A DNA stretch of 39,016 bases from positions 1-39,016 of the IMG/VR virus record IMGVR_UViG_3300018405_000776; one strand, 5' to 3'. Below the pieces are notes generated by a model. That model ran no database searches. It was not told where the DNA came from and saw only the letters and a list, made by a program, of their open reading frames with translations. This document shows positions 1 through 39,016 of this stretch, piece after piece. The translations under genes were made by a program, and so were the position numbers. Each line of letters begins with the position of its first letter. Position 1 is the stretch's first letter. The stretch comes from a virus.

Positions 1-2
1 CC

Positions 3-119
3 CCTACCCCCGCAAATGACGCGAAGATTATTTCAGTCCATCCAAAGAGAGAAAGAGTAGTGGTTCCCTTCCCCTTCCTTCCTGACCCTGCCCCCGCAAA
101 AACACCACCCATACGATGA
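3..119 (+). CDS. C-terminal end of a gene upstream of the large terminase, probable small terminase (partial)
   Basis: A frame is open from the left window edge and ends at TGA 117-119. It gives about 38 residues of a proline-rich, basic tail (ends KTPPIR). Its stop overlaps the ATG of the large-terminase gene in an ATGA tetranucleotide, the same coupling seen at several other gene joints here. Small terminase genes usually sit directly before the large one, so TerS is the natural guess, but the visible part has no diagnostic motif. The N-terminal part lies outside the window. Confidence 0.5.
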   Translation, partial: PTPANDAKIISVHPKRERVVVPFPFLPDPAPAKTPPIR

Positions 120-1999
120 GCTCACCTGACCTGAATCTAAAAAATGAAGATGTGCTGCGGACATTGGCGGACTTACCTCGCCGAAGTGTGACGGCGCATT
201 TCAGTAGTCATGCAGTGATACGCCTGAACGACGGGACAAAGGTTCGCGGCCCGAAGCCGAACATTTTGCAGACTCGGCTCTTTGACTACTACGAGAAGTG
301 CCAGCGGGAAAACCGAGGTTGCATGGCGATCATTCTAAAGCCTCGCCGGAAGGGTGCGAGTACGTGCAGTCAGGACGTAATTTACTGCCACAATCAGCGT
401 CATCCCGGAACGAACGGGACGATCATGGCGGACAAGGACGGGACGAGTGACGAAATCTTTGAGATTTACCGGACAATCGCGGAGGAGGATCAGTTCGACT
501 GGCACCCCGATAAGGACTATCCGCCCTTGGCTTCCCGTTCAAAGCCTGGGAATACGGACACGGACATCAAATTGCCCTGTGGATCGACTTACGGCAAGGA
601 GACTGCGGGCAGCAGTAACGCGGGACGTGGCGGGACTCGTCAGGCGTTGAACCTGACTGAGTGTGCGCACTACACGGGCAAGGAGAAAGACCCGACATTG
701 GCGTTGCTGCCGAGTTGCGAAGTGGCGCAAGATCAGACGACAAATCGCGGGGTGATCATCGCAGACTCGACGCCGAATGGGCCGAAAGGATGGTTCTATG
801 ACACCTGTAAGGCGGCGGCGAACGGCCAGGGTGACTGGCATTTTATCTTTGCGGCGTGGTATGAGTTTGAGAACTCGAAGCGTCCCTTCCGCGATGATGC
901 GGAGCGCGAGGCGTTTGAGGCATCGATCGACCTACCTGAGAACGCGTGGTATGAGGAGCGCCGTGAGCTTCGACTTTACGGCGGTGGGGAGCATAACTAC
1001 GAGACGATCACCTTGGAGCATTTGCACTGGCGTCGGAACACGATCAACAACGTGTGCGGCAACAGTGTAAGGAAGTTCCGCCAGGAGTATCCGAGCGATT
1101 GGGAGGAGTGCTTTCAGGCGAGTGCGGAGAAGCGTTTCAACGAGTTCCATACGAAGCGCTGTCGTGACGCAATGCCGTCGAACTTACCTCAGCGCGTCAC
1201 GATGAACTATGACCGCGAGGCGAAACAAGTCTCAGTCTTTCCGGATCCTCGTGGGGAAGTCTTGATTTACGAGCAGCCCCGGATGGGATGCCGGTATTTG
1301 GCGAGTGGCGACTTTTCGACGGGGAAGGATCAGCAAATCGGCGGCGGCGACAGCGACCCCGACTATCACTCGCTCAAGATTTGGCGTGATGCGTATTTGG
1401 ACAGGTCGACCGGTCGTTGGATGAACAAGAAGATGGTGGCCTGTCACCGAAGTCGCCTTGAAGTCGATTTGGCGGCAGCAGTGCTGGCGGCGATGAGTCA
1501 GTATTACGGTCGATGCTTTGTGGTGCCCGAGGTGAACAACTGCGGGCAGGCTCCGACCAACCTCCTTGTCGAGATGGGCTTTTCGGTTTACCAGCGGACA
1601 AAGCGGGACGAGACGACGCAGCAAGTCAATCAAGCGTACGGGTGGAAGACGGATGCGATCACGCGGAAGACGATCATCGACCACTTTGCGAAAGAGTGGC
1701 GCGAGGGCTTGCTGGACACATTCGACGAGACGGACTTGTCGGAGATCGACACCTTCGTGACAGACAAGAACGGGCACCCTGCGGCCTTGGCAGGGAAGCA
1801 CGACGACACCGTCCTGTCCAACTGTATCAACGTCTATAACCTTCCGAGTCTCGGAACCACTTATCGCGGTGCGGTGCGCAAGAGTTTTGCCCTGGATCAA
1901 ATGGGCGCTCGCCCGAGCCTCATGTCTCCGGACGGGTATTTTCGCGGCGGTCTGGACGAGAAGCGCCGCCGTGGTCGCAGTCGTCGCCGGAACCGATAA
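116..1999 (+). CDS. terL: Phage terminase large subunit (packaging ATPase-nuclease)
   Basis: This is the DNA-packaging motor subunit that docks on the portal, pumps DNA with its ATPase and cuts it with an RNase H-like nuclease. An N-terminal ATPase shows a degenerate Walker A, KPRRKGAST, at about residues 75-83. The Walker B-like LTECA follows, with Glu at about 182, then the coupling segment IIADSTPNG. The C-terminal nuclease has three acidic sites in order: Asp about 399 in ASGDFSTG, Glu about 472 in VPEVNN, and Asp563/564 in GKHDDTV. The length of 627 residues is normal for large terminases. The start overlaps the stop of the preceding partial gene (ATGA), and I see no Shine-Dalgarno. The identity is secure; the packaging type (headful or cohesive ends) cannot be told from the motifs. 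Confidence 0.93.
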   Translation: MSSPDLNLKNEDVLRTLADLPRRSVTAHFSSHAVIRLNDGTKVRGPKPNILQTRLFDYYEKCQRENRGCMAIILKPRRKGASTCSQDVIYCHNQRHPGTNGTIMADKDGTSDEIFEIYRTIAEEDQFDWHPDKDYPPLASRSKPGNTDTDIKLPCGSTYGKETAGSSNAGRGGTRQALNLTECAHYTGKEKDPTLALLPSCEVAQDQTTNRGVIIADSTPNGPKGWFYDTCKAAANGQGDWHFIFAAWYEFENSKRPFRDDAEREAFEASIDLPENAWYEERRELRLYGGGEHNYETITLEHLHWRRNTINNVCGNSVRKFRQEYPSDWEECFQASAEKRFNEFHTKRCRDAMPSNLPQRVTMNYDREAKQVSVFPDPRGEVLIYEQPRMGCRYLASGDFSTGKDQQIGGGDSDPDYHSLKIWRDAYLDRSTGRWMNKKMVACHRSRLEVDLAAAVLAAMSQYYGRCFVVPEVNNCGQAPTNLLVEMGFSVYQRTKRDETTQQVNQAYGWKTDAITRKTIIDHFAKEWREGLLDTFDETDLSEIDTFVTDKNGHPAALAGKHDDTVLSNCINVYNLPSLGTTYRGAVRKSFALDQMGARPSLMSPDGYFRGGLDEKRRRGRSRRRNR

Positions 2000-2026
2000 T
2001 AAATGCAACCTATGGACAACCGGTAG
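1998..2026 (+). promoter_or_regulatory. Conserved 20-bp intergenic element, copy 1, with mini-ORF MQPMDNR
   Basis: AATAAATGCAACCTATGGAC at 1998-2017 is a near-identical copy of an element found before three other structural genes. The ATG at 2003 opens a 7-codon frame (MQPMDNR) that stops at TAG 2024-2026. The next gene starts 31 nt after the end of the element, with AGGTG between them. It could be a late promoter or a leader peptide. No -35 box is apparent upstream. Confidence 0.6.
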
Positions 2027-2048
2027 CTATAGGTGAATAACGCATACC

Positions 2049-2975
2049 ATGGCAACCTACCAGGAACAGTCACGACTTCGCAATATCCGGGCAGGCGGGA
2101 GTTGGAACCACCTAGATCATACCTTCTCTCGCTCAGATAATGCATCAGTTAGGAAGACGGCAACACGGCGGCTTTACGACGCCGACAGTGCTGCGCGCGA
2201 GAAGCGCCTTGAAGCGAACGACCGCCGTCCTGGCGAAAGTGCGACCTCTCGTGATACGCGCATGGCAGCATCACGCACAAAGCCGAGCCACTTCGTTCCC
2301 TTCAGCGTGCGTGAGGCCGGTTGGCGCAGTGAAGGCTACCGCGGCAAAGACGCGAAGCGCATGGCGCAGTTTCAGTCGAGCACGGCGGGTCAGAGTCTTG
2401 GGATGGGTGGCACGATGGACAACCCCGGCCCTTTTGGATCGAATACAGGACACGACACTCAGACGCCGAAAGCCGACCCGCTGGTCACGCCGAAAGTCGG
2501 CGGCAACGAATCGCCTGACGGCGGCATTACCCGCGAGCGCGGCGGCATGTTTTCAGGACTCATGGACAAGGTCAAAGGAGCTATCTCGTCGAGACTCCCT
2601 CAACCCGGAAGTCCTCAGGGCAACTTCTTAATGCGCGGGCAGGACGCGACCCCTGAGCAGATCACGCAAGCTCACGAGTACGCCGCCTCGATCGGCACGA
2701 CCTTCGACCCGAAGACCGGCTACAATCGGAAGCCTTTTATGCAGTCTCAGTCCGGGGCATCTCCCGACCTGCCGCCCCCGTCCACCTCCGGAAAGACCTA
2801 TACGGACGCGGGCAACCCGGCATCCGCAAATCTACCCTCACCCTCTGCGCAGAGCAATGCCGCACTGGTCGGCGAGGCGGATGCGTCAAAGTTGCCAACC
2901 CCTCGTCGGCAAAAGGATAAAGTCCAAAAGCGCGCAACAGATTTACCTTTCAAGTCTCCTGACCTAAATTTCTAA
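2049..2975 (+). CDS. Hypothetical protein, Pro/Ser/Gly-rich, between terminase and the giant polyvalent protein
   Basis: I do not recognise this 308-residue protein. The N-terminal third is charged and rich in Arg, Asp and Ala. The rest is low-complexity, Pro/Ser/Gly/Lys-rich, with stretches such as LPPPSTSGK, and ends in a basic tail. No membrane segment or catalytic motif is visible. Its stop TAA overlaps the ATG of the giant gene by one base (TAATG at 2973-2977), so the two are probably co-translated. The disordered composition and position fit a minor virion or ejection accessory protein, but that is inference. AGGTG about 12 nt before the ATG is a possible ribosome binding site, and the conserved element copy 1 lies just upstream. 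Confidence 0.75.
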   Translation: MATYQEQSRLRNIRAGGSWNHLDHTFSRSDNASVRKTATRRLYDADSAAREKRLEANDRRPGESATSRDTRMAASRTKPSHFVPFSVREAGWRSEGYRGKDAKRMAQFQSSTAGQSLGMGGTMDNPGPFGSNTGHDTQTPKADPLVTPKVGGNESPDGGITRERGGMFSGLMDKVKGAISSRLPQPGSPQGNFLMRGQDATPEQITQAHEYAASIGTTFDPKTGYNRKPFMQSQSGASPDLPPPSTSGKTYTDAGNPASANLPSPSAQSNAALVGEADASKLPTPRRQKDKVQKRATDLPFKSPDLNF

Positions 2976-5900
2976 TGAACCCCTTCGGTTACGACCCATT
3001 CAACAGCAAGCCCGACAAGAACCAGATCAAGGCAGAGAAAGACGCCTTCAAGTCTGAGGAGTCCAAGCGGGAAAATCTATACAAGTCCGCCGGGATCGAT
3101 TACGACAAGGATCGTGACGGACGCGTGTTTGCCAAAGACTCCGAGGCCAATCGCCGCATCGGACTGAGCGCACCTGTCATCGGAGAGGATGGCCGCGTCG
3201 ATTTGGACAGTCGCCGGGAAGTGGACGGTATCATTCAGTCGATTCCTCAGACCGGCGAGAAGATTAAGGCCGCAAAGGAGCGCCGGTCCGCGCTCTCGGA
3301 GATTGCCAAAGGGCACCGAGCCTCGCTTGACGCGTTTGATTCGCAGTGGGGCGCAAAGAAGGTGAAGCGCGAAGTGTGGCAGGATGACTTGGGCGACGGT
3401 ATTGGCGGCTACAAGGATGTCGAAGACATCGAATTTGAAGGCATCGACGACGAAGACCGCCGCGACGCTTTGATGCAGACGCGCAAGGCGATGTTGGAAG
3501 AAGCCGATCGCACAGAGCGCAGTATTGGCGAAATCGACATCGAAATCGGCCAGTATCACGAAGCCCGCCAGAAGTGGATTGAGCAGCAACGCTCCCGCTT
3601 GGGCGCGAAACCGGGCGACATTCCTGAACTCGACGAGCAACGCGACCCGGACGTTGAAATCGGCTCTCCCGAGTGGTATCAGCGCATCGAAGCCCACGGC
3701 GGCGTAGTGGGCGGCGGCAAGAAGCCACCGCTTCCGAGTCCCCTCGAATTGGCAAACGGCCAAATCGTCGGCAAGAACGACCCGATTCCGCAGGGCGACC
3801 CCGCATTTCACCGTACGGTCGAAGGGCAGGGCGACGGCGTCACAGCCAAAGTCACCGACGAGTTCCAGATTTCGCAGGCCGACGTGGATGCCGCACAAGC
3901 GGAGCAGCTCGGCTACACCGTCAACCCCGACGGCACGATGACGCGCTCGACGAAGGTTTCGCCGACGGAGGTCGAGACTGAGCAGGAAAAGCCAAAGTTC
4001 CTGATGGGCGAGCGCGTCGAGTCTATGCGTGAAGCAGGGGCGCGACCGCTTGAAGTTGCCAATGTGCTTTCCGAAAATGCAAAAGCGCTTCGCAAGCACT
4101 TGAAGCGCGACCTTTCCCCGGAGCAACGTGCATTCACGGAGTCGCAGTTCGAGCAGAACGCGGAGTATCTGGCTTCGTTCATCGATCAACTCAGCGAGAA
4201 AGAGCGCAAAGACTTAGACCCAGGGGTAGTTGATCGAGCGTTGGATCTGTTTCAGTCGGGAGCTTCAGCCGCTTCCTCTTACGGATATTCTGGGATCGCT
4301 GGACTTGCTCGCGCTGCCGACATCGGATCGCAGTGGCTTGATAACACTTTCTTTGGCGATAGCTACGAGCAGGGCGAAGGCATGTTCCCTCAGATTGCCC
4401 AACTGGCACAGAGCCTTTCTCGTGACTCCGAGTCTTTTGGTGTTGGTGAAGTTGCTCAAGGTCGCATGGAGAATCAGATTTCCGGCGTGCTCTTAGGTCA
4501 ACTTCCGTCACAAATGGCGCTTACCTTCGTTTCTGGCCCGTCCAGCACTTTTTCGGGTGCGTCAAAATTGATGCGCGGGATTAACTCAGTCGCAAATAAA
4601 GCACAAGTCGGGCTGGCTTCCATGTGGGGAGCGATGTTCGACGAGAACATCTCCGAGGCAGAACAGACGATGATGAAGTCGTTCGACCAGATGACCCCGG
4701 AGGAGCGAAACAAAGCGGCGAAGTCCGCAATTGTCGGTGCGACTGCCCAAACCGCATTGGAGCGGGCTGGTATCGGAATCGTTCTCGGTCAAAAGATTTT
4801 CAAGGGCAGCAAGCAACTCAGCACGGACAAATTCCTCGAAGGCTTTCTCGGCAAAGGCACCTTCGGGGCGTTCACCAAAAGTTTCCTTGGGGAAGGTTTC
4901 ACTGAAACCGGCCAGGAGGCATTGAAGGATGCCGTCGCCAAGTTCTTTTACGACGCTGACCGTGATTTGTGGGACGAAGAATCGGTCATGGATCGGCTGA
5001 AAGTCTTCTTCATCGGCGGCGTCGCGGGCGGCGCGGCGGGCGGAGCTCGCAGTGCATTTCAGCAAATCATGGGCGAGCAAGCCGCGCAACTTCCGGAGGA
5101 TCAACAAAAGGAAATGGCTGCTGCGATTGAGGAGTCTTACTTTTACAAGAAGGCCAGACAGCAAGTTGCTCAGGAACTCGGGCCCGTTGAGTTCAGCGAA
5201 TTGACTCCCGAGCAACAAGCAGAGTTGGTCGAGGCCAAGCGCGAAGAGATGGGCGTAAGCGACGAAGAACTCGCCAGGGTTCGCGCTGCGACCGAGGAAC
5301 TTTTCAACACAAAGCCTGAGCCAGAGTCCGGGTTGAAAGTCTTCACTGTGACGAAAAACATCCCGGACGTGGGGGAGCGCAAGCAAAAGGTATTTGCCAA
5401 GTCTTTTGAGGAAGCTATGGAGATGGTTCAGGGCGAGGATGGCGTCGGCGACTTCTCGATTGAGTCCGAACCCGAAGTCTTGACCGAGATGGTACCGACC
5501 TTCGTCTTCACATCGAAGTCCGGCGAGGAAGTTACCATCGAATCAGAGAACCCCGTCGAAGCTCGCAAGCAGTTGCCCGAAGGTTTCGAGATTGCGGCCA
5601 TGCGTAGCGGCGAAGCTGTTGAACGTCCCGTCAAAGTGGACATTGAACCCCAAAGCGCAGATGAATCCTCCGATAATACTGATACGACTCGCACCGCCGC
5701 CACCGAACAGTCCGTTCCTGTTCCTCCTGCCGAAAAGCCTGACGATGGGTCAGGCGAACCTACTGTCGACAGTGATACTGGAGCAGGGCCCGCACCTGAA
5801 CTAAGCACTGTCCAAGTTGATCTTGGTAGTCTCTCTGACTCTGAGGTGCAAAACGTCAAGAAGCAGCTTCGCCAAAAGCTTGTGAACGCTAGAGAGGCAG

Positions 5901-8900
5901 AGAAAGCAGGGAGGCCAGTCGTCGGAGGAACAGGCTCAATTGAGTCTGACTACAATGCGGTTTCGGATTATCTTGAGTCTCGAAAGCAAACTTCAGAATC
6001 TACCCAAGACACCCCCAAAGCCCGCAACCCCGATGCCGCTGGACTTCCAACAGATGCACCTGCTACTGAACGCAGTGGGGGGGCAGAACCCGAGGCTGAA
6101 CTAATTAAAAAAATCAAATCTGCAAAATCACGAGAGGAACTCGTAAATGCTCAAGGCGAACTTGTTAAAAGTTTAAGTGATGGAGACCGGGTTGACGATA
6201 AGACAACGGGAAGCTCATTGGTTTTAAAGTCTCGCAAGAAATCAAAAAATACTGGGCTTGAAACGATTACCCTAGATTTGGTTGGTGAGATTGACGGAGA
6301 AAGTGATGTTTTTCTTGATGCTGTTTTGTATCAAGAGCAGAAGGATGGGAGTTGGAAGTTTTTGGGAAGTCCTGACGGAGTGCTTAATAATTCTAGCGAT
6401 TTTAGTGTTCGTCGAAAATCAAAAGACTCCAAGCAACCCGAGCCGTCCGCCCCCAAAGCCCGCAAGCTCACCGAGATCAAAGACGCGTTCAAACTCTCCG
6501 AGCGTGGGCGCGAGGCCGTTGACCTGATCGGTGATGCTATTGAGCGTGTGGTCGGCCCCGACGCCTTTGAGAAGGTGAAGATCGACATCGTGCCCGCCTC
6601 CGAGATGCCCGAGGGCTTTGCCGACCGGGGCGGCGTGTGGGATCGCAAGACCAGTCGCCTTTTGCTTAACCGCGACGCTGTCGACAATCAAGGCGACGGG
6701 GCGATACTGTCCGTATTTCACGAGTCCGGCCATGTGATCGCCGAGGCGATGGACGACTTTATCCGCGACCAATGGGCAAGCCTGACCCCAGAGCAGCGCG
6801 AAGCCGCCAAGCTGGAGTATAACCCGGACGATACCCGAACCGACGCGCAACTCCTAGCCTCAAAGAACGCCCGCCAAGAGTGGTTCAACTTCCAGCTTTT
6901 CCGCGTCGCCCGTGAAGGCGTCGAGACTTTCCAGAAAGACGAAAGTCTGCCCAAGCCGTTCAAGGACAAAGTGGTCGAGGCGTGGAACGAGATTCGCAAG
7001 ATCATTACCAAGTGGATCGGCGACGAAAGCCTGTCCACCGAGGCGCTTGACACGCGAATCCGCGAGATACTTTTCGGCGAGGCGGTATCAAATGATACCA
7101 GCGCCACAACACAACGGGACGCGGGGCGGTCCCCGCAGGGTGAAGGGGTAACACCCGAGGGCGAATCAACGTCCGTCCCGACCAATTTGACCAGAGACTC
7201 GCTCATGCAGCGTGTTACATCGACCGGAGCCATTGCCACCGAGCAAGACATTTCCGTTTCTGAAATCGTAGTCAACAAAGACATTCCTCAGTTCAAAGAG
7301 GATGCTGACCCTGTTACCGGCGTAGTCGAGGGGCAGCAACTTCAAGGCAAATACGATGTTGTCAAAGGAGGCAGAATCGTAGTTTGGGAAAAAGAAAATG
7401 GCGAAAAAGAAGTCATTACTGGTCGCCACCGACTAGACCTTGCCAAGCGAACGAACACTGCGAAAATCCCAGCATTTGTCTTTAAGGAGTCTGACGGCTT
7501 CACTGTCCAAGATGCGATGGTTCTTGACGCAGAGTTCAATATCGCTGATGGTCAGGGAAAGGTAAAAGACTATGCCCACTACTTCAAGACAGTCGGAGAA
7601 GGAATCAGCCGCGAAGAAGCAACGCAGAGAGGCTTACTCTCGCGTTTGGAAGGAAGGCAAGGGTGGTCGCTTGGGCGCGAAAGTGTCCAAGGCTTGTTTG
7701 ACCTCTACGCCAATAACCAAATAGCCGAACCAAAAGCCGCCGCCATTGCCGCCGCCGCGCCAGGGAATGAAGCCGCGCAGATGCTTGCCGCAAAACAGGC
7801 TATGGCAAATCGATCATTGAGTGCCGAGCAACTGCGTTTTCGCACGCAGCAGATTGCTCGTATGGGTGGTATCGAAGGGAAGTCAAGCGACCAGATGGGG
7901 CTTGGCGATTTGATGGGGAGTGATGATTTTCAACGCATCGAAGCCGAAGCCGCCAAGGTTGGTGACGCTCAAGCTGAAATGTCGAATGAGATCAAGGAGC
8001 GCATCCGTGCCGGTAACAACGCTGCCCGCAATCCATCCGCAGCGAAAAAGATGGGGATCGATGTGAAGAACCCCGAGGCGACTCAAAAGCAAATCGAAGA
8101 CCTTCGCGAAGAACTCGCCCAGCTCGAAGACCCAGACTCTGAGACGATGAACCGCATCCGCGAGCGGGCCGGACTCCCGCCGCTTAAAGGCGAAGTTGAA
8201 GCGGAGGCGGAAACGCAACCGGAAGACCCGAACCAAGGCGGACTCTTTGGCGACGACACCTTCAATCTTTCCGGCCAAGTTCAAGGCGAAACCGAGGCCG
8301 ACTTGCAAGCCGAGCGCAACCGCCGCGAAGCCGAGTCGAACCAGGAGCAGATGTTTGGCACGGATGAGGTGAGAGGGGTTAAGCCCAAGCCCGCCCCGAA
8401 AAAGAAACTCTCCGCCGCCGAGCAAAAGGCGAAAGACGATCTCGCCGATGTCTTTAGCGACTTGGAGGACTTGGCCGGGACGCCGCCGGAGCGCCCAAAA
8501 AGGAAATTACCAAAACGTCCAGACATTGATAAGCCATTTGAAGCGGCACGCAAGGCGAGGGAAAATGGTCAGGATGAAAAGGCTGCTTGGGATCAGGCTA
8601 TGGCTCGATATGACGCAGCAGAAAAGCGCTATAAAGAGCGACTTGCGAAGTGGGTTGAAGATGCTCCGCGTGTTTTTGGTTGGTCCTGGAAAGCAGACAG
8701 CTTTCGAGGCGAATTTGATCGTGCCTTAGTAGTAAGCCCAGACCCGAAAGGGGGATGGCGCTATACAAACTTTGACCGTGGCTTTCTTGATCCAAAAGAC
8801 GAATGGATTCCTAGCGGTCACTATGAGCACAAAACGAAGCTGGCCGCAGTCGAAGATGCAATTCAAGAGTATATCCGACCTAACGCAGAGCTGTTGGATG

Positions 8901-11900
8901 GTCTGGCCTTCTCCCCGCCGGATCGACAATTCTCAAAAGTCATCCCCGCCGCCAAGTTCCCGGCACTCGCCAAAGCGGCACAGTCGTTTGTCGAGGCCGA
9001 ACTCAACACCCCCGAGAAGTTCGCGGCATTCATCGAGGAGCAGTTCGGCGGGAAGCTCCGCCCTTACTCGCAGTCGATCTGGAACTTCATCATGTCCGCC
9101 GACGAGACCGCAGCGCAGACCCCGCAGCCGGATTGGTCGGGCGTCTATTCTGGACTTGCCAATCAGAGCGAAACAAAAATTAGCGACGGAAAAGGGCGTT
9201 CTACGATCCAAAGATCAAAACCAAAAAGCCGACTTGTTTTTTCAAATCCGATTGTAGGCCCATCCGGGAGTCGTCTGCTTGCTTACGAATGGCAGTTTCA
9301 ATTGGAAGAAGATGTCGATAATCTAGGCGAAGAAGTTGTTCGTCGTGTGTCTGACTGGAGCAAAGCTGAAGCTTCCGATGCAACCGGTCGAGAAATTGTT
9401 CATCAATTTGTCGTTCAGGATAATGCCGGAAACGAGAAGATTGTTAGTGCTGAGTCGGCATTGCAAGAACTGGGCTTTCTCAAGCGCAGTGAAGGAACTG
9501 CTACAAAATCCAAAATGAACCAAGTTAAGAACTTGGCAAAACTTCAAATGGAACTCGCCGAAGTTGAACAGCGCGAGTCGTTTAATCAAAATATTCGGGA
9601 TGAATTAAATCCTGTCGTCGATGCGATGGAGGTTCCTGAGGTTCAGATTTCCGACGACGGAAAGATAACTGTTGGAGATGTCGTTCAGCCTGGATTTGTT
9701 TTAAAAGGAAACGGGGTCGAATACGCTACAAATCTGGCTGTTAATCGTTGGAAATCTAATCGCTTTAATGAACAACTATCCGAGCGTGGCCTTGAGTTTC
9801 TGCCAGAAAGTCCGGTAGCAAAAGCCAACTTGATCGAAAAAATCAAGAAGCTCAAAGACAAGCTTGGCATTGATGAGGTCGCTTTGACTGAAACCGACCA
9901 GGAATCCACCCAAGAGCCTCAACCCGCTGAGAAGGTAGAACCATCGCCTGAACCTGAGATCGCCGCGCAGGCGCAGGAATCGCCGCAGGAATCCACCGAA
10001 TCACCGCAAGTCGCCGAGGAGGCTGCGCCGGAAACGCCCACCGATGGCAGACTGACTAAGGCCAATGTCACACAGACCGCCGTGCTACCCGACGGTTCAC
10101 TTGGCTTTATCACCTCAGTCAAGGGAGATACTGTCACCGTCCTGTCTGACGGTATCACCAAGCGCATCAATCAGGCGGAGACGCCGATTAAACTTACTGA
10201 TTCTTCAAAACGCCGTCGATCTGTCTCAGGTGCTGTCGCATTGGCCGCTGGTGGCCAGACATCGATTGATGACTTTGTGCCAGACCCTGATGAGCACTCC
10301 GCCGAAGAAATCAAACTTTTCGAGAAGTCGAAGGAACTGATCAAAAAGCATGGTGGGCAAAGACGGATCATGGAAGGACGCAATCCGAAGGGGACTCTAG
10401 GAGTTTCCTACAACCATACGGGAAACATCGCCATTGCAGCGCTCAACAATATCGGAGTAGCCGCCCACGAGACAGCGCACAACGTGGATCGTGACACTGG
10501 CTTAACGCTAAAGACGATGCGTAAAGTTGGGACGACTAAAAATGGAAATCCCAAATACGACCCCGCTACGCTGCCAGAGCGACGGGAGTTGACAAAAGTT
10601 TACACCGAATACTACCCCGGCGGCAAGAAAACCGATTCTTTGCATACGCGCATGATCGAGGGCTATGCTACCTTCGTTCAGAAATTTGTCGAAGATCCGA
10701 AGACTATGCGCGCGCGATTCCCTGAGTTGACCAAGATGCTGACTCATCGCGACGGAAAGTATTTTAGCGAACGAACGGCGGCTTTGATTAAAGACGCTCG
10801 CGAAATCGTCAACGCATACAGCAAGCTAGACCCTTTGCAGAAGATTGGATCACGGATTACAAACAGCCAGACCAAGAAACAGAGGAAGTGGCTAAGCACC
10901 CGCGACAAGGTCGAGACTTTCATGTTTGACCGAATTTGGCCTGTTGAAAAGGTCGCAGAAATTAACGGCGTGCAGATGACGGAAAATGACCCGTCCGTCT
11001 ATCTGCGTGAGTATGAGCGCACGAACCGAGTCTTTTCTCACAACATCCAAGAGAATTTTTTTGGAGGGGAGTCTTTCCTCGCATGGCGAGACAACGAGTA
11101 TCGCGAAATACATGACTTTAATTGGTCAACCTTGCTCAAATCGCTAAAGGACGGCAAAGCAGAAGATCACTTTGATCAATATTTGGTCGCTCGCCGTACG
11201 CAGGCAGACTATCGCAAGCTGGACGGGATCAAAGAGGAGATTGATTCAGTGACTGCCGAAATTGATGCGATCGAGGAGGGCGAGACTGTCCCGCGTGAAT
11301 TGACCGAACGACTTAGCGAGCTCAATGGAAATTTCCGAAAGCTGAGCGGCATTCTCGAAAACAATAAGATTTCGCGCGATCTTGCCGACCAATCCGTAGA
11401 TCAGGCTAAAAGCACGCTACCGGAAATTGCCCGATACGAGCAAATGTTCGACACTTTGGTTCGCGCCGATTTGGACAGCCTGAAAGAGTCTGGTATTATC
11501 TCCGAAGAAGACCATGCCAGGTATGCCAACGAGGATGGATATGCCACCTTTAAGCGGGATGTTTACGACGACTTGATCAACCCGGAGACGGGCAGGGCGA
11601 GTTCTTCCAACGTGACCAGTAAGTCGGTCAGCGTTCTAAAACGCCGGACAGGTTCGGAAAAGGCCATCATTTCCCCTCTCTACAGTTCAATCGCCAATCA
11701 CAACGAAATCCTGCATAAGTCGATGCGTCAGGTTATCTGGAATAAGCTGGCTGACTTGGTGGACATGAATCCTGAGTTGATGGGAGACATCATGCAGCGC
11801 GAAAAGCTGGAGGTTTCGTTTAGCCCGGAAACAGGAACAGCCTTTTACCCACAGGACAGCGACAACAACGTGCTTATGGCTCGGCGAAACGGAAAGCGTG

Positions 11901-13681
11901 TGCCTTACGCTATCGACTCGGATTTGAAGTCTGTTCTCGACACGATACTTACGCCAGAAGCTTTCGGTGTGTTGTCGCGCATTCTGGTTGCTCCGACCCG
12001 TGCTTTCACCAAGGGCACGACAGCTCTCTACCCTGGATTCGCCGCGATGAATCTTGTCGTCGACCAAATTACGGCGACCGCTCAATCAAGGACTGGCTAT
12101 GTTCCTGTTGTCAGCCAAATCAAGCAGCTCGGGAAAGCATTGGGAAGCGACTCTTCGCCAGAGTCTCAATTCATTCGAGAGTATATGAACTTGGCCGGGG
12201 CAACCCAGACCATGACTGGCTGGAACGAACTCCCTCCCGACAAAGCCAAGCGGATGATTGCCAAGGAAGTCGGGGCGCTCAAAAAATTGAGGAAGGGGTT
12301 AGAAATGGGCGGAACCATAGCGGGCTTGCCGTCGCAGTCTTCTGAAATCTTCACGCGAGCCAGCGAGTACATGAACGCCCGTTTGGCCGGCGATAATCAA
12401 CTCGTGGCGCTTGAGAAGGCCGGTCGAGTCTCGGCGCCGTTTCACCATGTCGGATCCTGGGGGCTTGGCGTGGGTTCTTCGCAACTTGGTCGCACTTGGG
12501 TGCGCACGCTTCCGTATTTCAACGCTGCTCTGCAAGTGAATAAGGAATACGCGAAAGCCATGACGACAAAGGGGCGCAAGTCCCGGGCGATGGCAGTCAC
12601 GGCAATACTTCTGTCTGCAAAGGTCGCCGAGTTAATTCCCATGATGTTGCTCGCTTCCGATGACCAGCGGGAAAAATACAAGGATGTGGAGCCGGATTAC
12701 TTTGCCCGCTATATCTTCCTTCCCCATTGGAATGGAAAAGACCTGCTGCGATTCCGCGTTCCTGAGCAAATGACGATGCTTGCCTCACCAATCAACATGG
12801 CGCTTCAAAACGCCATGATGGATAACAATTTTGATAGGGGTGACATGAAGGATGCCGCGATGGCGTGGGTTCCGGATCAGTTCGACCCTTCTGAGCCAAC
12901 GAGGTTCTTTCTGTCATTCCTGCCCCACGTTTCTAAAGTGACCGCTGAGACTGCCATGAACAAACGAACATGGCCGAAAATTCGCGATCTTGAGCCGGAT
13001 TACATGACAAAAGGTCGAAACGCAAAGCTTCCGCAAAATCGCACGTTCAAGACTACATCTGCTGTCGCTAAAGAGTTGGGCGAGCTAACAGGACTTTCGC
13101 CAATCAAGATTGATCACTTCATGGAAGGGATGCTTGGACGGTCAATCAAGATGGTTACTAAAACGAATAGCGAATGGGAAAAGCAGATTAGGCCATTTGA
13201 GCAACGATACTATTTCACCGCCGCCAGAAACGTACGCGATTTCTACGAACAAAAGGAAAAGACCCAACAACTTTACAATTCTGTAAAGCAGCGCGAAGTC
13301 GAAGTTTCCCGCGAGCACGGCAAACAGATATTCAAAGACATGCAATTGGCAAAGCGTGTGGACGAGCTTCTCAAGCGTTATCGTGAACTCGACGAGGACG
13401 GACTTGAAGACTCCGAAGACGCGTATCGCTTAAGGAAAGACATCATCGAGAAGATCAACATGATGAGTCCAAACCCATTGACCAGTCCAGACGGGGAAAA
13501 GCCGCAGTCGATTAAGCGTGAACAGGCGACACCGCAAGCGTCCAAATTTTCGCCAACACCGGCACCGAAGGAACCAAATAAGCGATCCGTCGCCCAAAGC
13601 CGTCCGCGTTCGCCCTACATCCCTCAGATGCCGCCGCCAAGGCGCAGACCTTCGCTGCCAAGTCCTATGGCGACAGTGTAG
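2975..13681 (+). CDS. Giant polyvalent (DarB-like) phage protein with two zinc-peptidase motifs, ParB-like motif and LPD38-like region
   Basis: This 3568-residue multidomain protein is of the polyvalent type that phages and conjugative elements inject with their DNA. Domains in order: a charged helical N-terminus; a glycine-rich hydrophobic stretch at about 677-690 (FFIGGVAGGAAGG); acidic linkers; zinc-peptidase motif HESGH at 1249-1253; a ParB-like segment with GRHR at 1483-1486; Lys/Glu-rich linkers; a second zinc-peptidase HETAH at 2498-2502 with a likely third ligand Glu at about 2562 in EGYATF; a long helical region; an LPD38-like segment around 3000-3230 (ALYPGF near 3016 and a hydrophobic helix at 3205-3228); and a proline-rich basic tail. 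Family knowledge suggests entry with the DNA and action on host proteins or DNA in the new cell. The reading frame is intact over 10.7 kb. Several internal blocks are visibly richer in A+T, which suggests stepwise domain gain. Individual domain names are by eye. Confidence 0.85.
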   Translation: MNPFGYDPFNSKPDKNQIKAEKDAFKSEESKRENLYKSAGIDYDKDRDGRVFAKDSEANRRIGLSAPVIGEDGRVDLDSRREVDGIIQSIPQTGEKIKAAKERRSALSEIAKGHRASLDAFDSQWGAKKVKREVWQDDLGDGIGGYKDVEDIEFEGIDDEDRRDALMQTRKAMLEEADRTERSIGEIDIEIGQYHEARQKWIEQQRSRLGAKPGDIPELDEQRDPDVEIGSPEWYQRIEAHGGVVGGGKKPPLPSPLELANGQIVGKNDPIPQGDPAFHRTVEGQGDGVTAKVTDEFQISQADVDAAQAEQLGYTVNPDGTMTRSTKVSPTEVETEQEKPKFLMGERVESMREAGARPLEVANVLSENAKALRKHLKRDLSPEQRAFTESQFEQNAEYLASFIDQLSEKERKDLDPGVVDRALDLFQSGASAASSYGYSGIAGLARAADIGSQWLDNTFFGDSYEQGEGMFPQIAQLAQSLSRDSESFGVGEVAQGRMENQISGVLLGQLPSQMALTFVSGPSSTFSGASKLMRGINSVANKAQVGLASMWGAMFDENISEAEQTMMKSFDQMTPEERNKAAKSAIVGATAQTALERAGIGIVLGQKIFKGSKQLSTDKFLEGFLGKGTFGAFTKSFLGEGFTETGQEALKDAVAKFFYDADRDLWDEESVMDRLKVFFIGGVAGGAAGGARSAFQQIMGEQAAQLPEDQQKEMAAAIEESYFYKKARQQVAQELGPVEFSELTPEQQAELVEAKREEMGVSDEELARVRAATEELFNTKPEPESGLKVFTVTKNIPDVGERKQKVFAKSFEEAMEMVQGEDGVGDFSIESEPEVLTEMVPTFVFTSKSGEEVTIESENPVEARKQLPEGFEIAAMRSGEAVERPVKVDIEPQSADESSDNTDTTRTAATEQSVPVPPAEKPDDGSGEPTVDSDTGAGPAPELSTVQVDLGSLSDSEVQNVKKQLRQKLVNAREAEKAGRPVVGGTGSIESDYNAVSDYLESRKQTSESTQDTPKARNPDAAGLPTDAPATERSGGAEPEAELIKKIKSAKSREELVNAQGELVKSLSDGDRVDDKTTGSSLVLKSRKKSKNTGLETITLDLVGEIDGESDVFLDAVLYQEQKDGSWKFLGSPDGVLNNSSDFSVRRKSKDSKQPEPSAPKARKLTEIKDAFKLSERGREAVDLIGDAIERVVGPDAFEKVKIDIVPASEMPEGFADRGGVWDRKTSRLLLNRDAVDNQGDGAILSVFHESGHVIAEAMDDFIRDQWASLTPEQREAAKLEYNPDDTRTDAQLLASKNARQEWFNFQLFRVAREGVETFQKDESLPKPFKDKVVEAWNEIRKIITKWIGDESLSTEALDTRIREILFGEAVSNDTSATTQRDAGRSPQGEGVTPEGESTSVPTNLTRDSLMQRVTSTGAIATEQDISVSEIVVNKDIPQFKEDADPVTGVVEGQQLQGKYDVVKGGRIVVWEKENGEKEVITGRHRLDLAKRTNTAKIPAFVFKESDGFTVQDAMVLDAEFNIADGQGKVKDYAHYFKTVGEGISREEATQRGLLSRLEGRQGWSLGRESVQGLFDLYANNQIAEPKAAAIAAAAPGNEAAQMLAAKQAMANRSLSAEQLRFRTQQIARMGGIEGKSSDQMGLGDLMGSDDFQRIEAEAAKVGDAQAEMSNEIKERIRAGNNAARNPSAAKKMGIDVKNPEATQKQIEDLREELAQLEDPDSETMNRIRERAGLPPLKGEVEAEAETQPEDPNQGGLFGDDTFNLSGQVQGETEADLQAERNRREAESNQEQMFGTDEVRGVKPKPAPKKKLSAAEQKAKDDLADVFSDLEDLAGTPPERPKRKLPKRPDIDKPFEAARKARENGQDEKAAWDQAMARYDAAEKRYKERLAKWVEDAPRVFGWSWKADSFRGEFDRALVVSPDPKGGWRYTNFDRGFLDPKDEWIPSGHYEHKTKLAAVEDAIQEYIRPNAELLDGLAFSPPDRQFSKVIPAAKFPALAKAAQSFVEAELNTPEKFAAFIEEQFGGKLRPYSQSIWNFIMSADETAAQTPQPDWSGVYSGLANQSETKISDGKGRSTIQRSKPKSRLVFSNPIVGPSGSRLLAYEWQFQLEEDVDNLGEEVVRRVSDWSKAEASDATGREIVHQFVVQDNAGNEKIVSAESALQELGFLKRSEGTATKSKMNQVKNLAKLQMELAEVEQRESFNQNIRDELNPVVDAMEVPEVQISDDGKITVGDVVQPGFVLKGNGVEYATNLAVNRWKSNRFNEQLSERGLEFLPESPVAKANLIEKIKKLKDKLGIDEVALTETDQESTQEPQPAEKVEPSPEPEIAAQAQESPQESTESPQVAEEAAPETPTDGRLTKANVTQTAVLPDGSLGFITSVKGDTVTVLSDGITKRINQAETPIKLTDSSKRRRSVSGAVALAAGGQTSIDDFVPDPDEHSAEEIKLFEKSKELIKKHGGQRRIMEGRNPKGTLGVSYNHTGNIAIAALNNIGVAAHETAHNVDRDTGLTLKTMRKVGTTKNGNPKYDPATLPERRELTKVYTEYYPGGKKTDSLHTRMIEGYATFVQKFVEDPKTMRARFPELTKMLTHRDGKYFSERTAALIKDAREIVNAYSKLDPLQKIGSRITNSQTKKQRKWLSTRDKVETFMFDRIWPVEKVAEINGVQMTENDPSVYLREYERTNRVFSHNIQENFFGGESFLAWRDNEYREIHDFNWSTLLKSLKDGKAEDHFDQYLVARRTQADYRKLDGIKEEIDSVTAEIDAIEEGETVPRELTERLSELNGNFRKLSGILENNKISRDLADQSVDQAKSTLPEIARYEQMFDTLVRADLDSLKESGIISEEDHARYANEDGYATFKRDVYDDLINPETGRASSSNVTSKSVSVLKRRTGSEKAIISPLYSSIANHNEILHKSMRQVIWNKLADLVDMNPELMGDIMQREKLEVSFSPETGTAFYPQDSDNNVLMARRNGKRVPYAIDSDLKSVLDTILTPEAFGVLSRILVAPTRAFTKGTTALYPGFAAMNLVVDQITATAQSRTGYVPVVSQIKQLGKALGSDSSPESQFIREYMNLAGATQTMTGWNELPPDKAKRMIAKEVGALKKLRKGLEMGGTIAGLPSQSSEIFTRASEYMNARLAGDNQLVALEKAGRVSAPFHHVGSWGLGVGSSQLGRTWVRTLPYFNAALQVNKEYAKAMTTKGRKSRAMAVTAILLSAKVAELIPMMLLASDDQREKYKDVEPDYFARYIFLPHWNGKDLLRFRVPEQMTMLASPINMALQNAMMDNNFDRGDMKDAAMAWVPDQFDPSEPTRFFLSFLPHVSKVTAETAMNKRTWPKIRDLEPDYMTKGRNAKLPQNRTFKTTSAVAKELGELTGLSPIKIDHFMEGMLGRSIKMVTKTNSEWEKQIRPFEQRYYFTAARNVRDFYEQKEKTQQLYNSVKQREVEVSREHGKQIFKDMQLAKRVDELLKRYRELDEDGLEDSEDAYRLRKDIIEKINMMSPNPLTSPDGEKPQSIKREQATPQASKFSPTPAPKEPNKRSVAQSRPRSPYIPQMPPPRRRPSLPSPMATV

Positions 13682-14660
13682 ATTTGTGCACTTTATTGAA
13701 ATCCAGATAGACGGACACCGAAAAGATCACTGCCGAAAATACGTCGATTATGATCCAATATGTGCGATCCATTGAAAATGGAATAATTGGGTTAAACGTA
13801 GCTCCAACAAACACTAGCAATATGGGTAGCAATAGTCGGTCGTTCAGTATCAAATGCCTTGCTGATAAGGCCACAGCAGAGGTAAAAACGACCCACTTTA
13901 ATATTTGGTAGAAGGCGAATGGCTGGGCTTGAACCGCAGCGAGCCCGAGCAAGATACCGCAAGATACACCAACCATTATCGAAAGTATTCGAGTCCCACT
14001 CGATGCACGGCTACGCCAAGCTTTTCCTTTTGATACGTAGCGCATGAAAATCGCTGCAAATATTGCAATAAGTGCCCCGCCAACTGTCTGCTTAATCAGG
14101 TTTCTTTTGCGAGCGGCTTCCTGTCGCTCAGCTATTTCCCTTTGCTCCTTTTTATCGTCTATGGCTTTCAGTTTTAATTCTGCGGCAGTAGCTGCGTCGC
14201 TCGCGAGACCATCAAGTTTACCAAGTCGATCATGGTGATAGGGGATAGTTTTGAAAAAAGCGTCAGAGTATTCCTGCCCAAGTGAAACTAGGCCATTGAA
14301 ATTACCCCAAATGAATGACTTTCGCAGCAGTCTATATCCATCTTGCTTGCTGTAACGATCTTTAAAAACATCAATAACAATGCCTTTCTCTAATATCTCG
14401 CTGACTTTGAATCGGAGAAAGTCTTCAAACATGTGTTCCCGACCAATCAGGTAAGTCTGGTCGCGGATGCTTAAATCTTTTTTTGCAATGGTTACGTGTT
14501 CACCATTCCACTTTTTAATAAACACGTAGTCATCGTTCGACTCGATCCAGTCTCCTTCGAAAGTAATTCCCTCGCCGGGAACCGTCCAGGTTCTGGCATT
14601 CACTATAAGTGGAATTAGCAAAATTAGGATAAAGGAAGCCAATGCCTGCAATTTACTCAT
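13665..14660 (-). CDS. SHD1-like domain plus multi-pass membrane protein, probable lysogenic cargo (moron)
   Basis: A 331-residue protein on the opposite strand. After an N-terminal signal-like hydrophobic stretch (SFILILLIPLIV) comes a segment, RTWTVPGEGITFEGDW through LSIRDQTYL, that resembles the SHD1 domain common in Planctomycetota and Verrucomicrobiota. A charged helical middle follows, then about four membrane segments. The end, with FNPIIPFSMDRTYWIIID, recalls DUF6804 membrane proteins. I take ATG at 14660 as the start; a GTG two codons upstream is also possible. Its 3' end overlaps the giant gene by 17 bp convergently. It is more A+T-rich than its neighbours and lies alone among + strand genes, which suggests a host-derived cargo gene expressed from the prophage. 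The function is unknown. Confidence 0.7.
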   Translation of the reverse strand: MSKLQALASFILILLIPLIVNARTWTVPGEGITFEGDWIESNDDYVFIKKWNGEHVTIAKKDLSIRDQTYLIGREHMFEDFLRFKVSEILEKGIVIDVFKDRYSKQDGYRLLRKSFIWGNFNGLVSLGQEYSDAFFKTIPYHHDRLGKLDGLASDAATAAELKLKAIDDKKEQREIAERQEAARKRNLIKQTVGGALIAIFAAIFMRYVSKGKAWRSRASSGTRILSIMVGVSCGILLGLAAVQAQPFAFYQILKWVVFTSAVALSARHLILNDRLLLPILLVFVGATFNPIIPFSMDRTYWIIIDVFSAVIFSVSVYLDFNKVHKSTLSP

Positions 14661-14723
14661 ATACACACGTTCTTAAATTCCCACCTAATGTCGAAACTTA
14701 AACGTATCTGCACTTATTTCAGT

Positions 14724-14753
14724 TTAACCCTTGCCTAACCCTCATTTAACCCC
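14724..14753. promoter_or_regulatory. Three TAACCC boxes spaced 11-12 bp in the divergent control region
   Basis: TTAACCC starts at 14724, CTAACCC at 14735 and TTAACCC at 14747, so the centres lie about one DNA turn apart. They sit between the - strand cargo gene and the + strand early operon, where an operator is expected. TAACCC also occurs, on the other strand, inside the 33-bp repeats of the attachment region. This may be a repressor or activator binding array. No binding protein can be assigned. Confidence 0.45.
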
Positions 14754-14773
14754 TACGGATTGAGGCATAAAAT
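14745..14773 (+). promoter_or_regulatory. Possible sigma70-like promoter for the early operon
   Basis: TAAAAT at 14768-14773 matches five of six -10 bases. TTTAAC 17 bp upstream is a weak -35 and overlaps the third TAACCC box, which would make the promoter repressible. The assignment is tentative. Confidence 0.25.
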
Positions 14774-14822
14774 ACTTGCCACGCTCACGCCTGAAGTGGA
14801 TTGTAGGTGCATCGAAAACATA

Positions 14823-14858
14823 GAGCGGACTCCGCTCACCCGTCAGTTGCGGTTTTTT
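14823..14858 (+). terminator. Hairpin and T-run in the leader of the early operon (possible attenuator)
   Basis: GAGCGG/CCGCTC forms a 6-bp stem with a 3-nt loop at 14823-14837. A run of seven T follows at about 14852-14858, separated by roughly 14 nt. The alternative pairing CCGC/GCGG ends directly at the T-run. The rest of the 14661-15005 gap holds a small GCC/GGC hairpin near 14907 and no credible gene. Confidence 0.25.
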
Positions 14859-15005
14859 TGTGCCTCATGATCTTTTTTAGGTCGGGATGACACTGCCGAA
14901 TACAAGACCGCCTTGGCGGGAATAAGCGGGGAACCTTCTCTATGGGTTCGATTGAGTCCCGGCACCGATCAAGTGCCACTTATCCACAATCAGCAACATA
15001 GAGAC

Positions 15006-15314
15006 ATGAGCAAATCAAAAGCGGGCGCGAGCCTGGACACTACGGAGGAAGTGTTCTACCTCCTCGAACTGGACACAATGGAGCAAGCGGAGCTACGCGG
15101 CCCGTTTGACGACCTGCCAAGCGCAGAAGACTACCTGCGCCTCACAGCGCAATCGGAGTTTGCCGAAATGCTGCGGTCAGAAAGCAAGCGGGGCGAAACT
15201 TCGACGCATGACGGAGATTGGACAGGAGAATGTCTGATCGTCAAAGCAGTCAAGCGTGTGAAAGTCAAGATCGACTATTCCGTAGAACTGGAACGAACTG
15301 GAGGTGCAGCATGA
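15006..15314 (+). CDS. Hypothetical small acidic early protein
   Basis: I do not recognise this 102-residue protein (begins MSKSKAGAS). It has mixed charge, no membrane segment and no motif; the C-terminal part (VKRVKVKIDYSVELE) looks like beta strand. I choose ATG 15006; a TTG at 14913 in the same frame would add 31 residues without similarity to anything and runs into the leader. The stop TGA overlaps the ATG of the HNH gene (ATGA at 15311-15314). It is the first gene of a three-gene chain joined by ATGA overlaps that ends in the replication protein, so an accessory role in replication or regulation is plausible. Confidence 0.65.
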   Translation: MSKSKAGASLDTTEEVFYLLELDTMEQAELRGPFDDLPSAEDYLRLTAQSEFAEMLRSESKRGETSTHDGDWTGECLIVKAVKRVKVKIDYSVELERTGGAA

Positions 15315-15877
15315 AAGCGTTAAAACTGCCTTCTAGAGATGCCCTGAACGAGATACTAGACTACGATAGTAGCACTGGAACATTCCGGTGGAAGCGGCGC
15401 TCAGTTAAATGGTTTTTGGAAGGACACAATCCAGTATCCTACTGCCAAAGATGGAATAAACGGTTTGCTGGTAAAGTAGCTGGAAATATCAACGCTCATG
15501 GCTACAGACGGATAGTAATAAATGGTCGTGGTTATTATGCGCATCGGCTTGCTTGGAAGATTACTTACGGAGAGGAACCTAAGTATATTGATCATATTGA
15601 TGGGCAATTCTCGAATAACTGCATTTTAAATCTTAGATCTGTCATCAGGAGGGAGAATCAGAGAAACCAGCCGACGCGTAGTAACAATACATCTGGTGTC
15701 GTTGGTGTATCTTGGGCAGGGGATCGAAGGAAGTGGCACGCATACATACTCGCAGGAGATAATCGAGAAACCTTGGGATACTTTAAAAATAAAAAAGACG
15801 CCATTACTGCTAGAAAGGCCGCAGAGGTAAAGTATGGCTTCCATGAAAATCACGGCAGAAAGGCGGTTGCCCGATGA
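15311..15877 (+). CDS. HNH homing endonuclease with AP2 DNA-binding domain
   Basis: A 188-residue free-standing nuclease. The HNH core shows AHRLAW (His78) and DHIDG at 94-98, followed by NNCILNLR. The C-terminal half, SGVVGVSWAGDRRKW to KYG at about 125-175, is an AP2-like DNA-binding domain. Such enzymes nick or cut at specific sites and spread by repair. The start at 15311 overlaps the previous stop, and its own stop overlaps the next start (ATGA both times), so it has been fitted into the operon without breaking translation. Base composition is visibly richer in A+T than the genes on both sides, a sign of separate origin. Confidence 0.88.
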   Translation: MKALKLPSRDALNEILDYDSSTGTFRWKRRSVKWFLEGHNPVSYCQRWNKRFAGKVAGNINAHGYRRIVINGRGYYAHRLAWKITYGEEPKYIDHIDGQFSNNCILNLRSVIRRENQRNQPTRSNNTSGVVGVSWAGDRRKWHAYILAGDNRETLGYFKNKKDAITARKAAEVKYGFHENHGRKAVAR

Positions 15878-16644
15878 GCTACATCCAAAAGGTCAACGAC
15901 TTTTGGGCGGTGCAGATGGTGTCCGACGACCTGGGCCCCAAAGAGATCGCTCTGTATTTTTGGCTGTTGAACGTGGCAAACCGTCTGCATTGGCCGGATC
16001 AATTCAAGTCTTCTACCTCGAAAGCTTGTGCAGCGCTTGGATTTAGCAGCCGGAGCACTTTTACGCGCTCCCGAGATAGGCTCGTAGGCTCAGGGCTGAT
16101 CTATATTGTGTCGCAGGGCGGTTCCAGTTCGGCGCTCTATTCGTTCGAGAAGTGCGACACTGTCCGGTCACAACCTGCGACACAAACAACGCGCCCTATA
16201 AAGGAGAAGACAGACAAACAGAGAGAGCAGACGGACAAGCCAGCGGCTGCGCCGCCCCCTCTCTCTTTTTCTGAAATGTTGACTGAGGCCAAAATACGGC
16301 ACCCAAAGCGCACGGATGTCGAAGAAATAGCGCACAAGCTGCAAGAATGGGTCGGTGCGAACGGTGGGGCATTCACGCTGTCTCGGCTGAATCAGTGGAT
16401 TGAAAGCGAGAAGCGGCCAAAGTATCGAAAGCCCAAACCGAAACGCACTCCCGACGAACCGGATGGATGGCAAAGTCTGTTCCGGTTTCGCTATGGCAAC
16501 GAGCCTTCTTTGTCGTGGTCGGTTTTCTGGCAGAAGTATCCGGAAGACGCCAATGCGATACTCCGAGAGTGCGACGAAAGCCGAAGCACAAACTGCGACA
16601 CAAATCGGAACGCAAATCGGAACACAAACTGCGACGCGGCGTAA
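15874..16644 (+). CDS. Winged-helix replication initiator-like protein (lambda O / DnaD type)
   Basis: A 256-residue protein. The first 90 residues (LGPKEIALYFWLLNVANRL, then SSRSTFTRSRDRLVGSGLI) look like the winged-helix domain of phage replication initiators and replisome organisers. A Lys/Gln/Pro-rich linker follows, then a helical region (SFSEMLTEAKI to SLSWSVFWQKYPED) and an odd Asn/Thr/Cys/Arg tail encoded by four 12-bp repeats. The start overlaps the HNH stop (ATGA). Repeats inside an initiator gene recall the lambda O gene, whose origin iterons lie within it, so this may be both the initiator gene and the origin. It could instead be a transcription regulator; I favour replication because of the repeats. 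Confidence 0.6.
   Translation: MSYIQKVNDFWAVQMVSDDLGPKEIALYFWLLNVANRLHWPDQFKSSTSKACAALGFSSRSTFTRSRDRLVGSGLIYIVSQGGSSSALYSFEKCDTVRSQPATQTTRPIKEKTDKQREQTDKPAAAPPPLSFSEMLTEAKIRHPKRTDVEEIAHKLQEWVGANGGAFTLSRLNQWIESEKRPKYRKPKPKRTPDEPDGWQSLFRFRYGNEPSLSWSVFWQKYPEDANAILRECDESRSTNCDTNRNANRNTNCDAA
16588..16635 (+). repeat. Four 12-bp iterons (A-B-B'-A), candidate replication origin
   Basis: ACAAACTGCGAC (16588), ACAAATCGGAAC (16600), GCAAATCGGAAC (16612) and ACAAACTGCGAC (16624) lie head to tail without gaps at the 3' end of the initiator-like gene. An 11/12 match to the first unit, ACAACCTGCGAC, occurs at 16170-16181 in the same gene. A short A-rich stretch follows the array. This matches the lambda plan of iterons within the O gene. 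Confidence 0.55.
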
Positions 16645-16657
16645 AAACCATCTCCCA

Positions 16658-16689
16658 ATAAAATGCAACCTATGGACGCGGGGGCATAA
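16658..16689 (+). promoter_or_regulatory. Conserved 20-bp intergenic element, copy 2, with mini-ORF MQPMDAGA
   Basis: ATAAAATGCAACCTATGGAC lies at 16658-16677. ATG 16663 opens an 8-codon frame (MQPMDAGA) ending at TAA 16687-16689. The portal ATG is 40 nt after the element, with GGAG about 12 nt before it. This copy and copy 3 are identical over all 20 bases although their flanks differ. Confidence 0.6.
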
Positions 16690-16717
16690 ATCGTCCTATT
16701 TCTGGAGTCACGAACCG

Positions 16718-18733
16718 ATGAGGACTCCGAATCTCAAGTTGACCGCAGAGCAGATCACCGAGCTGGGCGCCTACGCCAAGCAGCGGTATGAAGCCTTGTG
16801 CGAGGACAACGCGGAGCGCATCAAGGCCGACAAGAAGTCCTACCAGCGGTATGAGCGGAAGCGCAAAGACCGTGAGAAGCCGGACACCATCTTCGAGCAT
16901 AGCAACTTCTCACTGCCGCTCACTACGATGATCGTGGATTCCTTCGTCGCCCGTGCGGACGATGCGATCACGGGCACGGCTCCGTATTTCCACTTTAAGC
17001 CGCGCGGGGCTTCCGACGGGATGGCCGCGCAGGAGTTTGACGACTTCTTCCGCTTCAAGCTGGAGACCAAGGCCAAGACTCGCGGCGTCCTGCAAGATGG
17101 CTACGAGCCGATATTCATCCAGCGCGCCGCCTTCTTCAAGGCCATCTACGCCGAAGACTTCGACGAGTGGGTGGACTATGAGAAGAACGTCCTCTGGAAC
17201 GCGATCGAGGAAAAGCCCGTTCGCTTAATCGACCCGGCCACCAACGAACCGACGTTCATCGTCGAGGGAGAGCACCAGTTCGTCACCGTTCTCGATCCAG
17301 TCACGGGCATCGAGCGGCAGCAATCGGCCAGCCATCCGTATTTCTTCCTCAATCCCGAGATTCAGGAATGGCGACCCGCGCCGAAGGGTTTGCTTGTCCG
17401 AAGCGAGCTTTTCCGTGGAGCGAAGGCCGTCCCGGTCGATTACGACGCTATCCTCGTGCCGTCCTCCGCGACCGACATCAAAGACGCGGACGTGATCGAG
17501 CGATACGACAAGCCCGTCACCTGGGCAAAGTCCATGTGGACGCAGCGCAAGGGTATGACTTTCGAGGAGTTTGAGCAGAGTCTCAAAGCGAAGGACGCCA
17601 AGCCGAAGACTCAGACCGAGCGCAACCAGGAGAGCAAAGAAAACCTTTCCTTCGATATGAAGGCCGGGCGCATGAAAGTTCTGGAGTGCTGGTTCACCCG
17701 CGATATTCAGGGCAAAGGTCGCCCGCAGCGATTCGTCGTATGGGTCGATGCCGACAACTTCACCCCGATCTCGTGGGAATACCGGGGTATGGTCTCGCCG
17801 AGCGGCTACACGCCTTACAAGGCCATCGCCATTGCCAAGAAGTCAAACCGCTGGTGGGGCTACTCGCTCCCCGAGATGCTGGAAGAGCCGCAGGAGTTCA
17901 TCGACAAGCAGTTCAACTCGCAGGCGTACCGCAACGAACTGGCAACCAACCCCTTTGTCGGGCGCGATGAGAGTGCGCTCGACGACGACGAGGAAGAAGA
18001 TCCCGAGAACTTCCCCGGAAAGCTGTTCAACTTGAAGAACAACAAAAAGATCAGCGATTACATTTCCTTTGCCGAAATGCCCAAGCTGGACGGCAAGACT
18101 CAGGAACTCATCGAGTTTGTCATCGAGATCGTGCAACTCTGGCTCGGCGTCTCGGATTTGACGCAGGGCGACTCGGAGGACATCTCCAAGCACAACACCG
18201 CGACCGGCATCGAGGCCACCCTGAAAGAAGCCTCCAAACTGTCACGCAAGTGGATTCGCCGCATCGTTCGCGGATACTCCGAACTCCTTTCCGATTTGGT
18301 TTACCTGACCATCGACACCATCGAGCCGCGCGAAGTCTATGAAGTCACCGAGCGCGATACCGTCTATCTGCGTGAGATGAATGTCGAAGACATCCGCAGT
18401 ATCGACTTCGACGTGACGCTCGTGATGAGCCAGAACGAGGGAGGCCGCAAGATCGAGAACGCCCGCGCCGCCCTGGAGACGCAACAGTTCTACCTCGACC
18501 TGCTGATGAAGAATCCCGACATGGCGCGGGTCAGTCGTCCGCTGCTGGTCAGTATCCTCCGCGAGCTTGGATTCGCCGACTCCGACACTCTCTTACCCAA
18601 CTACGGGCAAAGCAACGCCGCGCCGCCCGAAGAGTTGCAGGCCATGCAGGCGCAGTTTCAAGCCCAACAAGAACGTGAAGCCGCCCTCGGTGGTGGCGCG
18701 CAGAAAGAGCAGGAGATGTTACCTACCCGATGA
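16718..18733 (+). CDS. Portal (head-tail connector) protein
   Basis: The portal forms the dodecameric ring at one capsid vertex through which DNA enters and leaves, and which binds the terminase and the tail. The 671 residues are in the usual range for podovirus portals. Family-like stretches are QLWLGVSDLTQGDSEDIS, then the long helix HNTATGIEATLKEASKLSRK, and a Gln/Ala-rich C-terminus (AMQAQFQAQQEREAA). I choose ATG 16718, which has GGAG upstream; the frame is open back to 16400, but that part overlaps the initiator gene and the conserved element and is not protein-like. The stop overlaps the next start (ATGA at 18730). Confidence 0.82.
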   Translation: MRTPNLKLTAEQITELGAYAKQRYEALCEDNAERIKADKKSYQRYERKRKDREKPDTIFEHSNFSLPLTTMIVDSFVARADDAITGTAPYFHFKPRGASDGMAAQEFDDFFRFKLETKAKTRGVLQDGYEPIFIQRAAFFKAIYAEDFDEWVDYEKNVLWNAIEEKPVRLIDPATNEPTFIVEGEHQFVTVLDPVTGIERQQSASHPYFFLNPEIQEWRPAPKGLLVRSELFRGAKAVPVDYDAILVPSSATDIKDADVIERYDKPVTWAKSMWTQRKGMTFEEFEQSLKAKDAKPKTQTERNQESKENLSFDMKAGRMKVLECWFTRDIQGKGRPQRFVVWVDADNFTPISWEYRGMVSPSGYTPYKAIAIAKKSNRWWGYSLPEMLEEPQEFIDKQFNSQAYRNELATNPFVGRDESALDDDEEEDPENFPGKLFNLKNNKKISDYISFAEMPKLDGKTQELIEFVIEIVQLWLGVSDLTQGDSEDISKHNTATGIEATLKEASKLSRKWIRRIVRGYSELLSDLVYLTIDTIEPREVYEVTERDTVYLREMNVEDIRSIDFDVTLVMSQNEGGRKIENARAALETQQFYLDLLMKNPDMARVSRPLLVSILRELGFADSDTLLPNYGQSNAAPPEELQAMQAQFQAQQEREAALGGGAQKEQEMLPTR

Positions 18734-18999
18734 ACGCCGATGAACAGTTGCCCGATAAGGTTGTCAGCAATCTCTCCGAACTCGAACACCACGACGGGTT
18801 CCGGATGTATCTGCACGCCTTCAACGAGCGCAAAGACGAAATCACCGCCCGCATCTGCGACACTGGCGTCGGCGACCAAGAGACGCACGACCTCAAGCAA
18901 CAACTTTCCATTCTCGAAATCCTTAGCCCCGACAAGACCGTCCGCAAGATGAAGGAGAAAGCGGGGCGTCGACTCCACGATTACACGCCAACCCAATAA
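18730..18999 (+). CDS. Hypothetical small helical protein after portal
   Basis: I do not recognise this 89-residue, charged, probably all-helical protein (LHAFNERKDEITARICD; LKQQLSILEILS). It begins inside the portal stop (ATGA), so it is translationally coupled to portal and made with it. Small genes at this place in podoviruses often encode head-assembly helpers; that is only context. No membrane segment or signal is visible. Confidence 0.7.
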   Translation: MNADEQLPDKVVSNLSELEHHDGFRMYLHAFNERKDEITARICDTGVGDQETHDLKQQLSILEILSPDKTVRKMKEKAGRRLHDYTPTQ

Positions 19000-19003
19000 T
19001 ACC

Positions 19004-19249
19004 ATGAGCGAAGCCAACGCCACATTTGAACGCATCCTCCCGGTTACGCCGGAAGACGACAAAAAGCTACCCGCCTCCAACGCCATCTCCTGCAACGCCA
19101 GCGGCATCGTTGCCATGCGAATCAGGGGGGGCGATGTCATCACGAAATATCTCTTAGCCGGGGTCGATTACCCGTATGCCGTCACCGAAGTTCTGGAGGC
19201 CGGCAGCGGAACCACTGCAACCGGCATCCACCTCAGCTACTACGCCTAA
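19004..19249 (+). CDS. Small virion protein, spike- or decoration-like
   Basis: An 81-residue protein with mostly beta-type sequence. The pattern of an N-terminal VTPEDD-LP segment, a central glycine and hydrophobic strands, then VLEAGSGTTATGIHLSYYA at the end, resembles a small family seen beside phage head and fibre genes (VxxTGTTATGI near the C-terminus). Members are thought to be small trimeric surface proteins; I assign this by resemblance only. The start lies 4 nt after the preceding stop, and the next small gene begins directly at its stop. Confidence 0.6.
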   Translation: MSEANATFERILPVTPEDDKKLPASNAISCNASGIVAMRIRGGDVITKYLLAGVDYPYAVTEVLEAGSGTTATGIHLSYYA

Positions 19250-19384
19250 ATGAACCTTTTACTGCAAATGCGACGCCGCTTTCTATTCGCGCAATACGCC
19301 GCCGCCGCGAGCGCAGCGGGCATCACCACCGAAGACCTGCAAAGCCTGCAAACCGAATCAGGCGAAAACATCGAACAGGAATAA
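19250..19384 (+). CDS. 44-residue hypothetical protein
   Basis: The ATG at 19250 abuts the preceding TAA, and the frame runs to TAA 19382-19384, 6 nt before the fibre gene. The protein begins MNLLLQMRRRFLFAQYAAAA, a short hydrophobic/basic amphipathic head, and ends in an acidic Gln/Glu tail. It fills the gap exactly between two genes and keeps the tight spacing of the operon, which supports it being real. I know no function for it. Confidence 0.5.
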   Translation: MNLLLQMRRRFLFAQYAAAASAAGITTEDLQSLQTESGENIEQE

Positions 19385-19390
19385 AACACT

Positions 19391-20740
19391 ATGCCTAAAA
19401 TATCAGAACTCACACTCATTACCGACGAGCAGCTTACCGATAAAGACGTTCTGCCCATCGTGGACAAAAATGCGGCTGGAGATATAGTCGTCGATACCAA
19501 AGGTGTCCGGGTCGATCAACTGAGAAAGATTAAAGCCCTCGACGTTACCCTAGCCAACATTGCCACCAACACCGTGCAGGTGACGGGTGCCGCATGGGGC
19601 GTCACCACGGACGGCCATCCCGTGTTCCTGCCGCCCGGCGGGGCGTCCGTGGATACCGGCACCGGAGTGGACTGGATTTACGCCTACGACCTGATCGACC
19701 CGGCAACCGGATTGATCCGCGCCGACAAGCTGCCCTCGCTCATCATAGCGGGTTTGCGCACCGGCACCCGCGCCGAACTGGACGCCGCCGACCCGCCGCT
19801 GCTCTATAACGAGCCCGCTTGGGAGAGCGACACTCAGGTGTTCAGGGTGGGTTCCGTGCGGTTTGATAGAAGTGTGACGGCCAGCTCCGTGACGGCCAAT
19901 CCGGGCGACGACCTCGCCGCCAAATACGCCGAAGCCGCCGCGCTCACTCCCGGCGGTGCGCCGCTGTCCCATTCCAACCGCGCCTCGCTGATCGTCAATC
20001 CTGGCGTTTACACATTGGCCGCAGAACTGGCAGTCGATACCAACTACGTGGACGTGTTAGGCCTAGGCGCGGGCGAGTTCAGTCCGGCGGTCGAGTTGGC
20101 GGGCAACACGATCAACGTGACCGCATGGGACGTTCGCGTGGTGGGAATATCCGTTGGCGGTCAGGCGTTCATTGTCAGCTCACGACCAGACATCACGGGC
20201 GTGACCGGAACGTCTGCCGACATTACGATTACGATTCCGAATCACGGATTTCAAAGCGGGGACGTGGTTAGTTTCTCCGCGCTCACTGGCGGGACGGGGC
20301 TGAGCACCGGTGTCAGGTATGTGGTCGCCCCTTTTTCATATACGGGTGACGCGTTCAAGTTAATTTTGGAATCCACTGGAGTCTTACAATCTTTCACGAC
20401 CGACATCACGGCGGGGACTCTAGTGGTCGAGAGCAACCAATCGCAAAAGTTTGACGTTTGTACGGGTGGCGATTCTTCGTTCGGCTACTTCGGCACAGCC
20501 AGCGGCACCTTCACGAACTGCACGGGTAGCTCTTCTTCGTTCGGCTGCGACGGCACAGCCAGCGGCACCTTCACGAACTGCACGGCAAAAGGCTCTTCTT
20601 CGTTCGGCGGCGGCAACGGCACCTTGAGTGGCAAACTCTATTACTGCCGACTAACGTCAGGCACCTTCCCGACCGTAGCCGCAGGTGGAATCACCCGCCT
20701 CTGCCTCGACGGCAACTATCTCGAAAACAACCAAGGGTAA
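19391..20740 (+). CDS. Tail fibre / receptor-binding protein with C-terminal Ser-Phe-Gly repeats
   Basis: A 449-residue virion protein. The N-terminus (MPKISELTLITDEQLTDKDV, then LPIVDKNAAGD) is of the kind that anchors phage fibres and spikes to the tail. The middle is beta-rich, with a parallel-beta-helix flavour (VVGISVGGQAFIVSS). The C-terminus carries about three 20-residue repeats built on SSFG...GTASGTFTNC, each ending in Cys; such stacked turns are typical of a beta-helix rung. The first two repeats differ mainly at exposed-type residues. The protein probably binds the host surface. It is followed after 6 nt by the protease gene, so the two may act together on the envelope. Confidence 0.72.
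   Translation: MPKISELTLITDEQLTDKDVLPIVDKNAAGDIVVDTKGVRVDQLRKIKALDVTLANIATNTVQVTGAAWGVTTDGHPVFLPPGGASVDTGTGVDWIYAYDLIDPATGLIRADKLPSLIIAGLRTGTRAELDAADPPLLYNEPAWESDTQVFRVGSVRFDRSVTASSVTANPGDDLAAKYAEAAALTPGGAPLSHSNRASLIVNPGVYTLAAELAVDTNYVDVLGLGAGEFSPAVELAGNTINVTAWDVRVVGISVGGQAFIVSSRPDITGVTGTSADITITIPNHGFQSGDVVSFSALTGGTGLSTGVRYVVAPFSYTGDAFKLILESTGVLQSFTTDITAGTLVVESNQSQKFDVCTGGDSSFGYFGTASGTFTNCTGSSSSFGCDGTASGTFTNCTAKGSSSFGGGNGTLSGKLYYCRLTSGTFPTVAAGGITRLCLDGNYLENNQG
20461..20640 (+). repeat. 60-bp tandem repeats in the fibre gene
   Basis: Units 20461-20520 and 20521-20580 match at about 53 of 60 positions. A degraded third unit covers roughly 20581-20640. The period is an exact multiple of three, so copy number could change without frameshift. 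The differences between the first two units are mostly amino-acid changing (for example Tyr-Phe to Cys-Asp). Confidence 0.85.
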
Positions 20741-20746
20741 CAAATC

Positions 20747-22003
20747 ATGGCTTGGCAAATAACAGGAGGCGTTGCGAATCAACCGGACGTGCCGCGCGTG
20801 GAGTTCGGATTCGGGCGCAACAACGGTTGGTTCTCGGCGGAGATAATCCCCAACGGCGAGCGCGTAGTCAGCTCCCCGTCGCAGACCGAGGCGACCGACC
20901 GCGACCGCGTCAACCTCGTATCGGCACCCGGATTGCTCGCACGCGACTACCGCATCGAGCCGACCGTTTACCCGCGCCCCGGCTGTACGAATCAACTGCC
21001 CGCCGTATCGGTCACGTCCAACGGCGGCGTTCGGATCAGCGCGGAATCACCCTACAAGCTGGAGACCGAGGACAACGGAGACGGGATCGCCGAGACCGTT
21101 GTCCTGAGCACCTCCGAGCGCACTCTTAATCTGCAAGTCACCGGATCGACCCGAACCGACGGCGCGGACGCCAGCACGTTCCTCCGGTTCGTCACCGGGA
21201 GTCTCGCCGATACCTGTGAGTCCGCCGTCAACGGCAGGATCGCCGGCGCGACCACGGACATGCTGCCGATTTTCACGGACTACTCATCCAGTCACGCGGG
21301 CGGAACCTACACGCGCAACCCGGACTGTTGGATCTACGATCTGCGCCAAGCCGCCACCTGCGTCAGCCCGTGGAACAGCAACGCCGCGAACCGCAAGGCC
21401 GGGGTCGCTTTGACGCCGAGGCACATCGCCACAGCCGCACACTACGAATACCCCGTCGGCACGAGCGTCAGGTTCGTGACCGCCGATGATATAACCGTCA
21501 CCCGAACCGTCGTAGGCAAGAAACGGCACCCAGACTACAGCCCGTATTATCCGGACATCACCCTGTATCTGCTCGATTCCGACCTGCCGTCCACGATCAC
21601 GCCGTGCAAGGTGTTGCCAGCCGATTACGAGACCTACCTCCCGACCGGCCCCGCGCAGATCGCCGCATTGTGTCTCGACCAAGAAGAAAAGGCTCTCGTC
21701 ACCGATTTATCGTATTTCACGGAAAGGTATGCGGCGTTCAGGTTTCCGGACACGCCCGAAGAGCAAACCCTTTACGAGGGCAAAATAACGGGCGACTCCG
21801 GCAATCCCGCGTTTCTGATCGTCGGCGGCGAACTCGTCTGCCTGACCCTGTGGACGTACGGCGGCGCGGGCAGCGGCACGTTCTTAACGCCGCAGATCGC
21901 CGCGATGAACCAGATGATCGCCGACCTCGACGCGGCGGCCTCGATAAACACCGGATATACCATCCAGACGGTAGACCTCTCGGCCTACCCGTCGTTCGTT
22001 TAA
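20747..22003 (+). CDS. Trypsin-like (S1 family) serine protease in the tail gene cluster
   Basis: A 418-residue protein. The N-terminal half is beta-rich and unlike known enzymes (RVEFGFGRNNGWFSAEI), possibly a virion-binding part. The C-terminal half has a full chymotrypsin-type triad: His232 in TPRHIATAAHYE, Asp270 in YYPDITLYLL, and Ser351 in GKITGDSGNPAF, followed by a glycine-rich strand. There is no signal peptide, so it is more likely built into the particle than secreted. Expected action is cleavage of a surface or virion protein during adsorption or maturation; the substrate is unknown. The last 50 codons and the following intergenic sequence are duplicated downstream, producing a chimeric ORF. 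Confidence 0.82.
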   Translation: MAWQITGGVANQPDVPRVEFGFGRNNGWFSAEIIPNGERVVSSPSQTEATDRDRVNLVSAPGLLARDYRIEPTVYPRPGCTNQLPAVSVTSNGGVRISAESPYKLETEDNGDGIAETVVLSTSERTLNLQVTGSTRTDGADASTFLRFVTGSLADTCESAVNGRIAGATTDMLPIFTDYSSSHAGGTYTRNPDCWIYDLRQAATCVSPWNSNAANRKAGVALTPRHIATAAHYEYPVGTSVRFVTADDITVTRTVVGKKRHPDYSPYYPDITLYLLDSDLPSTITPCKVLPADYETYLPTGPAQIAALCLDQEEKALVTDLSYFTERYAAFRFPDTPEEQTLYEGKITGDSGNPAFLIVGGELVCLTLWTYGGAGSGTFLTPQIAAMNQMIADLDAAASINTGYTIQTVDLSAYPSFV

Positions 22004-22412
22004 CTTTTAATGTTTAACTCCTAATGACCATAATCGAACCCATGACCCGACCGCACACCACCCAAATCCAGCTCGACGGCCGCGAGGCCGCCCTCGCCGC
22101 CGACAACCGCGCCCTCTATCTGTGGACATTCGGCGGAGCGGGCAGCGGCACGTTCCTCACGCCGCAGATCGCCGCGATGAACCAGATGATCGCCGCGATG
22201 AACCAGATGATCGCCGACCTCGACGCGGCGGCCTCGATAAACACCGGATATACCATCCAGACGGTAGACCTCTCGGCCTACCCGTCGTTCGCATAACGTT
22301 TAATGTTTAACTCCTAATCACCATAATCGAACCCATGACCCGACCGCACACCACCCAAATCCAGCTCGACGGCCGCGAGGCCGCCCTCGCCGCCGACAAC
22401 CGCGCCCTCTAT
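21848..22412 (+). repeat. Tandem duplication of 272 bp (second unit 293 bp)
   Basis: Unit 1 is 21848-22119 and unit 2 is 22120-22412. Each holds the end of the protease gene, the intergenic TTTAATGTTTAACTCCTAAT and the first codons of the next gene. Unit 2 has a handful of substitutions and one extra 21-bp repeat. In unit 2 the ATG corresponding to 22024 is mutated to ATC at about 22318. Confidence 0.92.
22024..22296 (+). CDS. Chimeric 90-residue ORF created by the duplication
   Basis: The first 32 residues (MTIIEPMTRPHTTQIQLDG...) match the start of the next gene's protein. The rest (LWTFGGAGSG onward, ending SAYPSFA) matches the protease C-terminus without its catalytic serine. The frame is intact across the joint and the ATG of unit 1 is kept. 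The repeated segment IAAMNQM appears twice. It cannot be a working protease. It may be a harmless by-product or a decoy subunit; expression is unknown. Confidence 0.5.
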   Translation: MTIIEPMTRPHTTQIQLDGREAALAADNRALYLWTFGGAGSGTFLTPQIAAMNQMIAAMNQMIADLDAAASINTGYTIQTVDLSAYPSFA

Positions 22413-22559
22413 CGATTCCAGGAGCAGGGCGGACGCCTCGACGCGCTATTCGACCTCGGCCGGAGCTACCTCCACAGCATCCGCCTGCTCTGGGCGATCC
22501 TCGACGCCGAGACCCATCGTAGGCGTTTCAAACTACTCGTTCACCACCCTCAGTTTTGA
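22335..22559 (+). CDS. Hypothetical 74-residue protein, intact version of the duplicated 5' end
   Basis: Begins MTRPHTTQIQLDGREAALAA and continues NRALYRFQEQGGRLDALFD, with an amphipathic helical second half and a basic C-terminus. The D-G-R-E...N-R-A-L pattern faintly recalls tail assembly chaperones, but I would not assign it. The in-frame upstream ATG present in the first duplication unit is lost here (ATC), so this ATG is the start. It closes the tail gene block and is followed by the lysis cassette after 51 nt. Confidence 0.55.
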   Translation: MTRPHTTQIQLDGREAALAADNRALYRFQEQGGRLDALFDLGRSYLHSIRLLWAILDAETHRRRFKLLVHHPQF

Positions 22560-22610
22560 GGCTCCGGAAGACCTCCGTCATCATTCATCCGCCATCCGCC
22601 ATCAATCCCC

Positions 22611-22961
22611 ATGTCCGAAGACAAAGACACCGCCCCCTCGCACAGCAACCCGCCGCAAAGCTGGCCGAAAGTCATCGGCGCAGCCATCGCCGCTGCCAGC
22701 CTCGTCGCCTCCGTCGCGTGGGGCTTGATCGAAGTGCGCGGCAACGATGTGTGGGCACCCAAAGAAACCACCGCCGAGCACATCGAAGAACTCCAAGAAT
22801 ACATCAAGCGCACGCCCGACGACTACGTAAAGCGCACCGAATGGCTCTCCGGTCAAGCCGCCGACGCCAAGGGCATCGAGAAGTTCCAGGACGAGCAACG
22901 CCAATTCTGGAGCGAGCAACGCGCCGTCAACCGCGAAATCCTCAACCGCCTACCTCGCTAA
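22611..22961 (+). CDS. Single-pass membrane protein with coiled-coil tail, candidate inner-membrane spanin or holin
   Basis: A 116-residue protein. A short polar N-terminus is followed by one membrane helix at about 24-43 (VIGAAIAAASLVASVAWGL). A charged helical tail of about 70 residues follows, with heptad-like spacing (AEHIEELQEYIK; KFQDEQRQFWSEQRAVNREI). This is the layout of an inner-membrane spanin, which joins an outer-membrane lipoprotein to fuse the two membranes at the end of lysis. The next gene encodes a small proline-rich lipoprotein, which fits the partner. A single-helix holin is the alternative. The spacer before it is pyrimidine-rich and lacks a Shine-Dalgarno. Confidence 0.6.
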   Translation: MSEDKDTAPSHSNPPQSWPKVIGAAIAAASLVASVAWGLIEVRGNDVWAPKETTAEHIEELQEYIKRTPDDYVKRTEWLSGQAADAKGIEKFQDEQRQFWSEQRAVNREILNRLPR

Positions 22962-22994
22962 ATATCATTCATCATTCATACGCCATCATTTTCT

Positions 22995-23441
22995 ATGAAA
23001 ACAAAACCACACCAAAAAGCCCTCGCGTGCCTCATCGCGTTAACCGTCGCCATGTGCGCGGCGTTCTTCACCGGCTGCCAAAGCCAGCCCATCAAGACCA
23101 CGCTCGATCTCACCACCGAGCCCGCGCCCGCGCTCAACTATAGCAGCGAGAAAGACGTGCTCTACTCCCGCACCACCACCGATCCCGAGACCGGCATCGT
23201 GGACAGCGTCGAGTTTAAAGCCCTCGCCAGTGCCGCCGCCTACGCCCAGGCCGAGCGCGACGCCATCCAGGCGCAGGCCAACGCCAACCAGGCCCAAGCC
23301 CTCGCCACCTCCGTGCAAGCCCTCGGAGCCATCGCCGGGCAGGTTATAAATCCAGCCCCCCGTAGCGTCGGAGCTAGCCTCCGGCCCCAGCAGCCACAGC
23401 CTCCAGCCGCCCAGCCCCTAATCCCCGCCGTCAGGGAGTAG
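22995..23441 (+). CDS. Small proline-rich lipoprotein, candidate outer-membrane spanin
   Basis: 148 residues with a lipoprotein signal: basic start, hydrophobic core LACLIALTVAMCAAF, and a lipobox ending FTGC (Cys at about 28). The middle is Ala/Gln-rich and helical (AQAERDAIQAQANANQAQAL). The C-terminus is proline-rich (QQPQPPAAQPLIP), as in Rz1-type outer spanins. It follows the candidate inner spanin by 33 nt. The length is at the upper end for outer spanins, so the role is a proposal. Phe at -3 of the lipobox is unusual but the same in the next lipoprotein. Confidence 0.6.
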   Translation: MKTKPHQKALACLIALTVAMCAAFFTGCQSQPIKTTLDLTTEPAPALNYSSEKDVLYSRTTTDPETGIVDSVEFKALASAAAYAQAERDAIQAQANANQAQALATSVQALGAIAGQVINPAPRSVGASLRPQQPQPPAAQPLIPAVRE

Positions 23442-23522
23442 CGCATCGATCATCATTAACATCGCCCGAATGGACGAGCGCCATGCCACCGAAGACCGAC
23501 TCTCCCAAACCACACACACACC

Positions 23523-24185
23523 ATGAATAAAATCGCCACACTACTCGCCCTGAGCTGCCTCACAGCGCTCGCGCTGTTTTCCGGTTGTGCCACGACCGGC
23601 GACCGTCCTGCGGTGACTAAAGCCGACATCATCACCGCCGCCGAGATCGCGGCCGGCATCGTGATCGACAACGACTCCCGAGTGGACGAAGCGTTGAAAG
23701 TCGTGCGTGATGCCCGCGAGATCATCCGCACCGGCCAGACCGTGACCGTCGCCGGGCTGGCCGACTACATCGTGACCCGCGCCATCCAGAGCCAAGACCT
23801 CTCGCCCGGGCAGGTGCAGGCGATCAAAAGCTTCGTCCGCCGCTACACGGATAACATCACCCTGGAGCTCGACAGCATCGGAGTCGCGCCCGAAGTGCTA
23901 GTCACCGCGAGCGAGGTGCTCGACGCCGTGGAGCGCGTCGCGCTAGAGATAAAGCGGTTTGGAGCGCCCTTGCCGCGTCAGTATTCTATGCGAGTTTCTA
24001 TGCACGACCCTATCGACGAATCCCTCTGGGGCTACCTGACCGACAAGCGCACCCGCGAGCGCTACCCGCTCAGCCTCAGCGCCAATCCCGAGTCGCAACG
24101 CGTCGATCCCAAATGGCACGACGGCCTCCGCCACATGCTCGCCAATCCCGAGCCCCTGCCGCCCGAAGTAGCCGGAGCACTCTAA
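23523..24185 (+). CDS. Lipoprotein of unknown function in the lysis cassette
   Basis: 220 residues. The signal peptide ends in LFSGC with Cys at about 22, so a lipid-anchored envelope protein is expected. The mature part begins ATTGDRPAVTKADIITAAEI and is largely helical up to about residue 150, then more polar (DESLWGYLTDKRTRERYPL). I recognise no enzyme motif. It sits between the candidate outer spanin and the papain-like peptidase. It could help lysis or block superinfection, as some phage lipoproteins do; neither is shown by the sequence. Confidence 0.6.
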   Translation: MNKIATLLALSCLTALALFSGCATTGDRPAVTKADIITAAEIAAGIVIDNDSRVDEALKVVRDAREIIRTGQTVTVAGLADYIVTRAIQSQDLSPGQVQAIKSFVRRYTDNITLELDSIGVAPEVLVTASEVLDAVERVALEIKRFGAPLPRQYSMRVSMHDPIDESLWGYLTDKRTRERYPLSLSANPESQRVDPKWHDGLRHMLANPEPLPPEVAGAL

Positions 24186-24218
24186 ATCCGTCCTCCGTCC
24201 TTCGTTCTCCGTCCTTCA

Positions 24219-24941
24219 ATGAAACACCGCCGCTCAGATTCCCGCCTCCACCGTGGCCGCCGTCTCGACGTATCCCTGCGCGAGGATGAGCGCGACTGGT
24301 CATTTGCCAGCCGCTACCCCGAGCAGCCCGTCGCCCGGGACATCGAGCACAAAACCCTCGTCCGCCTCGACCAAGGCCGCCAGGGTGCCTGCGTGGGTTT
24401 TGGCCGCGCTCACGGCTACGCCACCGAGCCGGGCGCTCAGCTCACCACGGAGCGCATCGCACGGTTTTTTTACGAGGGCGCAAAGCGGCACGACTCGCGC
24501 CCCGGCGAGGACTACGAGGGCACCACGCCCAATGGGCTCTACAAGTTTCTCCGCAGCCTCGGTTTGATCCGCGCCTGGTATCGCATCCGCACGTGGGATG
24601 AGTTTGCCGTGGCCATCCAAAAGGGCGGGGTCGATCTAGCCGCGCCCTGGCGCGAGGGCTGCTTCGATCCGGGGCGGGGCGGCATCATCCGCTACACAGG
24701 CAAGGTGCGTGGCGGGCACTTTGTCCACATCAACGGCATCGCCTACAGCGAGGGCCTGGTCTCCATCGTGCAGAGCTGGGGCCGCGATCACGGGCAAGAC
24801 GGCATCGTGCTCCTGCCCATCGACGACCTTAAGGCCATGATGCGCGACGGGGGGATGCTCTACGCGGTCGAAGAAAACGACATCTCCGGCCTACGTGCCA
24901 AACCGAAACCCAAGCGCCGATGGTGGCAGTTCTGGAAGTGA
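24219..24941 (+). CDS. Papain-like cysteine peptidase, candidate endolysin
   Basis: 240 residues. The segment LDQGRQGACVGFGRAHG puts Cys58 in a papain-type nucleophile site (QGxC). GGHFVHINGIA gives His167 in the position of papain His (HxVxxxG). QSWGRDHGQDG at about 185-195 matches the NSWG...G region, with Asn replaced by Gln. This is the C1/papain fold order Cys-His-(Asn). A peptidase in the lysis cassette with no signal peptide would act as an endolysin cutting peptide cross-links once a holin opens the membrane; a virion-maturation role is possible. The end is a basic/aromatic tail (RRWWQFWK). The next ORF starts 22 nt before its stop. Confidence 0.65.
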   Translation: MKHRRSDSRLHRGRRLDVSLREDERDWSFASRYPEQPVARDIEHKTLVRLDQGRQGACVGFGRAHGYATEPGAQLTTERIARFFYEGAKRHDSRPGEDYEGTTPNGLYKFLRSLGLIRAWYRIRTWDEFAVAIQKGGVDLAAPWREGCFDPGRGGIIRYTGKVRGGHFVHINGIAYSEGLVSIVQSWGRDHGQDGIVLLPIDDLKAMMRDGGMLYAVEENDISGLRAKPKPKRRWWQFWK

Positions 24942-25222
24942 GCCATGCGATACCAGCCGACACACACCCTGAGCTGCACCGCCTGCTCGCTTACGCTTAC
25001 CAACTACGCGCGGACTATCAAAAACGCCTCGCCAGCTACCATTGGCAAAAGCACATCGACCCCGTCACACACCTAGCCATGCCCGATGAACCCCTTGCTC
25101 TGCATCTTTTCCACGCCCATGATTATCACGGCTTCTGCCGTGAGCTTGGCCTGTCTTGTCTGCCTGCTTGTCCTCTGTGCGCCGAGAGTGCGGGTGCGGG
25201 TCGAAACCAAAGTGGAGGTTGA
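24920..25222 (+). CDS. Hypothetical 100-residue protein overlapping the peptidase and a membrane gene
   Basis: Begins within the peptidase gene (22-nt overlap). It is His/Leu/Tyr-rich, with a helical centre (HRLLAYAYQLRADYQKRLASY) and a Cys-containing end (CLPACPLCAES). No membrane segment is visible. The sequence reads like a folded small protein rather than a shadow frame, but the start is uncertain. Its 3' half shares DNA with the nested membrane gene in another frame. Confidence 0.5.
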   Translation: MVAVLEVSHAIPADTHPELHRLLAYAYQLRADYQKRLASYHWQKHIDPVTHLAMPDEPLALHLFHAHDYHGFCRELGLSCLPACPLCAESAGAGRNQSGG

Positions 25223-25232
25223 AGTGAAATGA
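25086..25232 (+). CDS. Nested 48-residue membrane protein in the lysis cassette
   Basis: ATG 25086 opens a frame to TGA 25230-25232. The protein starts MNPLLCIFSTPMIITASAVS and has one hydrophobic helix to about residue 32, then RVRVRVETKVEVEVK, an alternating charged tail. It is encoded inside the previous gene in another frame, and its stop overlaps the next ATG (ATGA), the coupling used throughout the phage. A hydrophobic core, positive tail and lysis position suggest a holin-like or spanin-like role. Overlapping small membrane genes are known from lysis cassettes. Confidence 0.5.
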   Translation: MNPLLCIFSTPMIITASAVSLACLVCLLVLCAPRVRVRVETKVEVEVK

Positions 25233-25822
25233 ACTACCTATTCGTCGTCTCCGGATTCACGCAACAGCGGCACGCAACCCACGATAGTGGCAGCATCGCC
25301 ATATTCGAGGATCTGGAGTGCTACCGATCCATCGACACGATCGTCATGCTCATGGAGTATAGCGACGACCCTGTGGGGTGGGCGAGGCGCGTCGCGCAGC
25401 GCATGAACCCAGGCGACAAGCTGATGGCCTGCGTCTATTCCTACGGCGGGGGTTGGTGGTTCCGCAAGTTTGTAGCCGAGTTGCACCGCTTGGGCGTGAC
25501 CGTCGATGTCGTCGTCATGTGCGATCCTGTCTATCGGCGCGAAGTGTGGATGCGCTTTATGCAATGGCGGGCGATGACGAAGTGGTGGACGCAGACGCTC
25601 CGTATCCCGCAGCCGAACATCACTCGATGTGTGCATTTCATCCAACACGTCAACAAGCCCGGTGGCGACCGCTTGGTGTTGCACCCGTCCGTCGAGTATG
25701 AGGGGCCGCACGAACTGGACAGGAAGCACGTCAAAATCGACAACGCTCCCGAATATCGGGAAGCCTGCAACGTCGAAGCGGAGAAGCTTTTCGGCCCAAA
25801 GCCTCAAGTTTCCATGATTTAG
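25229..25822 (+). CDS. Alpha/beta-hydrolase-like protein, candidate esterase
   Basis: 197 residues. VYSYGGGWW places Ser71 in a nucleophile-elbow pattern (S-x-G-G). VVVMCDPV gives Asp99 at the end of the next strand, and CVHFIQHVN offers His136/His140. Strand-helix alternation fits a small alpha/beta hydrolase, but the elbow lacks the usual first glycine and the set is short. In the lysis cassette it may be an esterase that attacks an envelope lipid or polysaccharide, by analogy to mycobacteriophage LysB, although a mycolate target is unlikely here. The start is coupled to the nested membrane gene (ATGA), and a terminator-like hairpin begins at its stop codon. Confidence 0.5.
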   Translation: MNYLFVVSGFTQQRHATHDSGSIAIFEDLECYRSIDTIVMLMEYSDDPVGWARRVAQRMNPGDKLMACVYSYGGGWWFRKFVAELHRLGVTVDVVVMCDPVYRREVWMRFMQWRAMTKWWTQTLRIPQPNITRCVHFIQHVNKPGGDRLVLHPSVEYEGPHELDRKHVKIDNAPEYREACNVEAEKLFGPKPQVSMI

Positions 25823-25898
25823 TCGGTCGGTTGTTCGCCTATTAAGAAGGCGATGGGGTTTTAAGGATGTCCCTCATAGCCGCCGACCGGCTATTTTC
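25820..25898 (+). terminator. Nested hairpin ending in T-rich tail after the lysis cassette
   Basis: The outer stem is AGTCGGTCGG (25821-25830) with CCGACCGGCT (25883-25892), containing one G-U pair. The inner hairpin is TCGCCT/AGGCGA at 25835-25840 and 25848-25853. ATTTTCT follows. The large loop makes it less certain as a simple terminator. It separates the lysis cassette from the scaffold-capsid unit. Confidence 0.5.
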
Positions 25899-25906
25899 TG
25901 CCTCAA

Positions 25907-25941
25907 ATAAAATGCAACCTATGGACAGCAAGGCACTTTAG
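25907..25941 (+). promoter_or_regulatory. Conserved 20-bp intergenic element, copy 3, with mini-ORF MQPMDSKAL
   Basis: ATAAAATGCAACCTATGGAC lies at 25907-25926. ATG 25912 opens a 9-codon frame ending at TAG 25939-25941. The scaffold start is 32 nt after the element and has no Shine-Dalgarno. The element follows directly after the terminator-like hairpin, as expected for a promoter of the capsid unit. Confidence 0.6.
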
Positions 25942-25958
25942 ACGCTCAAATTGCGTCG

Positions 25959-27125
25959 ATGAGTGAAAACCCTACACCCAGCGACGCAGAGGTGAAAAAC
26001 CCTGACGCCGCACCCGAGCAACCCGCAGCCGAACCCGTAAAGTTCGACCGTTCTCAAATGTCTGCCGAAGATCGCATGGCGATCCTCCAAGGTAAAGGAG
26101 CGGAAGTCTATGCGGCACAGCAGCAGAAAGCCGCCGAGGCCAAGCCAGGTGAAGAACCGGCCGAGCCGAAGCCCGAAGATAGCGAACCGGCAAAAAAGCA
26201 GGACGAGCCAAAACCCGAATCCGACCCGAAGCCCGAGGATGCAAAGCCCGAGCCAAAGAAGGACGAAGAGGAGGAGGACGACGAACCTGTCAAAATGCCG
26301 AAGCTCCGCATAACCCCGAAAGACGCCAAGCAACTCCAGTTCTTCTCTCTGATCAAAGAGGGCAAGTCGGAGCAGGAAGCGTTCAAGGAAGTGTACGGAG
26401 CACCGAAGCCCGAACCTGAAAAGCCGAAGCCCGAGCCGAAAGAGGAGGTGAAGAACCCCTTTGAGGAAATCGATGCTTCGATTGAGACCGCCAACAGCGA
26501 ACTCGAAGACCTGGAGCAGCGTTTGACCGATGCTCAGGAGGCCGAGGATGTGAAGGAGTCTTCCGACCTGACTCGCCAAATCGTGAAGAAGGAACTGGAA
26601 ATCGAAGGTCTCAAGAAAGATCGCGACGGCATCGAGCAGTCCCAAGTGGATGAGCAGATGAACGCGTTCGATACCAAGGTTCAGGAAAGCGCCGACAAGG
26701 TGTATGCGAAGTTCCCCGATCTGGCCGACGAGAAGTCCGACGCCCGCAAGGAGTTCCTCGAATACTACGCCGCGAAGGCCAAAGACCCGGACTACGAAGC
26801 TGTCTTCAAAAGCGCAAAGTGGCCCGAAATCATGGCTCGCGAGTTTGCTGACGAAAAGGGACTCACTCCGGCAGGTGCAAAACCGCCGGAATCGCCGACG
26901 CCTCCCGACGAACCGAAAAAGGAAGCGACCCCGCCGAAACCGGCAGCGGAAAAGAAGCCCGAGGCTCCCAAGCCAAAAGCGTCCGCATCCAAAGTCCTCA
27001 CCAGTGGCGACGACTCTCAAGCCGCTTCGATCCAAAAGTCTCGTGAGACCTATCAAAAGGATAGGAAAAACATGACACTGGAGGAGAAGAAAGCCCTTTT
27101 GGGAAAAGTCCCGGTCAACGTCTAA
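25959..27125 (+). CDS. Scaffolding protein
   Basis: A 388-residue, strongly charged protein rich in Glu, Lys, Pro and Ala. The N-terminal 120 residues are PEP/KPE-type low complexity with an acidic block (EEEEDDE). The middle has a long coiled coil (IETANSELEDLEQRLTDAQE). The C-terminal part is Pro/Lys-rich with a basic end (SRETYQKDRKNMTLEEKK) of the type that binds capsid protein. Composition, size and position directly before the major capsid gene identify a scaffold that guides procapsid assembly and is then lost. It may also carry maturation functions, but no protease motif is visible. Confidence 0.8.
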   Translation: MSENPTPSDAEVKNPDAAPEQPAAEPVKFDRSQMSAEDRMAILQGKGAEVYAAQQQKAAEAKPGEEPAEPKPEDSEPAKKQDEPKPESDPKPEDAKPEPKKDEEEEDDEPVKMPKLRITPKDAKQLQFFSLIKEGKSEQEAFKEVYGAPKPEPEKPKPEPKEEVKNPFEEIDASIETANSELEDLEQRLTDAQEAEDVKESSDLTRQIVKKELEIEGLKKDRDGIEQSQVDEQMNAFDTKVQESADKVYAKFPDLADEKSDARKEFLEYYAAKAKDPDYEAVFKSAKWPEIMAREFADEKGLTPAGAKPPESPTPPDEPKKEATPPKPAAEKKPEAPKPKASASKVLTSGDDSQAASIQKSRETYQKDRKNMTLEEKKALLGKVPVNV

Positions 27126-27184
27126 GCGACCGGCTCACTGCATGGGGACATTCACCAAACTTAATTCAAATTTCTTAAATCACC

Positions 27185-28645
27185 ATGCCACAAGAAGCTT
27201 TAGAGCAACAGGCCACGCAGTATGCTGACCTGATTGCAAACGATCCTACCTTCGAGCGCGAAGTGTGGGAAGACGTCGTTGTCGAAGAACACGGCAAACA
27301 TGACGTGTTCAATCAATTCACCGGTGCCGAAGGCAGCGGTATGCCCATCGTCAAAAAGTCGGAGAACCCGACTCTCACCTCGGGTAAAGCCCGTACCGTC
27401 CACTTCACCAACGTTGGCCGTATCGGCGGTCAGGGTGTGCTCGACGAGAACCAACTCACCGGCAAAGAACAGAAGCTCCGCTTCCAGACTTACTCGCTCA
27501 CTATGGGCTTGCTTCGTCACTCGGTCGGCTGGACTCAGGTTCTCTCTCTGTTCCGCCTCGGAATGGGCACGCCTTCGTCCATCTCTGCTGGCCTTATGGC
27601 CGAATGGTATGGCCGCAAGGTCGCCGACGACAAGATGGTCGCTCTGCGTGACGACGCCCTCAAGTCTTCCTCCGATAACCTCTATGTGGTCGGCGGATAC
27701 GACGATTGGGACGATCTGACCAGTGCGGACACTATCAATACCGGCGAAATCGAGAACTCCAAGGGACTCCTGCAAGGTCAGGGCTTCAGGGCGATCTCGA
27801 TCGAAACGGGGCAGATGGGTGCCGAAACGCCTCAAGCGCTGTTCTTCGGTGCCGACGAGGGTCTTCGCTCGCTCAAGAGCCAGACTACTTACCTCGCCGC
27901 CGTGAAGGAAGCCCGCGAGCGTTCCGCCAAGAACCCTCAGTTCTCCGGTCAATACGTCACTTGGGACGGGAATATCATCTTCCCTCACAATGTTGTCGAA
28001 AGCACCGCAGACGGTCGCCTCGGCACGCCGCTGCGCCCGATGGCTCGCCTCGGCACAGCCATTGCAGACGAGACTACACTCATCCTGACAGGTCGCGCAC
28101 CCGATGGTGAAGTCTCCGCTTCGGACTGCTTCGCCAACTTCCCCGGCTATCCCTGGAAGTTCTACGATGACCAGACTCTGCCGACAGACAATCGCACCTA
28201 CTACGCGATCATCTGGAACCCGACCGACAAGAAGTATGAGGGCGTGTCCTACACCGCCGCTGGCTTCTCTGCCGATGGTTCTACGCTGACCGTCACTCGT
28301 CAGGTTGCCTCCGTCATCGCCACAGCCGATGCCAAATACAGCAACGCGCACCCTGCCGGAGCTTTGATCATCCCTTGCACATCCAACGGTGTGCCGGTGA
28401 CGTTCTTCCTCCATATGGGCCAAATGGCGCTTTGCCAAGGCACGGGCGCAGTCGAACTGGAGCAAATCAGCCGCAAGGACGACTACGAGAACAAGAGCGG
28501 TCGCGCTCACTTGGAGGCCATCGGTCTGCAAGCTGTTCGCGGATTCTCGCCTTACCAGGATGTTCGCGGGCGCCGTCCCAACTACATGCTGGTCGCTGCC
28601 GCGCTCAACCTGCCACAGCTTAATCTCAACGATTACAACGGCTAA
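27185..28645 (+). CDS. Major capsid protein (N4 gp56 / Sf6 gp66 type)
   Basis: 486 residues. The sequence has the features of the N4-gp56-like capsid family: an N-terminal arm (EALEQQATQYADLIANDPTF), VGRIGGQGVLDENQLTGKEQ, LRFQTYSLTMGLLRHSVGW, the central FFGADEGLRSL, and the end RGFSPYQDVRGRRPNYMLVA. It has the HK97-type fold by family knowledge. It forms the capsid shell around the scaffold. The 59-nt leader lacks a Shine-Dalgarno and the gene is followed by a strong terminator, as fits a highly expressed late gene. Confidence 0.88.
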   Translation: MPQEALEQQATQYADLIANDPTFEREVWEDVVVEEHGKHDVFNQFTGAEGSGMPIVKKSENPTLTSGKARTVHFTNVGRIGGQGVLDENQLTGKEQKLRFQTYSLTMGLLRHSVGWTQVLSLFRLGMGTPSSISAGLMAEWYGRKVADDKMVALRDDALKSSSDNLYVVGGYDDWDDLTSADTINTGEIENSKGLLQGQGFRAISIETGQMGAETPQALFFGADEGLRSLKSQTTYLAAVKEARERSAKNPQFSGQYVTWDGNIIFPHNVVESTADGRLGTPLRPMARLGTAIADETTLILTGRAPDGEVSASDCFANFPGYPWKFYDDQTLPTDNRTYYAIIWNPTDKKYEGVSYTAAGFSADGSTLTVTRQVASVIATADAKYSNAHPAGALIIPCTSNGVPVTFFLHMGQMALCQGTGAVELEQISRKDDYENKSGRAHLEAIGLQAVRGFSPYQDVRGRRPNYMLVAAALNLPQLNLNDYNG

Positions 28646-28654
28646 ACAGAAATT

Positions 28655-28736
28655 TAGCTACGGTTTCTTCTCTCACTCAACGTAGCCAAAACCCGGCCCC
28701 TCTCGACCTCCTTTGGCGAGGGGGGCCACTTTTTTA
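28655..28736 (+). terminator. Rho-independent terminator after the major capsid gene
   Basis: GGCCCCTC at 28695 pairs with GAGGGGGGCC ending at 28727, with a bulge, and is followed by a run of T to 28736. A second hairpin, GCTACG (28657-28662) with CGTAGC (28681-28686), lies just before it and may protect the mRNA end. Confidence 0.75.
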
Positions 28737-28756
28737 ACCCCGCACATTTTATCATT

Positions 28757-29353
28757 ATGGAACGACCACTTTTATTTATTCTCGACGAGAAGAAGCATTC
28801 CGCCGTCATCGACGTGGACGGCATTAGCAGCAAGTGCTACCGCTTCGTCTGGAACAAGGATCTTGGCTACTACACGTATGAGCCGAAGTCCCAAAACGAG
28901 ATCGACGACATCATGCAGTCGGCTCAATTCCACCAACTCTTTTTCTTCTCCATCATCGTGCCCGGACTCTTCGACGAAGTGTCCGCTGAAAAGAAGGCCA
29001 CCAAACCCAAAGCGCCTGAGCCGCCGAAGGAACCCGCGCCAACTCCGCCCAAAGCGCCTGAGCCTGGGACGGAACCCGAACCGGCAAAGGAACCTGAGTC
29101 CGAGGTTAAGGATTCCGAATTCGAGGATAAAGACTCCCCGGAATACGACCAAGCCTACTTCGAGCCGATCGATGAGAACGAACTCGGCAACGAGCTCGCC
29201 AAGATCGAAGACAAAGACACTTTGATCTTCATTATCGAGGTTCACGGCGGCAAAGCCCCGGCCAAGCAAAGCGGACTTGAGAAGTTCCGCGCGGTCGCTG
29301 AGGAAGCCATCATCGTGAGCCGCGAGAAGTCCGAGGAGACTCCTGACATCTAA
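28757..29353 (+). CDS. Hypothetical acidic head-region protein
   Basis: 198 residues. The N-terminal 75 residues look folded (RPLLFILDEKKHSAVIDVDG, KCYRFVWNKDLGYYTYEP). A Pro/Glu/Lys linker (PEPPKEPAPTPPKAPEP) follows, then an acidic helical end. I do not recognise it. It lies between the capsid and adaptor genes, so it may be a minor head or head-completion protein. The leader after the terminator carries no Shine-Dalgarno. Confidence 0.65.
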   Translation: MERPLLFILDEKKHSAVIDVDGISSKCYRFVWNKDLGYYTYEPKSQNEIDDIMQSAQFHQLFFFSIIVPGLFDEVSAEKKATKPKAPEPPKEPAPTPPKAPEPGTEPEPAKEPESEVKDSEFEDKDSPEYDQAYFEPIDENELGNELAKIEDKDTLIFIIEVHGGKAPAKQSGLEKFRAVAEEAIIVSREKSEETPDI

Positions 29354-29358
29354 AGCCC

Positions 29359-30300
29359 ATGACTAGGGATGAACTCAGAGATGCGGCGGCGCAGATGCTC
29401 GGATTCCCGAGTTACGCGCAGTCGCGCCCCGAACAATCGTGGATCGCCCGCGCCGTGACCCGCGCCGTCTATAAGGCGTTCCAGCCGGAGGACGACACGC
29501 GGACGCGGTGGGCGGAGCGCACCTTTGGGCTCCACCTGCCCGGCGCGATCACGGCAAGTATCGGCGTCACGCAGGGCGGCATAGGGTTCACCCACTCCGA
29601 CGATATCCCGGCCAGCACATTCGCGGGCAGCTACGTCGTCATCGGCAACACGTTCTACACCTTCAAAGAGCGCACCGACGACAGCAACGGAGAGTTCATA
29701 GAACCGTATGAGGGCGAGACTGGCACCGTGTCGGCCACCTTCTACCATAACTCGATTACGCTGGATCCGTCCGTCTTCTCTGTCATGGCGAGTCCGGAAC
29801 TCCTCGGTTACGGTCAACTCTCCGAGATCACGGGCAAGCGGCAGGAAATCCTCGCGCGCGGCCTCGTCTATAACGACTACTGGCCGGAAGACGGCGCGTT
29901 CTACTACAACAGTCTCGCCATCCAGAAGGGGGCGACCAACTCGCTCCTCATCGGCACGCCTAACTTCTACTTCGTGGACGATACCGCACTCGGCGATAGT
30001 TACGCCCGTCGCTTCGTCGTGCATCCGCTCCCGCAGGTCAAGCACAGCATCAAATATCGTGCATCGGTGGCGCCGACCATTCCTGCCACGGGCGACGTGC
30101 CGTTCCCCGGTCCCGCTGACTTTGCCGACGTGGTCTTGATCCCCATACTGGAGAAGATTTGCAGCTCCTCGAAGCGCTACGACGGCAAGAACCAGCGTGA
30201 ACTCGCCACCGAGTATGCGAGCGCACTTTCCACCTTGCGCCGATTCTCGCGCAATCAGAAGCGCCGTCCGTCACGTCTGCGCGTTCGCCCAGGATACTAA
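29359..30300 (+). CDS. Head-tail adaptor protein
   Basis: 313 residues. A helical start (TRDELRDAAAQMLGF) and a helical end (ATEYASALSTLRRFSRNQKR, then RPSRLRVRPGY) enclose a beta-rich insert. This fits adaptor or tail-tube A proteins that bind below the portal ring. Position between capsid and tail genes agrees. It ends in TAATG, sharing a base with the next start, so the two are coupled. Confidence 0.65.
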   Translation: MTRDELRDAAAQMLGFPSYAQSRPEQSWIARAVTRAVYKAFQPEDDTRTRWAERTFGLHLPGAITASIGVTQGGIGFTHSDDIPASTFAGSYVVIGNTFYTFKERTDDSNGEFIEPYEGETGTVSATFYHNSITLDPSVFSVMASPELLGYGQLSEITGKRQEILARGLVYNDYWPEDGAFYYNSLAIQKGATNSLLIGTPNFYFVDDTALGDSYARRFVVHPLPQVKHSIKYRASVAPTIPATGDVPFPGPADFADVVLIPILEKICSSSKRYDGKNQRELATEYASALSTLRRFSRNQKRRPSRLRVRPGY

Positions 30301-31676
30301 TGGCTACTGGATACGAAACCTATTTGAAAAGGCCACTCCGCCCGTCAATCGACTGGACGGAGCACGGGCTCTACCGCATCACCCGCCGGTGGGAGGTGGA
30401 CTCGGCTGCGGCCAAAGCCGCGAACATCGAGTCAAAGCTGTTCCTCCCGCGTGAGACGGCAGACGAGGAGTTCCCTCAAGCCCTGCTCGTCGATCAAGGC
30501 ATCTCCGAGGGCACCCCGTTCGGTGTCGATCAGATGTATTACCGCGTCTATCAGGAGTTGCCAGAGGGCGACGCCACACTCGTGCAGCTTGGCACCGACG
30601 TAATATCCTACTCCGACAACGGGCTCAAAATGGTCGAGCAGCGATTTGTCGCCAGAGACGGCCATACGCTGACCGGCACCGTGGGCACAACGACCGGGAC
30701 GAGTGGCGACATCAACGGACTTTACCTGTCCGGAAACGGTTTCGCAGAGCGCGGAAAGGTCTCGGCCATTGTCGTGAAGCGATGGGCGGAGGCGGGGATC
30801 ATCGCCATGCCCGAGCAGCCCGGAAGCCTTCGACTGCCGGGCACGCGCATGATTACCCTAACTTCGCAAGGTGCCCCTTTTTACCCAAAAGTAAACGGCA
30901 CGGACTGGACTTATACTTCTGTTCTCGAAGAGTCCGCAGAAGGCACCAAGTCGAAACTCGTTTCCAAGAACGACCATAACATCAAGGGCTTCATGCAGTT
31001 CAACCGCACTTACCTGGTGTCGGCAGATGCGAGCGGCACGATCACCGGGCAAAAATACTCCGTCCCCAGCAAAATACGAGTGCAGGGCGTCGGCATATTG
31101 ACCCTCATCCAAGATTCGATTTCGATGACGGACGTGACGGGCGGCGACATCAGTGGCACCCGCGCCAGCTACAAGCGGACTCCGGCCAAAGCGTCGTGGC
31201 AGGACGTGACGATGACCCTGGAAATCACCGCATCTCCTCCGGCTGAGGCGGCGCGAGCCTTCGACCCGACGCTGGTCAGTTGCTCACTCAAAGAAGAACG
31301 CCTCAATCTCCGGGGCGGGCCGGGAACGAGTGTGATCTTCGGCACCGAAACCAACAACCAGACAGTAACGGGCTTCAACCGCGCCTTTTCGGCCTCCACC
31401 CGACACGAAGACCTCGTCGGCTACTACATCGCGGGCGACATGACGAAGGCGGGGGAATTGACATACGTCGCCGCCGAGATCCCGAAAGTCACCGACAACA
31501 CCGTCTCCACCTCGGATGAAGTCACGGTCAAAGAGCAAACCTCGGTCGTCGGCACGGGTGACAACAACGCAAGCGCCTATGCCACGACCGGCATCGTCGA
31601 TCAGAAGGCGAGACCCGTCTTCATCACCTACGACGGCACCATCTACTGGGAGGTTATCAAATGGACGGCAGCATAG
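30300..31676 (+). CDS. Tail/neck structural protein (hypothetical)
   Basis: 458 residues, beta-rich with many Thr/Gly/Ser turns. The N-terminus (YETYLKRPLRPSIDWTEHGL) is followed by long stretches typical of virion surface or tube proteins (DGHTLTGTVGTTTGTSGD). No enzyme motif is visible. Coupled to the adaptor by TAATG. The next ORF begins 16 nt before its stop. A neck or tail role is inferred from context only. Confidence 0.6.
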   Translation: MATGYETYLKRPLRPSIDWTEHGLYRITRRWEVDSAAAKAANIESKLFLPRETADEEFPQALLVDQGISEGTPFGVDQMYYRVYQELPEGDATLVQLGTDVISYSDNGLKMVEQRFVARDGHTLTGTVGTTTGTSGDINGLYLSGNGFAERGKVSAIVVKRWAEAGIIAMPEQPGSLRLPGTRMITLTSQGAPFYPKVNGTDWTYTSVLEESAEGTKSKLVSKNDHNIKGFMQFNRTYLVSADASGTITGQKYSVPSKIRVQGVGILTLIQDSISMTDVTGGDISGTRASYKRTPAKASWQDVTMTLEITASPPAEAARAFDPTLVSCSLKEERLNLRGGPGTSVIFGTETNNQTVTGFNRAFSASTRHEDLVGYYIAGDMTKAGELTYVAAEIPKVTDNTVSTSDEVTVKEQTSVVGTGDNNASAYATTGIVDQKARPVFITYDGTIYWEVIKWTAA

Positions 31677-32188
31677 GCACAGGCGAGATCGCCCCGGTCG
31701 GCGGCGAGGAGTTCTACTCGTCGGCACGCGATTTCCCACAGACGGGCATCACACAGACCGGCGAGCTTCTCCCCGCCGAAGAGCCGCTGCCTGGGGACAC
31801 TGTGAGCAAGGGCGGCGGGGGCGGTGGCGGAACCCACATGCTCATCTACCGAGCCGGTCAGACCACACCGGATTTAGTCACGATCTCTGACATCATGGAC
31901 GGTTACGACCCGGAGACGCACGACAACTGGTTCGCCGAATTCAAGGTGGAGAATGGGCGGCTCAAAGATCCGATCGGAGTCGGCGACGAGCCCGTCGGCA
32001 CATCGAGCACAGAGATTTACGACGGCGACGCGAACGCCGATCCAATCGTAGATCAAACCTATTTCCGTGTCCCGACTATTATCACAATCAGCGGGAAAAA
32101 ATACACCTTCGACATATCGGGAGTTTATCGAGAAAACGTGGTCTGCACACCAGACGGGCCGCAAGCAGAATTGATACGGAGAGCCTAA
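31661..32188 (+). CDS. Hypothetical virion protein with glycine hinge
   Basis: 175 residues. After 50 polar residues comes a run of seven Gly, then a beta-rich part (THMLIYRAGQTTPDLV; PTIITISGKKYTFDISG). I do not recognise it. The start overlaps the previous gene by 16 nt and the stop shares a base with the next start (TAATG). It is probably a minor tail protein. Confidence 0.6.
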   Translation: MDGSIGTGEIAPVGGEEFYSSARDFPQTGITQTGELLPAEEPLPGDTVSKGGGGGGGTHMLIYRAGQTTPDLVTISDIMDGYDPETHDNWFAEFKVENGRLKDPIGVGDEPVGTSSTEIYDGDANADPIVDQTYFRVPTIITISGKKYTFDISGVYRENVVCTPDGPQAELIRRA

Positions 32189-33249
32189 TGCCAGCACCAT
32201 CAATAGACGCATACCAACTCAGCACGACCGGAAGCGGATTCCCGTATTGCCCTCGCAAGGTTGACCTCACAGACCTTGAGGACGTTGACGGAAACACGAC
32301 CACCGCCGATTACTGGATCACCCTCGGAGGCACCCAGAAAGGAAACGCCCCGACCGCATCAGAGATTCACCTCTCGTGGCTCAACGCGATCAAGCTCACG
32401 TATGAGACCTACAGCGTCACGGGGACGGCTCGGTCAACGGAGTATGGGTTCGGGGAATTCCCCGTTGAAATAGATGAGGAAGAAGTCCGCATCGGCTTGG
32501 AAGAATACACCGCCCTTGTCTTTCCCGAGCTTGACCCAGAAGGTTCTCCGGACTCGACTGATTACGAAGACAACAAGCCCACGATGCTGCCGGACGAACG
32601 GGAATGCATGCGGATACTGGAGAGAAAAGACGGCGCGGGCACGCCGCATCAACTCAAATTCCGGCGCGATCCGGGATCAGGATTTCCGCGCTGGCAACGT
32701 GGATACGGGCGCAAAGCGAAAGCATACTTTTACGGAGCCGCATACATCTATTCCGCAGCGGTCATTGTGCAAGTCCCCGAGATTGTCCGCATGTATGATG
32801 GAGCCACAAGTGACGAAGGTAATTTCGTGGGATACGGAGTCGCCTCGTTCTTCAACGGCAACGCCAGTGAAGATACCGGGACTCCGAAATCTGTGCTCAG
32901 GGAGTTCGCCGATGACGCTTATAGGTTTGACGGGCTGGACGGCGACATGCGTCAAGCGGAGGAGGATGACGACGGTTTTTTCGGCTCATGGCTATGCAAC
33001 GGCCCGTTCCAGGCCGCCGGACGTGCCGACCAAGGGAGTTCTGAAATTGATGTTAAAAAGCACGTCTTCGTCTCGTGGATTACCGACGAGGATTATTTTC
33101 CTTTGGGTGTGTGGTCGAACACCACTCGCAGCATCACCTATTCCACCTTCGGAGGCATCCCATTCGTGGAGGTCAATTACGACAGCTATAACAACAATGA
33201 CTGGGCGGACGCCGAACTAACCGCGCTGACATTCTATACGCAGACCTAG
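32188..33249 (+). CDS. Hypothetical tail-region protein
   Basis: 353 residues, acidic, with aromatic and beta-type stretches (YWITLGGTQKGNAP, AKAYFYGAAYIYSAAVIVQV, WSNTTRSITYSTFGG). No motif is known to me. It is coupled to the previous gene by TAATG and followed by a hairpin and element copy 4. Its place before the nozzle suggests a tail component. Confidence 0.6.
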   Translation: MPAPSIDAYQLSTTGSGFPYCPRKVDLTDLEDVDGNTTTADYWITLGGTQKGNAPTASEIHLSWLNAIKLTYETYSVTGTARSTEYGFGEFPVEIDEEEVRIGLEEYTALVFPELDPEGSPDSTDYEDNKPTMLPDERECMRILERKDGAGTPHQLKFRRDPGSGFPRWQRGYGRKAKAYFYGAAYIYSAAVIVQVPEIVRMYDGATSDEGNFVGYGVASFFNGNASEDTGTPKSVLREFADDAYRFDGLDGDMRQAEEDDDGFFGSWLCNGPFQAAGRADQGSSEIDVKKHVFVSWITDEDYFPLGVWSNTTRSITYSTFGGIPFVEVNYDSYNNNDWADAELTALTFYTQT

Positions 33250-33279
33250 CCACCGAGGCCTGCCCGCTCGGCAAGTGGC
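33249..33279 (+). other. Stem-loop just after the stop codon
   Basis: GCCAC (33249-33253) pairs with GTGGC (33275-33279), with an inner CGAG/CTCG stem at 33254-33257 and 33267-33270. There is no T-run. It lies immediately before element copy 4, as the larger hairpin does before copy 3. Confidence 0.35.
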
Positions 33280-33286
33280 CGGATGC

Positions 33287-33300
33287 TTAAAATGCAACCT
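33287..33300 (+). promoter_or_regulatory. Conserved intergenic element, copy 4 (shortened)
   Basis: TTAAAATGCAACCT keeps the first 13-14 bases of the element but lacks TATGGAC. The ATG at 33292 opens a 21-codon frame starting MQPLS that runs over the nozzle start codon. The nozzle ATG is 38 nt after the conserved part. It is the weakest copy. Confidence 0.45.
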
Positions 33301-33338
33301 CTTTCCTTTTGTCCGATTTCCGTAAAGATGAGGATCAA

Positions 33339-35312
33339 ATGGAGTATTTTCAGGTAAAGGCATTTACGGGCGCGAGCACCCGCGTCGAATCGACCGACCA
33401 GGATCGGGGGACGCTCCGTCGCATTGAGGGCGCAGTCGTGGCGCCCAACGGGGCAATCTCCTCGCCGCTCTCGTGGCTCGACCTTTGGGGCATCAAAGAC
33501 CTCTCTTCACTGCTGGAAGACTTCTGGACGGATGAGCAGGACGGCTATGGCTACTTCCTGACACTGACCAAACAGGGGAATGTCCTGCTCATGTTCTACG
33601 AGAAAGGGGCGGGTTGTCATGGACTTTGGCTCGTCGAGCAGTCCGACCAGTATCCGCTCACCTCAGACTCGGGCAGCATCACAGTGGCCGACGTCGGCGC
33701 GGCGGCAGGTATCGAGATCGACCTGAGTTCCGGGAGCAAGGTTTACTACGGCTCTCCGATCAATGACGACCTCTGGCTGGGACACGGCACGCACGCGAAC
33801 TACATCTGGAAGCGCGAGACGGGGCTCGTCACCGAGCTGGGCGTCACTGCGCCGACCGACCCCTACGACATCGGCAAAGAACAGTTTCCCGCCTGTAAAT
33901 CCTTCGCGCAGTCCGTCAGCGGGGCGGTTTTCGCTGCGGGCAACGACGCGGATCCGCTCAAGGTCTGGATGACAGACATTCCGAACAAGGAGTTCCCGAA
34001 CCCCGAGCGCGTCCAAAACCTGACCAACTCCTTTGCTGAGCTCTCCCGTGCGGACGCGTCCGAAGTCGTCGCACTCTCTGTTTGGCAGGAGTATATCGTC
34101 GCCCACACAGACAAGCGCCCGTGGATCGTGCGCAACATCGGCCAGGGAAACGACGGCTATCACGCCGTCCAGAACGCAACGCCGCTCTCCGTCTCCGCTC
34201 CGAATCACAACTGCGTACGCGACGTGACGGGAACCGGTGCTTATTGGTTTGGCCGCGACCGCGAAATCTACAACGACAACGCCATCCGCACGTCCGCCCC
34301 GGATAAGGACTTTTGGCACGAGCGCGACATCGCCACCTCGAAGGCGGACAACATCTGGAACGATCGCATGTCCCGCGACCCGTCGTCGGCGCATGGATTC
34401 TTCGACCGCGTCAATGGCCGCTACTTCATCTTTGCTCCGCTCAAGACCAATGCGGACGGCTACACCGCCGACTTCACCGCATACGGTGGCTTCGTCTGGT
34501 GCGAAGACAGTCGCAGCGTCTCGGGCCCTATGCTGTTTCCCAATGCGACCGCCTCCACCGTAGGGCGCAAGACCCGGCAAGGTCTCAATATGGTTGTCGT
34601 CGCCACTGCCGAGGGTGGACTCATGTTCAGCGACCTCGACGAACTCCGCGAGCGCGAGGAGTTTGAGCTCGAAGACTACGGCGCCGCCGACAATGGCGAG
34701 TTCCCCGAGGAGACCGCCGACGAAGCCTTCCCGCCCGTGCAGGACGAGGAGGGTTTTGCCCTAGAGACCGAGGAAGGCGAAGAAATCAACTCCGAGGGCG
34801 ACGCCGACGAGATTCAAGTCCCGCTCGTCTGGCTACAGGCCACCGCCGACCGGGATACGGACGGCTACCTGCTCGCTTTCGCCGGCACACCCTACGCCAA
34901 GTATTCCCGGTTCGCCCGCACGCTGTTTCAGAATGACAGTCCCTCCGTCATCTTCGACCCCGAGGACATTCAGACGATCCAGTGGACAAACGCCACCGTC
35001 GCCCGGCTGGAGTTCGCCCCGGAGGACATGGGGCGCACCAACATGGAAAAAGTCTTTCAGGAGATTCGCCTCACATGGCAGCGCGACTCGAAGTGCTATG
35101 TCGGCGTCTTCGCCCGCACCGAATACGGGCAGAGCGATGGCTACTGGATCGGCAACCCGAACCCCGACGAGGAGCAGCTTGTCGGCATCAATATCCGCGG
35201 GCGTCGCATCCAAGTCACTGTCCTTGTCGTATTCTCGAATAACCCCGACGCACGCGCCATGCTGCGCGATATGACCATCGGCTATCTGCCCGGAGGCACC
35301 GGCCACGGTTAA
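33339..35312 (+). CDS. Tail nozzle / tubular B-like protein
   Basis: 657 residues, beta-rich throughout, with repeated GYxYFLTLTK, VYYGSPINDDLWLG and WFGRDREIYND segments that suggest a beta-propeller platform. An acidic insert at about 450-510 (EEETADEAF..., ETEEGEEINSEGD) is a likely disordered loop. The end (RAMLRDMTIGYLPGGTGHG) is glycine-rich. Size and position as the last late gene fit a podovirus nozzle. I choose ATG 33339, with AGGA 4 nt upstream; a TTG at 33309 in frame would overlap the element and has no ribosome binding site. Confidence 0.6.
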   Translation: MEYFQVKAFTGASTRVESTDQDRGTLRRIEGAVVAPNGAISSPLSWLDLWGIKDLSSLLEDFWTDEQDGYGYFLTLTKQGNVLLMFYEKGAGCHGLWLVEQSDQYPLTSDSGSITVADVGAAAGIEIDLSSGSKVYYGSPINDDLWLGHGTHANYIWKRETGLVTELGVTAPTDPYDIGKEQFPACKSFAQSVSGAVFAAGNDADPLKVWMTDIPNKEFPNPERVQNLTNSFAELSRADASEVVALSVWQEYIVAHTDKRPWIVRNIGQGNDGYHAVQNATPLSVSAPNHNCVRDVTGTGAYWFGRDREIYNDNAIRTSAPDKDFWHERDIATSKADNIWNDRMSRDPSSAHGFFDRVNGRYFIFAPLKTNADGYTADFTAYGGFVWCEDSRSVSGPMLFPNATASTVGRKTRQGLNMVVVATAEGGLMFSDLDELREREEFELEDYGAADNGEFPEETADEAFPPVQDEEGFALETEEGEEINSEGDADEIQVPLVWLQATADRDTDGYLLAFAGTPYAKYSRFARTLFQNDSPSVIFDPEDIQTIQWTNATVARLEFAPEDMGRTNMEKVFQEIRLTWQRDSKCYVGVFARTEYGQSDGYWIGNPNPDEEQLVGINIRGRRIQVTVLVVFSNNPDARAMLRDMTIGYLPGGTGHG

Positions 35313-35659
35313 GCGAAAAACACAGACACCGTCTGACGCGTCTGAGAGCACGTAGAACGCTTTGACTTCCCTGGGCGACCTCTCCCTTTCGTCGCCCCGA
35401 CAACGCGAAGCCTCCGCCCAATGCACTCGCGGGAAACATTGAATGCCGCCGCGATCTGCTCCGAAGTCATCCCTGAGAGCGCCAGTGCGTAGATCAGCGC
35501 CTCATTTTTAAGCATCTTCTGCTTGTTTCGATGCCAGTCCTCGCCCTTGCGGTATCGCGGATCCTCCGCCTCCTCCTGAGTTGCCGCCGAAGATTCCGAA
35601 GTCCGCCATCCGGCCGTCATTCGCTTCACTTCCTCGGGACTCAGATCGGGCTTCACCAT
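35309..35659 (-). CDS. Helix-turn-helix protein, small regulator
   Basis: 116 residues. The centre EALIYALALSGMTSEQIAAAFNVSRECIGRRLR is a helix-turn-helix with the recognition helix SRECIGRRLR. A charged N-terminus and a basic Lys/Arg/Gly tail flank it. It could regulate lysogeny or bind packaging DNA as some terminase small subunits do; a better terminase candidate lies at the left edge. It overlaps the upstream gene by 7 nt and the nozzle stop by 4 nt (convergent). Confidence 0.6.
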   Translation of the reverse strand: MVKPDLSPEEVKRMTAGWRTSESSAATQEEAEDPRYRKGEDWHRNKQKMLKNEALIYALALSGMTSEQIAAAFNVSRECIGRRLRVVGATKGRGRPGKSKRSTCSQTRQTVSVFFA

Positions 35660-35919
35660 GGTTTCCTCAATTTGACGGCCTCAAAAACAAGCGGCTCGAT
35701 GCACCCCGTCGATTCCATCGCAATATTCTGCGCATCCGAGAAGTCCGCATTAATGTAGAGACGGAATGCCGTCTTAAAATCCGACTCAATAGAGCTCGCT
35801 TTGATCCGTGCGGCATTACGGAGCAGAGCCGGGCGAAGACAGTCGATGATCACCTCGGCCAAATCCTGATCCGACAAGTCTTTTAACTGCGCAATCCGCT
35901 CTAAGTCTCCCTCTCTCAT
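35653..35919 (-). CDS. Hypothetical small protein upstream of the HTH gene
   Basis: 88 residues, helical (LERIAQLKDLSDQDLAEVII; IESDFKTAFRLYINADFSDA). I do not recognise it. It starts right beside the left 33-bp repeat of the attachment region and reads away from the integrase. It shares a 7-nt overlap with the HTH gene, so the pair is one - strand operon that may be controlled from the attachment region. Confidence 0.55.
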   Translation of the reverse strand: MREGDLERIAQLKDLSDQDLAEVIIDCLRPALLRNAARIKASSIESDFKTAFRLYINADFSDAQNIAMESTGCIEPLVFEAVKLRKPW

Positions 35920-35921
35920 AC

Positions 35922-35954
35922 CGTGCGTCGGGGGTATGTGTTAAACGCGGGTTA
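35922..35954 (+). repeat. Left 33-bp composite repeat, probable integrase arm site
   Basis: CGTGCGTCG, then 7 free bases, then GTGTTAAACGCGGGTTA. The same layout recurs at 36179-36211 with one change in the second part. The two copies point the same way and flank the tRNA fragment. Confidence 0.75.
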
Positions 35955-35983
35955 CAGATATAGCAAGAAAAACCAACGATGCA

Positions 35984-36016
35984 CAAAAAAAAAGAGAGTC
36001 GTAAGTGACTCTCTTT
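35984..36016 (-). terminator. Strong terminator for the tRNA fragment direction
   Basis: On the - strand a perfect 10-bp stem (AAAGAGAGTC 35991-36000 with GACTCTCTTT 36007-36016, loop GTAAGT) is followed by at least nine T. It lies 18 nt after the 3' end of the tRNA part, so a tRNA rebuilt by integration would be terminated here. Confidence 0.85.
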
Positions 36017-36034
36017 AAGTGGTTTAAAATGTCC

Positions 36035-36081
<47 letters not shown>

Positions 36082-36178
36082 AAACTGATATATTTTAGTC
36101 AAACTTATTTTCACTTTTCGCCCTCCATGCCGCTTATTTACGGGAAATTATTTTTTCAAGTTGGAATAAGTTGCTTGA

Positions 36179-36211
36179 CGTGCGTCGCGCCAAGGTGTTA
36201 AACGGGGGTTA
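36179..36211 (+). repeat. Right 33-bp composite repeat, probable integrase arm site
   Basis: CGTGCGTCG, 7 free bases, GTGTTAAACGGGGGTTA. It ends 15 nt before the integrase ATG, so it could also be an operator for that gene. TTGACG at 36175 and TTAAAC at 36198 form a poor sigma70-like promoter across it. Confidence 0.75.
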
Positions 36212-36226
36212 TTGGAGTGAGAGACC

Positions 36227-37510
36227 ATGAGTGAGAAATTCGTAACTAAAAAAGGCAAGGGTTCTACTTGCTATCGTATCCCGCGCGTCGTCGATGGGAA
36301 AACTGTCTATGGCTCGGACTATGTGCGCCGGATAAAGCGGGGTAAGCAGCAGTTCTATTTCAAGTTGGGGCCGGAGAAGCGGATGGCGGAAACGATCAGC
36401 AATGAGATCGACGACTTCCTGCGCGACCCTCGGAACTCGATCGAGGATGCTCTACGCCGGTTCAACCCGGATTCGATGCTGCGCGACCGTAGTAAGCTGA
36501 CGGTGGCCGACATTGTGCGGGCGCATGAGAAGGCGGAGCCTGTGCTTGAACTGAACCCGAAGGTGGCAAAGCACTACCGCGGGCGCCTGATGTGGGTGGT
36601 TCGCCGGGTGATGGCGCACCGGAGCCGGAAGTCGATGCCGGATGCGATGAAATACGACGATGCTCTGGGGGCCGTGGAGGGCTTCTCTGTCGGACAGTTG
36701 AACCAGCGCTTTATTTCGGATTTGAAATTGGCTGAGATGCAGGAGGCGGGGGACTCTGTTGCGGAGCAGAACAAGGTGAAGCGCAAGGTGAAATCGGTGA
36801 TGGCCGACGCGCGGAGCGTCTTCTCAATGGACGCGATACGTGAATACGAGAGTTACGGATTAAACCTACCCGATCTGAGTGATTTTTTGAAGGGTGTGCT
36901 CTTTCGCCGCGTGACAAAGACGCTCTACCGCCTGCCTGACGCGAAGGTGATCCACAAGATATTTGACGACGCACATGAACTCCGGAAGGAGCCGAACGCG
37001 TACCGCATCTACTTGCTGGCCTTGGGTGCGGGACTGCGCAGGGCGGAAATTATGAACTGCCGACAGGATTGGATTTCGGGCGGCGAGCATCCTTGCGTCT
37101 TTCTCGGGCTGACGGAGGACTGGCAGCAAAAGGGCAAGGGAGAGTCTTCGACAGAGCTCTGCCCTTGGGCTTATAAGGAGCTGAGCAACATCATGGAGGA
37201 CGGCGAGCGCGTGTTGACAGGCACCATGACGGACGGGCAGGACGCTGCCCGCTACCTTTCCGCATGGCTGCACTCCAAAGGACTCGACCGCAAAAAGCCT
37301 ATCCATGAACTGCGTATGCTATTCGGGAGTTGGGTGGCGAACCGTCGCGGACTCTATGCGGCGCAGAAGGTCTTGCGACACAAGTCGCCACAGGTGACAA
37401 ATGACCACTACGCGGATCTGATCGCCGACGAAAACATACTGGTTCGCTGGGAACCTGCCACGAAAAAGAAGAAGGCGGCTAAGAAGCGGGCGAGGCGTAG
37501 ATCGGCTTGA
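36227..37510 (+). CDS. int: Tyrosine recombinase, phage integrase
   Basis: 427 residues. The C-terminal catalytic domain has Arg271 in AGLRRAEI, the H-x-L-R box HELR (His360, Arg363), His385 in VLRHKSPQ and the nucleophile Tyr395 in NDHYADL. An N-terminal arm-binding/SAM-like region precedes it (LTVADIVRAHEKAEPVL). The tail is Lys/Arg-rich (KKKKAAKKRARRRS). It catalyses site-specific recombination between attP and the host tRNA-Lys gene. The gene starts right beside the attP region, the normal arrangement, and its end overlaps a convergent gene by 32 nt. Length is typical. Confidence 0.92.
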   Translation: MSEKFVTKKGKGSTCYRIPRVVDGKTVYGSDYVRRIKRGKQQFYFKLGPEKRMAETISNEIDDFLRDPRNSIEDALRRFNPDSMLRDRSKLTVADIVRAHEKAEPVLELNPKVAKHYRGRLMWVVRRVMAHRSRKSMPDAMKYDDALGAVEGFSVGQLNQRFISDLKLAEMQEAGDSVAEQNKVKRKVKSVMADARSVFSMDAIREYESYGLNLPDLSDFLKGVLFRRVTKTLYRLPDAKVIHKIFDDAHELRKEPNAYRIYLLALGAGLRRAEIMNCRQDWISGGEHPCVFLGLTEDWQQKGKGESSTELCPWAYKELSNIMEDGERVLTGTMTDGQDAARYLSAWLHSKGLDRKKPIHELRMLFGSWVANRRGLYAAQKVLRHKSPQVTNDHYADLIADENILVRWEPATKKKKAAKKRARRRSA

Positions 37511-37736
37511 TCCTGTAGCGCCCTGCTGCGATGTCCATCTCGGCGGTCGCAATGAGTTCGCCTCTCCATGTCCATTGGTCGGGATGCCCTTGCTGTTTGA
37601 TGCAGTGTCCGTATCGGGCAAGTTCAGTGTCTGACGGTACGCGCCCCTCGATTTGCTCAATGCGGCCAATGACCATCTGATCAACCGCACGGAGGTAGCT
37701 GCAAATGAACTGCTGGAGCTTTGGCGTAAGGTTCAT
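37479..37736 (-). CDS. Hypothetical 85-residue early protein
   Basis: Begins MNLTPKLQQFICSYLRAVDQ and is mostly helical, with an aromatic/Trp segment (DQWTWRGELIAT). I do not recognise it. It lies 35 nt downstream of the PPCQ-motif gene on the same strand and overlaps the integrase 3' end convergently. Confidence 0.55.
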   Translation of the reverse strand: MNLTPKLQQFICSYLRAVDQMVIGRIEQIEGRVPSDTELARYGHCIKQQGHPDQWTWRGELIATAEMDIAAGRYRIKPIYASPAS

Positions 37737-37771
37737 ATTGGAGGATGAGTTTAATATCGAATAGTTGTCGT

Positions 37772-38446
37772 CTAATCGGAGTTCGCAGAAGAAAAAGCCA
37801 TCCGTAGTAGTATATCTCGGAATGGTTTCGGCGTGTGGATTCGCGGAGTGCTATCTGTGCCGCCACCTTTGAACGATAGCAGACCGATCTTGCGGCATTT
37901 CTCGCGTCCATAGCGTTCCATTGCCCACTCTGGGAAGTCCGAGTCCTGCACCTTATACACTCCCCAATCTAATTCTGGAAGCTCGCAGCGCACAGCGTAA
38001 AGCATCGTAGGCTTTGGCGCGTAGTGACCATATCGCCATTGCTCTACGCAACACGTCCAGCCGCCATGATCGTCGGCCTTTATCCAGCCGCCTTTGCGAT
38101 CTGGCTTTTTTAGCCCGAAGTGCGGCCATGCGTGACTTCCCCACGGATGCTCTAGCACTCCACCGCATCGCCTTACGGATTCAAGCGCACTCTGAAAGCA
38201 TCCAGCATCGTCTCCCTTCTTTTTCCGCACTCCTGTTTTTGCTATCACGGACGGACTTCCAGCCCACATCTTACCCCATCTCTGACATGGTGGATGGCAT
38301 ACGACTGGACTGTTTCCGTCATACTTCCGAGCGTCTCGGACTTCATCCCAAGGGTCTACGTTCTGGAGATTGTAGTAGGCTCCACCCGCCTGGACAAACA
38401 AAGCCGCAACGCTCTGCGAATTACTGTTCCACAAAAGAAAAACCAT
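37772..38446 (-). CDS. PPCQ-motif phage protein, divergent cytosine-methyltransferase-like
   Basis: About 224 residues. VVCHPPCQRWG resembles motif IV (PCQ) of C5-cytosine methyltransferases, and GVLEHPWGS resembles their motif VI (E-N-P/V). VDPWDEVRDARKYDG precedes motif IV at the expected place. No clear FxGxG SAM-binding motif is seen, so activity is uncertain. Homologous early phage proteins commonly begin near ALFVQxGGxY, so I reject the longer frame to 38632, which lies antisense to the Cas2-like gene. ATG 38446 or TTG 38401 may be the start. It could modify DNA, or be a conserved early protein of other use. Confidence 0.55.
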   Translation of the reverse strand: MVFLLWNSNSQSVAALFVQAGGAYYNLQNVDPWDEVRDARKYDGNSPVVCHPPCQRWGKMWAGSPSVIAKTGVRKKKGDDAGCFQSALESVRRCGGVLEHPWGSHAWPHFGLKKPDRKGGWIKADDHGGWTCCVEQWRYGHYAPKPTMLYAVRCELPELDWGVYKVQDSDFPEWAMERYGREKCRKIGLLSFKGGGTDSTPRIHTPKPFRDILLRMAFSSANSD

Positions 38447-38717
38447 GAGCACATACATAATAACATACGACCTAAACAAAGAAACCACACGACCCAACAT
38501 CGTTAAAAAAGTAAAAGAAGTTGGCACGTCTTGGGCAAAATTGTCCGAGTCTTCATACGCAGTATCCACAACAAAAACTGTCGAAAGCGTGTATGCAGAA
38601 TTGAAACCCATGATAGATTCTAATGATAACATTTACATCATTACACTAAAGAAGCCTTGGACTGGATTTGGTCCGAAGGATGTGAATGAATGGCTTGAAA
38701 AGAATCTGTCTTATTGA
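38445..38717 (+). CDS. Stand-alone Cas2/VapD-fold-like small protein
   Basis: 90 residues. STYIITYDLN at the start matches the first strand and Asp of Cas2-type ferredoxin folds. KLSESSYAVSTTKTVESVY and NDNIYIITLKKPWTGFG follow as later strands. Stand-alone relatives occur in phages and plasmids, some annotated SinR-like. No cas1, repeat array or other cas gene is nearby, so it is not part of a CRISPR system here. It may be a nuclease or RNase toxin-like protein. It is the only + strand gene among - strand genes at this end and shares a CATG with the divergent PPCQ gene. Confidence 0.65.
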   Translation: MSTYIITYDLNKETTRPNIVKKVKEVGTSWAKLSESSYAVSTTKTVESVYAELKPMIDSNDNIYIITLKKPWTGFGPKDVNEWLEKNLSY

Positions 38718-38820
38718 TTTCGACGGATTCTTGATTTTCGGCAATGGAACGAAGAAAGGATTCTTGTTCTGCCGTATCGGTGATAATCACCAGTTGGTTG
38801 TTTTGTAGCTTTATCTTCAT
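38641..38820 (-). CDS. Possible 59-residue protein, antisense to the Cas2-like 3' end
   Basis: ATG at 38818-38820 (- strand) gives MKIKLQNNQLVIITDTAEQE and so on, ending at 38641. The first two thirds look protein-like; the rest overlaps the Cas2-like gene by 77 bp. There is no clear ribosome binding site. The ORF is listed because it fills a gap in the - strand operon, but it is doubtful. Confidence 0.3.
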   Translation of the reverse strand: MKIKLQNNQLVIITDTAEQESFLRSIAENQESVEINKTDSFQAIHSHPSDQIQSKASLV

Positions 38821-38852
38821 AATAAATTAAAAGGTGGAACCAGTCGCACCTA

Positions 38853-39014
38853 TCAACTCCGTTCGCTGTCGCTCACTGCGTGATAGTGCTCTACGTTCGA
38901 GAAAGCATATTCAACCCGGCCTTCAGACGTAAGCCATCCGTAGCTTTGCCGCGTAACCTCGTCACCGTCGTATTCGGGATACAGGCGTTCAACTACGGTT
39001 TCGCAGAGTTGGTC
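38853..39014 (-). CDS. C-terminal 53 residues of a gene running in from the right edge
   Basis: A - strand frame is open from the window edge to TGA at 38853-38855, ending VEHYHAVSDSERS. It includes YGWLTSEGRVEYAFSNVEHY, which reads like a real protein. The start lies outside the window. It shows the - strand early operon continues to the right. Confidence 0.55.
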   Translation of the reverse strand, partial: DQLCETVVERLYPEYDGDEVTRQSYGWLTSEGRVEYAFSNVEHYHAVSDSERS

Positions 39015-39016
39015 AG

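Follow-up and report, generated by a model that had tools for sequence, protein, structure and literature searches.

What does a 20-bp element repeated before four late genes of an uncultured phage do? The window, by which we mean the whole stretch of DNA analysed, is an entire IMG/VR record, linear and 39,016 bases long. The exact sequence ATAAAATGCAACCTATGGAC lies at 16658–16677 and 25907–25926, and a copy with two mismatches lies at 1998–2017; a search of the window returns three matches, compared with none in 100 shuffled sequences. The core, AAATGCAACCT, occurs four times, on the + strand in every case and with the fourth occurrence at 33290–33300, while the same pattern read backwards has no occurrence in the window. 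The pattern search, with its two exact copies, one two-mismatch copy and one 11-base copy, bears out the repeat that an earlier note had placed before four late genes, and the downstream start codons (ATG at 2049, 16718, 25959 and 33339) agree with the 31–40 nt separation given there.

The four copies are set among terL (116–1999), the gene for a 3568-aa protein of the ‘large polyvalent protein’ type with an LPD38 domain close to the C-terminal end (2975–13681), and the genes for the portal (ATG at 16718), scaffold (25959–27125), major capsid protein (MCP; 27185–28645) and nozzle (ATG at 33339). The names scaffold and nozzle come from the earlier note, and neither protein has a match in PHROGs. 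An Rfam search of the window gave no match. A direct repeat of 226 nt lies between 21895 and 22413, with 98% identity and a spacing of 293; it straddles the end of an ORF and the ORF that follows, and further partial repeats are present upstream of it.

Comparison with other IMG/VR phages indicates that the element is not specific to the window phage and is common to a large family of uncultured phages, with CAACC as its core across about 200 loci. A search with the portal protein returned 12 related contigs. One of them, G001, has a portal 71% identical to that of the window and carries the element after terL (ATGCAACCTATGGAT, 46 nt to the next ATG) and before the portal (ATGCAACCTATCGAC, 50 nt to the ATG). 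Some portals that are about 41% identical are preceded by AATAATGCAACCTGTTG, 46 nt before the ATG, and in G003, G004, G005 and G006 the element takes the form TAATACAACCG(C/A)TT, 44–46 nt before several late genes. TerL and MCP alignments added up to 160 loci, mostly new, in which these proteins are about 32–44% identical to those of the window, with G001 as the exception (73%). Neither the portal nor the MCP has a match among 50,697 deposited phage records. The only hints of a host are two portal relatives in binned contigs, one assigned to Candidatus Didemnitutus (Verrucomicrobiota; JAUXXD010000203.1) and one to an uncultured archaeon (CALIKS010000014.1), which may be misbinned.

The placement of the element is syntenic: it precedes the gene after terL, the portal gene and the scaffold gene at near-constant spacing, in phages whose structural proteins are 32–73% identical. 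Before the scaffold gene, CAACC is present in nearly all of about 70 relatives, is changed to CAATC in one and is absent from three. The scaffold-gene element reads TAATACAACC in one branch and CCAACCGGTTAC in another, and in one branch the CAACC box is extended upstream to AATACAACC or AATGCAACC. In scaffold promoters of the second branch (loci L173–L233), the box and the hexamer next to it merge into AACCGGTT, a perfect 8-bp palindrome that could point to a dimeric binder. This occurrence before orthologous late genes, at near-constant spacing, gives strong support to the proposal that the element is a phage-specific late promoter. The sequence AAAATACAAC in L010, L011, L020 and L042 belongs to the in-frame coding end of the gene before the portal, about 90 nt upstream, and was discounted as a resemblance.

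The spacing between the box and the start codon hardly varies within the family. Within 205 loci (2.41 Mb), AT(A/G)CAACC lies 45–46 nt before an ORF starting with ATG in 28 cases, and control words give a flat distribution. With start codons taken as first-ATG calls, the distance from CAACCGG to the ORF is exactly 42 nt in 83 cases and 43 nt in six, every other offset being represented zero to two times. Numbering the A of the ATG as +1, the class has CAACC at −42 to −38, a TTGAAA-like −35 hexamer at −35 to −30 and a −10 hexamer at −12 to −7. The spacer between the hexamers is 17–18 bp, mostly 17. The −10 hexamers resemble TATATT, TATTTT or TATCTT, and at most sites they end 6–7 nt before the ATG. 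For the scoring of the two hexamers, sites were clustered to reduce relatedness. In the resulting 85 clusters, the −10 score peaks once, at −12 from the ATG, to a height that none of 3000 shuffles reaches. The −35 score likewise peaks once, immediately after the box on its downstream side; an earlier set of 25 clusters agrees. A good −10 at −12 is found at 52% of genes with the element, as against 6.6% of 727 other ORFs.

To check this without bias, all 2.9 million IMG/VR contigs were scanned with the pattern CAACCGGTTAC-N18..20-TAT-N9-ATG. A gap of 19 gave 57 matches and a gap of 20 gave four; a gap of 18 gave none. Of the gap-19 matches, 55 fall in the family, and every one of these precedes an ORF of 60 aa or more at an identical spacing; the remaining six matches of the scan lie outside the family before short ORFs. 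A separate scan of IMG/VR with an exact 17-mer had four matches outside the family, save for a weak TerL similarity in one of them (L004), and these were taken as chance.

The window copies follow this layout to different degrees. Copy 1 (AATAAATGCAACCTATGGACA, 1998–2018, + strand) has its CAACC box at 2006–2010 and a −35-like TGGACA at 2013–2018, followed after 17 bp by the predicted −10, AATAAC (2036–2041), with the ATG of the next gene 7 nt on, at 2049. Copy 3 (ATAAAATGCAACCTATGGACA, 25907–25927, + strand; box 25915–25919) is similar, with TGGACA at 25922–25927, an 18-bp spacer, a predicted −10 of TCAAAT (25946–25951) and again 7 nt to the ATG of the scaffold gene. In copy 2 (ATAAAATGCAACCTATGGACG, 16658–16678, + strand; box 16666–16670), TGGACG at 16673–16678 is separated by 18 bp from the predicted −10, TATTTC (16697–16702), and the predicted portal leader is about 9 nt, compared with about 3–4 nt in G001. 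Copy 4 (TTAAAATGCAACCT, 33288–33300, + strand; box 33295–33299) retains just the 5′ part of the element, is without a good −35 or −10, and is followed by an SD-like GAGG before the nozzle ATG. The hexamers of a sigma70-type promoter are present at canonical spacing in the family, weak in the window copies and not seen at copy 4. The view that no −35 box is conserved holds for the DNA upstream of the element; it does not hold for the 3′ end of the element itself, where TGGACA or TGGACG occupies the −35 position with a −10 17–18 bp downstream.

The box, its syntenic placement, its spacing and the two hexamers are established by the sequences. We consider it probable that they constitute late promoters of the sigma70 type that include a dedicated box for an activator, from which leaderless or near-leaderless late mRNAs would be made. 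The element would then be the upstream half of a late promoter that switches on the structural genes: a host RNA polymerase of the sigma70 type would start at the start codon or within a few nucleotides of it, the late mRNAs would thereby have no leader or almost none, and late specificity would come from a phage protein that binds the CAACC box beside the −35. The almost fixed distance from box to ATG suggests that the 5′ ends of the messages are at the start codon or next to it, since a 5′-terminal AUG would require a near-constant distance, for which promoters that produce an ordinary leader have no need. The absence of Shine-Dalgarno sequences is uninformative here because only 17% of the other ORFs have one. 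By sequence, the portal and nozzle copies match the leaderless model only partly.

The earlier note raised the possibility that an off-window polymerase or an unknown factor reads the element, and likened TATGGAC to the initiation part of promoters for single-subunit phage RNA polymerases such as that of T7. Such promoters are about 20 bp long, as the window repeat is, and relatives carry TAATACAAC, a sequence similar to the beginning of the T7 promoter, TAATACGAC. Against this, a search that finds T7 itself at E 1e-110 finds no T7-type polymerase domain (PF00940) in 18 family records, of which eleven exceed 50 kb, although the records may be incomplete. The 3568-aa protein yields LPD38 as its only Pfam domain above the cut-off and no RNA polymerase domain, and its only matches to DxDxD are DYDKD and DADRD. 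TATGGAC varies among relatives, transcription is predicted to start about 30 nt beyond it, and separate −35 and −10 signals follow the element, so that we regard a T7-like promoter as extremely improbable. A translational role is scarcely more plausible. The element might encode a leader peptide from ATG CAA CCT, or be an RNA site bound by a regulator at a fixed distance from the start codon; a reading frame beginning MQP is indeed present at all four window copies (MQPMDNR, MQPMDAGA and MQPMDSKAL), and the start codon follows at a nearly fixed distance. The micro-ORF was rejected, however: in most relatives its ATG is replaced by ATA or a different triplet, and therefore no peptide is encoded. 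An RNA element would also leave canonical −35 and −10 hexamers at canonical spacing unexplained.

A harder alternative to set aside keeps the same geometry and dispenses with the phage activator, the CAACC box being either a site for a transcription factor of the host or part of the sequence that an alternative sigma factor of the host recognises. The near-invariance of the box beside a variable −35 would fit such a factor, and the tie between a phage protein and the box is one that we infer. Judged by the normal spacing of −35 and −10 elements, however, the roughly 25 bp between CAACC and the −10 is too far for the box to be a −35 read by one sigma factor, and the box is kept even though the relatives are diverse. 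We think this reading unlikely, and favour sigma70-type promoters with a phage-encoded activator.

A small helix–turn–helix (HTH) protein would be the best candidate for an activator that binds the box. A Sigma70_r4 search first pointed to a family-conserved protein of about 100 aa, present in most records, whose homologue in the window is a 116-aa HTH protein with an AT-hook-like tail, GRGRPGKSKR (35312–35659, − strand). When the window protein is left out of the profile, the search still recovers the window copy (placed at 35312–35680, − strand) at E 5e-9 and the G004 copy at E 5e-21, and has no match in G001, whose contig lacks that region. With the window protein included, the profile finds the HTH protein in 28 of 46 records and in 12 of the 13 longer than 50 kb; the contigs that lack it are shorter or are missing that region, save for G045, the one exception among the long records. 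A search of 29 short contigs, almost all of them under 10 kb, gave no match; it was run without a positive control. PHROGs gives weak matches to D5-like transcriptional regulators, Q-like antiterminators, sigma factors and small terminases, and the last of these make a packaging role also possible. The AlphaFold2 model has a confident helical core with the HTH and uncertain ends; a fold search of the PDB with this model gave no match at E <= 0.001, the best ones being HTH domains.

Phages whose HTH protein has the GRP tail carry an AATA/AATG extension at the scaffold promoter, and those without the tail do not. The association is restricted to the scaffold promoter, the other promoters of the GRP-tail phages being without the AATA extension, and it may reflect just two lineages, a single split. 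For these reasons we term the HTH protein a candidate only. A second HTH protein family with strong Sigma70_r4 scores, mostly of 120–190 aa, is found in G005 (22587–22703, − strand), G006 (12202–12300 and 13249–13347, + strand), G007–G009, G011–G013, G015 and G016. These proteins of marine relatives score more strongly and are unlikely to be the general factor because they are absent from the window, G001 and G004.

Two further features may be mentioned. The reverse complement of 36033–36092 contains a 3′ fragment of a tRNA-Lys-like gene (ATTGACTCTTAATCAATTGGTTCGGGGTTCGAGTCCCCGATCCA). This fragment, which precedes the tyrosine integrase gene (36227–37510) by about 135 bases, is probably the attP core of a temperate phage. 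In G001 the integrase and terL are separated by about 26 kb of DNA that the window lacks. Upstream of terL, similar DNA in the window (1–115) and in G001 (L030, 7300–7460) contains two copies of CC(T/A)(A/G)CCCCCGCAA, a shared region that could be a packaging (cos/pac) site.

Through the element, late gene control can be approached from sequence alone in a large phage family for which the deposited records compared hold no close relative, and a spacing constant to about 1 nt across so many genes and relatives is an uncommon natural mark of leaderless expression. The fullest form of the proposal remains tentative, and we would sooner doubt it than assert it: leaderless structural-gene mRNAs made from a new promoter class under a small HTH activator not described before, which has weak similarity to sigma region 4 and would bind CAACC next to the −35. 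If the promoter model is confirmed, two questions become testable, namely how the ribosomes of these hosts cope with abundant leaderless structural mRNAs and whether an HTH protein of about 100 aa suffices for the late switch.

In the literature that we searched there was no description of the CAACC element or of these phages. The T7-type promoters share with it a repeated element of about 20 bp before late genes and, in some relatives, a TAATAC-like start; they differ from the present case, in which there is a two-hexamer sigma70 layout, no conserved initiation sequence and no polymerase found. In class II activator promoters, such as those of lambda CII, the activator site is at about −41, directly upstream of the −35, much as the box is here at −42 to −38, whereas a start codon at +1 is a feature of the present promoters and not of that class. 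Among the systems that we looked up, the nearest studied arrangement is that of the T4 middle promoters, which combine a MotA box with a sigma70 −10 and depend on sigma appropriation by AsiA and MotA (PMC7403470). Both have a phage-specific box in the −35 region with a host-type −10, and in both the redirection of the host polymerase would fall to a small DNA-binding protein of the phage, as proposed here; the MotA box replaces the −35, whereas the family studied here keeps a TTGAAA-like −35 with the box just upstream. Leaderless phage transcripts as such are already known, and phage transcripts are stated to be often leaderless (PMC5312081). The late mRNAs described here would resemble known leaderless mRNAs with a 5′-terminal AUG in that their start is predicted at the AUG, and would differ from them in that a whole set of late structural genes in a family, with their predicted starts, is tied to one promoter class.
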